A stretch of 64,000 nucleotides of DNA. Origin: Nonlabens marinus S1-08. Its GTDB lineage: Bacteria > Bacteroidota > Bacteroidia > Flavobacteriales > Flavobacteriaceae. The translations under genes were made by a program, and so were the position numbers. Location: NCBI RefSeq assembly GCF_000831385.1, contig NZ_AP014548.1:2595779-2659778 (forward strand), written 5' to 3'. Below, piece by piece: positions 1-64,000 of this stretch; position 1 is the first letter of the stretch; the number at the start of each line of letters is the position of its first letter. The notes beneath the pieces were generated by a model, which ran no database searches, was not told the DNA's origin, and saw only the letters and a list, made by a program, of their open reading frames with translations.

Positions 1-311
1 CTCTTCACGTTCCTGCTCAAAAGGACTATGTTTTAGGCAAGAAGGAGTTTGAAATGATGAAAAAGGGATCTGCTGTTATAAATGCCGCTCGTGGTGGTGT
101 TCTCGATGAGGTTGCGCTGGTAGAAACTTTAGAAAATGAGCATTTAAGCTTTGCAGCTTTAGATGTCTTTGAAAAAGAACCCGCTCCAGAAATAACCTTA
201 ATGATGAACAGTAAATTATCACTAACACCTCACATAGGTGCAGCCACAAATGAAGCTCAAGATCGTATAGGTGAAGAACTCGCTGATCAAATTATATCCA
301 TATTAGGATAA
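1..311 (+). CDS. serA: D-3-phosphoglycerate dehydrogenase, 3' end only
   Basis: This is the C-terminal part of a D-2-hydroxyacid dehydrogenase, open from the window edge (frame beginning at base 3) to the stop at 309-311. The three catalytic elements of the family are visible: Arg in NAARGG, Glu in DVFEKEP and His in TPHIGAAT. The protein ends right after the NAD-binding/catalytic fold (ADQIISILG), with no ACT domain, so it is the short form. The expected reaction is oxidation of 3-phosphoglycerate to 3-phosphohydroxypyruvate, the first step of serine synthesis, in the cytoplasm. The substrate assignment is by family resemblance; another 2-hydroxyacid dehydrogenase is possible because the N-terminal half is missing. 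Confidence 0.8.
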   Translation, partial: LHVPAQKDYVLGKKEFEMMKKGSAVINAARGGVLDEVALVETLENEHLSFAALDVFEKEPAPEITLMMNSKLSLTPHIGAATNEAQDRIGEELADQIISILG

Positions 312-328
312 TCTGACTTGATTGATTT

Positions 329-361
329 AAAAAGCGCATCTTAAAAAGGGTGCGCTTTTTT
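329..361 (+). terminator. Rho-independent terminator after serA
   Basis: Stem arms AAAAGCGCA and TGCGCTTTT flank an A-rich loop and run into six T. It sits 18 bases after the serA stop and separates it from the next transcription unit. Confidence 0.8.
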
Positions 362-443
362 GTTGGCGATCATTTTAAACCACTGTTTAAAATTAAGAAG
401 TTCGTTTAAAATAGAATATCTTTAATGAGCCAATTCTCTCATC

Positions 444-824
444 ATGATCAAATTAATAGCCGTAGAAAATCCTGAAATTCTTGCGTTTAAAGTCATCCAG
501 GAGTTGGAAAAAGACGATGTGGATTGGCTAATTGAACGGATTGCAAAAAGAGAGAAGCGACAAGATGAGTCAGTTTTATTATATGTAGAGTTCGAAGATT
601 TTGGCGAGTTGACCATCACCCGCATATGGGATCATTTCAAAATGCTCCTCAATCACATAATGGAATTACTTGCTACAGTTAAAAAAATCGCGGTTGTTAC
701 CTCTAATATTTCTCTGCGAGAAAAGCTATCTATGGAATTTAAAATAGTACCAAAGATCGCATTCAATTCTTTTGATCTTCATGAAAAGGATGTGGCTGCA
801 GATTGGCTGGTGAAGGAAAAATGA
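444..824 (+). CDS. SpoIIAA-like (STAS/SEC14-type) protein
   Basis: A 126-aa cytoplasmic protein with no signal peptide. The pattern (MIKLIAVENPEILAFKV at the start, an acidic middle with LLYVEFEDFGE, then IAVVTSNISLREKL and a C-terminal ADWL) matches the SpoIIAA-like family (PF11964), small alpha/beta domains related to STAS/SEC14 folds. No enzyme activity is known for most members. Its stop overlaps the start of the following serine hydrolase in ATGA, so the two are probably translationally coupled. Family assignment is by recognition of the pattern, not by alignment. Confidence 0.75.
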   Translation: MIKLIAVENPEILAFKVIQELEKDDVDWLIERIAKREKRQDESVLLYVEFEDFGELTITRIWDHFKMLLNHIMELLATVKKIAVVTSNISLREKLSMEFKIVPKIAFNSFDLHEKDVAADWLVKEK

Positions 825-1903
825 AAGTATTATCCTACTTTAGTCACTTCCGTATTTTGGGGTCTGTATTTTTATGCCTCGCATGTCCTACTGCTTTGCT
901 TTCCCAAGGTTATTTAAAGCTTGAAAAAGAAGTACGAAAAATTGCAGCAGATGAACACTTTCCCTCATTAGATATCATCGCATGGAGTCCAAAAGACTCT
1001 GTCATAATCAACTATCATGATCCAGCAACTCAAGATATCGATACCTATGGGATAGGAAGCGCTACTAAAATGCTGGTAGGAACTTTCGTTTTACATCTTA
1101 TTGAAAAAGGAAAACTTCAATTAAATGATGAAATTGGGCAGCTTTTAGAGCTGCCTAATAAGTCTCCTTACGCCACCATCACTGTTCGTCAATTATTACA
1201 GCATACCAGTGGGATTCCAGATTATACACGTAATTCGATATGGCTGGATCAAGTTATAAAAGGCACAACCCCAACAAGTTTTAAAGAACGGTTTCAACTG
1301 ATTCCAAATAAACTCCATCCCTTAAATAAGTTTTACTATAGCAATTCGAACTATTTGTTCTTAGAGCAAATTGTTGAGAAGGTTGAAAGGATCCCCTATG
1401 ATAAAGCATTAAACGATTTCTATAAAAACTTGGGACTGGAACAGGTCCAACTACAAACAGGCAGAGACAGCACACAGACTTTCTTTGCACAAGATAATAC
1501 GGGTACAAACGACGTCACTGCCACCCAAGAAACTTATGGATACGCTGGCGATGTTCATACTACCAGTCACACACTATTACAGTTTATGGTAAAAATGTTT
1601 GTCGAGCAGTCTATTATAGAACCAGGATCCATTCAACAGCTTCAACAATGGGTTTCTATGGATGCTATGAAAATTCCAGTAGGAGAAGGTTTCATTACTC
1701 ATTATGGGAATGGACTTATGAAACTTGACTATAAGGAACAGCTATGGATAGGTCACGCTGGTGGCACCCTCAAATATCAATCGTTTGTATTTTTCAATCC
1801 CAGTGATTCTACCGTTTTGATTGCTTTAACTAATGCCAGCGGCTCGCATTACACGAATGCCTTTGTGCAAAAATTAATCCCTGCAGTTTTAGACAAACTC
1901 TAG
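821..1903 (+). CDS. Secreted serine hydrolase, beta-lactamase/PBP-like
   Basis: The start at 821 gives a signal peptide (residues 1-29, ending LLSQ); a longer reading from 803 would bury it. The mature part shows the class C beta-lactamase/DD-peptidase triad: S80-A-T-K83, Y173-S-N175 and H312-A-G-G as the KTG equivalent. The 360-aa length fits PF00144. The likely role is hydrolysis of a D-amino-acid peptide or an ester in the periplasm; the true substrate cannot be read from sequence, and many relatives are esterases rather than beta-lactamases. It is coupled to the upstream SpoIIAA-like gene by a 4-base overlap and followed by a copy of the dispersed palindrome. Confidence 0.85.
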   Translation: MKVLSYFSHFRILGSVFLCLACPTALLSQGYLKLEKEVRKIAADEHFPSLDIIAWSPKDSVIINYHDPATQDIDTYGIGSATKMLVGTFVLHLIEKGKLQLNDEIGQLLELPNKSPYATITVRQLLQHTSGIPDYTRNSIWLDQVIKGTTPTSFKERFQLIPNKLHPLNKFYYSNSNYLFLEQIVEKVERIPYDKALNDFYKNLGLEQVQLQTGRDSTQTFFAQDNTGTNDVTATQETYGYAGDVHTTSHTLLQFMVKMFVEQSIIEPGSIQQLQQWVSMDAMKIPVGEGFITHYGNGLMKLDYKEQLWIGHAGGTLKYQSFVFFNPSDSTVLIALTNASGSHYTNAFVQKLIPAVLDKL

Positions 1904-1936
1904 TATCATTTAATTTGTAGGTATTAGGTTAGGAAT

Positions 1937-1956
1937 TTCGCTTTCGCGAAAGCGAA
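1937..1956. repeat. Dispersed palindrome, copy 1 (intergenic)
   Basis: Exact 20-base form TTCGCTTTCGCGAAAGCGAA, 34 bases after the serine hydrolase stop and 49 before the DUF937 start, between co-directional genes. There is no T-run on either side, so it is not a terminator. Confidence 0.95.
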
Positions 1957-2004
1957 CTAAGCCTCAAAATTGTCGTAACTTAATCACTCAATCTATTTTA
2001 CTAT

Positions 2005-2643
2005 ATGGCTTCAATTTTAGACCTACTGCAAACCGAAATGGGACAAACCCTTATCAATGGTGCTGCCAAAAAAGTGAATACAACTCCTGACAATACGGCA
2101 AATGTACTGTCACAGGCCATGCCCTTAATTTTAGGTGCCATGCAACGTAATGCCAAAACACCACAAGGAGCAGCGTCGTTATCAAATGCATTATCTGACC
2201 CGAAACATAACGGTAGTATGCTAGAAATGCTGGATAGCCTTTTCGGTGATGGGCCTGGAAGTCCAGAAGAATTAGAACAAGATGGTGCTGGAATATTGAA
2301 ACATGTGCTAGGTAACAAACAGTCCCACGTGGAGAGCGCCATATCGACTTCTAGCGGCGTCGATGCTCAGTCTGTTGCACAAATTATTAAAATTGCCGCG
2401 CCCATCATCATGGGATTGTTAGGCAAGCAAAAACAGGAGAAACAAATAAGCAAGAATGGAGTCGGTGATCTGATAGGTTCTGTGTTAGGGCAATCTGGTG
2501 ATCACGATTCGTCGTTTTTGACAACAATTCTAGATGCTGATGGTGATGGCAGCATGATTGATGATGTAGCTGGTATGGTTTTAGGCAGTAATGGAAAGAA
2601 AAAAGGCCTGGGTGGTATGCTAGGTGGATTATTTGGGAAATAG
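2005..2643 (+). CDS. DUF937 domain protein
   Basis: A 212-aa protein with the DUF937 (YidB-like) arrangement: an N-terminal helical repeat region (MASILDLLQTEMGQTLINGAAKKV), a central acidic linker, and a glycine/methionine-rich C-terminus with GGMLGGLFGK. A DxDGDG element (ADGDGSMIDD) near residues 175-184 resembles a calcium-binding loop but may be chance. It is probably cytoplasmic: no signal peptide or membrane segment. Function of the family is unknown. It is followed after 6 bases by a lipoprotein gene and is likely cotranscribed with it. Confidence 0.8.
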   Translation: MASILDLLQTEMGQTLINGAAKKVNTTPDNTANVLSQAMPLILGAMQRNAKTPQGAASLSNALSDPKHNGSMLEMLDSLFGDGPGSPEELEQDGAGILKHVLGNKQSHVESAISTSSGVDAQSVAQIIKIAAPIIMGLLGKQKQEKQISKNGVGDLIGSVLGQSGDHDSSFLTTILDADGDGSMIDDVAGMVLGSNGKKKGLGGMLGGLFGK

Positions 2644-2649
2644 AAACTT

Positions 2650-3060
2650 ATGCGCAATTTAGCTGCTTCATTACTCTTTTTGATTGTCATCGTGATTTTT
2701 GCTAGTTGCGGTGGTTCTAAAGATTTCCCAGTTGACGAGGTTTCTGGCGTTGCAAAAGATACCATTCGTATTGCAAACGATAGTCTAGAGTACGAGATCA
2801 TCATTATAGAAATAGGGTTTAACTCTTGGCTTGCAACGCAACCCCCTAGAGGATACTATACTCAGAGTAGTATGGATATTAGTAATGATTTTAAGGTCAC
2901 CGAGTATAACTTGAGAGCCAACGATCCATTGCGTTATGGAGCAAATCTCTATCCATTTAGAATTGATTATGACAGGAATGTAGATTATGGCTATGAAGTA
3001 ACTTACTTACTTTTTAATTACTTTAAATTCTTTGAAGAGCGGTACAATCAACGTCTGTAA
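2650..3060 (+). CDS. DUF6146-family lipoprotein
   Basis: A 136-aa protein with a type II signal peptide: hydrophobic stretch 4-16 and lipobox FASC with Cys at residue 20, followed by Gly-Gly-Ser. The mature domain (YEIIIIEIGFNSWLATQP, then FRIDYDRNVDYGYEVTYLLFNYF) matches a small family seen in flavobacteria that I recall as DUF6146. It is expected to sit in the outer or inner membrane as a lipoprotein. Function is unknown. The spacing to its neighbours (6 and 14 bases) suggests one operon with the DUF937 gene and the next membrane protein. Confidence 0.75.
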   Translation: MRNLAASLLFLIVIVIFASCGGSKDFPVDEVSGVAKDTIRIANDSLEYEIIIIEIGFNSWLATQPPRGYYTQSSMDISNDFKVTEYNLRANDPLRYGANLYPFRIDYDRNVDYGYEVTYLLFNYFKFFEERYNQRL

Positions 3061-3074
3061 ACTATTTTTGCAGC

Positions 3075-3596
3075 ATGCAAAAATTAAAAGACCGCTGGGA
3101 AATAACTAAAGACTGGCAACTCGTTTATATTATTTTGGGAATCATCGGGCTCCTTGCTTGCGGCTATTTTGTAGCGACTAAACTGATTCCTTCGACTTTC
3201 GAAGAGGTAACCTATGAATATCTGTTTGTCGCTTTAGTAACGCTAATCAATGCCTACGTGTTTTACAAAATCACGATGTGGTTATTTGTGAAGCTACAAC
3301 CTAAATGGAAGGTGGAGAAGAGATGGGAATTAATCGCCATTTTTCTGGTTTTTGCAATTACAGGGTCTGCATCTGCCAGGGTTTCTGGACCTGTATTAGA
3401 ATGGATAGGAATGGATCGAGAAACTACTAACGCCTGGATTTTTTGGCCTATCCGACTGCTCATCATCTTTCCATTTTACCAAGTTTTATTAGTAGCAATG
3501 GGTTGGATATTTGGTCAGTTTGAATTCTTCTGGGCATTTGAAAAGAAGATGTTGCGCAGATTCGGAATCAAGCTGGATAAGAACTTAGAAGCTTAA
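3075..3596 (+). CDS. Four-helix inner-membrane protein (DUF6787-like)
   Basis: A 173-aa integral membrane protein with hydrophobic segments near residues 17-36, 49-69, 87-105 and 125-146. Conserved-looking basic/aromatic motifs (KLKDRWEITKDWQLVYI and VEKRWELIAIFLVFAITGSASA) recur at the start of two helical pairs, which looks like an internal duplication of a KxRWE unit. Similar flavobacterial proteins are annotated only as unknown (DUF6787, from memory). It ends 44 bases before a bidirectional terminator. Confidence 0.7.
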   Translation: MQKLKDRWEITKDWQLVYIILGIIGLLACGYFVATKLIPSTFEEVTYEYLFVALVTLINAYVFYKITMWLFVKLQPKWKVEKRWELIAIFLVFAITGSASARVSGPVLEWIGMDRETTNAWIFWPIRLLIIFPFYQVLLVAMGWIFGQFEFFWAFEKKMLRRFGIKLDKNLEA

Positions 3597-3640
3597 AATA
3601 ATAGACTTAATTAATTCTCTCTAAAAAGATTTTAATCATA

Positions 3641-3670
3641 AAAAAAGTCCTCATTTCTGAGGACTTTTTT
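3641..3670. terminator. Bidirectional terminator between membrane protein gene and tRNA-Arg
   Basis: Perfect stem AAAAAAGTCCTCA / TGAGGACTTTTTT with a 4-base loop. T-runs on both strands let it end the forward membrane-protein gene and the reverse tRNA transcript. Confidence 0.9.
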
Positions 3671-3672
3671 CG

Positions 3673-3746
<74 letters not shown>

Positions 3747-3773
3747 TTACTGTTGCTTCTTTCAAAGCGGTTG

Positions 3774-3804
3774 CAAATATAAACCAATTTTAAAAAATGC
3801 TAAA
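3774..3804 (-). promoter_or_regulatory. Promoter of tRNA-Arg
   Basis: The reverse strand carries TATATTTG (3774-3781), a perfect Bacteroidota -7 box (TAnnTTTG), 27 bases upstream of the tRNA 5' end. A TTTA (3801-3804) lies 19 bases further upstream where TTTG is expected. Confidence 0.65.
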
Positions 3805-4174
3805 GGGATTTTTTGTTTAAAATTCAGTCTATTTCCAACTTAATAAATTACCTCAAAAATAGAATAGCAGATCTTATCCAACTTTGTCAAATTGCGAAGG
3901 CTGGAACACTTGAAAATCTTGAGTGAAAACTAGAGATTTTTATAAATTAAATGGATCAATCGTTACTTCTTGTTTTGATAGTATTTATAAATAGTTCTAA
4001 GTTATAGTGGTATAGCAATATTTCTTACTTGAATTTGTGCACGCATATATGAAATCAATCGACCTTTGTGACGACATAGTTACAACTTCTATTCAATCTT
4101 TAAATTTTAAATAGTTTAAGGTAGGATTCAAGAATGATTTCAAATTCAAACCAATTATTTTTAGTACTTAACCT
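3782..4174. other. AT-rich intergenic stretch before folE
   Basis: About 390 bases without a convincing gene; the longest reading frames are about 20 codons. I find no tRNA or dispersed palindrome here. It must hold the folE promoter, but no clear TAnnTTTG box stands out near 4175. Confidence 0.6.
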
Positions 4175-4771
4175 ATGCCTTACCGAGTTTTTGAAGAGTT
4201 TAACATCCAAGTAACCGATGATATTAAAGAAAATTATAAAAGTGTTATTGAGCATTTAGGAGAAGACGTCTCCCGTGAAGGTCTTGTCAAAACCCCTGAG
4301 CGAGCAGCGAAAGCCATGCAATTCCTCACTAGTGGTTATGATCAAGACCCTGGAGCAGTGCTAAAAGGAGCCATGTTTGCCGAAGACTATCAGGATATGG
4401 TAATCATCAAAGACATTGAATTGTATTCTTTATGTGAGCATCACATGTTGCCGTTTTTTGGGAAAGCTCATATCGCATACATACCTAATGGCCATATCGT
4501 AGGGCTTTCTAAGATTCCTAGAATAGTAGATATTTTTGCTAGACGTTTACAAGTTCAAGAACGTTTGACTCATGACATTTTAGAATGCATTCATAGTACT
4601 TTAAAACCTCAAGGTGTAGCAGTTGTTATTGAAGCTTCACACATGTGTATGATGATGCGAGGTGTTCAAAAACAAAACAGCGTTACAACGACAAGTGGAT
4701 TTAGAGGGCAATTTGAAAAAGAAGGTACTAGAAGTGAGTTTTTAAATCTCATTTCAGCTAAACTTCATTAA
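4175..4771 (+). CDS. folE: GTP cyclohydrolase I (type IA)
   Basis: A 198-aa enzyme with the zinc ligands of FolE: C87 and H90 in CEHH, and C158 in SHMCMMMRG. Surrounding family motifs are [35 protein letters not shown] and the C-terminal [10 protein letters not shown]. It converts GTP to 7,8-dihydroneopterin triphosphate, the entry to folate and pterin (and possibly queuosine) synthesis, in the cytoplasm. Length is normal for a bacterial FolE-I. It is followed by a small membrane protein gene in the same direction; no functional link is visible. Confidence 0.96.
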
Positions 4772-4818
4772 AATCGGAACACTTTTTGAATGTTTAGAAA
4801 TGAATAATTAATATAACT

Positions 4819-5130
4819 ATGTTTCAATCAAAATCTTCAAAACTATTTTTCAGTGTCCTATTCGATTTGGTTGGTATGGCATCGTATGCTGTTCCATTTG
4901 TAGGCGAACTTATAGATATTATCTGGGCTCCTATTGCGGGTTATCTTATGACTAAAATTTATCCTGGAAAAACTGGTAAAACCGCTGGTATACTAACAAC
5001 TATCGAGGAGTTAATTCCAGGACTGGATATCATACCCACGTTTACCCTTACCTGGATATATACTTATGTTATTAAAAAGGAAACTAATGAAATTCAAGAG
5101 CCTCAAGTCATCGAGGTAGAAGCCCTTTAA
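4819..5130 (+). CDS. Small conserved-looking membrane protein
   Basis: A 103-aa protein that I do not recognise. Hydrophobic stretches cover about residues 8-40 (SVLFDLVGMASYAVPFVGEL) and 66-88, with a GYLMTKIYPGKTGKT linker containing positive charges and a short acidic tail. The pattern IDIIWAPIAGYLMTKIYPG and the LIPGLDIIPTFTLTWIYTY end look like a constrained family rather than a chance frame. It shares the bases TTAA with the stop codon of the convergent msrA, leaving no room for a terminator between them. Confidence 0.7.
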   Translation: MFQSKSSKLFFSVLFDLVGMASYAVPFVGELIDIIWAPIAGYLMTKIYPGKTGKTAGILTTIEELIPGLDIIPTFTLTWIYTYVIKKETNEIQEPQVIEVEAL

Positions 5131-5672
5131 GAAGTAATAGCAAGATCCGCATGTTTTGAAAGAAGCTTGCGGATTTTTGGGTCTATGATAATCTGGCAAT
5201 AGTCTTGATCTCGATTGTTATTGTAGTAATTCTCATGGTGCTTTTCAGCTGGATAGAATGCAGATCCTGGGGCAATTTCAGTAACTATAGGATCGTCAAA
5301 CTCACCTGATTCTTCTAAGTCTTCCACGTAGTCACGAGCGATTTTTTCTTGCTCCTCGTTTACGTAAAATATCGCACTGCGGTAATGAGAGCCTATATCA
5401 TAGCCTTGACGATTTAAAGTCGTCGGGTCGTGAGTCGCCATAAAGACTTCTAACAAATTACTATAGCTCACAATGGACTCATCATAAACGATACGGATTG
5501 CTTCAGCATGACCAGTTCTTCCTTGTACGACTTCTCTGTAAGGCGGGTTTTTTATGTTACCACCACAGAACCCAGGCTCTACACTGGTTACACCTTTAAC
5601 CCTTTGAAAAACAGCTTCTGTACACCAAAAACAACCACCAGCAAGAATTGCTTCCATAATCTTTTTATTCAC
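5127..5672 (-). CDS. msrA: Peptide-methionine (S)-S-oxide reductase
   Basis: A 181-aa MsrA with the catalytic GGCFWC motif (first Cys at residue 14), followed by the family elements VTSVEPGFCGG, GRTGHAEAI, HDPTTLNRQGYDIGSHYRSAIF and the HHENYYNNN region. It reduces methionine S-sulfoxide in proteins, using thioredoxin. There is no signal peptide, so it is cytoplasmic. A shorter start at the second Met (residue 6) is equally possible and would match many orthologues. No MsrB domain is fused. It is convergent with the small membrane protein gene, with overlapping stop codons. Confidence 0.96.
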   Translation of the reverse strand: MNKKIMEAILAGGCFWCTEAVFQRVKGVTSVEPGFCGGNIKNPPYREVVQGRTGHAEAIRIVYDESIVSYSNLLEVFMATHDPTTLNRQGYDIGSHYRSAIFYVNEEQEKIARDYVEDLEESGEFDDPIVTEIAPGSAFYPAEKHHENYYNNNRDQDYCQIIIDPKIRKLLSKHADLAITS

Positions 5673-5742
5673 AAGTTACAACGGTAGTCGTTTTATAGAT
5701 AATTCTTAACACTCATTTAAAGATTTCACTGTACATACACAT

Positions 5743-5750
5743 TATTTTTG
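5743..5750 (+). promoter_or_regulatory. -7 box upstream of the DUF5916 gene
   Basis: TATTTTTG fits the TAnnTTTG consensus. With transcription starting about 5-7 bases later, the ATG at 5755 would be nearly leaderless, which favours the ATG at 5770. No good -33 TTTG is seen. Confidence 0.45.
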
Positions 5751-5769
5751 CGGGATGTTCAAAAATTTC

Positions 5770-8226
5770 ATGACTAAAAAATACTTGGTCCTTGTTTGTA
5801 TTTTGATAAGTTCCGCTTTCGCGAAAGCGCAATCCTCAAACATAGATACCACAATTATCAAACGTAAGTCCTACAAGGCTACTAGAGTAACTACAGAACC
5901 CGAAATTGATGGGAAGCCATTTGAAGACTTTTGGGCTAATATACCAGCTGGCGGGAACTTCAGGATGATAGAACCTACCAGCGGACTGCCAGAGAGGGAA
6001 ACTCACAAAACAGAATTCAAAGTAGCCTATGATGATGACGCTTTGTATGTCGCCGGCTACATGTACGATAGTAATCCTTCACAAATTGCAAGACAATTTT
6101 CACAGCGTGATGAGGTGTTTGCACAAGCGGATTTATTCGGTTTTTTTATAAATACCTACAACAATCAAATCAATCAAACTAGATTTTACGCCACAAGTGC
6201 TAATAGTCTAGGGGATTCCGTAGCAGAAAATGGAAGGGATGATTTTAGTTTCAATGTAGTTTTTAGATCTGAAGCTACAATAGATGAAAACGGTTGGTAT
6301 GTGGAAATGCGTATTCCTTATAGAACCTTACGATTTAATGAGGCTCCTGTACAAGACTGGAGTTTTCAAGTTTATAGACAAATCAGGCATTTGAATGAAG
6401 AGTATTCCTATAATTACATAGATAGGACTCGCGGAAGTTCTTCACAGTACGACGCCTTGCTTACTGGAATTAAAAATATTAATCCACCACTGCGCTTAAA
6501 TTTATATCCATTTGCTCAAGGGAGTTACACCACGTTTGATGGTACGACTACTTCTAATATTTCTGCAGGAATGGATTTGAAGTATGGAATCAATGAGGCC
6601 TTTACACTAGATGCTACGTTAATTCCAGATTTTGGCCAGGTGGCTTTTGATCAAGTGCGATTGAATTTAGGCCCTTTTGAACAAACCTTTGGTGAGAATA
6701 GAGCGTTTTTTACAGAAGGAACCGATCTTTTTAATAAAGGTGGGCTATTTTTCTCAAGACGTATAGGTCAATCACCTACAGGATCAGGAAGAATTGAGTT
6801 ATTTGCTGATGAGGATATCATTGACAACCCAGATGCCTCTAAACTCTTGAATGCGGTAAAAGTAACGGGTAGAAATCGTAACGGGCTAGGTATAGGTTTT
6901 CTGAATGCTATTACAGAGCGAACTGAAGCCACCGTTGAGAATAGTTTGTCTGGCGAGCGCCGTAATGTATTGACAGAGCCACTTACAAATTACAATGTTT
7001 TTGTTCTAGATCAACAATACGGGAGTAATTCCTCTGTATCCTTTGTTAATGCAAGTACCTTGCGCGATGGTAGTTTTACAGATGCTAATGTTACCGCACT
7101 TGTTGTAGATCATAATGATAGGGACCTTACCTATAATTATGGAGCCGAATTGAAAATGAGTAATCGATTCACCCCAGATGGAACTGTAACAGGTTATAAT
7201 ACGGAGTTGGATTGGAGGAAAACCAGTGGGAGCTGGCGCCCACGATTATCTCATGATTTTGTAAGTGAAGACTGGAATCCTAACGATTTAGGAAGAAACT
7301 TTAGAACCAATTTCCAACAATTTGGAGGTGAGATTGAATACAATCAATTTGTTCCTACCGGAATTTTCAATAGTTATAGTGTAGAACTTGGTGCTAGTCA
7401 CCGCAGGTCAGCTGATCCAGATTTTCACATTAATAGTGGAGCTAGAATCAATGCTCGATTTAGAACTAGGGAGCGAAATGCTTTCGGTGTGGATGCGAAT
7501 GTCAACACTCGGAATCTAGATCGTTTTGAGTCTAGAATTGATGGCCTCAATGTGCGATATGCTGCTAGTCAATCTTTTGGTGGTTTTATATCCACAGACT
7601 ACCGCAAAAAGTTTGCAGTAGATGTACGAGCAAATTATTTCTATCTCTTTTCTGATCCAGAAAAAGGATACAGCTACAATATTGCTCCACGATACAGATT
7701 CTCAGATAAATTTTTACTGGTATATAGATTCAACTGGAATAAAAACGATCAAAGAATAAGTTACGTAGCTCGCACTAACGATCGCACAACGAGTATTTTA
7801 AGCCGCAGAGACACCCATAGTGTAGAGAATCAGCTTTCTGGAACCTACAATTTTGACAACAAGCAAGCACTAAGTCTTTCCTTCAGAAACTTCTGGTCCA
7901 GAGCTAGATTTAGTAGAGATTTTGAAGAATTGCAAGACGACGGTACCACCACAGACAGTGATTTTGAGCTTGCAGAAAACTCCAATCCAGATGCTAACTT
8001 TAACGTGTGGAACCTTGATTTATCTTATAGATGGAGATTTGCACCAGGTAGTGAAGCAACTTTATTATATCGCAATAGCATCTTCAACTTTGACAATCAA
8101 GGTAGTATTGAATTTAATGATAGCTTGAACGATCTATTCATGGAACCCGTGAGACATAATGTGTCACTTCGTATTTCTTATTTTCTTGATGTCAACGATG
8201 CTAAAAGCTGGTTCCGTTCCGCTTAA
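5770..8226 (+). CDS. DUF5916 outer-membrane protein with CBM9-like N-domain
   Basis: An 818-aa secreted protein (823 aa if read from 5755). The signal peptide ends in SSAFAKAQ, and its last part is encoded by a copy of the dispersed palindrome. Residues about 40-230 look like the carbohydrate-binding family-9-type domain found in front of DUF5916 (EIDGKPFEDFW, KVAYDDDALYVAGYMYD, NGWYVEMRIPYRTLRF). The rest alternates short beta strands rich in aromatic and Asn/Asp/Arg residues and ends in the style of an outer-membrane barrel. Function of the family is unknown; a role in surface glycan or polymer binding is an inference. The following ABC ATPase gene begins 21 bases after the stop. Confidence 0.85.
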   Translation: MTKKYLVLVCILISSAFAKAQSSNIDTTIIKRKSYKATRVTTEPEIDGKPFEDFWANIPAGGNFRMIEPTSGLPERETHKTEFKVAYDDDALYVAGYMYDSNPSQIARQFSQRDEVFAQADLFGFFINTYNNQINQTRFYATSANSLGDSVAENGRDDFSFNVVFRSEATIDENGWYVEMRIPYRTLRFNEAPVQDWSFQVYRQIRHLNEEYSYNYIDRTRGSSSQYDALLTGIKNINPPLRLNLYPFAQGSYTTFDGTTTSNISAGMDLKYGINEAFTLDATLIPDFGQVAFDQVRLNLGPFEQTFGENRAFFTEGTDLFNKGGLFFSRRIGQSPTGSGRIELFADEDIIDNPDASKLLNAVKVTGRNRNGLGIGFLNAITERTEATVENSLSGERRNVLTEPLTNYNVFVLDQQYGSNSSVSFVNASTLRDGSFTDANVTALVVDHNDRDLTYNYGAELKMSNRFTPDGTVTGYNTELDWRKTSGSWRPRLSHDFVSEDWNPNDLGRNFRTNFQQFGGEIEYNQFVPTGIFNSYSVELGASHRRSADPDFHINSGARINARFRTRERNAFGVDANVNTRNLDRFESRIDGLNVRYAASQSFGGFISTDYRKKFAVDVRANYFYLFSDPEKGYSYNIAPRYRFSDKFLLVYRFNWNKNDQRISYVARTNDRTTSILSRRDTHSVENQLSGTYNFDNKQALSLSFRNFWSRARFSRDFEELQDDGTTTDSDFELAENSNPDANFNVWNLDLSYRWRFAPGSEATLLYRNSIFNFDNQGSIEFNDSLNDLFMEPVRHNVSLRISYFLDVNDAKSWFRSA
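5814..5829. repeat. Dispersed palindrome, copy 2 (in coding sequence)
   Basis: Exact 16-base core CGCTTTCGCGAAAGCG inside the DUF5916 gene, read as A-F-A-K-A at the predicted signal-peptidase site. Confidence 0.95.
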
Positions 8227-8247
8227 AAGCGATTACCTTTGATTTCT

Positions 8248-8916
8248 ATGATTCAAGCGAGAAATATTCATAAAAGCTACGCAGACCTTGAAGTTTTAAA
8301 GGGAGTTGATCTGTCGATTAAAGAAGCTGAAATTGTAAGCGTGGTTGGAACTTCAGGTGCCGGTAAAACTACCTTACTTCATATTCTAGGAACTTTAGAG
8401 CGTCCAGATAAAAATCCAGATACCTCGCTCACCATAAATGGAACGGATGTCACAAAGCTATCGCAACGACAGCTTAGCCATTTTAGAAATCAATCCTTAG
8501 GATTCATTTTTCAATTTCACCAGTTATTGCCAGAATTTACAGCTTTAGAAAATGTGTGCATTCCTGCATTCATTAATAAAAAATCAAAAGCTGTGGCTGA
8601 AAAGCGCGCTCAAGAATTATTAGAATACTTAAAGTTAGGAGATCGCATTCATCACAAACCTGGAGAGTTAAGTGGTGGTGAACAACAACGTGTTGCGGTA
8701 GCAAGAGCGTTAATAAATGATCCACAAGTAATTTTTGCTGACGAGCCTACTGGAAACCTAGACAGCAATACCGCAGCAGATCTTCACTCATTGATTCTTG
8801 ATTTGCGAGATTCCTTCAAGCAAACCTTTGTTATCGTTACACACAATCAAGAACTTGCCACACTTGCAGATCGCACGCTTACCATGAGTGATGGAAGATT
8901 TCTAGAGCATGAATAA
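8248..8916 (+). CDS. ABC transporter ATP-binding protein, LolD-like
   Basis: A stand-alone ABC ATPase of about 222 aa. Walker A is GTSGAGKTT (near residue 36), the Q-loop lies in [18 protein letters not shown], the signature is LSGGEQQR, Walker B is [13 protein letters not shown], and the switch His is in VTHNQEL. The Q-loop region and GNLD signature match the MacB/LolD/FtsE class, and LolD (lipoprotein release from the inner membrane) is the most likely role. No permease gene is adjacent, which is common for lolD in Bacteroidota. An ATG at 8239 is also in frame, but a TACCTTTG box at 8234-8241 overlaps it. The stop overlaps the next gene by 8 bases. Confidence 0.85.
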
Positions 8917-9676
8917 AAAAGAACTCAAAGAATTTCTTGACCATAAGGTAGAAGTCTACAACACTCCAGACTTTATTCCACACGACCCCATTCAGATTCC
9001 GCACAGGTATTCTGATCCTAAAGACATAGCGATATCTGGATTTCTAGTGGCAACTATTGCGTGGGGAAACCGTAAATCCATCATCAATAATTCGAACAAG
9101 TTGATGGATCTGATGGACGATTCTCCTGCTGATTTTATCAGCAACTTTCAAGAATCCGATTTAGCTCAGTTTGACGACTTTGTACATCGCACCTTTAATG
9201 GTGAAGATTGCAAGATGTTTTTAAGAGCATTGCAGGATATTGAGTTAAAAGATGATGGATTAGAGCACGCTTTCGCGAAAGCGTACTCCACTTCTACCCA
9301 CCTGCAAGAAGGTATTTCTAAATTTAAACAGCGGTTTTTTGAAGTGGACCACCTGGCAAGAACCCAAAAACACGTAAGCGACCCGATGAAGAACAGCAGC
9401 GCAAAACGAATCAATATGTTCCTGCGCTGGATGGTACGCAAGGATCAAAACGGAGTTGATTTTGGGATATGGGACCAAATACCCATGAGTGCCCTTTCCT
9501 TACCGCTGGACGTTCATACTGGTAATATTTCTAGAAAATTGAAGTTGCTCAAACGCAAACAGAACGATGCTAAAGCGGTGCTAGAGTTAGATCAAGCACT
9601 GCGCAAATTAGATCCAATTGATCCAGTTAAATACGATTTTGCACTGTTCGGGTTAGGAGCTTTTAAGGAATTATAA
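8909..9676 (+). CDS. TIGR02757 family protein
   Basis: A 255-aa protein of the TIGR02757 family. Typical segments are the N-terminal [50 protein letters not shown], and the C-terminal DVHTGNISRKLKLLKRKQND with LDPIDPVKYDFALFG. The MFLRWMVRKD and PLDVHTGNISRKL elements resemble helix-hairpin-helix DNA glycosylases, but no enzyme activity is established for the family. It is cytoplasmic. It overlaps the upstream ABC gene by 8 bases. A palindrome copy adds HAFAKAY near residue 120. The next gene has its own promoter. Confidence 0.85.
   Translation: MNKKELKEFLDHKVEVYNTPDFIPHDPIQIPHRYSDPKDIAISGFLVATIAWGNRKSIINNSNKLMDLMDDSPADFISNFQESDLAQFDDFVHRTFNGEDCKMFLRALQDIELKDDGLEHAFAKAYSTSTHLQEGISKFKQRFFEVDHLARTQKHVSDPMKNSSAKRINMFLRWMVRKDQNGVDFGIWDQIPMSALSLPLDVHTGNISRKLKLLKRKQNDAKAVLELDQALRKLDPIDPVKYDFALFGLGAFKEL
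9268..9283. repeat. Dispersed palindrome, copy 3 (in coding sequence)
   Basis: Exact 16-base core inside the TIGR02757 gene, read in frame as A-F-A-K-A. Confidence 0.95.
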
Positions 9677-9699
9677 GCGAGCCACTGCTATCAAATTAA

Positions 9700-9730
9700 T
9701 TTGTAAATCCTAGGGAACGACCTATCTTTG
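9700..9730 (+). promoter_or_regulatory. Promoter of the BatA-like operon
   Basis: TTTG (9700-9703), a 19-base spacer, then TATCTTTG (9723-9730): an exact match to the Bacteroidota vegetative promoter pattern, placed so that transcription would start about 14 bases before the ATG at 9749. Confidence 0.8.
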
Positions 9731-9748
9731 AGCAATCCTAGATAATCG

Positions 9749-11650
9749 ATGCTTTTTAAAAACCCCACAGTACTTTACGGGCTTTTGTTTCTACTCGTTC
9801 CGATTATTGTTCACCTTTTCCAATTAAGAAAGTTTAGAAAAGTTGCTTTTAGCAACGTGGCATTTTTAAAGCCTCTCTTGACTCAAACTCGTAAAAGCAG
9901 AACTCTTAAAAAGTGGCTTACACTGTTTGCTCGACTACTTGCGGTTGCTTGTGTTGTTATTACTTTTGCGCAGCCGTTTTTTCCTTCAATTACGGATTCT
10001 CCTGCAGACGATTCCTTGATCGTTTACCTAGACAACTCCTACAGCATGCAAGCTAAAGGTATAGATGGCGTGTTGTATCAAAATGCAGTGAATCAACTGA
10101 TAGAAAAACTACCTAGCGATCTCAACTTGAGCGTATTCACTAATGACCAGGTGTATAAAAATGTCTCCCGACAAGAGATTGCTAATGAGTTACTCAATGC
10201 AACCTACGCTCCTACCGCTTTATCTAATGAGCAGATTCTACTTAAAGCACAATCTCTTTTAGGAACTCAAGACCAGAAGGCAACGCTTCTCTGGATTTCA
10301 GATTTTCAGAGAAGTGGAGAACAGCCTTTTCAAGGAAATGGAGATCAATTAAAAACAGAATTGGTAAAATTAGAAGCTGTACAAAACCAAAATATCAGCA
10401 TTGATAGCGCTTATATTACCGTGAACGATGCCTCTGAAAGGTTTGTTGACGTATTCATTACCGCTAATTATCAAATAGATGCGCCAGTAACAGTAAGCTT
10501 GTATAACGACAACATATTGCTTGCCAAAACCACTGCATCGCTAACAAACCAAAACGGGAGTGCCCAATTTAAGATTCCAGCAAATACAGTCCTCAACAGT
10601 TATCTCGAAATTGTAGATGAGGGACTCAAGTTCGATAACCAGCTGTTCCTGTCAACAAATAAACGGGAAAAAATTAAAGTGTTGCACGTTAATGACAGCG
10701 GCAATGACTTTTTGAAAAATATTTATACGAGCGATGAGTTTGATTATCAAAATACTACATTCTCTCAACTCAATTACAATAGCATTAAGGACCAGGATGT
10801 AGTTGTTGTCAATGAAGTGAATACCTTACCATCTAATTTTGCAGTAGAGCTTAATAAATTCATGTCGGCTGGAAAAACTTTGGTAGTGATCCCTTCACTC
10901 AGCGGTCAAGGCTACAGCGCGTTGAATGGCGCAGGGAATCCGCAATCCTTGCCTGTCGAGAAGCGCATCGTTAGCATCAATTTTGACCACCCTTTGCTAC
11001 GAGATGTTTTCAGTAAGCGAGTTACCAACTTTCAATATCCTAAGGTGGAGAATATCGCTTTCGCGAAAGCGTCACTCAACAAAATTCTATCTTTTGAAGA
11101 TGGATCATCCTTTTTGTGGCAAGATGGAAACACTTTCTTTTTTGCAGCACCATTGAATGAAGGGAATTCCAATTTTCAAAATTCGCCACTAGTAGTACCT
11201 ATTTTTTACAAACTTGGTTTGAGAAATAGAGAGTCAGGAAACCTCTATCAACAATTAGGAAAAAACAATCAGGTCACCCTTCCTATAAAATTAGAACAAG
11301 ATCAAATTGTAGAATTAGCACTAGGCGAACAACGGTTGATTCCAGAACAGCGCGCCTATGATTCCTATGTAGAATTGCAAACTGGTACAGAGGTTTCTCA
11401 ACCTGGAACCTATCAAGTACTTCTAAAAAATGAGCCTATTGCCTCTTTATCCTTCAATGTAACAAGAGAGGAAAACAAGAATGATTTTTACAACGTGGAA
11501 GAATTAGGTGCCAACACTTTATCTAGCGTATCTGAATTTGTACAGCAATATAAGGAACGCGCGCAAGCTTCAGACTTATGGAAATTCTTTCTTACTGGTG
11601 CCTTATTTTTTCTAATTTGCGAACTGATGATTTTAAAATTTATCAAATGA
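9749..11650 (+). CDS. BatA-domain membrane protein (aerotolerance-type)
   Basis: A 633-aa protein. Residues 1-78 form the BatA/aerotolerance N-terminal domain: a first helix (LYGLLFLLVPIIVHLFQLRKFRKVAFSN, given here only in outline), a basic stretch, and a second helix ending at AQPFFP. A von Willebrand A-like segment follows with YLDNSYSMQ (a degenerate metal-site motif), then beta-rich domains, and a final membrane helix (about residues 612-630). It is anchored in the inner membrane facing the periplasm. Family members sit in Bat operons, but here the neighbours are a dihydroorotase homologue and an esterase, so a stress role is not supported by context. The stop overlaps the next start in ATGA. 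Confidence 0.82.
   Translation: MLFKNPTVLYGLLFLLVPIIVHLFQLRKFRKVAFSNVAFLKPLLTQTRKSRTLKKWLTLFARLLAVACVVITFAQPFFPSITDSPADDSLIVYLDNSYSMQAKGIDGVLYQNAVNQLIEKLPSDLNLSVFTNDQVYKNVSRQEIANELLNATYAPTALSNEQILLKAQSLLGTQDQKATLLWISDFQRSGEQPFQGNGDQLKTELVKLEAVQNQNISIDSAYITVNDASERFVDVFITANYQIDAPVTVSLYNDNILLAKTTASLTNQNGSAQFKIPANTVLNSYLEIVDEGLKFDNQLFLSTNKREKIKVLHVNDSGNDFLKNIYTSDEFDYQNTTFSQLNYNSIKDQDVVVVNEVNTLPSNFAVELNKFMSAGKTLVVIPSLSGQGYSALNGAGNPQSLPVEKRIVSINFDHPLLRDVFSKRVTNFQYPKVENIAFAKASLNKILSFEDGSSFLWQDGNTFFFAAPLNEGNSNFQNSPLVVPIFYKLGLRNRESGNLYQQLGKNNQVTLPIKLEQDQIVELALGEQRLIPEQRAYDSYVELQTGTEVSQPGTYQVLLKNEPIASLSFNVTREENKNDFYNVEELGANTLSSVSEFVQQYKERAQASDLWKFFLTGALFFLICELMILKFIK
11056..11071. repeat. Dispersed palindrome, copy 4 (in coding sequence)
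   Basis: Exact 16-base core inside the BatA-like gene, read as I-A-F-A-K-A-S. Confidence 0.95.
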
Positions 11651-12906
11651 TCCTAATCAAAAATGCCCGAATCATTTGTGCTTCTAGTGAGCACCACATG
11701 AAACAGATGGATATACTCATACGTGATGGGATCATTGAGAACATCGCGTCTAGTATTGAGAATGACAATGCACAGGTAATTGAACAAGAAAACTTACATG
11801 TTTCCATAGGATGGTTTGATAGCAGTGTGAGTTTCGGCGAACCTGGATTTGAGGAACGTCAGACCATGAAAAACGGATTACAAGTCGCGGCTACAAGTGG
11901 TTTCACGCACATCATGCTGAACCCTAATAACCAGCCTAACCCACAAGATGCCAGTGGAATCAATTATTTAAAATCGATAAGTTCTGGAAGTCCTGTAACA
12001 GTACTTCCAGTTGGAAACTTTTCCCTTTCACAAGAAGGCGCACATTTAGCGGAACTTTACGACATGCACCAAGCGGGAGCCGTTTCGTTCTATGATTACA
12101 AGCATTCCGTTGAGAATGCTAACTTATTAAAAGTAGGACTGCAATATGTAAAACCTTTTAAGGGTATCATTCAATCCTTCCCTCAAGATGCCCAAATCGC
12201 AGGCAAAGGAATGATTAATGAAGATCAAGCTGGTACAGAACTAGGTTTAAAAACCATCCCAACGTTTGCAGAAGAATTGCGAGTAGCTCGTGATATCGAA
12301 CTCGCCAGGTATACCGGCTCTCATTTACATATTCCTACGGTTACTACTAACGCTGCGCTCCTATTGATTGATAAAGCAAGAGAGAGCGGTGTTCAAATCA
12401 CCTGTAGTGTTGCTATTCACCATTTTACAACAGCGAGCGATGCGTTACTGGATTACAATACTAACTTCAAAGTTCAGCCGCCATTAAGAGATGTTGAGGA
12501 AACTAAAAAAGTTTTGGATCATGTAAAAAATGGACTGGTAGATATGATCACCAGCGACCATATTCCACTTACCATTGAATCTAAAGACGTAGAGTTTGAT
12601 CAGGCTGATTATGGCAGTACAGGCTTGGAAAGTGCTTTTGGAATGGCAAATGAAGCTCTAGGTACAGAACAAAGCATAGAACTACTTACTGGCGGATATG
12701 CAGTTTTTCAAAAAGAGCTGCCTAAACTTGAGAAAGGATCACCTGCAAACCTGACCTTTTTTGATCCATCAGAATCGTATGTGTTGAGCAAACAACAACT
12801 ATCGAGCACCTCTAAGAATAGTCTATTCATCGGTAGGAATTTGAAGGGAAAAGTCCTAGGCACGTATAACAACCAAAAACTACAGTGGAATGAGCGCAAC
12901 TCCTAA
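11647..12906 (+). CDS. Dihydroorotase homologue lacking the metal site
   Basis: A 419-aa amidohydrolase-fold protein with the overall plan of class I dihydroorotase: an N-terminal beta-sandwich strand (MILIKNARII), NPNNQPNPQD, GSHLHIPTVTT, and TSDHIPLTIESK near the end. The canonical metal motif D-x-H-x-H-x-R-E-P-G is replaced at residues 58-67 by D-S-S-V-S-F-G-E-P-G: both metal His become Ser and the substrate Arg becomes Gly. It is therefore probably not a working dihydroorotase in the usual way. Non-catalytic homologues (PyrC') are known to act as structural partners of aspartate transcarbamoylase, which is one option; no pyrB is nearby. The start at 11647 overlaps the BatA stop by 4 bases. 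Confidence 0.8.
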   Translation: MILIKNARIICASSEHHMKQMDILIRDGIIENIASSIENDNAQVIEQENLHVSIGWFDSSVSFGEPGFEERQTMKNGLQVAATSGFTHIMLNPNNQPNPQDASGINYLKSISSGSPVTVLPVGNFSLSQEGAHLAELYDMHQAGAVSFYDYKHSVENANLLKVGLQYVKPFKGIIQSFPQDAQIAGKGMINEDQAGTELGLKTIPTFAEELRVARDIELARYTGSHLHIPTVTTNAALLLIDKARESGVQITCSVAIHHFTTASDALLDYNTNFKVQPPLRDVEETKKVLDHVKNGLVDMITSDHIPLTIESKDVEFDQADYGSTGLESAFGMANEALGTEQSIELLTGGYAVFQKELPKLEKGSPANLTFFDPSESYVLSKQQLSSTSKNSLFIGRNLKGKVLGTYNNQKLQWNERNS

Positions 12907-13246
12907 AGGCAAGAATTTAGCACTTATGGCTTATGCCAGTACCTTATTGCTCTACTTTCATTTGATCCTATTCATTGCAGTTTTAGGAATTGCCCTATTG
13001 CTCAATTTCAATAAGAAACAAGAATTTACTACATTCCACCATCGTCAGATGTTTGGAATAGCAGTCATTGCCTTTTTAATAACCGCTTTCAGCAATATCG
13101 TCCCATCTGGATGGGTGGCTATTATACTGATTACCACGATTGTATTTATCGCCATACTAGGGTTTCTAGACGCGACAAGAAATCAAATGACACCACTGCC
13201 TGTGGTTGGCGGTTTATTCCAAAAGTGGTTCAGCTTTATAAAATAA
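12890..13246 (+). CDS. Small inner-membrane protein
   Basis: A 118-aa protein with three or four hydrophobic helices (about residues 10-40, 53-70, 72-93) and basic ends. FTTFHHRQMFGIAVIAFLI resembles DUF4870-type proteins, which have a similar size and an F-H/R-Q motif between helices; I hold this loosely. Its start lies 17 bases inside the preceding dihydroorotase-like gene and it ends 3 bases before the esterase, so it belongs to the same operon. Function unknown. Confidence 0.75.
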   Translation: MSATPKGKNLALMAYASTLLLYFHLILFIAVLGIALLLNFNKKQEFTTFHHRQMFGIAVIAFLITAFSNIVPSGWVAIILITTIVFIAILGFLDATRNQMTPLPVVGGLFQKWFSFIK

Positions 13247-13249
13247 TTC

Positions 13250-13915
13250 ATGAAAACAGATTTAAGTCTCAAATACATCAGCCGTTGGGCTGCCGATAAA
13301 AACGCTCCTTTATTATTGCTCATCCATGGATACGGCAGCAATGAAGAAGATTTATTCTCCTTTGCACCACAAATGAGCAATGACATGCACATCGTTTCTT
13401 TACGAGCGCCGTACGATATGCCTCCTTATGGTGCAGCCTGGTACGCAATAGATTACACTGCAGATGAAGGAAAGTTTTCTGATTTAAATCAAGCGCGTCA
13501 AAGTATGAATCTCATTAAAAAGTTTATTCAAGAGCTGCTCGCGAAACACAAATTAGAGCCTTCCAGCATCAACGCTTTAGGTTTTTCTCAAGGAGCTATT
13601 TTATCCATGGGTTTAGCCTTGTCTAATCCGTCCTTTTTCAAAAACGTAGTTGGAATGTCGGGCTATTTAAATACAGATCTGGTGGAGAATTATGATTCTT
13701 TAGAAGTTCGCTTTCGCGAAAGCGAAAACCCCACCAATTTCTTTGTATCCCACGGTACTATGGATCAAGTGATCCCGTTTTCTTGGGCCATTAAAACCCA
13801 GCCTATTTTAGAAAAACTAAACGCTGATTATGTATTCAAACAATATCCTATAGGTCACGGCGTATCACCAGATAATTTTCACGATATGAAAGCGTGGCTA
13901 GAGGCACGGCTATAA
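13250..13915 (+). CDS. Phospholipase/carboxylesterase family hydrolase
   Basis: A 221-aa alpha/beta hydrolase of the PF02230 type. It shows LLIHGYGSNEEDLFSFAPQ (oxyanion region), the nucleophile elbow LGFSQGAILS, an Asp in GTMDQVIPFSWA, and the catalytic His in YPIGHGVSPDN. No signal peptide; cytoplasmic. It probably hydrolyses short acyl esters, lysophospholipids or acyl-thioesters; substrate unknown. It is the last gene of the long forward operon that begins at the BatA-like gene, and it directly abuts the next, convergent gene (stop at 13915, neighbour's stop at 13916). A palindrome copy inserts VRFRESE in a stretch between the nucleophile and the Asp. Confidence 0.88.
   Translation: MKTDLSLKYISRWAADKNAPLLLLIHGYGSNEEDLFSFAPQMSNDMHIVSLRAPYDMPPYGAAWYAIDYTADEGKFSDLNQARQSMNLIKKFIQELLAKHKLEPSSINALGFSQGAILSMGLALSNPSFFKNVVGMSGYLNTDLVENYDSLEVRFRESENPTNFFVSHGTMDQVIPFSWAIKTQPILEKLNADYVFKQYPIGHGVSPDNFHDMKAWLEARL
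13707..13726. repeat. Dispersed palindrome, copy 5 (in coding sequence)
   Basis: Full 20-base form within the esterase gene, here in the frame that reads R-F-R-E-S. Confidence 0.95.
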
Positions 13916-14419
13916 TTAGCGGTACTTTTCATTGAGCACTGAAGCTGTGGTCTCTAGGTTGATCGTTTTATCGTCCTTAATGGTATATGTGACCAGTAAT
14001 TCGCCCCACTGATAATTGTCTGAAAAATTGACTAAAACCCATTTGTGGTTGATAAATCTGGTATCGTTAACTTGAAAACCTCTTCCCTGCCCTATGAAAG
14101 GGACTAATGGATTTCCTCCTTCAGTTAAATTGAGTTCTAATAATTGGTCAGTGACGTTCTGCTTGACCTCCTCTACCGTCCAGCCTAATTTATTAAAATA
14201 GTCTGCAGCTTCCTGATGTTGCTCAAGTGTAAAACTCAAGGGTTGTAGCATTTGAGAATCCTCAATGCTGTCAAGTTCCTGCTCTTGAGCGATATATTTT
14301 TTGCGTAAGCTTATCAAGTCCTTTTCCAGAACCTCTTGATAATTACGGCCGTTAATATAAGTGATCAGGGCAATTAATGCGGCAAAAATGAATAGGTATA
14401 AAAATATACTTCGTCTCAT
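13916..14419 (-). CDS. Membrane-anchored protein of unknown function
   Basis: A 167-aa protein I do not recognise. Residues 6-23 form a single N-terminal membrane helix (or uncleaved signal), followed by a charged, probably coiled-coil segment at about 28-56 (KDLISLRKKYIAQEQELD). A globular domain follows with EAADYFNKLGWTVEEVKQNV and a beta-rich end (HKWVLVNFSDNYQWGELLVTYTI). The topology suggests a periplasmic domain held to the inner membrane. It overlaps the upstream MBL-fold hydrolase gene by 4 bases (ATGA), so the two are cotranscribed. Confidence 0.75.
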   Translation of the reverse strand: MRRSIFLYLFIFAALIALITYINGRNYQEVLEKDLISLRKKYIAQEQELDSIEDSQMLQPLSFTLEQHQEAADYFNKLGWTVEEVKQNVTDQLLELNLTEGGNPLVPFIGQGRGFQVNDTRFINHKWVLVNFSDNYQWGELLVTYTIKDDKTINLETTASVLNEKYR

Positions 14420-15189
14420 GAATCAGTAGTAATTTGTAAATTATCGTATGCTAGAAAGACATTTTCAGGTAGTGTTTTTTCGACGTCTGCATGAAAACCT
14501 AGGTGATGACTTATGTGAGTAAAGTAAGTACGTTTGGGCGCCAGTTCCCTTACAAGTTCTAAGGCTTCTTCCACATTTAAATGGGTGCGGTGCGTCTCGT
14601 ACCTTAAGGCATTGACAACTAAAACATCCAGACCCTTGAGCTTTTCTTTTTGGTCTTCTTCAATAGTTTTAACATCAGTCATATAAGCAAAATTCTCAAT
14701 GCGGAATCCGTGCACGGGCAATAGTCCATGGTCGGCTTGTACGGGAATTACTGTAATTCCTTCCACCACAAAATTATCATCGTCAAAAAGGTGAACATCC
14801 AGATCTGCAACACCAGGATATTTATTACTCGTCGCCATCATATAGTGGAAACGTTCTTGTAGAGATCTTTGAACCCGGCTGCTCATATAACACTGTATTG
14901 CGCCTTGTCTAAAAAAGAAGGGTCGTAAATCATCGAGTCCTGCCGTATGATCTGCATGCTCGTGGGTAAAAAGGAGAGCATCAAACCTATCGATTTGATT
15001 GGTCAACATTTGCTGCCTAAAGTCTGGACCACAATCAACTATAAAGCGTTTATCGTTCACTTCTATAGCGCAACTTACTCTTAATCGCTTATCACGTGGA
15101 TCCTCACTTTTACAAACAGGATGGTCGCTACCTATGACAGGTATTCCCTGAGAAGTTCCAGTTCCTAAGATGGTGATTTTTACTTTCAT
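14416..15189 (-). CDS. MBL-fold metallo-hydrolase, PhnP-like
   Basis: A 257-aa metallo-beta-lactamase-fold protein. The metal motif is FTHEHADHTAGLDDLR; further ligands are probably His in VQADHG, Asp in AYMTDVKTI, and His in the C-terminal TYFTHISHHLG. The start GTGTSQGIPVIG with a nearby Cys (HPVCKS) is typical of the PhnP/phosphoribosyl 1,2-cyclic phosphate phosphodiesterase group and of widespread cytoplasmic phosphodiesterase relatives. No phn genes are near, so phosphonate use is not implied; a cyclic phosphate or nucleotide diester is the more general expectation. Confidence 0.87.
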   Translation of the reverse strand: MKVKITILGTGTSQGIPVIGSDHPVCKSEDPRDKRLRVSCAIEVNDKRFIVDCGPDFRQQMLTNQIDRFDALLFTHEHADHTAGLDDLRPFFFRQGAIQCYMSSRVQRSLQERFHYMMATSNKYPGVADLDVHLFDDDNFVVEGITVIPVQADHGLLPVHGFRIENFAYMTDVKTIEEDQKEKLKGLDVLVVNALRYETHRTHLNVEEALELVRELAPKRTYFTHISHHLGFHADVEKTLPENVFLAYDNLQITTDS

Positions 15190-15217
15190 TAAGTTAGGTT
15201 AAAAGTATTGATATTTT

Positions 15218-15247
15218 TTTGTTCTAGTAAGGGGTTCGCTACCTTTG
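15218..15247 (+). promoter_or_regulatory. Promoter of the 486-aa gene
   Basis: TTTG (15218-15221), an 18-base spacer and TACCTTTG (15240-15247) match the Bacteroidota promoter pattern; transcription would begin about 20 bases before the ATG at 15272. Confidence 0.75.
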
Positions 15248-15271
15248 TTTTAAACAGTAAAAGACCACTTA

Positions 15272-16732
15272 ATGGCGATTACCCTTCCTGGAGATAACGA
15301 TTTTGAATCAGTCCCATCGTTGAAAAACAAAGCATTGCGAGTTAATTTGAACCGCAATATCTATGGAACCTTTGCTGAAATAGGCGCAGGACAGGAAACA
15401 GTAAGGCATTTCTTTAGAGCAGGTGGCGCATCGGGAACCATTGCAAAGGCAATGAGCGCATACGATAAAGATTTTTCTGATGCTGTTTATGGAGTACAAG
15501 ATGATGGTCGTTACGTAACGGAATCTCGCTTGCGTAAAATGTTGAGACATGAAACTGATCTCATTGAGGAACGTATATCTAGAGAAAAGCATCCTGAAAA
15601 ACTATTTTTTACCTATGCTAATACAGTGGCAACCATTGATTTTGCTAAAAAGTTCTTAGGTCATGGTTGGGTTGGGATAAAATTTCAGGCCTCTCCAGGT
15701 GAAGAATACAGTGAGATTATCTTACACGTCCGTTTTAAGGAGCGTGATGCTCGTTTACAGCAAATAACCCTAGGTATACTGGGAACGAATTTGATCTATG
15801 GTGCTTTTTATAAACATGATCAACCAAAGAAACTGCTGAAATATCTTTACGATCATATCGACAAGGATAAGATCGAAATTGATATGATCAATTTTGATGG
15901 TCCACGATTTAAAGAAGTGGACAATCGTTTAATGAGTTTACAGTTGTTACGCAACGAAATGACGGAGGCGGTAATGTTTGGACCAGACGGGAATAACATT
16001 CTAGCTGCTAAGATTCTTTACAAGAAAAACGTTCTGGCTTTAAGGGGAAGTTTTAGGCCAGTGACTAAGGTTAATATGGACATGTATGAAAAGTCCAGAG
16101 CCATGTTTATTAAATCTGGAAAGGTAGAAGAAGAGCGTCTAGAAACCATTTTTGAAATCACGTTGAGTAATTTAAAGGCATCTGGAGAGATTGATGAAAA
16201 GGACTTCATGCACCGTGCAGAGCTGCTTTGTTCTCTAGGACAAACGGTCATGATATCTAACTTTAAAGAATATTACCGTCTGGTAGAATACTTAAATAAT
16301 TATACTAAAGAGCGTATAGGCTTAGTGATGGGTGTCAACAATCTAGTAGACATATTTGACACGAGATACTACCACCATTTGAGTGGAGGAATTTTGGAAG
16401 CATTTGGTAAGCTATTCTTCAAAGATTTACGCGTGTATCTGTATCCTATGAAGGAAGCAGATACTGGTAAAATGGTCACCAGTGAAAATCTTAAAGTACA
16501 CCCTCGAATGAAGGAATTGTACAAGTTCTTTAAGTACAATGGTCGCGTTATTGATATTGAGGACTACGATCCAGAAATTGGACATATATTCTCTCGCGAG
16601 GTCTTGCGAATGATCAACGAAGGAGAAGACGGGTGGCAAGAAATGTTGCCAGAAGGAATTCCAGAGTTGATTGAAGAAGGAAACTTCTTTGGATGTAATT
16701 TAAAAGATGAACAAGTGGACTGCGGGTTATAG
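15272..16732 (+). CDS. Conserved cytoplasmic protein of unknown function ([11 protein letters not shown] family)
   Basis: A 486-aa protein with a very strong N-terminal motif ([20 protein letters not shown]), then [34 protein letters not shown], and [14 protein letters not shown] recognise this as a widespread bacterial family whose database names (TonB-dependent receptor, nucleotide adenylyltransferase) are not supported by anything visible: there is no signal peptide, barrel, plug, or nucleotidyltransferase HxGH motif. The protein is soluble and evenly charged, with two Cys in the C-terminal tail (FFGCNL and VDCGL). It has its own promoter and overlaps the convergent bcp by 6 bases. Function is open. 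Confidence 0.85.
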
Positions 16733-17176
16733 AATCTGCTCGCTGTGTTCCTTAGTCTTCACTTTAGTAATTACTTCTTCTATTTTTCCATCTTCATCGA
16801 TAACAAAAGTCGTACGGTGGATTCCATCGTATTCTTTACCCATGAACTTTTTAGGTCCCCAAACGCCATAGGCATTTAGTAATTCATGATCCTCATCAGC
16901 TAGAAGATCGTAGGGCAGTTCATATTTTTCTTTAAAATTGGATTGACGTTTTTGGCTATCGGCACTTGCACCTAGTATTTCGTATCCGCTTTCGCGAAAG
17001 CGATCTACATTATCTCTCAAATTACAAGCTTCTACAGTACATCCTGGTGTGCTGGCTTTAGGATAGAAAAACAAAACCAACTTCTTACCTTTGAAATCTG
17101 AAAGGGAAACTGTTTTACCGTCTTGATTAGGAATTGAAAAATCTGGAGCTTTATCTCCTGCTTTTAATGTTGTCAT
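16727..17176 (-). CDS. bcp: Thioredoxin-dependent thiol peroxidase (BCP/PrxQ)
   Basis: A 149-aa peroxiredoxin. The start at 17176 ([13 protein letters not shown]) is chosen over an upstream extension to 17302 that encodes no family sequence. Peroxidatic Cys46 and resolving Cys51 lie in [13 protein letters not shown], the PrxQ arrangement with five residues between them. It reduces hydrogen peroxide and organic hydroperoxides using thioredoxin, in the cytoplasm. A palindrome copy encodes DRFRESGYE right after the active-site helix, a position where orthologues have a similar D-x-x-D/E-x-F stretch, so it fits the fold. It diverges from nth across 29 bases. Confidence 0.95.
16987..17002. repeat. 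Dispersed palindrome, copy 6 (in coding sequence)
   Basis: Exact 16-base core in bcp, read on the reverse strand as R-F-R-E-S. Confidence 0.95.
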
Positions 17177-17205
17177 GATTGTAATTTGAAATCTAAAGAT
17201 ACAAA

Positions 17206-17877
17206 ATGAATAAAAAGGAGAAAGTAAATTTTGTGATGGATACGCTAGAAAAGCTCTATCCAGAAATACCGGTACCACTGGATCACAAAGATCCTTATAC
17301 ACTCCTGATAGCTGTACTAATGAGTGCCCAAAGCACTGATGTACGAGTAAACCAAATCACTCCACTCCTATTTGACAGAGCTGACAACCCATATGACATG
17401 ATCCGGTTAACTGTTGAAGAAATCAGAGAGATTATAAAACCGGTCGGACTTTCCCCTATGAAAGCTAAAGGTATTCATGGTTTGAGCCATATTTTAATTG
17501 ACAAACACAATGGATTAGTTCCACAGACTTATGAAGAATTGGAGGAACTACCAGCTGTAGGACACAAGACAGCTGCGGTAGTGCTATCCCAAGCTTTTGG
17601 AATTCCTGCTTTTCCTGTAGATACGCACATCCATAGGTTAATGTATCGCTGGAATTTGACTAATGGAAAGAATGTGGTGCAAACTGAAAGGGATGCTAAA
17701 AGACTATTTCCTAAAGAAAAATGGAACGACCTTCACCTTCAAATTATCTGGTACGGTCGTCAATATAGCCCAGCAAGAGGTTGGGACTTAGATCAAGATA
17801 TCATTACCAAAACTATAGGACGGAAAACCGTGCTGGACGAGTATAATAAAAAAAAGAAGATCCGATCTAAGCAATAG
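17206..17877 (+). CDS. nth: Endonuclease III without the Fe-S cluster
   Basis: A 223-aa helix-hairpin-helix DNA glycosylase/AP lyase. The catalytic residues are present: K121 in [12 protein letters not shown] and D139 in [10 protein letters not shown], with the MSAQSTD motif at 39-45. Members normally carry a C-terminal 4Fe-4S cluster held by four Cys (C-x6-C-x2-C-x5-C). Here the equivalent stretch (about residues 185-203, [18 protein letters not shown]) has none, and the whole protein contains no cysteine. It should still remove oxidised pyrimidines and cleave AP sites. The stop lies inside a hairpin that terminates the convergent transcript. Confidence 0.92.
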
Positions 17878-17889
17878 ATCGGATCTTCT
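17848..17889 (-). terminator. Terminator overlapping the end of nth
   Basis: A perfect 14-base stem (17855-17868 with 17876-17889, 7-base loop) is followed on the reverse strand by eight T (17855-17848). It ends the small-protein/sigma-factor transcript while its DNA encodes the last residues and stop of nth. Confidence 0.85.
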
Positions 17890-17909
17890 AAATCTAAAAA
17901 ACAAAAAAA

Positions 17910-18059
17910 TTAGTTGTTCAGCGTTTCAATAGTCATGTTAGGCAATCTGATAACGCTCAGTGCTTTAGAATAGGCTAAAATCCTATTAACAGTTTCCGGT
18001 CTTGGACCTGTCGGTTTCACTCGTTCTGAAGATGAGGATGTATTGTAAAGTTTTGGCAT
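17910..18059 (-). CDS. 49-aa conserved-looking small protein downstream of ECF sigma factor
   Basis: A reading frame of 49 codons with ATG at 18059-18057 and TAA at 17912-17910; it begins MPKLYNTSSSSERVKP and ends MTIETLNN. The middle PRPETVNRILAYSKALSVI matches a pattern I recall in small flavobacterial proteins lying behind ECF sigma genes (basic, then P-R-x-E-T-V-x-x-x-L-x-Y-S-K-A-L). A strong terminator begins 21 bases past its stop, and it lies 63 bases after the sigma gene in the same direction, so it fits a two-gene transcript. It could be a sigma-associated regulator or simply a conserved small protein; no function is known. Confidence 0.7.
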   Translation of the reverse strand: MPKLYNTSSSSERVKPTGPRPETVNRILAYSKALSVIRLPNMTIETLNN

Positions 18060-18121
18060 GTGTAAGTGTGTTTATGATACTAAAACGCACTCAACTTTAC
18101 AATAGTATATCTACATCAACT

Positions 18122-18706
18122 TTATTTTGTCAAAACGATATTATGCTTATCAATAACTTTTCTCAAGTTGATAAGCGCATAACGCATTCTTCCTAGGGCA
18201 GTATTGATACTTACATCAGTAGACTCTGCAATTTCTTTAAAAGACATTTCTTTGTAGATACGCATCAATAAAACCTCCTTTTGGTCTTCAGGAAGCTCCT
18301 CTACCAGTCGTCTTACATCTTCGTGCACCTGGCTAGATATCATTTCTGATTCAATGCTGTCCTCACCATCGCTGATCACATCAAAAATATCGAAGTCATT
18401 ACGCGATTGGAATTTAGGCATGCGCTTATTACGACGGAAGTGGTCGATAACAAGATTGTGAGCAATACGCATCACCCAAGGAAGAAACTTTCCTTCCTCA
18501 TTGTACTTGCCGCGTTTAAGCGTACGAATGACTTTAATAAAAGTATCTTGAAAAATATCTTCAGTGATATCTCTATCTAGAACTTTAGAAAAGATGAAAC
18601 CGTGAATTCTTTGTTTGTGGCGATTGACAAGTACCTCGAGTGCACTTTCTCTACCTTGCATGTACTCTTTTACAAGCACCGCATCGTTTGCGTTTATATC
18701 ATTCAT
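18122..18706 (-). CDS. RNA polymerase ECF-type sigma-70 factor
   Basis: A 194-aa sigma factor. Region 2 spans about residues 20-95 (VNRHKQRIHGFIFSKV, DIFQDTFIKVIRTL, FLPWVMRIAHNLVIDHFRR), an acidic linker follows, and region 4 is at about 130-185 (LPEDQKEVLLMRIYKEMSFKEIAE, then the recognition helix VSINTALGRMRYALINLR). No anti-sigma gene follows; instead a 49-aa frame lies downstream. It directs RNA polymerase to a specific promoter set; the regulon is unknown. The start codon lies in one arm of an inverted repeat. It is divergent from uvrA. Confidence 0.93.
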   Translation of the reverse strand: MNDINANDAVLVKEYMQGRESALEVLVNRHKQRIHGFIFSKVLDRDITEDIFQDTFIKVIRTLKRGKYNEEGKFLPWVMRIAHNLVIDHFRRNKRMPKFQSRNDFDIFDVISDGEDSIESEMISSQVHEDVRRLVEELPEDQKEVLLMRIYKEMSFKEIAESTDVSINTALGRMRYALINLRKVIDKHNIVLTK

Positions 18707-18769
18707 ACTATAACAACTAATGATCCAGCTAGTTAGACAGATCGATTTTTTAGAGTAATGTTATAGTAT
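18705..18769 (-). promoter_or_regulatory. Inverted repeat covering the sigma-factor start codon
   Basis: Arms ATACTATAAC (18705-18714) and GTTATAGTAT (18760-18769) are perfect complements, 45 bases apart. In the mRNA the second arm includes the A and T of the start codon, so pairing could hide it; alternatively it is a protein-binding site. Confidence 0.4.
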
Positions 18770-18908
18770 ACGCTGTAGATTAAAATTTTGTTAACGGGTT
18801 AAAGATAACAACATTTGTTCCAATCTAGCAAAACATGTCTTTACAATTTAACAAATTAATGATTCTCGTGCTTCCATTATCGTTGAACCGCTTGCTATCT
18901 TTGTGAAT

Positions 18909-21713
18909 ATGGCAGAAAAGATCATTTTCGACAACATTGATACCCTAAGTCCTAAAAGGAACATCTTAGTAAAGGGCGCTGAATTACATAATCTTAAGAA
19001 GCTGAATGCTGTCATTCCTAGAAATGAAATGGTAGTCATTACTGGATTATCTGGAAGTGGCAAATCCTCTCTAGCTTTTGACACTTTGTATGCAGAAGGT
19101 CAACGCAGGTATGTAGAAAGTCTTTCCTCCTATGCTCGGCAATTCCTAGGCCGATTGAACAAGCCAAAAGTAGAATACATCAAAGGTATCGCTCCGGCTA
19201 TTGCTATAGAGCAAAAGGTAAACTCTACTAACCCACGTAGTACAGTGGGAACAACGACGGAGATTTATGATTATCTGAAATTACTGTTTGCTCGTATTGG
19301 CAAAACCTATTCCCCTGTATCAGGAAATGAAGTGAAAAAAGATACAGTAACTGACGTGATAAACTATATCAAGGAGCAGGAAGATGGGACTAAAATGCTT
19401 CTTACCACAAGACTGATTGTAAAAGGAAAACGCGACGTCCCACAACAGCTTGCGGTTTTGTTACAGCAGGGTTTCACTCGTATTAAAGTTAATGGTGAAG
19501 TTCACCGTATTGATGAGAATGACCTAAGTTTTACAAACAAGGACAAAGTCTTTATCGTGATTGACCGTATTATCAAACGAGACAATAAAGATTTTTATAA
19601 CCGCCTGGCAGATGCGATAGACACCGCATTTTTTGAAGGTAAAGGTGTAGCTTATGTGGAATATTTAGACGGTAGCAAGTCAAGGGAATTTACCAACAAG
19701 TTTGAACTGGATGGTATGGAATTCTTGGAACCTAACCCTAACCTCTTCAGTTTTAATAATCCATATGGAGCCTGCCCTAAATGTGAGGGTTATGGTGATG
19801 TGATAGGGATTGATGAAGATCTGGTCATTCCTAACACGGCGCTATCCGTTTATGAAAGTGCTGTATTTCCTTGGCGAGGTGATAGCATGAGTTACTATAA
19901 AGATCAGCTGATCAAAAATGCCGATAAATTTGATTTTCCAATTCACCGACCTTGGTTTGAATTGACTGACAAACAAAAAAGCTTAGTCTGGGATGGAAAC
20001 AAATACTTTGCAGGAATACATTCCTTTTTTGAAGAGCTTGAAGCAAAAGCATACAAAATTCAAAATCGGGTGATGTTATCCCGGTACCGCGGAAAAACTA
20101 AATGTTCGCTATGTAAAGGAAAGCGATTGCGACCTGAAGTAAACTATATCAAAGTCAATGGTACCACCATTACTGATCTTGTAGAATTGCCCATCAAGGA
20201 ACTGCGTGTTTTCTTTCAGGAACTCACTCTGGACGACACGCAAAAGGTCATCGCAAAAAGACTACTTAAAGAAATACATAGTCGATTAGAATTTCTATCT
20301 GATGTAGGACTGGACTATTTGACGCTCAACCGTAAATCCAATTCCTTATCTGGTGGGGAGTCCCAGCGTATCAACCTCGCAACCTCATTAGGGAGTAGCT
20401 TAGTAGGAAGTATGTATATTTTGGATGAGCCTAGTATTGGCCTGCATCCACGGGATACCAAACGATTGATTAAGGTATTGAAAAACTTGCGAGACCTTGG
20501 GAACACAGTAATCATCGTAGAGCATGATGAAGAAATCATGCAAGCGGCAGATCGCATCATTGATATAGGCCCAGAAGCTGGAACTCACGGTGGCGAGGTG
20601 GTTGCTGCAGGAACTCTTGCAGAAATTTTGAAATCGACCAGTTTAACTGCTCAATATTTAAATGGGACGATGGAAATCCCGCTTCCGCGAAAGCGAAGAA
20701 AGCACAAGTATCACGTAGACATCAAAGGCGCAAGACAAAACAACCTTAAGAACATTGATGTTAGTTTTCCATTGGGAGTTTTGACCATGGTAACTGGCGT
20801 CTCGGGTAGCGGGAAATCTACTCTTGTGAAAAAAATATTGTATCCAGCCATGCTCAAAAAGCTAGGTGGCTATGGTGCAAAAGCTGGTCAGTACACTGAT
20901 ATCAGCGGTAAGTTTGAAAATGTAAAAACTATTGAATTTATAGATCAGAATCCTATAGGGCGCAGTTCTAGATCCAATCCTGTGACCTATATCAAGGCTT
21001 ATGATGATATACGCGGCTTACTGGCTTCTCAAAAGCTCTCCAAAATAAGAAACTACCAACCGAAACACTTCTCCTTCAATGTTGACGGAGGTCGATGTGA
21101 AACTTGTAAAGGAGATGGCGAGGTAACTATCGAGATGCAATTCATGGCAGATGTTACCTTGATTTGTGAAACCTGTAACGGAAAACGATTTAAAAAAGAG
21201 ATCCTGGAGGTCCAGTTTGAAAGTAAAAACATTGACGATATACTTAACTTAACGATCAATGATGCGATGGACTTTTTTGAATCCAAGGGACAGGATAAAA
21301 TTGTACGGAAGATCAAGCCTTTACAAGATGTAGGATTGGGCTACGTAACTTTAGGACAAAGTAGTTCTACCCTATCAGGTGGAGAAGCACAGCGCATCAA
21401 ACTTGCCAGTTTTCTAGTCAAAGGCACCACTAGCGATAAAACGCTATTCATCTTTGACGAACCTACAACAGGATTACACTTTCACGATATCAATAAATTA
21501 CTAGACAGTTTTAATGCGTTAATTGAAAAAGGACACAGCGTCATTGTAATTGAACACAATATGGATTTAGTCAAATGTGCCGACTATGTCATTGACTTAG
21601 GACCAGAAGGCGGTGCTGAAGGTGGTTACCTTGTAGCTGCTGGAACACCGGAGGAAGTTGCCCTAGTTGAGAAGAGTTATACCGCCCCTTTTATTGCAGA
21701 AAAACTAAATTAG
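18909..21713 (+). CDS. uvrA: Excinuclease ABC subunit A
   Basis: A 934-aa UvrA of normal length; start taken at the ATG 18909 rather than the GTG at 18903. It has two ABC modules: Walker A GLSGSGKSS and GVSGSGKST, signatures SLSGGESQRI and TLSGGEAQRI. Zinc-binding Cys pairs lie in CPKCEGYGD, CSLCKGKR and CETCKGDGE...CETCNGKRF. It scans DNA for bulky damage and loads UvrB (encoded at 52.2 kb, unlinked). A one-base variant of the dispersed palindrome encodes PLPRKRRK in the linker between the two halves. The gene diverges from the sigma-factor gene. Confidence 0.97.
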   Translation: MAEKIIFDNIDTLSPKRNILVKGAELHNLKKLNAVIPRNEMVVITGLSGSGKSSLAFDTLYAEGQRRYVESLSSYARQFLGRLNKPKVEYIKGIAPAIAIEQKVNSTNPRSTVGTTTEIYDYLKLLFARIGKTYSPVSGNEVKKDTVTDVINYIKEQEDGTKMLLTTRLIVKGKRDVPQQLAVLLQQGFTRIKVNGEVHRIDENDLSFTNKDKVFIVIDRIIKRDNKDFYNRLADAIDTAFFEGKGVAYVEYLDGSKSREFTNKFELDGMEFLEPNPNLFSFNNPYGACPKCEGYGDVIGIDEDLVIPNTALSVYESAVFPWRGDSMSYYKDQLIKNADKFDFPIHRPWFELTDKQKSLVWDGNKYFAGIHSFFEELEAKAYKIQNRVMLSRYRGKTKCSLCKGKRLRPEVNYIKVNGTTITDLVELPIKELRVFFQELTLDDTQKVIAKRLLKEIHSRLEFLSDVGLDYLTLNRKSNSLSGGESQRINLATSLGSSLVGSMYILDEPSIGLHPRDTKRLIKVLKNLRDLGNTVIIVEHDEEIMQAADRIIDIGPEAGTHGGEVVAAGTLAEILKSTSLTAQYLNGTMEIPLPRKRRKHKYHVDIKGARQNNLKNIDVSFPLGVLTMVTGVSGSGKSTLVKKILYPAMLKKLGGYGAKAGQYTDISGKFENVKTIEFIDQNPIGRSSRSNPVTYIKAYDDIRGLLASQKLSKIRNYQPKHFSFNVDGGRCETCKGDGEVTIEMQFMADVTLICETCNGKRFKKEILEVQFESKNIDDILNLTINDAMDFFESKGQDKIVRKIKPLQDVGLGYVTLGQSSSTLSGGEAQRIKLASFLVKGTTSDKTLFIFDEPTTGLHFHDINKLLDSFNALIEKGHSVIVIEHNMDLVKCADYVIDLGPEGGAEGGYLVAAGTPEEVALVEKSYTAPFIAEKLN
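20680..20695. repeat. Dispersed palindrome, degenerate copy (in uvrA)
   Basis: CGCTTCCGCGAAAGCG differs from the core by one base (T to C), which breaks the symmetry. It reads L-P-R-K-R and sits at the position expected from the regular spacing of the other copies. Confidence 0.75.
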
Positions 21714-21733
21714 AGTGAACTAATAGTAGGCTA

Positions 21734-22804
21734 ATGAAAAAACCAAGATTACGTCGTAAAGCAACGCCTAAATCTCGCAACAGCGTCTTTCAGCCACCTG
21801 GAACTATTTCCTATGTAGGTGAAGATCGCACGGAGAAGGTAGCTACTGAAACCATTCTTTACGACGAGAAAGAGTTTAAAAAGCTAGAAGGTATTTTTCT
21901 GGATAAATTAGAGGATGATCAAGTGAATTGGTTCAATGTGGACGGTGTGCATGAAATTGATCTCTTGGAAAAAGTGGGAAGTAAATTTCACTTACACCAC
22001 TTGCTACTGGAAGACATTGCCAATACCACTCAACGTCCTAAAACCGAATTCTACGAAGAATGCATTTACCAATGCATAAAAATGATCAGCTACGACCCTG
22101 AGGAAAATGAAATCAATCAGGAACAGGTGAGTATTTTACTTACCAATCATGCAGTAATTACATTTCAAGAAAAAACGGGCGATGTGTTTGAAAATATACG
22201 GGAGCGCATTGAGCAGTCCCGTGGTAGAATACGATATAGTAACAATGACTACTTGTTTTATGCATTAATAGACAGTGTTATTGATCATTATTTTATAGCT
22301 GTGGAGCAAATAGGAGAATACCTAGACCAGCTCGAAGATGAGATTTTTGATGATCCTCAAAAATCATCTCTAGAACGTGTGCAAAAAAACAAACGCATGT
22401 TGCTTACTCTACGCAGGGCAATATTCCCATTGAGAGAGTCTATCAGCCGTTTACTTAAAGAGGATTCTAAATTTATTGACCCACAAATTAAGAGTTACTT
22501 TCAGGATGCCTATGATCACTGCATTCAAATCATTGAAACAGTAGAATCCTATCGCGAGATCAATGGTGGGTTGAGGGATATGTATTTATCCAGTGTAAGC
22601 CACAAGATGAATCAGATCATGCAGGTGCTAACAATTATGTCTTCCATATTTATTCCCTTGACATTCTTAGCTGGAATTTATGGGATGAATTTTGACCATA
22701 TTCCTGAATTGCACTGGGAGCATGGCTACCGTTACTTCTGGATATTAAGCGGCTGTATGTTTGTTGCATTGCTCGGTTTTTTCAAGTGGAAAAAGTGGCT
22801 TTAA
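21734..22804 (+). CDS. corA: Magnesium/cobalt transporter CorA
   Basis: A 356-aa CorA-type channel. There is a long cytoplasmic N-domain (acidic, with TQRPKTEFYEECIYQCIKMI), a long stalk helix (LDQLEDEIFDDPQKSSLERVQKNK in outline), and two C-terminal membrane helices. The first helix ends in the selectivity motif YGMN (about residue 317), followed by the loop FDHIPELHWEHGY. It carries Mg2+ (and Co2+/Ni2+) into the cell down the membrane potential. It follows uvrA by 20 bases, probably by read-through, with no functional link evident. Confidence 0.95.
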   Translation: MKKPRLRRKATPKSRNSVFQPPGTISYVGEDRTEKVATETILYDEKEFKKLEGIFLDKLEDDQVNWFNVDGVHEIDLLEKVGSKFHLHHLLLEDIANTTQRPKTEFYEECIYQCIKMISYDPEENEINQEQVSILLTNHAVITFQEKTGDVFENIRERIEQSRGRIRYSNNDYLFYALIDSVIDHYFIAVEQIGEYLDQLEDEIFDDPQKSSLERVQKNKRMLLTLRRAIFPLRESISRLLKEDSKFIDPQIKSYFQDAYDHCIQIIETVESYREINGGLRDMYLSSVSHKMNQIMQVLTIMSSIFIPLTFLAGIYGMNFDHIPELHWEHGYRYFWILSGCMFVALLGFFKWKKWL

Positions 22805-22904
22805 TTTGTAGGTAAATTCTTTTTGGCACGCGAATTGTAAAGTATATAGGGAAGGTAAATTATAAGAGTAAGTTGCTTTCATAAAGTTTTTTGGTTGGTT
22901 AGTG

Positions 22905-22941
22905 GGAAATCTCGAGATGTCTTTCGACTCTCGGGATTTCC
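22905..22941. repeat. Imperfect hairpin after corA
   Basis: Arms GGAAATCTCGAGA and TCTCGGGATTTCC pair over 13 bases with one G-T pair and an 11-base loop. No T-run follows on the forward strand. It may be a transcription end or an unrelated stem-loop repeat. Confidence 0.5.
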
Positions 22942-23001
22942 TCGTTTATAGAGAACCGTTTCATTAAAATTCCGGTTACTTTTGAAATTCAATTTTTGCC
23001 C

Positions 23002-23565
23002 ATGAAAAGACTTCTTTCCATACTCATTCTATTTGCCCTATCTAGTTGTGAAAATAGCAAAGAAAAAAATATAGAGCAGCCAGCAATAACTACTGTTGAC
23101 AAAGTATTTCCCGAAGATTTTCTAGGCATTTATAAAGGTGACCTACAAATCACATCTAGCAACGGAACTTCACAAATTCCCATGGAATTTCATCTATCCA
23201 AAACAGACACCGTCGACAAATTCAATTACAAAATCTTCTATGGAAAAGAACGTGATCCTAGAAACTACAATTTAGAACGCACACACAACCCTAATCTATT
23301 TCTAGTAGATGAGAACAATGGTATTGTACTAGAAAGCGCCTATGCAGATCATACCTTGTACAGCACCTATGAAGTGATGGGTAACTTATTGCACAGTACG
23401 GAGATCTTCTACGACGATAAAATGGAATTTATGATCGCCATGGCTCGAATCCAAGACACCTCAATGACAGGTAATGAGGAAAGCGCCATAGTGAAGAATT
23501 ACCCCATGTCAGTGCTGCAGCGAGCGACGCTCTACAAGCAAACCGACTCCACTCGTACAAAATAA
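23002..23565 (+). CDS. Lipoprotein of unknown function
   Basis: A 187-aa protein with a short type II signal: MKRLLSILILFALSSC with Cys at residue 16. The start at ATG 23002 is preferred over TTG 22996. The mature domain begins after a charged linker and contains DFLGIYKGDLQI, PMEFHLSKTDTVDKFNYKIFYG and GIVLESAYADHTLYSTYEV, which suggests a single beta-barrel/lipocalin-like fold. I do not know a named family. It ends at a bidirectional terminator. Confidence 0.78.
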   Translation: MKRLLSILILFALSSCENSKEKNIEQPAITTVDKVFPEDFLGIYKGDLQITSSNGTSQIPMEFHLSKTDTVDKFNYKIFYGKERDPRNYNLERTHNPNLFLVDENNGIVLESAYADHTLYSTYEVMGNLLHSTEIFYDDKMEFMIAMARIQDTSMTGNEESAIVKNYPMSVLQRATLYKQTDSTRTK

Positions 23566-23593
23566 AAAAGTCCCGCTTAATGCAGGACTTTTA
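23566..23593. terminator. Bidirectional terminator
   Basis: Stem AAAAGTCC / GGACTTTT (23566-23573 with 23585-23592) separates the lipoprotein gene from the convergent acyltransferase gene; a palindrome copy follows 9 bases later. Confidence 0.75.
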
Positions 23594-23601
23594 GTGTATG
23601 G

Positions 23602-23621
23602 TTCGCTTTCGCGAAAGCGAA
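23602..23621. repeat. Dispersed palindrome, copy 7 (intergenic)
   Basis: Full 20-base form between convergent genes, next to but distinct from the terminator stem. Confidence 0.95.
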
Positions 23622-23632
23622 ATAACTATTAT

Positions 23633-24889
23633 TTATGCAAACGCCTCAGCAACTGCTGCACTCAATCTCTTATAAACGCCAGAATCCAAGCGATCGCGTA
23701 TAGCATCAAACGCATCTAGTGTTACTTCTATATCTTCCATGGTGTGGGTAGCCGTTGGAATCAATCTCAATAAGATCAGCCCTTTAGGTATTACTGGATA
23801 CACTACAATCGAACAGAAGATACCGTAGTTCTCACGCAAATCTTTAACCAGCGCCATAGCTTCTGGTATACTTCCTTTAAGGTACACTGGAGTCACACAG
23901 CTTTGCGTGGTTCCTATATCAAAGCCACGTTTCTTAAGACCAGACTGCAATGCATTTACATTTTCCCAAAGCTTTTCTTTCAACTCTGGCATAGAACGTA
24001 ACATATCTAGACGTTTCAAAGCACCTATCACTAACTGCATTTGCAATGACTTTGCAAACATCTGTGAACGTAAGTTGTACTTTAGGTAGTCCATTATTTC
24101 TTTATCAGCAGCAATGAATGCTCCTGTACTGGCAAGGGATTTTGCAAAAGTTGCAAAATAAACATCGATGCCATCTTGAATACCTTGCTCCTCGCCTGCT
24201 CCGGCACCGGTTTTACCTAGTGTTCCAAAACCGTGCGCATCGTCCACAAAAAGTCTGAACTTATACTTGTCTTTAAGGGCTACAATCTCTTTCAATTTCC
24301 CTTGCTCTCCACGCATCCCAAATACACCTTCAGAAATAACGAGGATTCCGCCGCCAGTTTCTTCAGCAAGTTTGGTAGCTCGCTGTAAGTTTTTCTCGAT
24401 ACTATCCAGATCATTGTGCACATAAGTGAAGCGCTTCCCCTGGTGAAGTCGTACCCCATCAATAATACATGCATGAGCATCGACGTCATATACGATCACA
24501 TCGTCTTTAGACACTAGCGCATCTATGGTAGACATACATCCCTGATAACCGAAGTTTAATAAATAAGCCGCTTCCTTGTCCACAAATTGAGCAAGTTCAC
24601 GCTCTAGTTGTTCATGCAAGTCTGTATGACCGCTCATCATTCGAGCGCCCATTGGGTAAGCACTACCATATTCAGCAGCAGCTTCTGCATCTACTTTGCG
24701 AACTTCAGGGTGATTGGCTAATCCTAGGTAGTCGTTAACACTCCAGGTAATAACCTCGCGCCCGTTGAAACGCATGCGGTTTGAGATAGGTCCTTCTAGC
24801 TTAGGAAACACAAAATAACCCTCTGCAATAGAAGCCCATTTTCCTAGTGGTCCTTTGTCCGCATAAATTTTATCAAATAAGTCTTTCAT
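23633..24889 (-). CDS. Alpha-oxoamine synthase family enzyme; probable cysteate fatty acyltransferase (capnine synthesis) or serine palmitoyltransferase
   Basis: A 418-aa PLP enzyme of the KBL/SPT class. Seen: WSVNDYLGLANHPEV, YPMGARMMSGHTDLHEQLE, DDAHGFGTLGKTG, the PLP-binding Lys in TFAKSLASTGAF, and a C-terminal LLRLIPTATHT. The class condenses an acyl thioester with an amino acid, losing CO2. In flavobacteria one such enzyme uses cysteate and makes capnine, the base of sulfonolipids, as shown in Flavobacterium johnsoniae; in other Bacteroidota the homologue is serine palmitoyltransferase. The neighbour behind it is a cysteine-synthase-like enzyme, which favours cysteate. Start taken at ATG 24889, not TTG 24895. 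Confidence 0.8.
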   Translation of the reverse strand: MKDLFDKIYADKGPLGKWASIAEGYFVFPKLEGPISNRMRFNGREVITWSVNDYLGLANHPEVRKVDAEAAAEYGSAYPMGARMMSGHTDLHEQLERELAQFVDKEAAYLLNFGYQGCMSTIDALVSKDDVIVYDVDAHACIIDGVRLHQGKRFTYVHNDLDSIEKNLQRATKLAEETGGGILVISEGVFGMRGEQGKLKEIVALKDKYKFRLFVDDAHGFGTLGKTGAGAGEEQGIQDGIDVYFATFAKSLASTGAFIAADKEIMDYLKYNLRSQMFAKSLQMQLVIGALKRLDMLRSMPELKEKLWENVNALQSGLKKRGFDIGTTQSCVTPVYLKGSIPEAMALVKDLRENYGIFCSIVVYPVIPKGLILLRLIPTATHTMEDIEVTLDAFDAIRDRLDSGVYKRLSAAVAEAFA

Positions 24890-24905
24890 CGTCAAAATTA
24901 AGCTG

Positions 24906-24913
24906 CAAATATA
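24906..24913 (-). promoter_or_regulatory. -7 box of the acyltransferase gene
   Basis: The reverse strand reads TATATTTG 17 bases before the ATG, a perfect TAnnTTTG. No clear -33 TTTG at the usual distance, so the call rests on one box. Confidence 0.5.
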
Positions 24914-25007
24914 CGATACAAAACGCAGATCTCCTATGCTATAATAGGCATAGAAAATTTGATATTAGTTGATAATCTGTTGATAACTAATAGGTTGTAT
25001 GGATAAG

Positions 25008-25027
25008 TTCGCTTTCGCGAAAGCGAA
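25008..25027. repeat. Dispersed palindrome, copy 8 (intergenic)
   Basis: Full 20-base form, extended by one more G/C pair on each side, between the two co-directional PLP-enzyme genes. Confidence 0.95.
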
Positions 25028-25063
25028 CTCATTAAACCTCTAACCACCTCAAAATAAGGAGGT

Positions 25064-26104
25064 TTACTTAATATACTCAATATGCTGCTCTGCCGCAGTA
25101 GAAACTGAATCAAAGAACCCTTGATCCTGCATCCATTTGTCGTTGTATATTTTACTCATATAACGAGACCCGTGATCTGGGAATATCACCACAACCACAG
25201 CATCCTCACCAAAGGCATTTTCTTTAACCAATTGTTTTACCGCTTGCATCGCTGCACCACTGGTATAACCTACGAACAATCCTTCAGTCTGTGAAATTTT
25301 ACGTGCCATGTGGGCAGCGTCTTCATCCTTCACTTTTGTGAAGCTGTCAATCACATCAAAATCAGTCGCTGTTGGAATCAAGTTTTTACCCAACCCTTCA
25401 ATACGATACGGGTAAATTTCATTCTTATCGAATTCTTGAGTTTCGTGAAACTTTTTAAGTACACTACCGTACGCATCAACTCCTAAGATTTGCACATTAG
25501 GATTTTGTTCCTTGAGGTATTTTGCAGTTCCAGAAATGGTACCACCTGTACCGCTACATGCTACTAAATGAGTGATTTTTCCAGCCGTTTGTTTCCAGAT
25601 CTCTGGACCAGTGGACATATAATGAGCTTCCGTATTCAGCTCATTAAAGTACTGATTGATATAAATACTGTTTTTTATTTCTTCATGCAGTCGTTTAGCA
25701 ACCTCGTAATAGCTGCGAGGATCGTCTGCACTCACGTTTGCTGGACACACATATACTTTAGCGCCCATCGATTTAAGCATGTCGATCTTATCAGCACTGG
25801 ACTTAGAACTCACGGCTAGAATACAATCATAGCCTTTAATACGGCTTACCATGGCGATACTGAATCCTGTATTACCTGAAGTCGTTTCTATAATGGTGTC
25901 GCCAGGCTTAAGAAGTCCTTTATTTTCTGCCTGCTCTATAATATGTAATGCAATTCGATCTTTAGAGGAATGTCCTGGATTGAAAGACTCCACCTTAGCA
26001 TAATAATCGCCAGGAAAGCCGTCAACGGTTTGGGATAGTTTGATTAGGGGGGTTTCTCCTATTAACTCAAGAACATTGTTGTACGCCTGAATTTGTCCGC
26101 TCAT
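25064..26104 (-). CDS. PLP-dependent cysteine synthase/CBS family enzyme; candidate cysteate synthase
   Basis: A 346-aa fold-type II PLP enzyme. The cofactor Lys is in [14 protein letters not shown], the substrate loop is TSGNTG, the phosphate-binding loop is [10 protein letters not shown], and the end [14 protein letters not shown] resembles cystathionine beta-synthase catalytic cores. The motif NPGHSSKDR differs from the NPxGSVKDR usual in CysK/CysM, so a different nucleophile or substrate is plausible. Placed directly upstream of the acyltransferase on the same strand, it could make cysteate from phosphoserine or cysteine plus sulfite. Cysteine synthase or cystathionine beta-synthase remain alternatives. 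A TAGATTTG box lies at 26147-26154. Confidence 0.78.
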
Positions 26105-26163
26105 ATAATGTGTTTTTGTCGAGTGCTAAAAAAGCGCAAAACGTTGCAAATCTACATAATTTT

Positions 26164-28218
26164 TTAGTTGCTCACTTTTTGCTCCATATCGATCAAAAAG
26201 GCAAATTCAATAGCTACCTCTTTCAAAGCATCATATCTTCCTGATGCACCGCTATGACCGCTAGACATATCTGTCTTAAAAAGAATGACTTGACTCCCTT
26301 TTTGGTGGTCTCTCAAACGTGCTACCCATTTTGCCGGTTCCCAATATTGAACTTGGCTGTCATGGTAGCCTGTAGTAACGAGCACATTAGGATATTCCCT
26401 ATCGGCAACCTGATCGTATGGAGAATAACTCAACATATACTCATAGCTATCCTTATGATTTGGATTTCCCCACTCGTCGTACTCTCCTGTCGTTAAAGGT
26501 ATGGTATCATCTAGCATGGTACTTACGACATCTACAAAAGGTACGGCACTCAAAATCCCGTTGTACAACTGGGGCGCTAGATTCATGATAGCTCCCATTA
26601 ACAAACCACCTGCAGATCCACCGCTGGCATAAAGGTGTCCCGCTTTCGCGAAAGCGTGCTCTATTAAATACTCACTACAAGCCACAAAATCAGTAAAAGT
26701 GTTCATCTTTTGAAACATCTTTCCCTGATCGTACCATTCGCGGCCTAGATATTCACCGCCACGCACATGAGCGATGGCAAAAATAAAACCTCGATCCAGC
26801 AAACTCAATCGGGAAATGGAAAAGTACGGGTCAATCGTATGCCCATAACTTCCATAGCCGTATTGTAAGGTAGGATTTCCATCTGCTTTGCGCATGTCCT
26901 TTTTATATACAAGACTGATAGGGATTTTTACACCATCTTTAGCAGTGGCCCAAACACGTTCTGACCCATAGTTTTCAGGGTCAAATTCTCGATCTTCAAT
27001 TTCTTGAGTCTTCAAAATTTTCTCTTCCCTTGTACGCATATTAAATTCAATGACCGATGGTGGCATGGTCAAAGAGTTATATCCATAACGCAATACTTCA
27101 GAATCAAACTGAAAATTAGCACTGGTGTAGGCTGTATAAGTCTCGCTAGAAAATGGCAAGAAATAATCTGTAGTTCCATCCCAGGACTTGATCCGGATTC
27201 TATTCAGACCATTAAAGCGATCTGTCACCACCATGTAATCTTTAAAAATATCGAGATCTTCTAGCAAGGATTTAGGATCATGAGGGATCAGGTCTACCCA
27301 ATTCTCCATTTGCGCAGTCTCGATAGCGGTTCTCATCACTTTAAAATTGAACGCGTCATCCTTATTAGTCATGATGTAGAAATGATCCCCATAGTGAGAA
27401 GCACTATACTCCATTTCTTCCTGACGCTCTTGAATAATTTGAAACGAGCTGTCCGGCTTATCTGCATCAATGAATCGGATCTCATCACTTAAGGTGGATG
27501 AGGATTTGATCATGATGTATTTAGCAGACATGGTTTTGTATACAAAACAGTTGAAGGTATCTTCAGTCTCTTCGTAAATCACTTGCGCCTGATCCACATC
27601 TTGATCCAATCGATACTTAAATATCTTATCAGCTCGAAGTGTTTGTGGATCTTTGCGTACAAAAAACAACGTGTGATTATCATTAGCCCAAACGGAACTT
27701 CCTGTCGTTCCCAGAACAGCATCTGCCTTGATCTCGCCGGTCTCAAGATTTTTCACAAACAAGGAATATTCCCTTCTTCCTACCGCATCAATACCATAGG
27801 CCACTAAATTGTTATTAGGAGAGACATTGATTCCAGATAATTTGAAAAAATCATGTCCTTGAGCCATCTCATTGACATTAAAAAGTAACTCAACTTTATC
27901 AGTTCCATCCTTACGACGGTAATAATATGGATAGGACTCTCCCTTTTCCATTTTAGTGAAGTACCAGTAATCATTGTATAAGTAAGGTACGGACTCATCA
28001 TCTTCTTTCAACCTACCTTTAATTTCTTCAAAAAGATCTTGCTTAAGGTCTGCCGTATGCGCAGTCATTTGCTCATAGTACTCATTTTCCTCATTCAAAT
28101 AACTAATGACCTCAGGAGCATCTCGCTCTTTCATCCAGTGGTAGTTATCTAATCGCTGGTGATCGTGAATCTCGTGAACGTGGGGTATTTTTTTGGCTCT
28201 TGGGGCTTTGATATCCAT
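26164..28218 (-). CDS. S9 family oligopeptidase (oligopeptidase B-like)
   Basis: A 684-aa serine peptidase. The N-terminal part is the beta-propeller typical of prolyl oligopeptidases (KAPRAKKIPHVHEIHDHQRLDNYHW at the start, in outline), and the C-terminal part is the alpha/beta hydrolase. The nucleophile is in ASGGSAGGLLMGA, YGSYG precedes it, and the catalytic His lies in SSGHSGASGRYD. Start taken at ATG 28218 to avoid a non-homologous 14-residue extension. No signal peptide, so it probably degrades short peptides in the cytoplasm, cutting after basic residues if it is a true oligopeptidase B. A palindrome copy encodes EHAFAKAGH just before the nucleophile. Confidence 0.9.
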   Translation of the reverse strand: MDIKAPRAKKIPHVHEIHDHQRLDNYHWMKERDAPEVISYLNEENEYYEQMTAHTADLKQDLFEEIKGRLKEDDESVPYLYNDYWYFTKMEKGESYPYYYRRKDGTDKVELLFNVNEMAQGHDFFKLSGINVSPNNNLVAYGIDAVGRREYSLFVKNLETGEIKADAVLGTTGSSVWANDNHTLFFVRKDPQTLRADKIFKYRLDQDVDQAQVIYEETEDTFNCFVYKTMSAKYIMIKSSSTLSDEIRFIDADKPDSSFQIIQERQEEMEYSASHYGDHFYIMTNKDDAFNFKVMRTAIETAQMENWVDLIPHDPKSLLEDLDIFKDYMVVTDRFNGLNRIRIKSWDGTTDYFLPFSSETYTAYTSANFQFDSEVLRYGYNSLTMPPSVIEFNMRTREEKILKTQEIEDREFDPENYGSERVWATAKDGVKIPISLVYKKDMRKADGNPTLQYGYGSYGHTIDPYFSISRLSLLDRGFIFAIAHVRGGEYLGREWYDQGKMFQKMNTFTDFVACSEYLIEHAFAKAGHLYASGGSAGGLLMGAIMNLAPQLYNGILSAVPFVDVVSTMLDDTIPLTTGEYDEWGNPNHKDSYEYMLSYSPYDQVADREYPNVLVTTGYHDSQVQYWEPAKWVARLRDHQKGSQVILFKTDMSSGHSGASGRYDALKEVAIEFAFLIDMEQKVSN
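26641..26656. repeat. Dispersed palindrome, copy 9 (in coding sequence)
   Basis: Exact 16-base core in the S9 peptidase gene, read on the reverse strand as H-A-F-A-K-A-G, a few residues before the catalytic serine. Confidence 0.95.
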
Positions 28219-28327
28219 AGGGAATTGTAGTCGTGTAAAATAAGCGCGCAAGATAATCAAAGGTTAAGTGATGCTCTAGATTCTAGGGAGTTGTTATTTT
28301 TGTGGCTTACAATTCAAAAGCAAGATT

Positions 28328-28651
28328 ATGTTAGGAGATATGATGGGGATGATGGGCAAGCTCAAAGAAACCCAACAAAAAGTAGAAGATACTAAGAAGA
28401 GAATGAGTACCGTATTGATCGATGAGAAATCAAGTGATGGACTCATCAACATTACCGTAACTGCAGATCGTCAAATCAAAACCATAGAGATCGCAGACGA
28501 ATTGCTAGAAGATAAAGAGCAATTAGAAGATTACCTGATTCTTAATTTGAATAAAGCCCTGAACCGTGCTTCAGAAATTTACGATAAAGAGGTAGCTGCC
28601 GTAGCGTCTGAAGGAATGCCAAATATTCCTGGGATGGATATGTTTAAGTAA
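28328..28651 (+). CDS. YbaB/EbfC family nucleoid-associated protein
   Basis: A 107-aa protein with the YbaB layout: a Met/Gly-rich start ([26 protein letters not shown] in outline), a central beta sheet ([16 protein letters not shown]), and helices with [15 protein letters not shown]. Members form tweezer-like dimers that bind DNA. Here it is a single gene with a TATTTTTG box at 28295-28302 and is not next to dnaX or recR as in many other bacteria. It is the only obvious nucleoid protein in the window. Confidence 0.93.
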
Positions 28652-28693
28652 GGGGTTGATGATGGGGTGATTTCATGATGAATCTTAATGATT

Positions 28694-28846
28694 CTGTCAT
28701 GCTGAACTCGTTTCAGCATCTCTTGAAATGAAGTACAAAATTGATCGATAACAGGATGGTATGCCCATTTGGGAACTCAAAATTCTGTTTTGAGACAGAT
28801 CACGAACTCTCACGTGGAAGACCCTGAAATAAATTCAGGGTGACAG
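28694..28846. repeat. MITE/REP-like element with terminal inverted repeats
   Basis: The ends CTGTCATGCTGAA (28694-28706) and TTCAGGGTGACAG (28834-28846) are inverted copies matching at 11 of 13 bases. Each end is also a small hairpin of its own: ATGCTGAA/TTCAGCAT around 28707-28711, and ACCCTGAA/TTCAGGGT around 28829-28833. There is no reading frame inside. The wording of the ends resembles intergenic repeats I recall in many Bacteroidota genomes. The whole gap 28652-28973 has no gene: this element, an AT-rich segment, and a hexamer tract. Confidence 0.65.
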
Positions 28847-28918
28847 TCAATAATTGGGATTGAATAAATAGAAATTAGCAATTTAGGATTTGCGTAGCAA
28901 ATTAATAATCGGAAATTT

Positions 28919-28947
28919 TTCAAGTTCAAGTTCAAGTTCAAGTTCAA
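28919..28947. repeat. Hexanucleotide tandem repeat
   Basis: TTCAAG repeated nearly five times (28919-28947), just beyond the 3' end of the threonine aldolase gene. It is a candidate slippage tract without coding effect. Confidence 0.85.
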
Positions 28948-28973
28948 ACTTAGATATAATTTTAAATTTAGAT

Positions 28974-29987
28974 TTAAGCAGAAAACTTACCCATCACTTC
29001 CATAAACTGCTCATGCTGCGCATCGGTATAATCCAAGTGGGTTACTAAGCGCAACTTGCCTTGTCCCATATTACTGATGATGATGTCGTTTTTTGCGCAA
29101 TAAGCACTCACCGCTTTCTCATCAAAGACCTCAAAAATCACAATGTTGGTTTCCACAGGTTCTACCTTTTTCACCCACGTCTGTCCTTCTAGAAATAGGC
29201 CTAATTCGGTTGCTTTGCGGTGATCATCATTAAACCGTTCCATGTTATGATCTAACGCATATAAGGCTGCTGCTGCCATGAAACCTGTTTGACGCATGCC
29301 GCCGCCTAATACCTTACGCACTCGCATGGCTTTTTCCATTAGCGGATTTTTACCCGCAAGTACCGTTCCTAGCGGAGTCCCCATTCCTTTAGAAAAACAT
29401 ACAGAAACAGTGTCAAACAGCTCTCCATATTCCTTTGGATCCTGATTCGTTTTTACAATAGCATTCCACAAACGTGCGCCGTCCAGATGCAATCCCAGGC
29501 CATGCTTTACACACACTGCTTTGATCTCCTTAACTACTTCCCAATCATAACAAGCACCACCGCCTTTATTGGTTGTGTTTTCTAAACAAACTAAAGTTGT
29601 CAATGGACTGTGGTAAAAATCTGGCGGATTGATCGCCTCTTCCACTTGGGTAGCGGTAACCATCCCGCGAGAACCGTCCAACAATTTACAGGAAACCCCA
29701 CTATTGAAAGAAACACCACCACCCTCATAGTTATAAACATGCGCATATTTATCACATATCAATTGCTCTCCAGGTTGTGTGTGCATTTTGATAGCGGCTT
29801 GATTTGCCATACTTCCCGTTGGAAAAAACAGCGCATCGTCCATTCCAAATAATTCCGCCACACGGCGTTCTAATTCATTTACCGTGGGGTCTTCCTTATA
29901 TACATCATCGCCAACTTCCGCATGAAACATGGCGTCCAGCATGGCAGGGCTTGGTTTTGTTACCGTATCACTTCTTAAATCAATCAT
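28974..29987 (-). CDS. ltaE: Low-specificity L-threonine aldolase family enzyme
   Basis: A 337-aa PLP enzyme of the threonine aldolase/beta-eliminating lyase class. Motifs: MIDLRSDTVTKPSPAM at the start, GDDVYKEDPTVNELE, FPTGSMANQ, HLDGARLWNA, and the PLP Lys in SVCFSKGMGTPLGT. It cleaves threonine or allo-threonine to glycine and acetaldehyde in the cytoplasm. Length is normal. It is a single gene in reverse orientation, divergent from prfB, with a palindrome copy in the divergent gap. Confidence 0.93.
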   Translation of the reverse strand: MIDLRSDTVTKPSPAMLDAMFHAEVGDDVYKEDPTVNELERRVAELFGMDDALFFPTGSMANQAAIKMHTQPGEQLICDKYAHVYNYEGGGVSFNSGVSCKLLDGSRGMVTATQVEEAINPPDFYHSPLTTLVCLENTTNKGGGACYDWEVVKEIKAVCVKHGLGLHLDGARLWNAIVKTNQDPKEYGELFDTVSVCFSKGMGTPLGTVLAGKNPLMEKAMRVRKVLGGGMRQTGFMAAAALYALDHNMERFNDDHRKATELGLFLEGQTWVKKVEPVETNIVIFEVFDEKAVSAYCAKNDIIISNMGQGKLRLVTHLDYTDAQHEQFMEVMGKFSA

Positions 29988-30052
29988 GGAATCTATTTAA
30001 TCTTAAGTTTGTTACATTGTGAAACATCTTGTGGCTCAATACTCTTTTTTAG

Positions 30053-30072
30053 TTCGCTTTCGCGAAAGCGAA
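30053..30072. repeat. Dispersed palindrome, copy 10 (intergenic)
   Basis: Full 20-base form in the divergent gap between the threonine aldolase gene and prfB, 66 and 114 bases from the two start codons. Confidence 0.95.
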
Positions 30073-30155
30073 AAACCCACAAATCACGAGATAAATTTAA
30101 AGCTCTTTGCACACTTAAGCACAGTCAAACACCAATTAAAAAGGGATTTTAGCTG

Positions 30156-30163
30156 TATTTTTG
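30156..30163 (+). promoter_or_regulatory. -7 box of prfB
   Basis: TATTTTTG fits TAnnTTTG and lies 22 bases before the ATG at 30186. No clear -33 box. Confidence 0.5.
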
Positions 30164-30185
30164 TGCTCCAAATTATTTGACTTAT

Positions 30186-31292
30186 ATGATCACAGCAGAC
30201 CAAATCGCGCAATTGAAGGAACGTACCGCAGCGTTGAAGGATTATCTGCAAATCGAGGCCAAGCAAATCGAGATTACGAATCTCGAGGAGAAAACCTTTT
30301 CTCCAGATTTTTGGAACAATTCCAAAGAAGCCGAAGCGATCATGAAAATCCTGCGCAACAAAAAAGCATGGACGACTGATTATGCTACTGCGGTGACTTT
30401 AGGAGAAGATCTGGAAGTACTCTACGAATTTTATAAGGAAGATGAAGCAACGGAAGAGGACGTGATTTCTAAATTCAATGCCGCAACAGAACTAGTTGAA
30501 AAACTAGAATTTAAGAACATGCTTTCTAACGAGGGCGATGATTTTAGTGCCGTATTGCAAATCACAGCCGGTGCTGGTGGGACTGAGTCCTGTGACTGGG
30601 CTGAAATGTTGATGCGCATGTACATCATGTGGGCAGAAAAGAGCGGCTATAAGGTCAAGGAACTTAACTTTCAGGCTGGTGATGTGGCTGGTATAAAAAC
30701 AGTGACGCTGGAGATTGAAGGCGATTACAGTTTTGGATGGCTGAAAGGTGAAAATGGTGTTCATAGATTAGTACGTATTTCTCCATTTGATTCAAATGCT
30801 AAAAGACATACCTCTTTTGCGTCAGTTTATGTATATCCACTAGCAGATGATACCATAGAAATTGATATCAATCCAGCAGATATTTCTTGGGATTTCGCTC
30901 GTTCTAGCGGTGCTGGTGGACAAAATGTAAACAAGGTAGAAACTAAAGCGATCTTAACACACCATCCTTCAGGTATCATTATCCATAATTCTGAGACTCG
31001 ATCTCAACTAGAGAACCGGGAGAAAGCCATGCAAATGCTGAAGTCTCAATTGTACGAGATTGAATTGCAGAAACAAAATGCAGCTCGAGATGAAATTGAA
31101 TCTGGCAAAATGAAGATTGAATGGGGTTCTCAAATACGTAATTATGTATTGCATCCTTACAAGCTGATCAAAGATGTGCGTACCGCTCACGAAACTGGGA
31201 ACGTAGATGCAGTACTCAATGGCGATTTAGATGCCTTTTTGAAAGCATTCCTCATGTCGACAGGTCAAGAAAAACCTTCAGACCAACTTTAG
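30186..31292 (+). CDS. prfB: Peptide chain release factor 2, without frameshift site
   Basis: A 368-aa RF2. It carries the SPF stop-codon recognition motif (RISPFDSNAKRHTS) and the GGQ hydrolysis motif (SSGAGGQNVNKVETK). It ends translation at UGA and UAA. In most bacteria prfB needs a +1 frameshift at an in-frame TGA about 25 codons in, where E. coli reads Y-L-D across CTT TGA C; here the matching place reads GAT TAT CTG CAA ATC (D-Y-L-Q-I) with no stop, so the protein is made in one frame and this autoregulation is absent. Start at ATG 30186, not TTG 30177. Confidence 0.96.
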   Translation: MITADQIAQLKERTAALKDYLQIEAKQIEITNLEEKTFSPDFWNNSKEAEAIMKILRNKKAWTTDYATAVTLGEDLEVLYEFYKEDEATEEDVISKFNAATELVEKLEFKNMLSNEGDDFSAVLQITAGAGGTESCDWAEMLMRMYIMWAEKSGYKVKELNFQAGDVAGIKTVTLEIEGDYSFGWLKGENGVHRLVRISPFDSNAKRHTSFASVYVYPLADDTIEIDINPADISWDFARSSGAGGQNVNKVETKAILTHHPSGIIIHNSETRSQLENREKAMQMLKSQLYEIELQKQNAARDEIESGKMKIEWGSQIRNYVLHPYKLIKDVRTAHETGNVDAVLNGDLDAFLKAFLMSTGQEKPSDQL

Positions 31293-31408
31293 GTTTATCT
31301 TGTTAACACGGTATTATAATTTATAAGCTTTCCTTTAACTTAAACTTAGCATAAGCCGCTTAATCCAATGAACAGTTTTGCCGTCATAGATCAAAGACCA
31401 AAACTCTC

Positions 31409-33844
31409 ATGAAATACACTCTTACCTCTTTATGTTTATTCCTTTCTTTTTATTTGTATGCACAAGGAAATATGCAAGTATCTGGAAAACTAATAGATAA
31501 AGCCACTCAAACTCCACTTGAATTTGCCACCGTCTCTCTCATAAGTAATGACCCTGATGTCTCACCACAAGGTGGAGTTACAGATTTAGATGGAAATTAT
31601 TTGTTTACGGTTACACCTGGAACTTACACTGTCAAATGGGAATTTATTTCTTTTAAACCTTTGACTCGAACTAATGTTTCGATCACAGAGAATATCGATT
31701 TTGGAATTCTGGCCCTAGAACAAGATGTGGATCAACTAGATGCAGCAATTGTTGTGGCAGAGAAAACTACAGTAGACTTAAGATTAGATAAGAAAATATA
31801 TAATATAGGTAAGGATCTCACGGTTCGCGGTGGTACTGTAAGTGATGTGCTTGATAATGTTCCTTCAGTATCTGTAGATGTGGAAGGAAATGTAGCATTA
31901 AGAGGTAACAACAGCGTTCGAATTTTGATCGATGGTCGCCCTAGTGCTTTAGTAGGCATTAATGGAGCGGAGGCATTACGCCAAATCCCGTCAGAAGCTA
32001 TTGAAAGAGTAGAAGTTATTACATCTCCCAGTGCGAGGTATGATGCTGAAGGCACTGCTGGTATCATAAATATTATTCTAAGGAAAAATAGAATTCAAGG
32101 TTTTAACGGGTCTATAAATTTAAATGGTGGGTACCCAGAACGTTATGGCGCATCAGTCAACTTAAATTATCGTACCAATAAATGGAATCTATTTACAAAT
32201 ACAGGCTACAGGTACCGGACTTCTCCTGGGAATGCCTCCTCAGAAACTCAATTTCTGTTTCCTGACGGTGTTCAAACTACAGATAATGTTTTCATTAATG
32301 AGCAGCGTGACTTTGATAGATTGGGTAGAAACTATTTTACCAGTTTTGGAGCTGAATATTTCATTAATGACAACAGCAGTATAGTTGGTAATATTGTTTA
32401 TCGCTTAGATAACGATGATGATGTAACCACGAATGACATCCAGCGTTTTGATGAAAACATGAATCTTAATGAACGTACGATAAGAGAAGAGCAAGAGGCT
32501 GAGGATGAAACAGATCTTCAATTTTCATTAGATTATCAAAACGATTTAGATGAAAATGGACAAAAATTAATAGCCACAGCACAGTTTTCAACCTCAGTAG
32601 AAGATCAACAAGCAAATATTTTAGAAACAGAGACCACTACCAACACCATTAATGATGTTGAGCGGACTCTTGAACAAGAAGATGAAACTGAAGGTCTCAT
32701 TCAAATAGACTGGGAAAAACCCGTTGGTGAAAATATTCAATATGAAGCGGGTTATCGAGGTAATTATCGCGATATCACAAATAGCTTTTTCTTAGAAGAA
32801 CGACAGGTATTTCCTAACGGCCCACTCGTACCGGATGCTGGTTTGAATAATACTTTTCAATATGAGGAATTTGTAAATGCTGTTTATGGTCAATATGGGC
32901 AAAAATTTGGGGAATTCTCATTTTTAGCTGGATTGAGGTTTGAACAAACTAATATCGCCATCGATCAGGAAACTACAGATGTTACTGACAAAAAGGATTA
33001 CAGTAGTTTCTTTCCTACAGTCAATTTAGGTTACGAATTACAAGAGGGAGAAAACTTCACCCTAGGTTTTAATAGAAGGGTGCGCCGTCCAAGAGGTAGA
33101 AGTTTAAATCCTTTTCCAAGTAGATCGAGTGAAGCAAGTATTTTCCAAGGAAATATTGATTTGAACCCAACCTTTTCCAATCAACTCGATCTCGGCTACT
33201 TAAGAAGGTGGGAAAAGTTAACCCTGAGCACTTCTATATACTTCAACCGCAGTACGGATAATGTAGAAACCATTCAAGAACAGACAGGACAAGTAACAGA
33301 TAATGGCGATCAGGTAATACGCAGAACCCCAGTGAACCTTTCAACTGAAGAACGTTTAGGTTACGAACTTACTCTCACCTACAACCCTTTTAAGTGGTGG
33401 ACTATCAATTCTGATTTAAATGTTTTTAGAGTAGAAACAGATGGTGAATTCCAGAGTCAAAATTTTGACTTTGTCAATACCACCTATTTCGTAAGACTAA
33501 ATCAAAAATTTGAATTACCTGAGGAAATTGACTTCCAGGCGCGTATTAATTACCGCGGCGCCTCTGAAAATGCACAAGGGTCTCAAAATGGGATTGCTAC
33601 AATAAACCTCGCAGCGAGTAAAGATATTTTGCAGGGTCAGGGATCACTCACCTTTAACGTTAGTGATTTATTAAATGCAAGACGCAGGGAATCTACCACT
33701 GTTACACCTAATTTTATTTCGGATAGTGCTTTCCAGTATAGGGAACGTCAATTTACCATGGCATTCGTCTATACATTCAATCAAAGAAAAAAAGAAAATC
33801 AAGAACGTGGCGGTGATGAAGAGGAGTATGAGTTTGAAGGTTAG
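31409..33844 (+). CDS. Outer-membrane beta-barrel protein, TonB-receptor-like with carboxypeptidase-regulatory N-domain
   Basis: An 811-aa protein with a signal peptide (residues 1-18, ending LYAQ). Next comes a carboxypeptidase-D-regulatory-type domain (VSGKLIDKATQTPLEFATVSL), a plug-like domain with VSDVLDNVPSVSVDVEGNVALRG and SVRILIDGRPSALVG, and then a long barrel rich in aromatic/Asn/Asp strands. The plug wording matches the OMP_b-brl_3 class, TonB-receptor-like barrels of unknown ligand in Bacteroidota. There is no partner SusD-like gene, so it is not a classical glycan system. The C-terminus has an acidic tail after the last strand (AFVYTFNQRKKENQE), which is unusual for a barrel. Confidence 0.88.
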   Translation: MKYTLTSLCLFLSFYLYAQGNMQVSGKLIDKATQTPLEFATVSLISNDPDVSPQGGVTDLDGNYLFTVTPGTYTVKWEFISFKPLTRTNVSITENIDFGILALEQDVDQLDAAIVVAEKTTVDLRLDKKIYNIGKDLTVRGGTVSDVLDNVPSVSVDVEGNVALRGNNSVRILIDGRPSALVGINGAEALRQIPSEAIERVEVITSPSARYDAEGTAGIINIILRKNRIQGFNGSINLNGGYPERYGASVNLNYRTNKWNLFTNTGYRYRTSPGNASSETQFLFPDGVQTTDNVFINEQRDFDRLGRNYFTSFGAEYFINDNSSIVGNIVYRLDNDDDVTTNDIQRFDENMNLNERTIREEQEAEDETDLQFSLDYQNDLDENGQKLIATAQFSTSVEDQQANILETETTTNTINDVERTLEQEDETEGLIQIDWEKPVGENIQYEAGYRGNYRDITNSFFLEERQVFPNGPLVPDAGLNNTFQYEEFVNAVYGQYGQKFGEFSFLAGLRFEQTNIAIDQETTDVTDKKDYSSFFPTVNLGYELQEGENFTLGFNRRVRRPRGRSLNPFPSRSSEASIFQGNIDLNPTFSNQLDLGYLRRWEKLTLSTSIYFNRSTDNVETIQEQTGQVTDNGDQVIRRTPVNLSTEERLGYELTLTYNPFKWWTINSDLNVFRVETDGEFQSQNFDFVNTTYFVRLNQKFELPEEIDFQARINYRGASENAQGSQNGIATINLAASKDILQGQGSLTFNVSDLLNARRRESTTVTPNFISDSAFQYRERQFTMAFVYTFNQRKKENQERGGDEEEYEFEG

Positions 33845-33912
33845 AACAATTAACAATTCATAGTGATTTTAAACAGTTTTATAATGACACATTTGTCTAA
33901 ACTTAATTAATC

Positions 33913-34410
33913 ATGAAAAAAATTCTTTTTACGCTGGCTCTAGCTCTAGGAGCTACAGTAGCAACTCAAGCTCAAGAAATTTCCAATAATGCAATCGGCC
34001 TACGTTTAGGTGATGGCGATGGATTTGGTACTGAAATATCCTACCAACGCGCTCTAGGTGGTAACAACAGACTAGAATTGGATTTAGGTATTGAATATGG
34101 TAATCGATACGACGCTTTTAGAATCACTGGTGTATACCAATGGTTATGGAATATTGAAGGCGGATTCAACTGGTATGCTGGTGTAGGTGGTGGTTTAGGA
34201 AGCATTGATTTTGACGATGATTTCCCAGGACGTGACCGTAATGACGATGATAGCGAGATATTCATATTTGCCGCTGGTCAAGTAGGTATCGAGTATAATT
34301 TTGACTTCCCTATAATTCTTTCTTTGGATGTAAGACCAGAAATCTATTTTGCAGATTACCGCGATGATTTAGAATTAGACGTTGCCTTAGGTATCCGTTA
34401 TCAATTCTAG
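33913..34410 (+). CDS. Small outer-membrane beta-barrel protein
   Basis: A 165-aa secreted protein: signal peptide 1-20 ending ATQAQ, then eight or so short amphipathic strands, finishing with a barrel-type end (LDVALGIRYQF, terminal Phe). GNNRLELDLGIEYG, GVYQWLWNIEGGFNWYAGVGGGLGS and an acidic loop (DFDDDFPGRDRNDDDS) fit an OmpA/OmpW-like or porin-family small barrel. Function unknown. It is followed by a strong terminator. Confidence 0.83.
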   Translation: MKKILFTLALALGATVATQAQEISNNAIGLRLGDGDGFGTEISYQRALGGNNRLELDLGIEYGNRYDAFRITGVYQWLWNIEGGFNWYAGVGGGLGSIDFDDDFPGRDRNDDDSEIFIFAAGQVGIEYNFDFPIILSLDVRPEIYFADYRDDLELDVALGIRYQF

Positions 34411-34430
34411 AACGAGAAACTAATAAACAG

Positions 34431-34460
34431 AAAAGCGACTTCAATGAAGTCGCTTTTTTT
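34431..34460. terminator. Bidirectional terminator
   Basis: Perfect 11-base stem AAAAGCGACTT / AAGTCGCTTTT with a 5-base loop and a T-run on each strand, between the small barrel gene and convergent bshA. Confidence 0.9.
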
Positions 34461-34479
34461 ATGCACTATTTTTTTGTCA

Positions 34480-35604
34480 CTATAAGTTCAAGACTTTCAT
34501 GTAAAGTTTCTCATACTGTGGTATGATTAGATTAATGTCAAATTGTCCCGCTTTCGCGAAAGCGGCATTCTTAAAATTATTAAGTACATCGTCGTCTTTG
34601 AGGATCTTGATAGCATTTTGCGCCATTTCCTCCACGTTGCCTACATCGCTGGTAAATCCAGTAACTCCGTTCTCGTTAACCTCTGGCAATCCTCCTGTGT
34701 TAGAAGAAATAACTGGAGTACGATTTGCCATCGCCTCTAAAGCAGCAAGTCCAAAGCTTTCTTTCTCTGACGGAAGTATAAACAAGTCTGAAAAGCAAAG
34801 GATCCTATCAATCTCGTTACTGTTTCCTAACCATTTGATCTTGAGTTGCAATTTACGACTGCGAGCATATTCCTCTGCCTCTGCACGTTCTGGGCCGTCA
34901 CCTACCATAATCAATATGCTAGGTATTTCCTTCTCTACCTTTTCAAATATTTTGATGATGTCCTTAATTCTTTTTACGGGACGCATGTTACTAATGTGAG
35001 TGATAATACGCTCTTGAGGGAACGCCATAATAGATCGATCGCAGTCATTAAATTCTGTCTTGTACAGAGACATGTCTATAAAATTAGGCACCACATCAAT
35101 ATGCTGTCTGATATCAAATAGTTCTAGTGTATCTGTTTTTAGACTCTCAGACACTGATGTCACTACATCGCTATGATTTATACTGAAAGTAACCGACGGC
35201 TTGTACCCAGGATGATTTCCTACCAGTGTGATATCTGTACCGTGCAAGGTGGTCACCATGGGCAATTGTATACCCACATCCTTCAACATTTGCTGCGCCA
35301 TGTATCCTGCATAAGCATGCGGGATGGCATAATGCACATGGAGCACATCGATCCCAAACTCTTGAACAACGTTCACTAGTTTACTGCTTAAGGCTAAGTC
35401 GTATGGCTGATAGTGGAACAACGGGTACTCTTCTACATCCACTTCATGAAAATAAATTTTTTGAGAGAGCAGCTCTAACCTTACAGGCATCCTATAAGTC
35501 ACAAAATGAATCTCATGTCCACGATGCGCTAAGGCTGTTCCTAACATGGTGGCGACTACACCACTACCTCCAAAAGTTGGGTAACAAACAATGGCAATTT
35601 TCAT
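34480..35604 (-). CDS. bshA: N-acetyl-alpha-D-glucosaminyl L-malate synthase BshA
   Basis: A 374-aa GT-B glycosyltransferase (GT4). The start MKIAIVCYPTFGGSGVVAT is diagnostic, with HVHYAIPHAYAGYMA, TTLHGTDITLVGNHPGYK and the C-terminal E-x7-E element (LPSEKESFGLAALEAMA). It joins GlcNAc from UDP-GlcNAc to malate, the first step of bacillithiol synthesis, a pathway known in Bacteroidota. bshB and bshC are not in the window. A palindrome copy encodes AAFAKAGQFD close to the C-terminus. It lies 12 bases behind the GH3 fusion gene on the same strand. Confidence 0.93.
   Translation of the reverse strand: MKIAIVCYPTFGGSGVVATMLGTALAHRGHEIHFVTYRMPVRLELLSQKIYFHEVDVEEYPLFHYQPYDLALSSKLVNVVQEFGIDVLHVHYAIPHAYAGYMAQQMLKDVGIQLPMVTTLHGTDITLVGNHPGYKPSVTFSINHSDVVTSVSESLKTDTLELFDIRQHIDVVPNFIDMSLYKTEFNDCDRSIMAFPQERIITHISNMRPVKRIKDIIKIFEKVEKEIPSILIMVGDGPERAEAEEYARSRKLQLKIKWLGNSNEIDRILCFSDLFILPSEKESFGLAALEAMANRTPVISSNTGGLPEVNENGVTGFTSDVGNVEEMAQNAIKILKDDDVLNNFKNAAFAKAGQFDINLIIPQYEKLYMKVLNL
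34549..34564. repeat. Dispersed palindrome, copy 11 (in coding sequence)
   Basis: Exact 16-base core in bshA, read on the reverse strand as A-F-A-K-A. Confidence 0.95.
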
Positions 35605-35616
35605 GAGACTTTAATT

Positions 35617-38535
35617 TTATTGAATGATTGAGTCATATATGATTTGCTGAATATTCGTTCTAATATTTTTTGAGATCAAGAAGCGATTGTCCGCATCTGG
35701 ATACACGCGGTTGGATAAAAATACATATACCAACTCCTCTTTTGGGTCTGCCCAGGTGAAGGCTCCAGTAAATCCACTGTGTCCAAAACTGGAGTCACTG
35801 GTACAATTACAGGTGTTTCCAACGCTATCTAACGCAGGTTTGTCCAATCCGATTCCTCTTCTCACCTGATCACCTGCAAAATATCGATGATTGAATTTGT
35901 CAAAAGTTTCTGATTTAAAGTAGGTTTTCCCACCGTAAAATCCTTTTTGAAGGTACATCTGCATCATTTTAGCCACATCGTTTGCTGTTGAAAAAAGTCC
36001 AGCGTGACCACCTATACCACCTTGCATCGCCGCACCTTGGTCGTGAACATAACCACGGATTTGCTGTCTTCTGAAGGTCTGATCATTTTCAGTGGGGGCG
36101 ATTTTATTTTTGGGGAATTTCTTTAAAGGCAAATACGTAGTGTGCGTCATACCCATAGACTGGTAAAAATGATCTTGTGTCAATTCATCCAGATTTTTCT
36201 TGTAATGCGATTCTAGATAATTCTTTAATATGTAATAAGGTAAATCACTGTATTTGTAATTGAGTTTGTCCAGCAACTCACTATTTGCTATTCGATTGAA
36301 AATAGTGTCCTTAACCATGGTACTGGCATAAAAGTGATCGGCTACTTCTATTGGATAAATGTCACTTCTAGTCGTAGAATAATACTCTTTTAAAGGTGTT
36401 GAATCTAAGCTGTCTAAGGTGTATTTATAAAAAGGAATCCATGCCTGTAATCGTGCATAGTGAGAAAGCATTTCCTTCAGCTTGATATCAGATTTATTAG
36501 TATGAGCAAGTTTAGCGTTTAATTTGCTCAAAGGTTCATTTAAGGAAATCACCTTACGATCTACCAGTTCCATCACCAGTGGTAAAGTCGCTAGAATTTT
36601 AGTGACTGATGCGATATCATACAAGTCTGTAGAAGACACAGGATCATCCTTTCCATAAGTATGTCCTCCATAAGTTTTATCAAAAATTACTTTTCCTTTA
36701 CGCGCTACGAGAATTTGCATTCCAGGCGCTCCTTTGTTTTCAATTGTATATCGTGCAACCGAATCAATTTTAGCAAGTATTGCGGCTTTCATACCCACAC
36801 TCGCAGGTGTATCGCCGTAAGACAGTCTACTAATTCCGTCCAACTGTAAACCATCACCTACATCAAATTTTCCTGCAGATACAGGCAGTCTACCCTTGAT
36901 AGCTCTCGCGCCAAAAATCATTTGAGCACTAATTTGCTGGCTCCAATCGCTGTTTTGATACGACATGAGGATTGCTTCCATTGGGGCAGTGGCTTTAAGC
37001 TGGCTCAGCATATATGGATTCACAAAAGCATCAAAAATGACTCGGTGTTTCTTGCTTATTTCAGTTAACCAATTCAACTCTTTCGCTGTCAGTTTGTATG
37101 ATTTCCAAGGCGTTTCATTACTGCGATGTGCACCTATGATTACGGTATTATAATCTGACAACATTTCTAGCATGGTGTTCAAATCATCTGTGATGATTTG
37201 ATCGACATTGGCATACTTATTCAATTCCTTTAAAAACACAGCTCCAGAATCATCCCCTAAATGGACGTAAGCGATCCTTTTAGTCTCCAAGTTCTTGATG
37301 GGAAGTATTTTCTTTTCGTTTTTTAATAAAGTAATCGCTTGTTCCATGGCAGATTCATAAACCATATCATCTTCCTCCGTATGTAAATCTGCTACTAGAT
37401 GTTCAGTATCTATGGGAACATATTGATGAAGACCTACTTTGTATTTGGCCATCAAAATCTTGCGAACACTTACCTCTAAGCGCTCCTTAGTGATTTCTCC
37501 CGTCTTGATAGCAGCATTGATCTTAGCAATTGCGGTTGGAATATCTTCAGAAATCAATAGCACATCGTTACCAGCCTTAAACGCTGCTAGATCAATATCT
37601 CCAGGTTTACTGAAGTTGCTCGCTCCTTTCATATTCAAAGCATCAGTAAAAATGAGACCTTCAAACTTGAGTTTATCAATAAGAAGATCTGTAACTACCT
37701 TCTTGCTGATGCTGGTTGGGTAACCTGATCTAGATTCTAAACTTGGTATATTTAAATGTGCCACCATCACACTAGCCAGACCATGATTAATCAAGCGGCG
37801 GTAGGGATATAATTCTATACTGTCTATGCGGGCTGCGGTAAAGTCTACCGTAGGTAAAGTTTTATGACTGTCTTGATCGGTATCGCCGTGTCCAGGAAAA
37901 TGTTTGGCACAGGCTAATGTCCCTGTACTTTGCATCCCGTTCATAAATGCGTACGACTTTTGGGTGACGTTTTCTTTATTCTCGCCAAAACTGCGATTTC
38001 CAATTATAGGATTATCTGGATTTGTATTGATATCCACATCAGGCGCAAAATTGATGTGCACACCTAGTCGTTTACAATGTTCCCCTATTCGCTTACCCAC
38101 TTCATAGCTGCTAGTAGAGGTTCTAGCCGCACCTAGTGTCATATTCCAGGGAAAAGCATACACACTGTCCAGTCGCATGGCCAGTCCCCATTCTGCATCC
38201 ATGGCAATCATTAAAGGTGTTTTAGATTTGGATTGCAGCTCATTTGTCAAATGAGCTTGCTGCAATGGACCACCTTTAGAGAAGATGATTCCTCCTATTT
38301 TTTGTTGCTCTACTAATTTTCGAACCTTGTTGACGTGCGCTGCTTCTTTGTTAGAGAAAAGGTCTACCATAAATAGCTGACCAATGCGCTCCTCTTGCGA
38401 TAGTGAAGAATACACGCTGTCCACCCAATGTTTCTGGGCGTCTTGATCTATGGTTACTAGTGGATTTAAAGTTTGTTGGGAGTTCGCTTTCGCGAAAGCG
38501 AATACCATCAACAACCAGTACATATTCTTCATCAT
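35617..38535 (-). CDS. GH3 beta-N-acetylhexosaminidase fused to a serine hydrolase
   Basis: A 972-aa two-enzyme protein. Its signal peptide ends FAFAKANSQQ, encoded by a palindrome copy. Residues about 30-370 are a NagZ-like GH3 domain with KHFPGHGDTDQDSHKT (the His/Asp pair of NagZ) and IFTDALNMKGAS (nucleophile Asp). A GH3 C-like domain follows at about 380-570. From about 580 there is a beta-lactamase-type serine hydrolase: SxxK in DIASVTKIL, Y-S-D, and HSG in GHSGFTGAF. The likely job is turnover of cell-wall muropeptides in the periplasm. Such fusions are known in Bacteroidota. Start at MMKNMYW (38535); 38532 is as likely. Confidence 0.9.
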   Translation of the reverse strand: MMKNMYWLLMVFAFAKANSQQTLNPLVTIDQDAQKHWVDSVYSSLSQEERIGQLFMVDLFSNKEAAHVNKVRKLVEQQKIGGIIFSKGGPLQQAHLTNELQSKSKTPLMIAMDAEWGLAMRLDSVYAFPWNMTLGAARTSTSSYEVGKRIGEHCKRLGVHINFAPDVDINTNPDNPIIGNRSFGENKENVTQKSYAFMNGMQSTGTLACAKHFPGHGDTDQDSHKTLPTVDFTAARIDSIELYPYRRLINHGLASVMVAHLNIPSLESRSGYPTSISKKVVTDLLIDKLKFEGLIFTDALNMKGASNFSKPGDIDLAAFKAGNDVLLISEDIPTAIAKINAAIKTGEITKERLEVSVRKILMAKYKVGLHQYVPIDTEHLVADLHTEEDDMVYESAMEQAITLLKNEKKILPIKNLETKRIAYVHLGDDSGAVFLKELNKYANVDQIITDDLNTMLEMLSDYNTVIIGAHRSNETPWKSYKLTAKELNWLTEISKKHRVIFDAFVNPYMLSQLKATAPMEAILMSYQNSDWSQQISAQMIFGARAIKGRLPVSAGKFDVGDGLQLDGISRLSYGDTPASVGMKAAILAKIDSVARYTIENKGAPGMQILVARKGKVIFDKTYGGHTYGKDDPVSSTDLYDIASVTKILATLPLVMELVDRKVISLNEPLSKLNAKLAHTNKSDIKLKEMLSHYARLQAWIPFYKYTLDSLDSTPLKEYYSTTRSDIYPIEVADHFYASTMVKDTIFNRIANSELLDKLNYKYSDLPYYILKNYLESHYKKNLDELTQDHFYQSMGMTHTTYLPLKKFPKNKIAPTENDQTFRRQQIRGYVHDQGAAMQGGIGGHAGLFSTANDVAKMMQMYLQKGFYGGKTYFKSETFDKFNHRYFAGDQVRRGIGLDKPALDSVGNTCNCTSDSSFGHSGFTGAFTWADPKEELVYVFLSNRVYPDADNRFLISKNIRTNIQQIIYDSIIQ
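38483..38502. repeat. Dispersed palindrome, copy 12 (in coding sequence)
   Basis: Full 20-base form in the GH3 fusion gene, read on the reverse strand as F-A-F-A-K-A-N at the signal-peptidase site. Confidence 0.95.
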
Positions 38536-38689
38536 AATCTTCTTAAAGGCTTGTAGGCAAAGGAAATCAAGAACTGTTCCCATAACCGAAATATACCTAA
38601 AAACCTAGGGATTGAAGAAGCCTAGGAAAGATATTTCCAGCTGTTTTTAACCAACTTACCAACCATCGTAAAACTATGATTTTAGTATT

Positions 38690-39172
38690 CTAAAAGAATC
38701 TACTATGCCAACTTTCAGAAGCTGGAACTTCCCAGTAATCTTTGTATTCACCTACCGTTTGTACCAGATTATTAAATACTATAGTATTTGCAGTTACAGA
38801 TTTTGCCTTTGCCATTTTCCTGAAATCTGCAAGCTCTTTGTAAGCAACGTATGGTCCGTTTTTAAAGGATACGTTCATCTTATCCATCAAATCGATATCG
38901 AACTCCTTCTCTACCGCTTGAATAAAATGAACAGATGCATCAATAGAACATCCTGTAGCACCGGCTTCTGTCTGATCTAAACCTATGACAATAAATCGAT
39001 TGTAAGGGATCTCGTAACCCGCTTTCAAATCCTTGCCGTGAGCGGTCCACTGCTGTAAGAATGCTTCTAGTTGCGGTCTCAAAATTTCTAATTCTTCATC
39101 ACTTAAAGTGCGATTTGCCTGATAGATCCACACTCTAGCATCCTCTGGTAATTCTTGAAAATCTACGAACAT
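38690..39172 (-). CDS. Conserved-looking protein, often named ABC transporter ATPase without basis
   Basis: A 160-aa soluble protein beginning MFVDFQELPEDARVWIYQANR. I recall close flavobacterial relatives being labelled ABC transporter ATPase, yet no Walker A, signature or Walker B motif is present. Visible features are a helical N-half with LEAFLQQWTAHGKDLKAGYEI, a Cys in GATGCSIDASVHFIQ that looks conserved, and an aromatic C-terminus (YKDYWEVPASESWHSRFF). The function is unknown. It is in the same direction as the small membrane genes just upstream. Confidence 0.82.
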   Translation of the reverse strand: MFVDFQELPEDARVWIYQANRTLSDEELEILRPQLEAFLQQWTAHGKDLKAGYEIPYNRFIVIGLDQTEAGATGCSIDASVHFIQAVEKEFDIDLMDKMNVSFKNGPYVAYKELADFRKMAKAKSVTANTIVFNNLVQTVGEYKDYWEVPASESWHSRFF

Positions 39173-39174
39173 AA

Positions 39175-39378
39175 TTAATTGATTTTAGTCACTTTATGAC
39201 GGAAGGCAAAGCCCATAAGGGAACCGAAAATTAGAAAAGTAAAAAAGTATTGAAATGGCTTAAATGGTTCGCCATCATAGTAATCCCATCCCGCTATTAG
39301 AATAACATTGAACAAACCACACAGAAATCCTGTGAAGAGGATTGATTTAAGAGGGCGTTTTTCAATCTTGTTTGGCAT
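39175..39378 (-). CDS. Small two-helix membrane protein
   Basis: 67 aa, with hydrophobic segments at about 13-31 and 42-59 separated by an acidic loop (DYYDGEPFKP), and basic ends. Its start lies 17 bases inside the end of the neighbouring 75-aa gene, which has the same topology, so the two look like a coupled pair. No known family. Confidence 0.6.
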   Translation of the reverse strand: MPNKIEKRPLKSILFTGFLCGLFNVILIAGWDYYDGEPFKPFQYFFTFLIFGSLMGFAFRHKVTKIN

Positions 39379-39589
39379 TCTTGCTCCTTAAGGTGTAATA
39401 CGATATTAAGAAATAGACAATGAAATTGAGAATCAAAAAGGTGATAGTACGGGTAATATGGAAAACGTATTCTTCATCAAATGATAGAATCAATTCATAA
39501 AGGAAAGTACTTATGAATGATGCAATCAATGAAAATATAAATCGCAATTTGAGACTTGGTTTTTCCTTATTCATCTTCCAAAATGCCAT
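39362..39589 (-). CDS. Small two-helix membrane protein
   Basis: 75 aa, with membrane helices at about 16-34 and 46-65, basic N- and C-termini and an acidic loop (SFDEEYVFHI). An ATG at 39574 (MNKEKPS) is an equally good start. It overlaps the 67-aa gene by 17 bases; both could be parts of one small membrane complex. No known family. Confidence 0.6.
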   Translation of the reverse strand: MAFWKMNKEKPSLKLRFIFSLIASFISTFLYELILSFDEEYVFHITRTITFLILNFIVYFLISYYTLRSKNAKQD

Positions 39590-39596
39590 AAATCAG

Positions 39597-40223
39597 CTAT
39601 TGAACTTTAACCGCATTAAGAACTTTCATATAGCGATATTCCTTAATTCGATCATCGTATAGTTCTGATTCATAATATTCTAGAACGAAGTTCTTTTCCC
39701 CTTTCAAAGCTTCTTCAAAAAGCACTGGGTTATCTATTATGGTCAACCATAGCAAATTATGTTTTCTGCCATCCACATCAATTATTTTAAAAATGGGAAA
39801 GGTTCCCTTTTCTATTTCAGTGATTTTACCAACTACATAAGGTAATTCTTCATAAACCTCTTCTCCACTTGCTTCTGCTTCTTGATTTTTTTTCCTATTT
39901 AACCCTAAGAATAGATCTGGGCAAGTGGTGGCAGCAACAATTCCAACCTGTTCCCATAAGGCTCTATTGGCCTCCATATCAGTATCTAATTTAAAACCAA
40001 GTTCATTCAATGTGTTCTTATTATCGCCATAAAACTTTAAGCCGCAAGAGGAAAAGATATTTGTTGCTTCAGCAACTGAAGCGTTTTTAAACTCATCACT
40101 TTTGAAATTCGAACATTCACAAATATGGTCTGCAATTATTCTATAGGCCTTATCAAGATCACCTTGAGCATGTGAAAAAGAAAAGATGAGTACAGTAACT
40201 AGTGATATTAAAATTCGTTTCAT
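39597..40223 (-). CDS. Secreted protein of unknown function
   Basis: 208 aa from ATG 40223, which places the start 1 base after the upstream stop and gives a clean signal peptide (MKRILISLVTVLIFSFSHAQ). The mature part has four Cys, a pair in HICECSNF and two more (SSCGLKF, TTCPDLF), and a beta-rich C-terminal domain (GKITEIEKGTFPIFKIIDVDG, then KNFVLEYYESELYDDRIKEYRY, in outline). Periplasmic or outer-surface location is expected. No family recognised. Confidence 0.75.
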   Translation of the reverse strand: MKRILISLVTVLIFSFSHAQGDLDKAYRIIADHICECSNFKSDEFKNASVAEATNIFSSCGLKFYGDNKNTLNELGFKLDTDMEANRALWEQVGIVAATTCPDLFLGLNRKKNQEAEASGEEVYEELPYVVGKITEIEKGTFPIFKIIDVDGRKHNLLWLTIIDNPVLFEEALKGEKNFVLEYYESELYDDRIKEYRYMKVLNAVKVQ

Positions 40224-40224
40224 T

Positions 40225-41016
40225 CTATAAATCTTCCGCATTAGCAATCATTTCAGCGACATCTAGAACTTCTACTTTTCCTTCTTGATTTGCAGCTTTT
40301 ATTCCATCAGTCATCATCGTGTTACAAAATGGACAGGCGGCAACGATTACCTCAGCTCCAGTGTCCAGAGCTTCTTCTGTGCGTTCTATATTGACGTCCT
40401 TTTTTCCTGGCTCTGGTTCCTTAAACATTTGGCCACCACCAGCGCCGCAACACAAGCCATTGCGCTTGCTGCGTTTCATTTCTACTAATGCTGCATCTAA
40501 CTTTTCAATCAGGTCTCTTGGAGCTTCATAAATATCATTAGCACGTCCTAAATAACATGGATCGTGATAGGTGATTTTTTTACCCTTAAACTTACCTCCT
40601 TCAATAGTGAGTCTTCCTGTAGCAATAAGATCTTTAAGAAATGAGGTATGGTGAATCACTTCATAATTACCACCCAACTCTGGATACTCATTTTTCAAGG
40701 TATTGAAACAGTGTGGACAGGCGGTAACGATGCGCTTGATCTCGTACCCGTTAAGTACTTCAATGTTCATCATCGCTTGCATCTGGAATAAAAACTCGTT
40801 ACCGGCTCTTTTTGCCGGGTCACCTGTACAGCTTTCCTCTGCTCCTAGTACGGCAAATTCAACACCTGCTTTATTTAAAAGTTTTACGAATGCTTTCGTA
40901 ATTTTTTTGGAACGATCATCAAAACTACCGCTACATCCTACCCAAAATAGGACCTCAGGTTGTTTTCCCTGTGCAATAAATTCTGCTACCGTTGGTACTT
41001 TTATAGTTTCACTCAT
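40225..41016 (-). CDS. Cysteine-rich (CCG-domain) Fe-S protein, heterodisulfide-reductase-B-like
   Basis: 263 aa with two cysteine-rich CCG-type segments. The first has VGCSGSFDDR, ESCTGDPAKRAGNEF and ACPHCFNTL; the second has YHDPCYLGRAN, GLCCGAGGGQMF and ACPFCNTMM. The family holds special Fe-S clusters and transfers electrons or reduces disulfides (HdrB, LldE, GlpC-type). Its likely partner is the 452-aa membrane Fe-S protein encoded just upstream on the same strand, with a HAD gene between. The electron donor and acceptor are unknown; a link to quinone is an inference from the partner's membrane domain. Confidence 0.87.
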   Translation of the reverse strand: MSETIKVPTVAEFIAQGKQPEVLFWVGCSGSFDDRSKKITKAFVKLLNKAGVEFAVLGAEESCTGDPAKRAGNEFLFQMQAMMNIEVLNGYEIKRIVTACPHCFNTLKNEYPELGGNYEVIHHTSFLKDLIATGRLTIEGGKFKGKKITYHDPCYLGRANDIYEAPRDLIEKLDAALVEMKRSKRNGLCCGAGGGQMFKEPEPGKKDVNIERTEEALDTGAEVIVAACPFCNTMMTDGIKAANQEGKVEVLDVAEMIANAEDL

Positions 41017-41111
41017 TTCTTAGTTATTCAGAATGTTGAATTGAGAATTCAGAGTCATGACGTTTATGCTGTACTTTAAAACATCAAATGAAGCACTGAA
41101 ACTGAATGTAT

Positions 41112-41131
41112 TTCGCTTTCGCGAAAGCGAA
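41112..41131. repeat. Dispersed palindrome, copy 13 (intergenic)
   Basis: Full 20-base form between the HAD and CCG-protein genes, inside what is otherwise a tight reverse-strand operon. Confidence 0.95.
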
Positions 41132-41143
41132 CTCAACTTTGAT

Positions 41144-41578
41144 TTATTTATGATTTTTAAATACTTCTATGGTCACTTCTTTTTCTATCAGGTGCGTAAA
41201 CTCCCCAGTAAATCGAGTCGCGCGTACCATGTGGTTATCAATCCAATGATAATTCCCGCCTCGTGGCTTGCCCATCAATAAGCTGTGGTATTTGAACCCG
41301 TGCTTTTTCAACCAATTCTCTGTGACTTCTCGATGATCATCAGTTCGTGAAGTGAAAAAACAAATGATATGACCATCATGAAACCATTCATTTAAAGTAG
41401 CCAAAGCATCTGGAAAAGGTTTGCAAGTTGCCATGCGTTCTGGCTCCTCATTTGGCACATCCTCTGTAATGGTGCCGTCTATATCTATCAAATAGTTTTT
41501 CACGCCTTCTCGAAGTATGGGACTGTTAAGTGATCCATCTTCCGCTTTAGATTCTAGAAAGTTATTTTCTGCGCTCAT
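41144..41578 (-). CDS. HAD-superfamily phosphatase-like protein
   Basis: 144 aa from ATG 41578, whose first base is also the last of the preceding stop codon (TAATG). HAD motif I is YLIDIDGTITED (nucleophile Asp and the +2 Asp), motif II is FFTSRTDDHRE, and a motif III/IV region lies in LLMGKPRGGNYHWIDN. The Lys and acidic residues are compatible with an active small phosphatase without a cap domain. The substrate is unknown; some relatives are misnamed phosphoheptose isomerase. It lies between two Fe-S protein genes in one operon. Confidence 0.82.
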   Translation of the reverse strand: MSAENNFLESKAEDGSLNSPILREGVKNYLIDIDGTITEDVPNEEPERMATCKPFPDALATLNEWFHDGHIICFFTSRTDDHREVTENWLKKHGFKYHSLLMGKPRGGNYHWIDNHMVRATRFTGEFTHLIEKEVTIEVFKNHK

Positions 41579-42936
41579 TAAATTTCGTTTGCCCAGTTTA
41601 AACGGTCCATCTGGTTGTAAGGCCATGGCGCTCCGTTATTCTCGATATTACTCATGGTTGCATTGAGTTCTGTTGGTGCTGCGCTATTTTCTAGCACCAG
41701 ATACCTTCTCATTTCCATGATAATACTTAGTGGATCAATGCCGATAGGACAAGCTTCTACACAAGCGTTACAAGTGGTACACGCCCACAACTCTTCCGGA
41801 GTGATGTAATTGTGCAATAAGGTCTTACCATCATCTTTCCATTCACCTTGCTTATTAATCACTGCTCCCACTTCTTCCAATCGATCGCGAGTATCCATCA
41901 TGATCTTGCGAGGACTTAATTTTTTGCCTGTGATATTTGCCGGACATTCTGCACTACATCTACCACATTCTGTACAGGTGTAAGCATTGAGCAGTTGTAC
42001 CTGGTTTAAATCAAAAATATCATTTGCCCCTAATGCTGCTGGCATCGCATCATCAGCACCTTCTGCCGGTGCTGCAAATGGGTCAGCATTAGGATCCATC
42101 ATTAATTTCACCTCAGCGGTTACAGCTTCCATGTTTGTGAACTGGCCTTGAGGAGTCAACTTAGCTAGGTAAACATTAGGGAAGGCAAGCATGATATGTA
42201 AATGCTTAGACCAATAGAGGTAATTAAGAAAAATTAAGATTCCAGCAATGTGCAACCACCAGCAGGTACGTTCTATGATCAATAATGTTTCAAAACTAAG
42301 ATCTGAAAACCACGGAGTCATCCAGCTGCTAATAGGAAAACTTCCTGCGCTTATATAATGTGTTGCTGCCTCACTAGTAAATCTTCCTGCTTCTACCCCT
42401 TGTTGTATGGCGAGGTCAGTCGCGTTCATAGTAAGGAATAATGCCATAAGCACCACCTCAAAATAGAGAATATAATTGGCATCATTCTTAGGCCATCCTT
42501 TAAGATCTCTAGCCAAGAAACGACGAATATTCATAATATTCCTGCGCAACAGAAAAACGATGACACTAACTAAAACTAGAAATGCGAGAATTTCAAATGT
42601 CGCGATTAATACGTCATAAACTGGACCTAGAAAAGGGGCGAAAATGCGGTGCTGTCCCGTTAAACCATCGATGATAATCTCTAAAACCTCTATGTTGATA
42701 ATAACAAAACCTACATAAACAATGACATGAAGAAATCCAGCGATAGGACGCCGTATCATTTTTGATTGACCTAGTGCTATTCGTGCCATTTGCGCCCATC
42801 GTTCTCCCTTACGGTCTGATCGATCTACTTCTTTACCCAACTTGATGTTGCGTATCATCTTGCGAATATTAGTGGCAAAAAAGACTACCATTCCTATTAA
42901 TAGAATGGCAAAAATGATATTAGGTAGGTACTCCAT
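41578..42936 (-). CDS. Membrane-bound 4Fe-4S dicluster protein
   Basis: 452 aa. The N-terminal part has about five membrane helices (residues 5-25, 60-85, 100-125, 150-170, 215-235) with His residues in PIAGFLHVIVYVGF and WWLHIAGILIFLNYLYWSKHLH that could hold haem, as in NarI-type subunits. Two ferredoxin motifs follow: CTECGRCSAECP and CTTCNACVEACP (about 310-390). Together with the CCG-domain protein downstream it looks like a quinone-linked HdrBC/GlpC-like electron-transfer module. No dehydrogenase subunit is adjacent. Confidence 0.88.
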   Translation of the reverse strand: MEYLPNIIFAILLIGMVVFFATNIRKMIRNIKLGKEVDRSDRKGERWAQMARIALGQSKMIRRPIAGFLHVIVYVGFVIINIEVLEIIIDGLTGQHRIFAPFLGPVYDVLIATFEILAFLVLVSVIVFLLRRNIMNIRRFLARDLKGWPKNDANYILYFEVVLMALFLTMNATDLAIQQGVEAGRFTSEAATHYISAGSFPISSWMTPWFSDLSFETLLIIERTCWWLHIAGILIFLNYLYWSKHLHIMLAFPNVYLAKLTPQGQFTNMEAVTAEVKLMMDPNADPFAAPAEGADDAMPAALGANDIFDLNQVQLLNAYTCTECGRCSAECPANITGKKLSPRKIMMDTRDRLEEVGAVINKQGEWKDDGKTLLHNYITPEELWACTTCNACVEACPIGIDPLSIIMEMRRYLVLENSAAPTELNATMSNIENNGAPWPYNQMDRLNWANEI

Positions 42937-42939
42937 GAG

Positions 42940-43893
42940 TTATTGCTTTCGGTCTTCTGGTTCTTCGTATTCCTTGTTCTTTTTACCAAAAACAGAAATA
43001 TTTATATATCTAGTAGGATTAAGCTTGATGTCTTGAAGCAACATCTCTGCTTGTCTAGTAGCTCTTTCTAGGTTTGTATACAGTCGGTCATCTGTCATTA
43101 ACTTACCAAGACTCCCTTTACCTTCTGCCACATCATCCATAACAGCATTGAATTTGCCAATGGTCATCTCTAGGTTTTTCACTACACTCGCGATCTCAAC
43201 TTTTGACAAAGTATCAGAAATAGCGGCGAAATTTTTTGAAGTTTTGTTCAGGTTTTTAATGGTAGCTGTCAACTCTTTATCATTGTTAGCTAAGAATTTA
43301 TTAGCATTTGCAGATAAGCTTTGAACTTGAACTAAGGTTCTATTGAGCTCTTCAATACTTTGACCAATTGCCTTTCTAGTTTCTGGATTCAGGGTTTTAT
43401 TGACTGCCATGAGAACGCTATCTGCGCTCACCACCATGTTTTCAATTTTATCTTTTAAAGGTAAAAATTCTTGCATGATTTGACCCTCGAGACCACTGTC
43501 AGTATCGGATCGCAAGGTATCACCTGGTTGTGCTATACGAGCATCTGATTCAAAATTAGGAATAATAGCAAGTGCCTTTCCTCCTATTATTCCTGTGCTG
43601 TAAACCGTTGCTGTGCTTTCTTTTGAAAAGGTAAAGGACTCTTCCACATGAAATTTTACCAATAAACGACCACGAGAATCAAGAAAGGATATATCGTCAA
43701 TATTACCAACAATAAGACCGTTGATAGTTACTGGCGCTGATTTAGTCAGACCTTCTACATTATTATACACTGCATAATAAGAACGATCTGCTTTTAAAAG
43801 ATTACGCCCGTTAAGAAAGGAATAGCCAAATATGAATAACGCGACTGCGGCCACTGTGAGTAGGCCGACTTTAATTTCTTTGGTAAATTTCAT
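42940..43893 (-). CDS. MCE/MlaD-family lipid transport protein
   Basis: 317 aa with a single N-terminal membrane helix (residues 10-27), one MCE domain at about 35-120 (VYNNVEGLTKSAPVTINGLIVGNI), then a long helical region (about 140-270) with Asn/Ser-rich heptads. It is the periplasmic substrate-binding part of an Mla-type system that moves phospholipid between inner and outer membranes. No permease (MlaE) or ATPase (MlaF) gene is adjacent. It lies between the amidase and Fe-S protein genes on one strand. Confidence 0.88.
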   Translation of the reverse strand: MKFTKEIKVGLLTVAAVALFIFGYSFLNGRNLLKADRSYYAVYNNVEGLTKSAPVTINGLIVGNIDDISFLDSRGRLLVKFHVEESFTFSKESTATVYSTGIIGGKALAIIPNFESDARIAQPGDTLRSDTDSGLEGQIMQEFLPLKDKIENMVVSADSVLMAVNKTLNPETRKAIGQSIEELNRTLVQVQSLSANANKFLANNDKELTATIKNLNKTSKNFAAISDTLSKVEIASVVKNLEMTIGKFNAVMDDVAEGKGSLGKLMTDDRLYTNLERATRQAEMLLQDIKLNPTRYINISVFGKKNKEYEEPEDRKQ

Positions 43894-43965
43894 GTTATAG
43901 CAATTTCAGCAAATGTAAATATAAGGCTTGCCCAAATATTATGAGTAACATTTTATTAGGAGTTC

Positions 43966-45054
43966 TTATAACCTGCGGCGTACTCCATTTTCAACCACCA
44001 CTATAAATGCTGTCTTATACCCTTTACTCACGGCTTGTGCTCTTAGCTCACTAGCCTCTTCTAGAGAATCTGTCTCCCCAGTAAAATATCGATAAATGTT
44101 ACCCTCTTTTTCTCTTGAAATTTGAGGAAGCTTTTTAAAGTTCGCTGATCGTGCTTCTACTGACTTACTTCCAGCGGCAATTTGAACCATATAAACAGCA
44201 TTCGAGCTTATGGGTTGAATCGCTGTCGCACTGCTAGAAGGTCTGTTTTCTTTTACTGGAGTGAAATTGACATCTCTAGTTTTTATATAAGAAATAATAC
44301 CATCATGGATAGATTGTACGATTTTTAACTGACCACTTTCACTAGTTATGTAACTGCGTTCATTATTATTTGACAAGAAGCCGATTTCTACTAAAACGCT
44401 TGGCATGTAAGTTTTCAATAATACGACAAACCAGTTCTGTTTTACACCCCTATTCGTTCTCTTTACATTAGAAGCAAAGTTATTTTGAATCATTGCTGCA
44501 AGCTCTATACTCTGCTCCATATTGGCTTCTTGAGTAAGAACCCCAGTCGCATAAGAGGATGGATCGTTTGGGTCAAACCCATTATAATTCTCCTTATAAT
44601 TTTCCTCCAGTAAAATCACACTATTCTCCTTCATAACTGTTTCTAGGTTATCCTTGCTTTTTGTCAAACCTAGCACCCATGTTTCATTGCCATTAGCACT
44701 TTCTTTAAAAAATGCATTACAGTGAATAGAAACAAAAAGATCAGCCTGTGCATTATTTGCAATTTCTGCTCTCTTCCATAAATCAACATATACGTCCTTT
44801 GTACGAGTATAAATCACCTCTATATTAGGATGTTCTTCCAGTTTTTTTCCGAGCTTTAATGTTACCTCAAGTGAAACCTCTTTCTCTTGAGAGTTGCCCG
44901 AAATATTTCCTGGATGCTTCCCACCATGACCTGCATCTAGCACAACCACAAATTTTCTAGGAGGATCTGGAGTCGCCGCGGTTGAAAAAACCGACGCAAA
45001 AATCAAGGTCGGTTGTAGGAGTAAGACAATAATGAACTTTAAATTCGTTTTCAT
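43966..45054 (-). CDS. N-acetylmuramoyl-L-alanine amidase with SPOR domain
   Basis: 362 aa from ATG 45054 (signal peptide MKTNLKFIIVLLLQPTLIFAS, in outline). An upstream in-frame extension to 45117 would translate the palindrome and is rejected. Amidase_3 motifs: VVLDAGHGGKHPGN, the catalytic Glu in KEVSLEVTLKL, and SIHCNAFF. After a Ser-rich linker the last 75 residues form a SPOR domain (YMVQIAAGSKSVEARSANFKKL) that targets denuded septal glycan. It cleaves stem peptides from muramic acid during cell separation, in the periplasm. Its leader carries a palindrome copy. Confidence 0.93.
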   Translation of the reverse strand: MKTNLKFIIVLLLQPTLIFASVFSTAATPDPPRKFVVVLDAGHGGKHPGNISGNSQEKEVSLEVTLKLGKKLEEHPNIEVIYTRTKDVYVDLWKRAEIANNAQADLFVSIHCNAFFKESANGNETWVLGLTKSKDNLETVMKENSVILLEENYKENYNGFDPNDPSSYATGVLTQEANMEQSIELAAMIQNNFASNVKRTNRGVKQNWFVVLLKTYMPSVLVEIGFLSNNNERSYITSESGQLKIVQSIHDGIISYIKTRDVNFTPVKENRPSSSATAIQPISSNAVYMVQIAAGSKSVEARSANFKKLPQISREKEGNIYRYFTGETDSLEEASELRAQAVSKGYKTAFIVVVENGVRRRL

Positions 45055-45089
45055 AGAATGCAAATAGGTTGCAGGATGCTGCTGTTTAG

Positions 45090-45107
45090 TTCGCTTTCGC
45101 GAAAGCG
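45090..45107. repeat. Dispersed palindrome, copy 14 (in the amidase leader)
   Basis: Exact core at 45092-45107 with the TT extension on one side only. By the promoter call it is inside the untranslated leader of the amidase mRNA, where it could form an 8-base-pair-per-arm stem. Confidence 0.95.
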
Positions 45108-45127
45108 TAATTATCATAAAAACGCTG

Positions 45128-45157
45128 CAAAATTATATGTAGTTTTGACTTTTCAAA
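45128..45157 (-). promoter_or_regulatory. Promoter of the amidase gene
   Basis: On the reverse strand TTTG (45157-45154), an 18-base spacer and TAATTTTG (45135-45128) match the Bacteroidota pattern. Transcription would start near 45122, giving a leader of about 68 bases. Confidence 0.7.
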
Positions 45158-45197
45158 AACCAGACCAATTCTGTTAACGAATATACCTTAGTCCAGA

Positions 45198-47900
45198 TTG
45201 TATCCCATTTTACGGCATATCATTTTATCAATAGTTTTTTTAACAGGATTGTGCAGCGTGTACAGCCAGGAATTGCCTATTACTCAACGACCTATCCCTA
45301 AGGTTGTCGATACACCAACCACTGAAGTCACCCTCCCAGCGGAAGAAGCGGTCCAATTGATAGCCGAGCCAGCGCAAGACACAACGAAACCCAAAGCCTT
45401 TTTACAGTATAAACTAGAGTCCAATGCCCTAGGTTATAGCCAGCTTGACCGTAAAAAAAATATCATTACGCTATACGATCAAGCGCTTATTATTTATGGA
45501 GATATCAAGCTGGAAGCTGGGAAAATAATTATTGACAACAATACGGGAGATGTTTATGCCTATGGTATTGTAGAAGATTCCACCGGTAATTATGTTCAAA
45601 AGCCCGTTTTTACTCAAGGTGCTAATGTGGTAGAACCAGACTCTATCATTTTCAATAAGAATACTAAAAAAGCACTGACGTACAATTCAAAAACAGCGCA
45701 AGGCGAATTTAATGTAGTGGCGGAAATCACTAAAAAAGTGAACGATTCCGTTTTCTTTATGCGCAACGCACGGTTCACCACTTCAAAAAATCCTGAAAAT
45801 CCCGAGTATTATTTTTTAGCACGTAAGATCAAATTTGTCCCTAAAAAGAAGATTGTCACAGGACTGGTCAATATGTACATTGCTGATGTGCCTACACCTT
45901 TAGGATTGCCGTTTGCCTTCTTCCCTATGACTACTGAAAGGCGTAGTGGTATCATCATACCATCGTTTGGAAACAATAATAACCAAGGCTACTTTTTGCA
46001 GAATGGAGGCTATTATTTTGCCGTCAACGACTATGTGGATTTAACCTTACTTGGGGATTATTTTACAAACGGTAGTTATGGAGCTCGAGTAGAAAGTAAT
46101 TATAGAAAGCGCTATAAATATAATGGTAGTGTGCGATTCTTGTATGAGGTGTCGATTCAAAGTGAACGCGGATTCTCAGACTTTAGAAAATCAGGTCGTT
46201 ATAATTTGAACTGGCAGCACAGCCAGGATCCTAATTCCAATCCTAATTCCAGATTTAGCGCCAGTGTCAACTTAGGTAGTCCTGATTTCTATCGGAATTC
46301 TTTTAATCAGACCAATCAAAGTGCAACGCTCATCAACAACTTGAGCAGTTCGATCTCTTATACTAAAACCTTTCCTGGAGAACCTCAAGTAAATTTAAAC
46401 ACTACGGTATCTGTGAATCAGAATGTGAACACCAGTCAAACAACTATGAAACTGCCTAATTTTCAAGGTAGTGTTTCCAGGGTGTATCCGTTTGAACCTA
46501 AAGTAGGTGCTAAAAAAGGAATCATAGAAAACATCAATTTACAATACACCGTAAATGCTGAGAATACGATCAATTCCCAAGACACAGAATTCTTCGGTCC
46601 TGGTTTTTTAGATCAAGCACGTGCTGGTGTACAGCATACCATACCTGTAGCGACGAACTTTAAAATAGGCTATTTCAGTGTTAGTGGTAATGCTAACTAT
46701 GAGGAAACCTGGGTATTTGACACGGTAGATCAAACCTCCTTCTTTGATGAGAACGGGACGGTGCGAGTACAACGAGACACCATCAATGGATTTGACAGCT
46801 ACCGCACCTATAATTATGGCGCTAGCATAGGGACTACGGTTTACGGACAATGGAATTCAAAAAACAAAGATTCTAAAGTACAAGCGATACGTCACATCCT
46901 GAGGCCTTCCGTATCCTATACCGCAAACCCTAGTTTTGATCAATATTACGAGCGCCTTTTAGACGAGAGCGGTGAGATCATATCTGATGAGGAGCGGTTC
47001 TTTAGCCGGTTCGAAGGTTCCATCTATAGTGCTCCAGGTCGGATTTATTCGAGCAGCCTAGGTTTTAGTGTTCAAAACACGCTAGAAGCCAAAGTAAAAG
47101 ATCCTGAAAATGAAGACGGCGAGCTCAAAAAAGTCCAATGGATCAAAAGTTTAAATTTTGATACCGCTTACAATCTAGCAGGAGATTCCTTGAATTGGAG
47201 TCCACTAAATATACGTGGTGTAGTTCCCGTTTTTAAAGATGTGGACTTACAATTAAATGCAACTTTAGATCCTTATGCCTTAGACAACTCTAACCAGCGC
47301 ATTGATCGATTCAATATTGAAAATGGGGGAAGCCCTTTCCGTTTGACAAATGCTGGGGCGCGTTTCAATTTCAAATTGAGTAACAAAGATTTTATCAAAG
47401 GTGATTCAGAGGAAGAACTAGGAAAAGTAGAAAATGAAACCTTGCGCAACGGTGGTCGCGCTGATGACTTATTTGGAGATCCTATTGACCCGGCTGATGG
47501 GGTGTATTATGAGGAAGAGCCCGCGGTGGAACAAGAGGTAGATTTGAAAAAAAGCCGTTATAATTTTGAATTGCCCTGGACCTTGAATTTTGCCTATACG
47601 CTGAACTACAACAATACCGGACGGCAAAATGCCATTACTGGCAATAGCATCATGGTGAGTGGTGATCTGGAACTGTCCCCACGATGGAGTGTGGGCGGCA
47701 ACACAGGTTATGATTTTGTAGGAGACGGAATTTCCTTTACTACCATCAGATTTCAGCGAGATCTAGAGAGTTTTAGAATGAGTTTCAACTGGAATCCCAT
47801 AGGGGTCAACAACAGCTGGTTCTTCTTTATAGGGATCAAAGCAGGCGCGTTGAGCGACATCAAATACGACCAAAGAAAACAGCCGGACCCTAGGTTTTAA
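45198..47900 (+). CDS. LptD-like LPS-assembly outer-membrane protein
   Basis: 900 aa. The signal peptide ends at VYSQ (about residue 24). An OstA-type periplasmic domain (residues about 70-220) includes IITLYDQALIIYGDIKLEAGKI and YYFLARKIKFVPKKKIVTG. The barrel begins with PLGLPFAFFPMTTERRSGIIIPSFG and runs to a terminal region with QRKQPDPRF. It should insert lipopolysaccharide in the outer leaflet. The only upstream start in frame is TTG at 45198; a stop lies 9 bases before it and no Met follows until after the signal peptide, so a TTG start is required. It is divergent from the amidase gene. Confidence 0.9.
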   Translation: MYPILRHIILSIVFLTGLCSVYSQELPITQRPIPKVVDTPTTEVTLPAEEAVQLIAEPAQDTTKPKAFLQYKLESNALGYSQLDRKKNIITLYDQALIIYGDIKLEAGKIIIDNNTGDVYAYGIVEDSTGNYVQKPVFTQGANVVEPDSIIFNKNTKKALTYNSKTAQGEFNVVAEITKKVNDSVFFMRNARFTTSKNPENPEYYFLARKIKFVPKKKIVTGLVNMYIADVPTPLGLPFAFFPMTTERRSGIIIPSFGNNNNQGYFLQNGGYYFAVNDYVDLTLLGDYFTNGSYGARVESNYRKRYKYNGSVRFLYEVSIQSERGFSDFRKSGRYNLNWQHSQDPNSNPNSRFSASVNLGSPDFYRNSFNQTNQSATLINNLSSSISYTKTFPGEPQVNLNTTVSVNQNVNTSQTTMKLPNFQGSVSRVYPFEPKVGAKKGIIENINLQYTVNAENTINSQDTEFFGPGFLDQARAGVQHTIPVATNFKIGYFSVSGNANYEETWVFDTVDQTSFFDENGTVRVQRDTINGFDSYRTYNYGASIGTTVYGQWNSKNKDSKVQAIRHILRPSVSYTANPSFDQYYERLLDESGEIISDEERFFSRFEGSIYSAPGRIYSSSLGFSVQNTLEAKVKDPENEDGELKKVQWIKSLNFDTAYNLAGDSLNWSPLNIRGVVPVFKDVDLQLNATLDPYALDNSNQRIDRFNIENGGSPFRLTNAGARFNFKLSNKDFIKGDSEEELGKVENETLRNGGRADDLFGDPIDPADGVYYEEEPAVEQEVDLKKSRYNFELPWTLNFAYTLNYNNTGRQNAITGNSIMVSGDLELSPRWSVGGNTGYDFVGDGISFTTIRFQRDLESFRMSFNWNPIGVNNSWFFFIGIKAGALSDIKYDQRKQPDPRF

Positions 47901-47906
47901 AGACGA

Positions 47907-47940
47907 CAAACGCCCCATCTAAAAAAGATAGGGCGTTTTG
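47907..47940. terminator. Bidirectional terminator
   Basis: Stem CAAACGCCCCATCT / AGATAGGGCGTTTTG with one mismatch and a T-run, between the convergent lptD-like and pepD genes. Confidence 0.8.
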
Positions 47941-47959
47941 ATTTTGATTTTATTTTTGC

Positions 47960-49417
47960 CTAAGCTTTCGGAATCTCCTTTAAAATCTCCTGAAGCAACT
48001 TCCAGAATTTCTGTACGGATTCAATTTCAACATGCTCATCAGGACTGTGCGCCCCACGTATGTTAGGCCCGAAGGAAATCATATCCAGTCCAGGATAACG
48101 CTCGCCTAGAATACCACATTCTAATCCTGCATGGCAAGCCACCACTCTAGGCACTGATTTGAACAGCTCTTCATATTTAGATTTGGCTACTTTTAAAATA
48201 GCACTGTCTGGTTTAGGCTCCCAACCTGGATAGTCACCAGAGAATGTCACTTCTACCCCATTCAATTCCATTACTCCACGCACACTCGCCTTCAAATCAT
48301 CCTTCACACTTTCTACTGACGAGCGTGTCAAACAAGCCACTTCTAGATTCCCATCCTTCAAGGTAACACGAGCTAGATTGTTACTGGCTTCTACCAGTTC
48401 TTCAAAATCTGGACTCCAGCGGTACACTCCATTGGGAATTCCCAGCAGCATATAAAGTAGGTGTTTGCTATGAGTATCGTCCAGCGCCGGTGCTGGATCT
48501 GCAGGCGTTATGCTGATGTTTAAATTTGGCTCCAGTGAATGGTACTCTTTTTCGATTGCAGTACGACACCTTTGAAAAGCACTGAGAATGTCGTTTTTTT
48601 CGCTTTCGCGAAAGCGAACTATACTAACAGCTTCCCGCGGTATCGCATTTCTCAAACTACCGCCTTGAAATTCCTGAATGTGGATGGCGCCTTGGTTTTG
48701 CATCGCATCCATAAGTCTGGTGGCAATTTTATTAGCATTTCCCAATCCTTTATGGATGTCCATACCGCTATGACCACCTTTTAATCCTTTAACGGTAATT
48801 TTTTGCGTGATAAAATTCTCGCCTAAATCAGTCAAAGCGTAATTCTTCACACCAGTAACGTCGATCCCACCGGCGCAGCCTATGTCAATCTCGTCATCTT
48901 CCTCTGTATCCAGATTAAGCAAAATGGAGGAGGTAAGTATGTTCTTATCGAGCTCTTTAGCTCCAGTCATCCCTGTTTCTTCGTCGATGGTAAATAGGGC
49001 TTCTATCGCAGGGTGTGCAATATCAGTTGATGAAAGCAGCGCCATGATCGCGGCCACTCCCATACCATTATCAGCTCCCAGAGTGGTTCCATTTGCTTTT
49101 ACAATGTTGCCATCTACTTGCATTTCAATACCCTGATTGTCAAAATCAAAGTTGGTATCGTTATTTTTTTGATGTACCATATCCAGGTGAGATTGTAAAA
49201 TCACGCTTTGGCGATCTTCCATTCCTGTGGTCGCTGGCTTCTTAATGATCACGTTCCCAATGGCGTCTTCTAAAACCGTAAGATCAAGACTATTCCCAAA
49301 GTCGACCATGAATTGACGGACCCGCTCCTCTTTTTTAGAAGGTCTGGGAACCGCGTTTAAGTCGGCAAAATGATTCCAAACGGATTGTGGTTCTAACTGT
49401 CTTACTTGGTCACTCAT
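47960..49417 (-). CDS. pepD: Aminoacyl-histidine dipeptidase (PepD/Xaa-His)
   Basis: A 485-aa M20 metallopeptidase. Metal and catalytic elements: LQSHLDMVHQKN, GADNGMGVAA, IDEETGMTGAKEL (catalytic Glu and ligand), HSGMDIHKGLGNA in the lid domain, and CHAGLECGILGERYPGLDMISFGP with the last His ligand in GAHSPDEHVEI. It hydrolyses carnosine-type Xaa-His and other dipeptides in the cytoplasm. Length is normal for PepD. A palindrome copy encodes VRFRESEKND in the lid domain. Confidence 0.95.
   Translation of the reverse strand: MSDQVRQLEPQSVWNHFADLNAVPRPSKKEERVRQFMVDFGNSLDLTVLEDAIGNVIIKKPATTGMEDRQSVILQSHLDMVHQKNNDTNFDFDNQGIEMQVDGNIVKANGTTLGADNGMGVAAIMALLSSTDIAHPAIEALFTIDEETGMTGAKELDKNILTSSILLNLDTEEDDEIDIGCAGGIDVTGVKNYALTDLGENFITQKITVKGLKGGHSGMDIHKGLGNANKIATRLMDAMQNQGAIHIQEFQGGSLRNAIPREAVSIVRFRESEKNDILSAFQRCRTAIEKEYHSLEPNLNISITPADPAPALDDTHSKHLLYMLLGIPNGVYRWSPDFEELVEASNNLARVTLKDGNLEVACLTRSSVESVKDDLKASVRGVMELNGVEVTFSGDYPGWEPKPDSAILKVAKSKYEELFKSVPRVVACHAGLECGILGERYPGLDMISFGPNIRGAHSPDEHVEIESVQKFWKLLQEILKEIPKA
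48599..48618. repeat. Dispersed palindrome, copy 15 (in coding sequence)
   Basis: Full 20-base form in pepD, read on the reverse strand as R-F-R-E-S. Confidence 0.95.
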
Positions 49418-49507
49418 GGTACTGTGTTTTTTTATGCATTACAAAGCTACATCACAATAGACTGTTACTCGTGAACCTTATATTAAAAGACGTGGCTAGG
49501 AGCTGGA

Positions 49508-49535
49508 GGTTTAAGGTTTAAGGTTTAAGGTTTAA
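49508..49535. repeat. Heptanucleotide tandem repeat GGTTTAA x4
   Basis: Four exact copies of GGTTTAA upstream of pepD. The surrounding gap 49418-49746 holds no gene; a forward frame through it is made of simple-sequence repeats. Confidence 0.9.
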
Positions 49536-49642
49536 AATTTTTGATTTGAGCTCTGATAGTCAAGGCCTTTTTGTTAAAGCTGCTGACTTTCACTTCTTAA
49601 ATCACCTTGCAAATTACCAGCCACGACCATCCAGCCTCAAAC

Positions 49643-49747
49643 TTTTCACTTTCAACTTTTCACTCCTCACTTTCAACTTTTCACTTTCCACTTTTCACTC
49701 TTCACTTTTCACTTTTCACTTTTCACTCAAAACTTTTCACTCAAAAC
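49643..49747. repeat. Degenerate CTTTTCA(CT) tandem repeat
   Basis: About 100 bases of CTTTTCACT, CTTTCAACT and CTCAAAACT units reaching the mnmD stop codon. On the mRNA strand it is a purine-rich AGTGAAAAG tract in the mnmD 3' region. Confidence 0.85.
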
Positions 49748-50400
49748 TAAACCACCTTCCTACCTCGCAGCATTTCTCGTTTTCCAGGCGGTCCAGGCAA
49801 TCGTTCTACCTGAAATCCTGCTTCTTGAAGATTGCGTCGCACCTGACCGGCGGCACAATAAGTCACTAAAACACCAGTATTAGACAATGCCTTGTAAGCG
49901 GACTCAAATATCTCTAGCGACCATAGTTCTGGCTGCGTGCGTGGACCGAAGGCATCAAAATAGATCAGATCAAATGAATTGTCAAAATCGATTTGTTCAA
50001 ACTTCAATTGTCTCTTAGTCAACTTAAATTGATCTGAGATGGTTTCTTGCTGCTCCCAAATAGCTTGATGCAAGCTAGAAAATAGGGCAATATCATTGAG
50101 CATGCTGCCATAATCCATGGCTTCTATTTCGTCATTTGTGATAGGAAAAGCTTCTACACCCGTATAGTCTACCTTGCATGATGTAGGATACTGAGCTGTG
50201 AGCAACGCATTAAGTCCAGTACCAAAACCGTATTCTAAAATCCGAATTGATTTCAAATCAGCGGTTACCGATTCCAGAAAATGTTGTAACCCCATTTTTA
50301 TAAACACGTGACGCGCCTCTTGAAGCGCGCCGTGTTTAGAATGGTATTGTTCATTGAGCTCAGGCATGTGTATGGTTTTAGAACCATCGCCTGTAGTCAT
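49747..50400 (-). CDS. mnmD: tRNA 5-methylaminomethyl-2-thiouridine methyltransferase MnmD
   Basis: A 217-aa stand-alone MnmD (the methyltransferase half of MnmC). Motifs: SKHGALQEARHVFI, the SAM-binding ILEYGFGTGLNALLT, FDLIYFDAFGPRTQPELWS, and the C-terminal RLPGPPGKREMLRG. It completes mnm5s2U34 in the wobble position of some tRNAs. No oxidase (MnmC C-domain) is fused, which is usual in Bacteroidota. Start taken at ATG 50400; a GTG at 50415 is also in frame. Confidence 0.93.
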   Translation of the reverse strand: MTTGDGSKTIHMPELNEQYHSKHGALQEARHVFIKMGLQHFLESVTADLKSIRILEYGFGTGLNALLTAQYPTSCKVDYTGVEAFPITNDEIEAMDYGSMLNDIALFSSLHQAIWEQQETISDQFKLTKRQLKFEQIDFDNSFDLIYFDAFGPRTQPELWSLEIFESAYKALSNTGVLVTYCAAGQVRRNLQEAGFQVERLPGPPGKREMLRGRKVV

Positions 50401-50415
50401 GATTTCTCTTTTCAC

Positions 50416-50973
50416 TTACTCTGATTTTGCAGATGATGTTGCTCCAACTACATCTGGGTTCTCAAAAGGTTCCACTAAGGCTCCTGTAGCTTCAAAGCTC
50501 AACGTGATTTCATCTTGAACAATCGCGTCAATTTCTTGCTGGCTTTTGCCGCCGTCCTGGGCGTAGTGTTTTAAATCATCTATCGAAGTTTTGCTCTTAT
50601 AGGCCATACCTTCAAGAATGACTTCTTGTCCCTGGCTATTTCTAGGAAGGAAAAAACCATAATCCTTAAATGTAACTCTTGCAGTAGCATCTCCTGCCGG
50701 CACTTCTATCCAGCAGCCTTTTTTTGCACAAACTTCATTGATGGTAGTACGTACCTTAACTGCAGTACTATCGTTAGGTTGAAGGTTAGCATACACATCA
50801 GCCAGCTGATCAGAACTTATCGCATCAGTATTAGTGATAAGCTCGCCATAGTTTAAGTAAGCGACTTCCTCTAATTGTTCATCGTTTACGGCAGGCATTT
50901 CTTCAGTTTCTGAGGATTCACGACAAGAAGATATTGCTAATGTGATAAAAATGAGAGTGAATAAATGTTTCAT
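50416..50973 (-). CDS. DUF4920 lipoprotein
   Basis: 185 aa from ATG 50973, with lipobox LAISSC (Cys at about residue 17). The mature part has YGELITNTDAISSDQLADVYANL, then NEVCAKKGCWIEVPAGDATARVTFKDYGFFLP, a core with two Cys (CAKKGC) typical of DUF4920, and a helical end. The family has no proven function; the CxxxxC pair in a beta domain could bind metal or form a disulfide in the periplasm. It is directly followed by mnmD (stop at 50416). Confidence 0.85.
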   Translation of the reverse strand: MKHLFTLIFITLAISSCRESSETEEMPAVNDEQLEEVAYLNYGELITNTDAISSDQLADVYANLQPNDSTAVKVRTTINEVCAKKGCWIEVPAGDATARVTFKDYGFFLPRNSQGQEVILEGMAYKSKTSIDDLKHYAQDGGKSQQEIDAIVQDEITLSFEATGALVEPFENPDVVGATSSAKSE

Positions 50974-51033
50974 TGTTATTAATTTCATTTTAAATTATGA
51001 ATTTGACAGTGGTTCTTATAATCATAGTTCTGC

Positions 51034-51041
51034 TATCTTTG
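51034..51041 (+). promoter_or_regulatory. -7 box of ilvE
   Basis: TATCTTTG lies 18 bases before the ATG at 51060 and inside an upstream in-frame extension, which supports 51060 as the real start. Confidence 0.55.
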
Positions 51042-51059
51042 CAAAAACAGTTAAATACA

Positions 51060-52121
51060 ATGACTCATACCAATCAAATTGTAATAGACAAAGTTCGTAA
51101 ATCTAGAATTGATTCTACTGATTTTGATAATCTAACTTTCGGGAAAACATTTTCAGATCATATGCTAGAATGTACCTGGAAGAACGGCAGTTGGGGCGAT
51201 GTGGAAATCAAGCCTTACGGGCCTATTATGGTGGAGCCTAGTTGTAAAGTTTTTCATTATGGTCAAGCGATTTTTGAAGGCATGAAAGCTTTTAAAGATG
51301 ACCAGGATGATGTCTTCCTTTTCAGACCTGCTGACAACTGGATACGTTTTAACGCAAGTGCTAAACGTCTCGCCATGCCAGAAGTTCCTGAAGAAATTTT
51401 TATGGATGGGCTTAAAAAGTTGGTAGAATTAGATAAAGATTGGGTGCGCAAAGGTGATGGACAATCGCTGTATTTGAGACCTTTTATGATTGCTAGTGAG
51501 AATGGAGTGGCCGCTGCCCCTTCAACGGAATATAAATTTATGGTCGTCATGTCTCCTGCTAGAGCATACTACCGCGGCGAGGTACGTGTAGTAATCGCTA
51601 CTAGTTATTCTCGTGCGGCTGATGGTGGTGTAGGTTATGCTAAAGCGGCTGGAAATTACGCAGCGAGTTTTTATCCTAATAATCTTGCACTAGAAGAAGG
51701 ATTTCAGCAAATTATCTGGACAGATGCTGCCTCTCACGAGTATTTAGAGGAAGCGGGAACTATGAATATTTTTGTACGCATAGGTGATAAACTGCTCACT
51801 TCACCACACAACGACCGTATTTTGAACGGTGTAACCCGACGTAGCGTTATTCAACTGGCTAAGGATATGGGTATTGAGGTAGAAGAAAGACGTGTAAGCA
51901 TTAACGAGATCAATGAAGCGGCAAGAGCTGGAGAGTTGAAGGAAATGTTTGGGAGTGGTACAGCTGCAGTAATTGTTCCTATTAAAGGGTACAAGCACTT
52001 AGAGTTTGTTCATGAACTTCCAACGATGGAACATAGTTATGCAGAACGCTTCAAGAAAGAGCTTAATGACATACAATACAATCGAACTGAGGATCCACAC
52101 CAGTGGCGCGTGAAGATTTAA
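51060..52121 (+). CDS. ilvE: Branched-chain amino acid aminotransferase
   Basis: A 353-aa fold-type IV PLP aminotransferase. Motifs: HYGQAIFEGMKAFK, the region around GGVGYAKAAGNYAAS with the PLP Lys, EEAGTMNIFVRI, and GVTRRSVIQLAKDMGIEV. It moves the amino group between glutamate and the 2-oxo acids of leucine, isoleucine and valine. The size and the ECTWKNGSWGDVEI/KPYGPI start are those of the eukaryote-like BCAT group. A palindrome-bearing gap and terminator separate it from uvrB. Confidence 0.95.
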   Translation: MTHTNQIVIDKVRKSRIDSTDFDNLTFGKTFSDHMLECTWKNGSWGDVEIKPYGPIMVEPSCKVFHYGQAIFEGMKAFKDDQDDVFLFRPADNWIRFNASAKRLAMPEVPEEIFMDGLKKLVELDKDWVRKGDGQSLYLRPFMIASENGVAAAPSTEYKFMVVMSPARAYYRGEVRVVIATSYSRAADGGVGYAKAAGNYAASFYPNNLALEEGFQQIIWTDAASHEYLEEAGTMNIFVRIGDKLLTSPHNDRILNGVTRRSVIQLAKDMGIEVEERRVSINEINEAARAGELKEMFGSGTAAVIVPIKGYKHLEFVHELPTMEHSYAERFKKELNDIQYNRTEDPHQWRVKI

Positions 52122-52128
52122 AAGATAT

Positions 52129-52156
52129 AAAGCCTCTAGTACAGAGGCTTTTTTTA
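52129..52156 (+). terminator. Terminator after ilvE
   Basis: Stem AAAGCCTCT / AGAGGCTTT with a 5-base loop and a run of T, 7 bases after the stop. Confidence 0.9.
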
Positions 52157-52177
52157 TGCCTTGACTTATTTTAACGA

Positions 52178-52193
52178 CGCTTTCGCGAAAGCG
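52178..52193. repeat. Dispersed palindrome, copy 16 (intergenic)
   Basis: Exact core, with the AA extension on the right only, 30 bases before the uvrB start. Confidence 0.95.
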
Positions 52194-52222
52194 AAATTCC
52201 AAACGGTTTATTTTTACAACTT

Positions 52223-54223
52223 ATGAATTTTAATATAGTTTCAGAGTTTTCGCCCACTGGTGATCAGCCCGCGGCGATTAAGAAATTAGTAAACGGTATC
52301 AATGCGGAAGAAAGGTACCAAACTCTATTAGGTGTCACCGGAAGCGGGAAAACCTTTACTGTGGCAAATGTTGTGGAAGGGGTTCAAAAACCCACTCTAG
52401 TGTTGTGCCATAACAAGACACTAGCAGCGCAACTGTACTCAGAATTCAAGTCATTTTTCCCTGATAATGCGGTGGAATACTTCGTTTCTTATTATGATTA
52501 TTATCAGCCGGAAGCTTTTATTCCTACCAGCGGGACTTATATAGAGAAGGATCTCTCGATTAACGAGGAAATTGAAAAGATGCGGCTCTCTACTACTTCT
52601 TCCCTCCTATCTGGTCGTCGCGATATTATCGTAGTCGCCTCGGTTTCTTGTTTGTACGGTATAGGGAATCCAATCGAGTTTCAAAAAAATGTGATCAGAA
52701 TCAATCAAGATCAAGTAATTGCTAGAACTGATTTATTGAAACAATTAGTGCAGAGCTTGTACTCTAGAACCACTGCAGAATTTAATAGAGGAAACTTCCG
52801 CATCAAAGGTGATACGCTAGACGTATTTCCTAGTTATGCAGATACCGCATTTAGAATTCATTTTTTCGGCGATGAGATTGAGGAAATTGAGCGCTTTAAT
52901 CCGGTCGATGGTCGTGTGATAGAGAAGTATAAGACGATTACGATTTATCCAGCAAACATGTTTGTGACCTCGCCAGATCGCTTGCAAGGTGCCATACATG
53001 CGATCCAGGAAGATTTGGTTAAGCAAGTAGATTATTTTAAAGAAATAGGCAAGCCACTAGAAGCAAAACGACTGGAGGAACGTACGGAATTTGATCTCGA
53101 AATGATTCGAGAATTAGGCTATTGTTCTGGTATTGAAAACTATAGTAGATATTTAGATGGACGATTGCCAGGAACCAGACCTTTCTGTTTACTAGACTAT
53201 TTTCCAGATGATTTTTTAATGATCATTGACGAGAGCCACGTAAGTGTACCTCAAGTAGGAGCTATGTATGGTGGCGATAGATCCCGTAAGGTGAATCTAG
53301 TGGATTATGGTTTCAGATTACCGGCAGCCATGGATAACCGACCATTAAAATTTGAAGAGTTTGAAGCCTTGCAAAATCAAGTGATTTATGTAAGTGCGAC
53401 TCCAGCCGATTATGAGCTAGAAAAAAGCGAAGGAATCGTGGTGGAACAAATCATTCGGCCTACGGGATTACTAGATCCAATTATCGAAGTGCGCCCTAGC
53501 TTGAATCAGATCGACGACCTGGTTGAAGAAATACGTCTAAGAGAAGAGCGGGATGAGCGCGTTTTAGTAACTACGTTAACTAAACGTATGGCCGAAGAAT
53601 TGACCAAATATCTTTCCCGTATCAACGTGCGCTGTAGATACATTCATAGTGATGTAGATACTTTAGAACGGGTGGAAATCATGTCTGATTTGCGAAAGGG
53701 AATATTTGATGTGCTTATAGGCGTCAATTTGTTGCGTGAAGGGCTTGATTTACCAGAAGTATCTCTGGTCGCCATATTAGATGCAGATAAAGAAGGTTTT
53801 TTGAGGAATAATCGATCTCTCACTCAAACCATAGGTCGAGCAGCGCGAAACGTCAACGGACTAGCTATTTTATATGCAGATAAAATTACAGACAGTATGC
53901 AAAAAACGATGGACGAAACAGACTATCGTCGATCGAAGCAAATAGAATATAACACGAAGCATGGACTTACTCCTACTGCGATTAAGAAAAGTCTCGAGTC
54001 TGCCTTATCTGGAAAAACAAAGGCCGTCTATGCGATAGAAGAAACGCTCAACCTAAAAGCTGCAGAGGAGGAGGCTACTTACATGTCTAAGGCACAATTG
54101 GAGCAAAAAGTACGGGACACCCGCAAAAGGATGGAGGCAGCTGCCAAAGAACTGGATTTTATGGAGGCGGCTCGACTGCGAGATCAGATCAAGATGCTTC
54201 AAGAAAAAATCAAGCAAGAATGA
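52223..54223 (+). CDS. uvrB: Excinuclease ABC subunit B
   Basis: A 666-aa UvrB. Walker A is GVTGSGKTFT; the damage-verifying beta-hairpin is in YYDYYQPEAFIPTSGTYIEK; Walker B/DExH is IIDESHV; helicase motif VI is QTIGRAARNVNG. The C-terminal UVR domain (about 625-660, LEQKVRDTRKRMEAAAKELD) binds UvrC. It verifies lesions after UvrA loading in nucleotide excision repair. uvrA lies 30 kb away on the same strand. No terminator is evident after the stop. Confidence 0.97.
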   Translation: MNFNIVSEFSPTGDQPAAIKKLVNGINAEERYQTLLGVTGSGKTFTVANVVEGVQKPTLVLCHNKTLAAQLYSEFKSFFPDNAVEYFVSYYDYYQPEAFIPTSGTYIEKDLSINEEIEKMRLSTTSSLLSGRRDIIVVASVSCLYGIGNPIEFQKNVIRINQDQVIARTDLLKQLVQSLYSRTTAEFNRGNFRIKGDTLDVFPSYADTAFRIHFFGDEIEEIERFNPVDGRVIEKYKTITIYPANMFVTSPDRLQGAIHAIQEDLVKQVDYFKEIGKPLEAKRLEERTEFDLEMIRELGYCSGIENYSRYLDGRLPGTRPFCLLDYFPDDFLMIIDESHVSVPQVGAMYGGDRSRKVNLVDYGFRLPAAMDNRPLKFEEFEALQNQVIYVSATPADYELEKSEGIVVEQIIRPTGLLDPIIEVRPSLNQIDDLVEEIRLREERDERVLVTTLTKRMAEELTKYLSRINVRCRYIHSDVDTLERVEIMSDLRKGIFDVLIGVNLLREGLDLPEVSLVAILDADKEGFLRNNRSLTQTIGRAARNVNGLAILYADKITDSMQKTMDETDYRRSKQIEYNTKHGLTPTAIKKSLESALSGKTKAVYAIEETLNLKAAEEEATYMSKAQLEQKVRDTRKRMEAAAKELDFMEAARLRDQIKMLQEKIKQE

Positions 54224-54261
54224 ACCCTTGAGTTTTTATTAACGTCCTTCAACGAATATAT

Positions 54262-54278
54262 TAAACGTAAAACGTTTA
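54262..54278. repeat. Short perfect inverted repeat
   Basis: TAAACGT-AAA-ACGTTTA, a 7-base-arm repeat 39 bases after uvrB. There is no T-run, so it may be an operator or chance. Confidence 0.35.
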
Positions 54279-54366
54279 TTTGAGACCAATAACTGGAATC
54301 GCCGATTAAAGAAGAGGTTTCCTACAAGAGCTTCATTTTCAGCATTTAGAACCCTTTTCATATGCG

Positions 54367-54374
54367 TATTTTTG
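54367..54374 (+). promoter_or_regulatory. -7 box of the low-complexity secreted protein gene
   Basis: TATTTTTG fits TAnnTTTG, 25 bases before the ATG at 54400. The -33 place has TTTAG about 17 bases upstream. Confidence 0.5.
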
Positions 54375-54399
54375 ATAGACCTAACTAGTTAATTCAAGT

Positions 54400-55761
54400 A
54401 TGAAAAGCAAAACGACTTTACTCTACTTATTTTCGCTTTTATCACTTACTGCTTTAGGTCAGGTGGGAATACGCACCATTCAGCCCACCGCAGATTTAGA
54501 AATTGTTTCCAACCCAACGCCAGGAGCAGACAATTATAATGGAGTGATCATTCCTAAAGTAAGTGCACTACCAGTTACTGGAGATGCTACATTTCCTAAA
54601 GCTGCTCAAGCGGGTTTAATTCTATATCTGGATACTACTGATACCACTAAGGGTATTTACATGTTTGATGGCACTCAATATGTAAAGTTAGAAGCTGGGG
54701 CACTAGCTGGGGCATTTTTTAATACGGGTACTACTACTATTGCAACTACAACAACTGCAAATGTTCAAAGGACTGGTAATTTGAGTTTAGGTAGCTCGCT
54801 CAATTCAGGGAGGCTCAATCTAGAAATTTTAAACAGTGAACTGGTCTCTAATGCGCCAGAGATAGGTTTAAGAATTGCTAATGCAAATAAAACTACCGCA
54901 GCAGGTACTTCGACGTATGGCATTCTGACTGAAAACACAAGTTCATCTGGTGTTAAATTTGGTATACGAAACGTAGTTACCAGCGCCGGAAATGGTAACA
55001 AAACTGGAATTGATTCAGAGGTTACGCCAAGTAGCACTAATAACGCAGTGACTATAGGTACTCAAAGTAATATCAACAATGTACCTTCTGGAGCCAGCGG
55101 TGCTATTGTTTATGGATTCAGTAATTTCATGGGTTCTCTAAATGGAGGTAGTACAAGCATTGGGTATAATACTAAATCTGGTTTTGGAGATATTGTTTCG
55201 CAAACAAACTATGGCTTGTATTCAGAAGTAGGGCGTTCCACTAGTAGAGGAACGAAATATGGAGTGTACAGCAAAGCTTTGAATACTGGTACTGAAAATG
55301 CGTATTCCGGTTATTTTGTAGGAAATAAATTTGCAATTAGAAACCAAAATGAATCTACTGGATATGATTTAACTGTGGACACTGGTACAGCTGGTCAGGT
55401 TTTGACAAGTAATGGCGATCAAACCACTTCTTGGAAAAATGCAAATGCTAACGGGTTTAAGACGAACATAAGAACTATTAGCGGCGGTACTGCACTAAGC
55501 ACAGATCATACCTTGATAATAAATGGCGACATCAGTATACCTGACGCTGTTACTTCCAACGCTGGCCAAATTTATATAATTGCTTTGGGAATTAATTCAA
55601 ACAATAGAGTTATCACTGCTATAGGAGGTGATTTCAGATATCCTGGTGATGCTAATGCATTCTCAACTTATGGACTCAATAACAACGGGAACGGCACGAG
55701 AGGAATTACTATTCAAAGTAATGGGACTGACTGGTATATCATTGACGTACTACGTAATTAA
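54400..55761 (+). CDS. Secreted low-complexity repeat protein, fibre-like
   Basis: 453 aa with a signal peptide ending ALGQ (residue 21). The N-part (VGIRTIQPTADLEIVSNP, LYLDTTDTTKGIYMFDGTQYVKL) resembles the head of Bacteroidota proteins that otherwise look like phage tail fibres. The middle (about 110-330) is rich in Ser, Thr, Asn and Gly and contains several Y/F-G-I/V/L/F steps (TYGILTE, KFGIRNV, VYGFSNF, NYGLYSE, KYGVYSK), suggesting a repetitive beta-solenoid. It ends with TDWYIIDVLRN and has no evident secretion sorting domain. A surface or adhesin role is inference. Confidence 0.75.
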   Translation: MKSKTTLLYLFSLLSLTALGQVGIRTIQPTADLEIVSNPTPGADNYNGVIIPKVSALPVTGDATFPKAAQAGLILYLDTTDTTKGIYMFDGTQYVKLEAGALAGAFFNTGTTTIATTTTANVQRTGNLSLGSSLNSGRLNLEILNSELVSNAPEIGLRIANANKTTAAGTSTYGILTENTSSSGVKFGIRNVVTSAGNGNKTGIDSEVTPSSTNNAVTIGTQSNINNVPSGASGAIVYGFSNFMGSLNGGSTSIGYNTKSGFGDIVSQTNYGLYSEVGRSTSRGTKYGVYSKALNTGTENAYSGYFVGNKFAIRNQNESTGYDLTVDTGTAGQVLTSNGDQTTSWKNANANGFKTNIRTISGGTALSTDHTLIINGDISIPDAVTSNAGQIYIIALGINSNNRVITAIGGDFRYPGDANAFSTYGLNNNGNGTRGITIQSNGTDWYIIDVLRN

Positions 55762-55804
55762 AAAATAAAGGCTCCTAAGCTATTTTAAATTTAAGATTCA
55801 ATAA

Positions 55805-55834
55805 AAAACTCCCAGCTTTTTAGTTGGGAGTTTT
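55805..55834. terminator. Terminator after the repeat protein gene
   Basis: Stem AAAACTCCCA / TGGGAGTTTT with a T-run on both strands, between this gene and convergent hsp20. Confidence 0.85.
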
Positions 55835-55901
55835 AGTTTCTACCTTAAAGTAAATAAATCTGGTGTCCAATTTTTCATATTCACTAAAGTAAGGCGGTGA
55901 A

Positions 55902-56327
55902 TTACTTCAAAGAAATCATTCGCTTAGGCTGTGGTAAAGCCTCCTCTTTCTTAGGTAGGGTGATGTTTAAAATTCCATCTTCATAACTACCATCAATTTC
56001 ATTCTGGTTTACCGTTTCTGGAAGATTAAAGCTTCTTTTAAACGAACGCTTGGTGAACTCTTTACGAGTAAATTGCTCCGTACGTTCTTCAGAGTTTTCG
56101 GCCACTTCAGAATAAATGGTCAATACATCTTTGTCCACTTCTATGCTGACATCCTCTTTTTTGAATCCAGGGATAATCATTTCTAAAGTAAACTTATCAT
56201 CAGATTCTGAGATATTCACAGCGGGTTGCGAAGCTCTTACAGCGCTACCGCCGTCAAAGTCGTTATTGAACATTTCATCAATTAAAGATGGTAACCAATT
56301 GTTTGGGGTTCTATGTGCTAATTTCAT
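55902..56327 (-). CDS. Small heat-shock protein, Hsp20/alpha-crystallin
   Basis: 141 aa from ATG 56327 (MKLAHRTPNNWLPSLID); the upstream extension is not homologous. The alpha-crystallin domain spans about 38-135, with VNISESDDKFTLEMIIPGFKKEDVSIEVDKDVLTI and the GILNITLPK element, and the C-terminal tail is short. It holds unfolding proteins in the cytoplasm under heat or oxidative stress. Regulation is not visible; no CIRCE element was seen upstream. Confidence 0.93.
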   Translation of the reverse strand: MKLAHRTPNNWLPSLIDEMFNNDFDGGSAVRASQPAVNISESDDKFTLEMIIPGFKKEDVSIEVDKDVLTIYSEVAENSEERTEQFTRKEFTKRSFKRSFNLPETVNQNEIDGSYEDGILNITLPKKEEALPQPKRMISLK

Positions 56328-56382
56328 GATATATAAATTTTTAGTTATTTGACTAGAAGAAGTCAAAATAAATACCAAACAC

Positions 56383-56407
56383 AAAAAGCGACACTATGTC
56401 GCTTTTT
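56383..56407 (-). terminator. Terminator of the TerB-like gene
   Basis: Perfect 11-base stem AAAAAGCGACA / TGTCGCTTTTT with a 3-base loop, between the end of the TerB-like gene and the hsp20 start; it prevents read-through into hsp20. Confidence 0.85.
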
Positions 56408-56433
56408 ACCTCTTTAAACCATGACAACATGTC

Positions 56434-56844
56434 TTAATTGCTGGATTGAGTATGAATTGCCAATAATTCACTTGGCGGAATATTGCCATGTGGATATTTA
56501 TCCATGACTTCCAGCAATGAAAGTACAGTAAATCTGCGTATGCCGTATCGCAGTGCTACTTCATGCAACAATTGCAGTTCTTTCTCATCCACATCTCCAT
56601 CGATGCGCATCATTAACATAATGCGATGAAAATGAAGAATACGCTTGATGAATTCCTTAGGCGGTTTTGGAGTGCCCGTAGATGCCTGCTCTAGCATTTC
56701 AGAAAGATCTTCTTCACCTACTCCTAAGCGCTTACCTACCACTTTTACAAACTCCACTTCTTCACGTTTCAAATGTTGGTCTACATACGCCATGGAAATC
56801 AACTCCTTTAAAATATCTGTCTTTTCTTGCAGTGTATAGGTCAT
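56434..56844 (-). CDS. TerB-like helical protein
   Basis: 136 aa, all-helical, with the TerB/tellurite-resistance-type pattern: LKELISMAYVDQHLKREEVEFVKVVGKRLG, then FHRIMLMMRIDGDVDEKELQLLHEVALRYG, where acidic residues (DQHLKREE, DGDVDEKE) repeat as in metal-binding TerB. Start at ATG 56844 rather than TTG 56847. No other ter genes are present, so tellurite resistance should not be inferred. Cytoplasmic. Confidence 0.82.
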   Translation of the reverse strand: MTYTLQEKTDILKELISMAYVDQHLKREEVEFVKVVGKRLGVGEEDLSEMLEQASTGTPKPPKEFIKRILHFHRIMLMMRIDGDVDEKELQLLHEVALRYGIRRFTVLSLLEVMDKYPHGNIPPSELLAIHTQSSN

Positions 56845-56926
56845 CAATATCTTTCTTTGTGTGAAAATAAAGAATACTTGTGAAATACTTAACCAGTTAA
56901 ATCTTTCCGTCGCCTAAATTTATAGC

Positions 56927-58216
56927 ATGATTATCATTACCCGTTTACGTTCGTTTTTTAATATTGTCACGAGTAGTATAGCCTTCTACCCTACTTTTTA
57001 TGCTGTATCCGCGGTGATTTTCGGTTTTGTCATGAAAACTGCCGAGGCAATGGGGGTTTCTCGATTCCTTCAAGAAAACGCCTCCTATCTAGTCGTCAAC
57101 GATATCGACACGGCGCGAAATGTTCTTACCACATTAATTGCTGGAGGCCTGAGCATGCTGGTATTCTCTTTTTCTATGGTAATGCTTTTACTAAGCCAAG
57201 CGGCAGCCAATTATTCACCAAGAGTACTGCCCAGTTTGATTTCAAACCGCCGTCACCAGACCATATTAGGTACGTTCCTCGCGATGATCCTTTACAATAT
57301 CATCACAGTCATAGGGCTACAACCACATGGCGATGATTATCAACTTCCAGGATTTTCAGTACTGATAGGTATTGCTTTTGCAGTGCTCGCTTTAGCAGCT
57401 TTTGTCTACTTTATTCACAGCATATCCTCTAGCATACAGATCAATAATATATTGGAGAATATTTATTCGCTTTCGCGAAAGCGATTGCTTTTTCTAGTGG
57501 AAGAAAATAGATTCTCCAAAGATTTTGAGGATACAGACGACTGGCATACCATCAAAACTAACAGAAGCGGAACGATACAAAATATGAGTATCACAGGCTT
57601 AAAGGAGCTTGCTCGTGAATCAGAAACCAAGTTTGATATATTGATGTCTAAAGGCGAATACCTTTTTGAACATCAACCTCTAGTCAAATCAAAAAAAGAG
57701 TTAGATGAATCCGAGTTGGAAGAACTTTTCAAAAACTTCAATTATACGGAGTCCGAATTAGTGAGTGACAACTACATTATAGGATTCAAACAAATTACAG
57801 AAATAGGCATTAAAGCCATGTCGCCTGGAATCAATGATCCAGGAACAGCGCTGGATACCATTCACTACTTGACTGAATTGTTTGCCTTACGCATGCAAAA
57901 GGGCGATATAGGCGTGGTAGAAGATGAAGACGGGAATCCGGTTATCAATCTCAAAGTTATTGATTTCAAAACCCTAATGTATAATGTACTGGCACCTTTT
58001 CGCACCTATTGTAAGCATGACATAACAGTGATGCAAAAACTATTGGGCATGATCGCTTACCTGAAGACCCTAGATGCCGCAAACGATTCTTTTTATCAGG
58101 TGCTGGATCGAGAAGCCACCATGATGATTCAAGATGTCAATAGTGCCATAGAAAACCCTATTGATCTAGAAGTATTGCAAGGTATTTATGACAGAATGAA
58201 TATCCAGGAAACTTAA
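56927..58216 (+). CDS. DUF2254 membrane protein
   Basis: 429 aa with four membrane helices in the first 170 residues (about 12-40, 58-85, 105-128, 138-165). A cytoplasmic domain follows, with [26 protein letters not shown], the most recognisable motif of DUF2254. Function unknown; membership suggests a membrane-stress or transport role only loosely. A palindrome copy inserts [12 protein letters not shown] at the end of the last helix region. Its stop shares TTAA with the convergent panB stop. Confidence 0.87.
57468..57483. repeat. Dispersed palindrome, copy 17 (in coding sequence)
   Basis: Exact core in the DUF2254 gene, the only exact copy read in the third frame, as S-L-S-R-K-R. Confidence 0.95.
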
Positions 58217-59031
58217 TACTGCTCAGATGTGTTAGGGAAATCACGACTTTTCACATCTGCATTGTATCTTGTAACAGCATCGCCCATATCTTCATAAAGA
58301 TTCATATAGCGTCGTAAAAATCTGGGCTCAAATTCATAGGTCATCCCAAACATATCGTGGGACACTAATACCTGTCCATCAACCCCACCTCCAGCACCTA
58401 TTCCTATGACAGGTATCGTTAAACTTTCTGCTACTTCTTGTGCTAATGCTGCCGGCACTTTTTCCAGTACAATAGCAAAGCAACCCCAACGTTCCATCGC
58501 CAGTGCATCTTCTTTTAATTTTTCAGCCTCTTCCTCTTCCTTAGCACGCACCGTATAGGTTCCAAATTTATAAATCGACTGTGGTGTTAACCCTAAATGC
58601 CCCATAACAGGAATTCCAGCGTTTAGAATACGTTTAATAGATTCCTTTACCTCGCGACCACCTTCTAGCTTCACCGTATGACCGCCGCTTTCTTTCATAA
58701 TGCGTATGGCAGACCTCAGTGCTTCTTTGGGGTCGCTTTGATAACTACCGAAAGGTAAATCAACTACCACTAAGGCTCTCTCAGTACCACGCACGACGCT
58801 GCTGGCATGATAAATCATTTGGTCAAGTGTGATAGGCAAGGTCGTTTCATGTCCTGCCATCACGTTACTCGCACTGTCTCCTACTAGAATCACATCAATA
58901 CCCGCACTGTCAATAATCTTAGCCATCGTATAATCATAAGCAGTGAGCATGCTTATTTTTTCCTTGTTCACTTTCATCTCTGTCAAGGATTTAACGGTAA
59001 TGCGTTTGTATTCTTTTTTGGCTGTAGACAT
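58213..59031 (-). CDS. panB: 3-methyl-2-oxobutanoate hydroxymethyltransferase
   Basis: A 272-aa PanB. Metal and substrate motifs: [67 protein letters not shown], and [16 protein letters not shown]. It uses methylene-tetrahydrofolate to make ketopantoate for coenzyme A. The normal GxGxxxDGQ wording reads GAGGGVDGQ here. No panC/panD is adjacent. Convergent overlap of 4 bases with the DUF2254 gene. Confidence 0.96.
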
Positions 59032-59088
59032 ATCTTCGGTTTGTGCGGTAAAAATAGTAATATTAACTTAGGATCTAATTTGAAGGTT

Positions 59089-59562
59089 ATGATGAAATAT
59101 GCACTGTTATTTGTAGGGCTTATCGCTTTCGCGAAAGCGAACTCTCAAGAAGTTACATCAACCGCTAGCAGCATGGTACACTTACAGTCTCATCCTGCAG
59201 AAAAAGTTGTGGAGGACTTTTTTGAAAGTTTTCACGCTCAAGACACTACAGCATTGCGAGCATTTATGGCAGAAGGTGCCGCTCTCAAGTCCTTATCCAT
59301 AAAAGGAGAGCAGCGTCAGGTTTCTTCAACTTCACTGGATCAATTTTTAACTTCCATCGCCTCCATTCCAGCGGGAGTGGACTTTCAAGAGGAAGTGACA
59401 GGAATCACCAGTTTAGGTAATGAATCTATCGCCAGTGTTCATGCTGATTATATTTTTCATCTAAATGGTAAGAAGACGCACACGGGTACCAATGTATTTA
59501 CCGTGGTATGGAAAGAAAATAGGTGGTTAATTATCCAAATAACGGACACCCGAATCTATTAA
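59089..59562 (+). CDS. Secreted NTF2-like (SnoaL/DUF4440-type) protein
   Basis: 157 aa from 59089 (ATG 59092 also possible). The signal peptide MMKYALLFVGLIAFAKANSQ ends in a peptide written by the palindrome. The mature part has the NTF2-like plan: VEDFFESFHAQDTTALRAFMAEGAAL (first helices), a middle with FLTSIASIPAGVDF, and closing strands with THTGTNVFTVVWKENRWLIIQITDT. The family binds or converts small hydrophobic ligands, but no catalytic residues are assignable. Periplasmic or surface. Divergent from panB. Confidence 0.82.
   Translation: MMKYALLFVGLIAFAKANSQEVTSTASSMVHLQSHPAEKVVEDFFESFHAQDTTALRAFMAEGAALKSLSIKGEQRQVSSTSLDQFLTSIASIPAGVDFQEEVTGITSLGNESIASVHADYIFHLNGKKTHTGTNVFTVVWKENRWLIIQITDTRIY
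59124..59139. repeat. Dispersed palindrome, copy 18 (in coding sequence)
   Basis: Exact core in the NTF2-like gene, read as I-A-F-A-K-A-N at the signal-peptidase site, as in the GH3 fusion gene. Confidence 0.95.
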
Positions 59563-59563
59563 T

Positions 59564-61075
59564 TTACATCCAGCGCTGCTGCGAACTGATCACTCGATTG
59601 ATGATGCTGTTTTTAAGAGCGCTTACTTCGGTTTCTTTAAAATAACGTAATCCACGAGATCCTGCAGCTGTATGCAGCTTAAAATGGATCTGCTGACGGC
59701 GTTTTAAAAATATACTGCGCCATTTTTCTAGTGCCTGCATCTTGAAAACCGGAGTAATAATGGTGCTGTGAAACAACCATCCAGATTGTAAAACTAGCAG
59801 CTCTTGATCTGCCTCAATCCTAGTGCATTGACCATCCCTATACGCTTGATAGGTGGTCCATAATAATATCAATATAGCTATAACAGTACCTATATAAATC
59901 TCAAAATAGGCAAAAACTGCAGCAGTGGCAATTAAAGGGATCGATAGAATATAGAAACTCAAGCGGGCATGGGATGAAGCAATGGATTGCAGCACCTCAT
60001 GATCCTCTGTAAGACTATTTCCATGCATCAAATGCTGCAGCCTCAACACCATTGCTGGATTACAAGCAGGTACGTCGATACTCGTGGTTTTAGAACCTTC
60101 AGACTGGGCTTGATAGATCTTTGCTGTTTGGTAATTGAGCAAACGGCGCAACGGATTGCTATGAAACTCCAACAGCTGAATTTTATTTATAGGAATTTTG
60201 ACCTCTCGTTTATTAAATAAACCCATTTGCGCCTCTAGATAATTTCCAGACTTGCGCAATTCAAAGCCGTAATACTTATTGAAAGTTCGAGCCAGGCTTA
60301 CTAATAAAGAAACGACAATGAATAGTACTAAAGCAAAAAGCACTAAACTCAGGCTCGCATAACTGATCACGTCTTCCCATTCAAAATTTTCAAAAACATC
60401 ACCGTAAAATCGTTCTACTACGTCTTTAATTTTATACCAAAAACCCACAACCACCCCAAGCGCAAGCAAGCCACTGCGCACGTGATTTTGAGTCATGGCG
60501 ATCTTCAGTAGATCCGTAAATTCAAGAATTAATAAGGTATTCTGTTCCCTTTTATATGCCGTATGAGACGTGGCATCTTTTACATCTTGTTCTTCAGTAG
60601 CAATTTCTATATTAGATTCTCTAGAAATAGGCACCTGATCTTGAAGCAAGTTTTTGAAAGATGCCGCAAAAGCACCGTCCAAACCTGGAATCTCTAATTC
60701 TTTTGCTTTAGACCCAGCAGTCTCCACCTCAACAGATACCAATTGCAGAATGCGTTGTACTAAATTTTGCTGAATATTTACCGATTGAATGCGCTCTAGA
60801 GGTATCGCCTTGCGTTCTTTATTGAGAACACCCTGCTGGATGATGAGCTCGTCATCCTCGATGTGGAACGTAAAAAAATAATATTTCAAAACAGGCATCA
60901 CCAGCCCCACCACTGCAAATAGAGCCGTCAAACCTATCATGACCCTTAAGTCTGTCCAATTCCCAATTCCAAAGATGGCGTAAAGAGCAAAAATCAACAG
61001 TGCTTTTACATTCTTGAGAACATAAAGCAAAATGCTCTTTTTACTTTGTCGAGTAGGAGTTGATAAATCAAGCAT
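59564..61075 (-). CDS. PH-domain membrane protein, YdbT-like
   Basis: 503 aa with repeated units of a membrane helix pair followed by a bacterial PH (bPH2/DUF304) domain. One lies at about 60-150 (DDELIIQQGVLNKERKAIPLERIQSVNIQQNLVQRIL, in outline), a second at about 270-340 (NKREVKIPINKIQLLEFHSNPLRRLL) and a third near the C-terminus (VLQSGWLFHSTIITPVFKMQAL). This matches YdbT. The function is unknown. It overlaps the YdbS-like gene by 8 bases, and the pair is probably one complex. Confidence 0.88.
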   Translation of the reverse strand: MLDLSTPTRQSKKSILLYVLKNVKALLIFALYAIFGIGNWTDLRVMIGLTALFAVVGLVMPVLKYYFFTFHIEDDELIIQQGVLNKERKAIPLERIQSVNIQQNLVQRILQLVSVEVETAGSKAKELEIPGLDGAFAASFKNLLQDQVPISRESNIEIATEEQDVKDATSHTAYKREQNTLLILEFTDLLKIAMTQNHVRSGLLALGVVVGFWYKIKDVVERFYGDVFENFEWEDVISYASLSLVLFALVLFIVVSLLVSLARTFNKYYGFELRKSGNYLEAQMGLFNKREVKIPINKIQLLEFHSNPLRRLLNYQTAKIYQAQSEGSKTTSIDVPACNPAMVLRLQHLMHGNSLTEDHEVLQSIASSHARLSFYILSIPLIATAAVFAYFEIYIGTVIAILILLWTTYQAYRDGQCTRIEADQELLVLQSGWLFHSTIITPVFKMQALEKWRSIFLKRRQQIHFKLHTAAGSRGLRYFKETEVSALKNSIINRVISSQQRWM

Positions 61076-61571
61076 GTAGTGCTGTCTTACTTGAAATAAA
61101 TTCTTTGAGCTTTAGCGCATCCTCTGGATCTAAACCAGATAAGCTTAGATCTGAAGCACTACCACCGGCAGTGTAAATTTCTAATTCACATAGTGTGAAC
61201 AATCGATCAATGGGTCCATCCTTGATCTCGGTATGCTGGATGCGGTTAAATGGCACTGTAATTTCATGATGGAATACCCAACCATGTTTATAGGTAATAT
61301 CATGCTCTCTCAATACATAACCGCGGACAAAGTATTCTTTATAAGAGAAAAATAAAGTAATCAATAAAAGTACAATCCAGGCTGCTAGACTGGCCCAAAA
61401 GATCCAAAGTGGATCTACCAAAAAAGCAATCACGATCACTCCTATTAGCAGTGGTATGAAAAACAAAACCTTAGCAATCAGCTTTTTATTCAAAAATCGC
61501 TTAGGATGTTTTTTGAAATCTGATTCTTCCACGGCGGGTAAGTCGCTTGCTAGTACCTGAACATTAGTCAT
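61068..61571 (-). CDS. PH-domain membrane protein, YdbS-like
   Basis: 167 aa with two membrane helices (about 32-50 and 55-73), followed by one bPH2 domain: LREHDITYKHGWVFHHEITVPFNRIQHTEIKDGPIDRLF (in outline), then ELEIYTAGGSASDLSLSGLDPEDALKL. The pairing of a one-domain and a multi-domain bPH2 protein is the standard YdbS/YdbT arrangement. Function unknown. Cotranscribed with the MazG-like gene upstream (1-base gap). Confidence 0.88.
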   Translation of the reverse strand: MTNVQVLASDLPAVEESDFKKHPKRFLNKKLIAKVLFFIPLLIGVIVIAFLVDPLWIFWASLAAWIVLLLITLFFSYKEYFVRGYVLREHDITYKHGWVFHHEITVPFNRIQHTEIKDGPIDRLFTLCELEIYTAGGSASDLSLSGLDPEDALKLKEFISSKTALHA

Positions 61572-61572
61572 A

Positions 61573-61965
61573 TCACTTGTATTTGCTCAATATCTTGCCA
61601 AAATCTGGCTTAAAATAATCCGGACCCTTAAGAACCTTGCCGTCCTCCCTATAAATAGGCTCTCCATCAGCTCCTAACTTACTCATGTTTGATCGCTGAA
61701 TCTCTTCAAAAACATCGGTAATGACTTCCTGCATACCGTGTTCTATAATAGTACCGCATAAGATGTACAACATGTCACCTAAGGCATCAGCGACCTCTAT
61801 AAGATCATCATTTTTTGCAGCTTCTAGATATTCTTCATTTTCCTCTCGCATCAACTCATAACGCAATAATTTGCGTTCTAGAGAGATTTGAACAGTAGGC
61901 TCTTCTTGAATATTCAGTTTGAAGGCTTTGTGGAATTTTTGGACGGCATCAATGCTATTCTTCAT
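61573..61965 (-). CDS. MazG-like nucleotide pyrophosphohydrolase
   Basis: 130 aa, all-helical, with the metal motif E-E-N-E-E-Y (MREENEEYLEAAKNDD) followed by E-x-x-D in IEVADALGDMLYILCG, as in the MazG/phosphoribosyl-ATP pyrophosphatase superfamily. The tail has the YREDGKVLKGPDYFKPDF element common in flavobacterial and phage relatives. It probably hydrolyses a non-canonical NTP or dNTP to the monophosphate, so a house-cleaning role is likely. Cytoplasmic. Confidence 0.88.
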   Translation of the reverse strand: MKNSIDAVQKFHKAFKLNIQEEPTVQISLERKLLRYELMREENEEYLEAAKNDDLIEVADALGDMLYILCGTIIEHGMQEVITDVFEEIQRSNMSKLGADGEPIYREDGKVLKGPDYFKPDFGKILSKYK

Positions 61966-62011
61966 GGGTAGTTGGTCATTTGTATCGTAATTTTACGAAA
62001 AAATCAGCACT

Positions 62012-62233
62012 ATGTTATTGCCCCTGCCTTTATTAAAAGATCCTATGTTCTCACAAGGTCAGATCATCTTTGCTATAGTGTTCTTTGTCGCCTTTGTCAT
62101 CTTGATCACGTTCATGTATGGAAAAGACAAATTACTACACCGCAAAAACTACAAGGGAGTGAAGTGGATTCTAGTGGGGTTTTTAGCTTTTTTCCTATTG
62201 TTGCTTGCGATAAAATTCGGGTTAAAGCAATAA
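62012..62233 (+). CDS. Small two-helix membrane protein
   Basis: 73 aa (62 if begun at ATG 62045, MFSQGQIIF), with membrane helices at about 16-36 and 50-69 and a basic loop between (GKDKLLHRKNYKGVKW). The topology resembles a conserved-looking small inner-membrane protein of flavobacteria without a named family. It starts 46 bases from the divergent MazG-like gene. A palindrome copy follows 30 bases after the stop. Confidence 0.72.
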   Translation: MLLPLPLLKDPMFSQGQIIFAIVFFVAFVILITFMYGKDKLLHRKNYKGVKWILVGFLAFFLLLLAIKFGLKQ

Positions 62234-62262
62234 ATTTAAAGGTGACGGTATCATTCTGATAA

Positions 62263-62284
62263 GTTCGCTTTCGCGAAAGCGAAC
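62263..62284. repeat. Dispersed palindrome, copy 19 (intergenic)
   Basis: Full 20-base form plus one more G/C pair on each side (22 bases), between convergent genes, 36 bases ahead of the terminator A-run. Confidence 0.95.
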
Positions 62285-62319
62285 TAAAAACAACCCTCAC
62301 AAATTCTCTGACTTTATTT

Positions 62320-62349
62320 CAAAAAAAAGAGGCCGATCTCTCGGCCTCT
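62320..62349 (-). terminator. Terminator of the propeller lipoprotein gene
   Basis: Perfect 9-base stem AGAGGCCGA / TCGGCCTCT with loop TCTC; on the reverse strand it runs into eight T. A near copy is found at 63861-63886. Confidence 0.88.
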
Positions 62350-62407
62350 ATTAAACTACAATCTACTCTACAAATTGTACTTAAATTGTATAATGTCTTT
62401 TTTAGAT

Positions 62408-63427
62408 TTACTCCACATTCAAGTAAATGCTAGAGATTCCTGATACTGCTTGCTTCATTCTAGGAGACATATTGCCACCGTTAGAAAAGTTATCAAAAGC
62501 TAGAGCCATTCCACCGTTTGTACTACGCTCTGCTGCATAGAGTACTTTAGCTTTGTTATCGTACTCAAGATCAACTGGGTTACCCAACATGGTGTTTGCT
62601 CCAGTAATAGTTTTTACATCAGATGCATTGATAGAGCTGAAGGCATTCATACCACTGTAGATTACGGAGAAGTTATCGATTGTGTGAATTGCTCCATCAC
62701 TATCGTTTAATGGGTTTCCTACATCTGCAAGAAACAATTTGTCTTCTACTTCATCATAAGTTACGCCTCTTAATGACTTTGCTCCTGTAACTCTAAAGAT
62801 ATCGTCTGCGGTTAATTCACCTGAAGTGTTAGAGAAAAAGTCATTGTAAACTGCGATTCTACCGCTGTTATCCATGGCTGCATAAAGTGTATTACCTCTT
62901 AGGAATATTCCCCAATGTTGATATCCAGTTTCATAGATATTTACAAGTCTTACAGAGTTAGGTGTGGACTCATAAACGTAGAACTTATTGCTTTCTCCAG
63001 GTCCAGCAGCATCAGATGATACAACTATGCGATTCCCTGAAACTGCAATATCTCTAGGGTTTTCAACTTGAACGTCAGATCTAAGTGAAGGCGCTAATGA
63101 AGCACCGTTTTCATTATTGTTTAAGTTTTCAAAAACCAACACATCTCTTTCAGATCTGGAGGCTTCAAATAAACAGTCGTTGATGGGATCATAATGAATA
63201 CCATCACTATCACGACTTGCAGATTGAAAAGATTTGTTGGTGATCTCGTTCATGTCTGAAACATCAAACATGTTGATTTTACCTGAAGTATTACTTCCTG
63301 TAAAAAGGGTTGCTTTAGAAAGAGTTAGTGGAGCACTAGTGTCATCGATTCCTTCAGAATCAGTAGAACATGAAACAAATGCGAAAGCGCTAAAAAGTAA
63401 TGCGGCGGGTAGAGTAAAATTTTTCAT
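62408..63427 (-). CDS. Beta-propeller-like lipoprotein
   Basis: 339 aa with lipobox FAFVSC (Cys at about residue 20) and a Ser/Asp-rich linker. The rest shows repeated four-strand-type units with G/N-R/T-I/L-V/Y-V/A cores: ATLFTGSNTSGKINMFDV, DPINDCLFEASRSERDVLVFE, ENPRDIAVSGNRIVV, GIFLRGNTLYAAMDNSGRIAVY, DKLFLADVGN and AKVLYAAERS. This is a six- or seven-bladed propeller pattern of the NHL/YncE kind. A surface or periplasmic scaffold role is inferred only. The C-terminus repeats in a second gene at the window end. Confidence 0.78.
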   Translation of the reverse strand: MKNFTLPAALLFSAFAFVSCSTDSEGIDDTSAPLTLSKATLFTGSNTSGKINMFDVSDMNEITNKSFQSASRDSDGIHYDPINDCLFEASRSERDVLVFENLNNNENGASLAPSLRSDVQVENPRDIAVSGNRIVVSSDAAGPGESNKFYVYESTPNSVRLVNIYETGYQHWGIFLRGNTLYAAMDNSGRIAVYNDFFSNTSGELTADDIFRVTGAKSLRGVTYDEVEDKLFLADVGNPLNDSDGAIHTIDNFSVIYSGMNAFSSINASDVKTITGANTMLGNPVDLEYDNKAKVLYAAERSTNGGMALAFDNFSNGGNMSPRMKQAVSGISSIYLNVE

Positions 63428-63453
63428 TGTAGAGTGTAATTGTTTAGATGCTT

Positions 63454-63485
63454 CAAATATGCAACGTATTCACACGTTTATCAAA
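63454..63485 (-). promoter_or_regulatory. Promoter of the propeller lipoprotein gene
   Basis: On the reverse strand TTTG (63485-63482), a 20-base spacer and CATATTTG (63461-63454; one mismatch to TAnnTTTG). Transcription would start about 20 bases before the ATG at 63427. Confidence 0.6.
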
Positions 63486-63860
63486 CATGTTTCATCGTTA
63501 AAGTGTAATGATTACGCCTTTACTACTGATATACAGTGTTTTAAAATTTTTACTAAATTTAGATCTACATGTTTTTAATCGGTTTAACGAGTTATTTATC
63601 GGTGTTTTGAATTATAGTAGCTTAAAAAGTATTTATAGATTATTGGTATGGATAGGTGCACCAAGTAACATGAGACGGGAAATAAGTGAGGTGAATCAAT
63701 TATTGAAACGCTATAATTGATTCGTCAAACGTAAAAATGCTAGTGAGTTGGTGAGGTAACTTAATGATGAACGAGCGCCTCAATCGATATTTCGATTCAC
63801 TTTTAGTTCTGTTGCGCATACCTTATAACAGAAACAGTAAGAGATGATAAATAGATATAA
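63486..63860. other. Intergenic stretch between the tandem paralogues
   Basis: About 375 bases, AT-rich. It contains a 70-codon forward frame (63508-63720) that I do not accept as a gene with any confidence; its last residues EVNQLLKRYN recall the end of SRP protein Ffh but nothing before them does. No palindrome copy or tRNA seen. Confidence 0.5.
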
Positions 63861-63886
63861 TAAAAAAGAGGCCGATCTCTCGGCCT
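63861..63886 (-). terminator. Terminator of the second propeller lipoprotein gene
   Basis: Stem GAGGCCGA / TCGGCCTC with loop TCTC and a T-run on the reverse strand; a duplicated version of the terminator at 62320-62349. Confidence 0.82.
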
Positions 63887-63926
63887 CCTCTAATCTACAA
63901 TCTACTCTACAAATTGTAATCTTTAT

Positions 63927-64000
63927 TTATTCCACATTTAAATGTATGCTAGATATTCCTGAAACGGACTGTTGCATCATTGGAGCAAAATCTCCTGCCT
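63927..64000 (-). CDS. Second propeller lipoprotein gene, 3' end only
   Basis: The last 23 codons of a gene that continues past the window. It ends APMMQQSVSGISSIHLNVE; the complete paralogue at 62408 ends SPRMKQAVSGISSIYLNVE. The stop is TAA at 63929-63927. The 3' untranslated DNA is also alike in the two copies, so this is a tandem duplication. Confidence 0.85.
   Translation of the reverse strand, partial: AGDFAPMMQQSVSGISSIHLNVE

Follow-up and report, generated by a model that had tools for sequence, protein, structure and literature searches.

A strict, regularly spaced palindrome with polar, G-poor arms across the chromosomes of Nonlabens and its relatives

Chi, DUS/USS, KOPS, and parS are chromosome-wide tags, each of which has led to a DNA-reading machine. 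Chi, the signal of RecBCD/AddAB, is short and directional, occurs roughly once per few kb, and shows a strand-polar G/C asymmetry, and Noc/parS sites are palindromes of 14-16 bp that are bound by a dimer and, in the case of Noc, are found chromosome-wide. The DUS of Neisseriaceae and the USS of Pasteurellaceae are lineage-specific, reach high copy numbers in and between genes, and are fairly evenly spaced (PMC1939737, PMC7811141); DUES are not palindromes (PMC1939737). HIP1 is the 8-mer GCGATCGC and has been linked to methyltransferases of its inner sequences (PMC4390886). In Caldithrix abyssi, a palindrome of 18 nt is present in 38 exact copies, which the authors call intergenic and REP-related (PMC5317091). 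For the palindrome discussed here, exact-string and subject searches of open-licence PMC yielded no paper among the matches listed, and neither Nonlabens nor Dokdonia is named in the main text of the RepRanger survey (PMC12306157). The first-pass annotation, which knew of no established function for the motif, agrees in this with the literature searched.

The window (the whole 64-kb stretch of Nonlabens marinus DNA that was analysed) contains 19 exact copies of a palindromic 16-mer and a single one-base variant (Table 1), with 0 expected from 100 dinucleotide-preserving shuffles. Positions with two or three mismatches to the 16-mer are absent from the window. The strict core is the 14-bp palindrome GCTTTCGCGAAAGC, mostly set within CGC...GCG; the palindrome measures 14-16 letters, and the full form of 20 bases reads TTCGC...GCGAA. 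The first-pass annotation had listed the same 19 copies and variant, and its coordinates hold for ten exact copies and the variant; for the nine full-form copies it had given the start of the 20-base form, and these cores begin 2 bases later. The flanks bear out its nine full forms, and it was also right in describing an unchanged core whose outer bases are prone to decay. Its split into eight intergenic and eleven coding copies was right as to the full forms (six intergenic, three coding), but we count seven and twelve, or 13/20 coding and 7/20 intergenic with the variant included. This gap may hinge on the choice of start codon, for instance for the copy lying 10 bases inside an ORF.

Table 1. 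Copies of the palindrome in the window (core coordinates; full form, 20 bases).
Feature	Position	Match	Location	Remarks
Palindromic site	1939..1954	exact	intergenic	full form, 1937-1956
Palindromic site	5814..5829	exact	coding, frame AFAKA	kept in 5/5 relatives
Palindromic site	9268..9283	exact	coding, AFAKA	
Palindromic site	11056..11071	exact	coding, AFAKA	missing in 2/2 alignable relatives; nearest neighbour 1.8 kb
Palindromic site	13709..13724	exact	coding, RFRES	full form
Palindromic site	16987..17002	exact	coding, RFRES	
Variant CGCTTCCGCGAAAGCG	20680..20695	one-base variant	inside UvrA-like gene	identical variant in 5/5 relatives
Palindromic site	23604..23619	exact	intergenic	full form; lost in 3/5 relatives
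Palindromic site	25010..25025	exact	intergenic	full form; kept in 2/3 alignable relatives
Palindromic site	26641..26656	exact	coding, AFAKA	kept in 4/5 relatives
Palindromic site	30055..30070	exact	intergenic, flanked by divergent ORFs	full form
Palindromic site	34549..34564	exact	coding, bshA gene	
Palindromic site	38485..38500	exact	coding, GH3/beta-lactamase-domain gene	full form
Palindromic site	41114..41129	exact	intergenic	full form; lost in 3/5 relatives
Palindromic site	45092..45107	exact	10 bases into amidase-like ORF (43966-45117)	kept in 5/5 relatives
Palindromic site	48601..48616	exact	coding, dipeptidase gene	full form
Palindromic site	52178..52193	exact	intergenic, upstream of uvrB	
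Palindromic site	57468..57483	exact	coding	lost in 2/5 relatives; neighbour 1.66 kb
Palindromic site	59124..59139	exact	coding, AFAKA	
Palindromic site	62266..62281	exact	intergenic	full form; example arms 62238-62265 and 62282-62309 (28 bases each)

Genome-wide (2.92 Mb), we found 653 exact 16-mers and 784 matches at no more than one mismatch, leaving 131 one-base variants; a reversed-sequence control gave 0 matches. A 544-kb sample, for which the Markov-2 expectation of the 16-mer is 0.00, holds 112 exact copies beside 25 with one, two with two, and nine with three mismatches. These counts support the earlier suggestion of a selected genome-wide tag: the exact core is nowhere near its Markov expectation, and its one-base variants are rarer than the core itself. 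Genome G190 is more graded, with 6 exact, 23 one-off, 13 two-off, and 5 three-off sites in 240 kb. The sites are regularly spaced (gap CV of 0.61 versus 0.98 over 350 kb, and 0.31 within the window), and only 4 of 99 gaps are shorter than 1 kb versus 24.7 expected, one-mismatch sites being counted too. All 20 stretches sampled round the chromosome contain at least one site, and a site-free gap of 15.9 kb covers the ribosomal protein operon.

Hundreds of copies are present in 23/23 Nonlabens genomes examined, in the one Dokdonia genome counted, and in one third genus, and the remaining searched genera have at most 19 copies each. In a uvrB tree, the site-rich genomes form one side of a branch (85/83). 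No comparable repeated palindrome was seen in one 20-kb stretch from each of 12 other genera, a sample that a sparse motif could escape. As for mobile DNA, the 14-mer has 0 copies in the two sequenced Nonlabens phages (71.4 kb), 49 exact copies are spread over 30 viral contigs, and a 36-base site used as BLAST query gave only weak matches (E 1-5) to phages and plasmids. Viral contigs with a Mu-type portal carry exact cores, yet their arms are not clearly G-poor. Core and arms together may fingerprint DNA that was once resident in the group, such as that on certain phage contigs and on metal islands acquired by transfer.

Both arms of the site share a polar composition. Read outward, G is scarce over about 17 bases (5-8% versus 15-19%), with a weaker depletion to about 28 bases, and A is raised at each third base near the core; positions 1-10 past the core are 43-48% A and 23-26% T in the Nonlabens and Dokdonia sets. 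The inward strand is correspondingly C-poor, and its enriched words include GTTG, GATG, GTGG, and TGTTG. Among 366 copies from the two genera, 223 lie in long ORFs, 101 are intergenic, and 42 are ambiguous, and 139 of the 223 coding copies (both genera lumped) use one preferred reading frame. Codon phase was nevertheless ruled out as the source of the triplet period because intergenic arms are periodic too, their 3-base A period in Nonlabens and Dokdonia exceeding the maximum of 4000 shifted controls.

Between relatives at about 73% identity, orthologous sites were retained in 118 of 139 comparisons, and at coding sites the core columns are 87-98% identical versus 72-75% from 21 bases outward. 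Loss depends on the neighbourhood: sites with another site less than 2 kb away were lost in 15/47 comparisons, the others in 6/92, and for coding sites alone the figures are 11/34 and 1/74. The effect was not seen in the 9 noncoding sites (4/13 versus 5/18), and it depends on the cut-off, which was picked after viewing the window (at 2.5 kb, by-site p = 0.13). The greater loss of sites lying within 2 kb of another suggests selection for coverage. Three features are new here and absent from the first-pass annotation: the scarcity of G in the arms, the even spacing of the sites, and the influence of a close neighbour on their loss.

None of the established genome tags that we tested fits the palindrome: HIP1-type methylation, type-IV-pilus uptake tags, REP elements, Noc/parS sites, and terminators all fall short on a tested feature. 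DUS and USS come close in their hundreds or more of copies, their genic and intergenic locations, their fairly even spacing, and their restriction to a lineage. The flavobacterial site differs in being a perfect palindrome of 14-16 bp with polar G-poor arms and hardly any near-misses, and the type-IV-pilus/T2SS ATPase (PF00437) is above the Pfam cut-off in 0/6 site-rich genomes and in 1/15 overall, the other genomes of the 15 tested giving only weaker matches below the cut-off. The earlier idea of a classic uptake sequence is weakened by the palindrome, the scarcity of near-misses, and the lack of this ATPase above the cut-off. We found no reader protein among the families compared, as ParB, T2SSE/PilB, RecA, ComEC, and the C5 and N4/N6 methyltransferases fail to separate site-rich from site-poor genomes. 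Site clusters in site-poor genera were considered as a reader locus and rejected, those examined being metal-resistance and conjugation regions.

The reading that we favour, tentatively and at rather less than even odds, is that the palindrome is a tag by which self DNA is recognised when kb-sized fragments are exchanged or repaired. A dimeric protein would bind double-stranded DNA at the core, and the arms would assist a polar process running outward or inward from it. Fragments carrying at least one site could then be taken up or be loaded for recombination, any further site on such a fragment would be dispensable, and DNA resident in the chromosome would accumulate sites. The regular spacing, the neighbour-dependent loss, the retained orthologous sites with their well-conserved core columns, the restriction to one side of the uvrB branch, the two site-free Nonlabens phages set against the viral contigs with copies, and the presence of ComEC in 14/14 genomes tested are in its favour. 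Riemerella columbina is reportedly competent by nature, with a preference for its own DNA (PMC7965970). For Haemophilus, one study reports that a second USS within 100 bp brings no detectable gain in uptake and draws no conclusion on wider pairs (PMC7811141). Against a self-DNA tag speak the palindromic core, unlike DUS/USS, the lack of the ATPase above cut-off in all 6 site-rich genomes tested, the rarity of near-misses (2 two-mismatch sites beside 112 exact ones in 544 kb) where drift-and-drive models expect a graded series, and a neighbour effect that depends on the cut-off and was not seen at the noncoding sites. ComEC and RecA, moreover, do not discriminate between site-rich and site-poor genomes.

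Most of this evidence would also be expected if the sites served the structure of the chromosome alone, and a role in chromosome architecture is nearly as likely as the self-DNA tag. Here, a protein that acts as a dimer and is nucleoid-associated, loop-anchoring, or of the nucleoid-occlusion type would sit every 3-4 kb, and selection would act on the spacing since no stretch of chromosome could do without its anchor. The palindrome suits a dimeric protein, and the low gap CVs, the neighbour-dependent loss, and the site or sites in each of the 20 sampled stretches agree with anchoring; the 15.9-kb gap over the ribosomal protein operon is tolerated, however, and the strand-polar, 3-base-periodic arms are left unexplained. 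Compared with Noc/parS, the sequence differs and the copies are far more numerous. A ParB-domain protein is present in 15/15 genomes, mostly as one, with extra matches in G000 and in the site-poor G101 and G032, so that no additional ParB-like protein tracks the sites in these 15 genomes, though the ordinary ParB may have changed its specificity.

A further reading, which we consider unlikely, is a bidirectional Chi-like recombination hotspot. A helicase-nuclease or a site-specific nuclease would halt or cut at the palindrome, and RecA would go onto the C-poor strand, which ends 3' there. RecA covers three bases per monomer, which the triplet period of the arms, seen in intergenic copies of both genera, would mirror, and the enriched words of the C-poor inward strand resemble E. 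coli Chi, GCTGGTGG. The density of roughly one site per few kb and the strand-polar G/C asymmetry are Chi-like as well, but the site is palindromic with the asymmetry on both sides, and to our knowledge no known Chi resembles a 14-bp palindrome. The single ordinary RecA found in 14/14 genomes tested also speaks against this reading.

Like HIP1 of cyanobacteria, the site is a highly iterated perfect palindrome common to a whole clade, here a group of genera, and an orphan methyltransferase might mark its inner TCGCGA or CGCG. We hold this to be most improbable, and the methylation idea of the first-pass annotation is weakened: the unit is longer (14-16 bp) and of another sequence, TCGCGA and TTCGCGAA from its interior show no excess elsewhere in 544 kb (56 versus 61 expected and 3 versus 7.6, sites left out), and of the only two families compared, PF00145 is missing in 4/8 and PF01555 in 2/8 site-rich genomes, G306 having neither. 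Equally slim are the chances of a REP-like or selfish palindrome or a transcription terminator, for which the 7/20 intergenic window copies and a palindromic RNA that could fold could be cited, as the copies lie chiefly in ORFs rather than extragenically and hold orthologous positions in different species, one window copy sits between divergent ORFs, and an A-rich stretch rather than a T run follows the palindrome in the Nonlabens and Dokdonia sets. The Caldithrix abyssi palindrome is likewise long and rather uniformly distributed, but its 38 intergenic copies stand against 653 here, most of them in ORFs.

It is conceivable, though we regard it as doubtful, that the site belongs to a class of chromosome element that is itself new. 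Spanning about 45-70 bp, it would be a place where a process starts or lands in both directions: a dimer would occupy the palindromic core, and the G-poor arms on either side, phased in triplets, would guide a polar transaction on the DNA (a translocase or RecA-type loading). Selection would favour coverage at one copy per 3-4 kb, and this flavobacterial clade would thereby mark its chromosome as its own. Compared with the tags that have led to DNA-reading machines, the flavobacterial one is longer, stricter, polar-armed, and regularly spaced, and it occurs in marine bacteria. It makes testable both the means by which flavobacteria without a detected type-IV-pilus ATPase might recognise self DNA and the role of HIP-like palindromes.

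The first-pass annotation had described a palindrome occurring 19 times in the window plus one one-base variant, and both counts hold: 19 exact copies of the 16-mer CGCTTTCGCGAAAGCG and one variant are present, with 0 expected (100 shuffles). Genome-wide, a single contig of 2,915,920 bp carries 653 exact copies and 784 with at most one mismatch; a reversed control sequence has 0 matches. Among the papers listed by exact-string and subject searches of the open-licence PMC literature, none deals with the motif.

The repeated unit is strictly palindromic. In 544 kb of this genome, 112 exact copies stand beside only 25 with one mismatch, 2 with two, and 9 with three; the single mismatch falls on the outermost base in 15 copies and on the sixth base of the half-site in 9. 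G190, which represents a third site-rich genus besides Nonlabens and Dokdonia, has 28 14-mers versus 6 exact 16-mers in 240 kb, the outer base varying freely. Because of both observations, we define the unit as 14 bp with a preferred outer base; this 14-mer, GCTTTCGCGAAAGC, occurs 728 times in the Nonlabens marinus genome (one per 4.0 kb). Inner words are not enriched away from the sites in the same 544 kb (TCGCGA, 56 versus 61 expected; TTCGCGAA, 3 versus 7.6). In G190, TTCGCGAA reaches 13 versus 4.3 expected, a surplus that may represent decayed sites.

Copies are regularly spaced. Over the first 350 kb, the gaps between 81 exact sites have a coefficient of variation of 0.61 versus 0.98 for random placement (lowest of 5000 simulations, 0.71), and 0.31 in the window alone. 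Gaps below 1 kb are rare, with 1 versus 16.6 expected for exact sites and 4 versus 24.7 when one-mismatch sites are included. At least one exact site is found in all 20 stretches spread round the chromosome.

The sites are also retained over long times. Against five relatives (72–74% identity), the 14-mers of the window are kept as they are in 70 of 100 cases, not kept in 16, and unalignable in 14. In a 124-kb comparison (35 of 42 sites scorable in at least two relatives), a site is kept within one mismatch in 118 of 139 comparisons; one aligned position carries a site in two relatives (G306 and G299) and none in N. marinus. Core columns of coding sites are identical in 112–118 of 120 cells (outermost, 104), and those of intergenic sites in 37–49 of 52. 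Losses concentrate where another site lies within 2 kb (15 of 47 comparisons versus 6 of 92 for other sites; by site, 7 of 13 versus 3 of 22, Fisher p = 0.016), although this cut-off was picked after viewing the window (p = 0.13 at 2.5 kb) and the relatives do not provide independent comparisons. Nearest neighbours are closer for sites with one or more losses (Mann-Whitney p = 0.009). The effect appears among coding sites (11 of 34 versus 1 of 74, and p = 0.010 when counted by site), with no difference in the nine noncoding ones. With caution for the post hoc cut-off and the related genomes, we read this as selection for coverage.

Both flanking arms, read outward 5' to 3', show a shortage of G. 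At intergenic Nonlabens sites, G makes up 5.4% at positions 3–17, 10.8% at 18–28, and 17.1% at 41–80 (coding: 7.4, 15.2, and 18.9%); the Dokdonia values are 6.9, 11.3, and 14.7% (coding: 8.1, 14.1, and 19.1%). The shortage affects all three reading frames of coding copies and is weaker in G190. A is elevated at positions 3, 6, 9, and 12. This holds for intergenic arms too, where the excess is 0.181 across 56 Nonlabens sites and 0.199 across 27 Dokdonia sites, above the highest values from 4000 shifted controls (0.098 and 0.134, respectively). The arms keep composition rather than exact sequence: identity over the first 20 bases is 66–70% versus 72–75% farther out at coding sites, and 46–67% versus 68–75% at intergenic ones, so that no conservation above background is seen at the aligned sites.

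Bulk presence is confined to few genera. Of 299 family genomes, a subset of a larger group, 38 contain one or more exact 16-mers; 89 of 395 genomes have the 14-mer, and only six exceed 19 copies, namely four Nonlabens, Dokdonia sinensis (857), and G190 (408). All 23 genomes returned for Nonlabens carry 180–737 exact copies. In named records the motif occurs in at least 111 stretches; the 80 listed comprise 36 from Dokdonia, 27 from Nonlabens, 4 from Flavobacteria bacterium BBFL7 (which we take to belong with Nonlabens), and 13 from others. A uvrB tree of 20 genomes puts the eight site-rich ones on one side of a branch, with support that is not strong (85/83), and pairs Dokdonia with G190 (100/98); three genomes without the motif in bulk (G076, G078, and G101) adjoin the site-rich ones. 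A single origin is thus likely, although a single-gene tree does not prove it. G190 has about half Dokdonia's site density, more two-mismatch copies, free outer bases, and weaker arm asymmetry, a pattern that would suit a system undergoing relaxation.

Of the 33 site-poor genomes with an exact 16-mer, 11 were examined through selected stretches, and the copies there lie in metal-resistance or TraG-type conjugation regions, shared between genera in blocks 66–99.9% identical. The arms of these copies are short of G and rich in C (positions 3–17: G 8.1%, C 28.1%; 24 sites), whereas nine sporadic matches from other records have balanced arms (22.6 and 24.8%); arms therefore help to separate genuine sites from chance matches.

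Features and their locations
Feature	Location	Genome	Remarks
Sole one-base variant in the window	window 20680-20695	N. marinus S1-08	inside UvrA-like gene; identical in 5/5 relatives
Longest site-free gap, first 350 kb	228-244 kb (L324 2326-18206)	N. marinus S1-08	15.9 kb; ribosomal protein operon (SecY, RpoA, L2, S4 identified)
Low-GC stretch without sites	L325, about 4000-10000		30-33% GC; perhaps a recent insertion
Cluster of 12-mer GGAACCAACGGA	L273, G032:C1:100001-120000	another genus	45 copies in 20 kb; probably a repetitive gene
Second ParB-domain protein	G000:C1:1269093-1269371; G101:C1:2364602-2364880	N. marinus S1-08; site-poor genus	616-aa open frame; perhaps on a mobile element
Metal-resistance stretches	L161-L171, L173	G078, G101, G087, G111, G285, G012, G144, G073, G104	CusA-type copper/metal efflux, P-type ATPases, multicopper oxidase, ArsP permease; sites at corresponding places; one pair between genera 99.9% identical over 12.9 kb; Pfam applied to three stretches (metal: L161, L166), remaining metal stretches assigned by DNA similarity
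TraG-type conjugation region	L172, L178	two genera	91% identical over 11.1 kb; one site each

The Nonlabens phages P12024S and P12024L (71.4 kb together) lack the 14-mer, with about 18 expected at chromosomal density; the closest 16-mer matches in the two genomes are off by 4 and 5 bases. IMG/VR has 49 exact copies on 30 contigs, some of which are phage DNA (Mu-type portal and terminase genes in L199 and L182, capsid and tape-measure genes in L209); a 37-kb contig has six sites, two within portal and terminase reading frames. Since arm composition differs between contigs (G in 2 of 30 bases in L184, L187, and L193, which share the spacing of L209; 4–8 of 30 in the Mu-type L182 and L195; 13.3% G and 24.1% C over all 44 distinct sites), the viral set mixes real sites with what are probably chance ones.

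The sites differ in tested features from four known repeat families. DNA-uptake sequences (DUS/USS) are non-palindromic, have graded near-matches, and need a type-IV-pilus machine, whereas here the site is palindromic, near-matches are scarce, and no pilus/T2SS ATPase (PF00437) exceeds the cut-off in six site-rich genomes. HIP1 features enriched inner words and a shared methyltransferase, whereas inner words are not enriched outside the sites in the N. marinus sample and neither of two methyltransferase families (PF00145 and PF01555) is common to all site-rich genomes tested; REP elements are extragenic, whereas these sites are mostly coding; and Noc/parS has a dedicated ParB, of which none accompanies the sites in the 15 genomes compared. 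Standing outside these families is compatible with working like one of them.

A dimeric reader protein would fit the palindrome. Three readings survive. Tentatively, we put first a role in self-recognition during exchange or repair of kilobase-sized DNA, which would account for spacing and redundancy. Almost the same features would follow from a site of chromosome architecture, a reading that we place second and consider nearly as likely. A Chi-like process comes third and is unlikely; it is the only surviving reading to address the arms, whose inward strand, with its 3' end at the site, is poor in C and has many G/T words. The triplet period of the arms would match RecA, each monomer of which covers three bases. 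Riemerella columbina, placed by its authors in the Flavobacteriaceae, is described as a competent bacterium with a preference for its own DNA (PMC7965970), which makes a sequence preference plausible in relatives.
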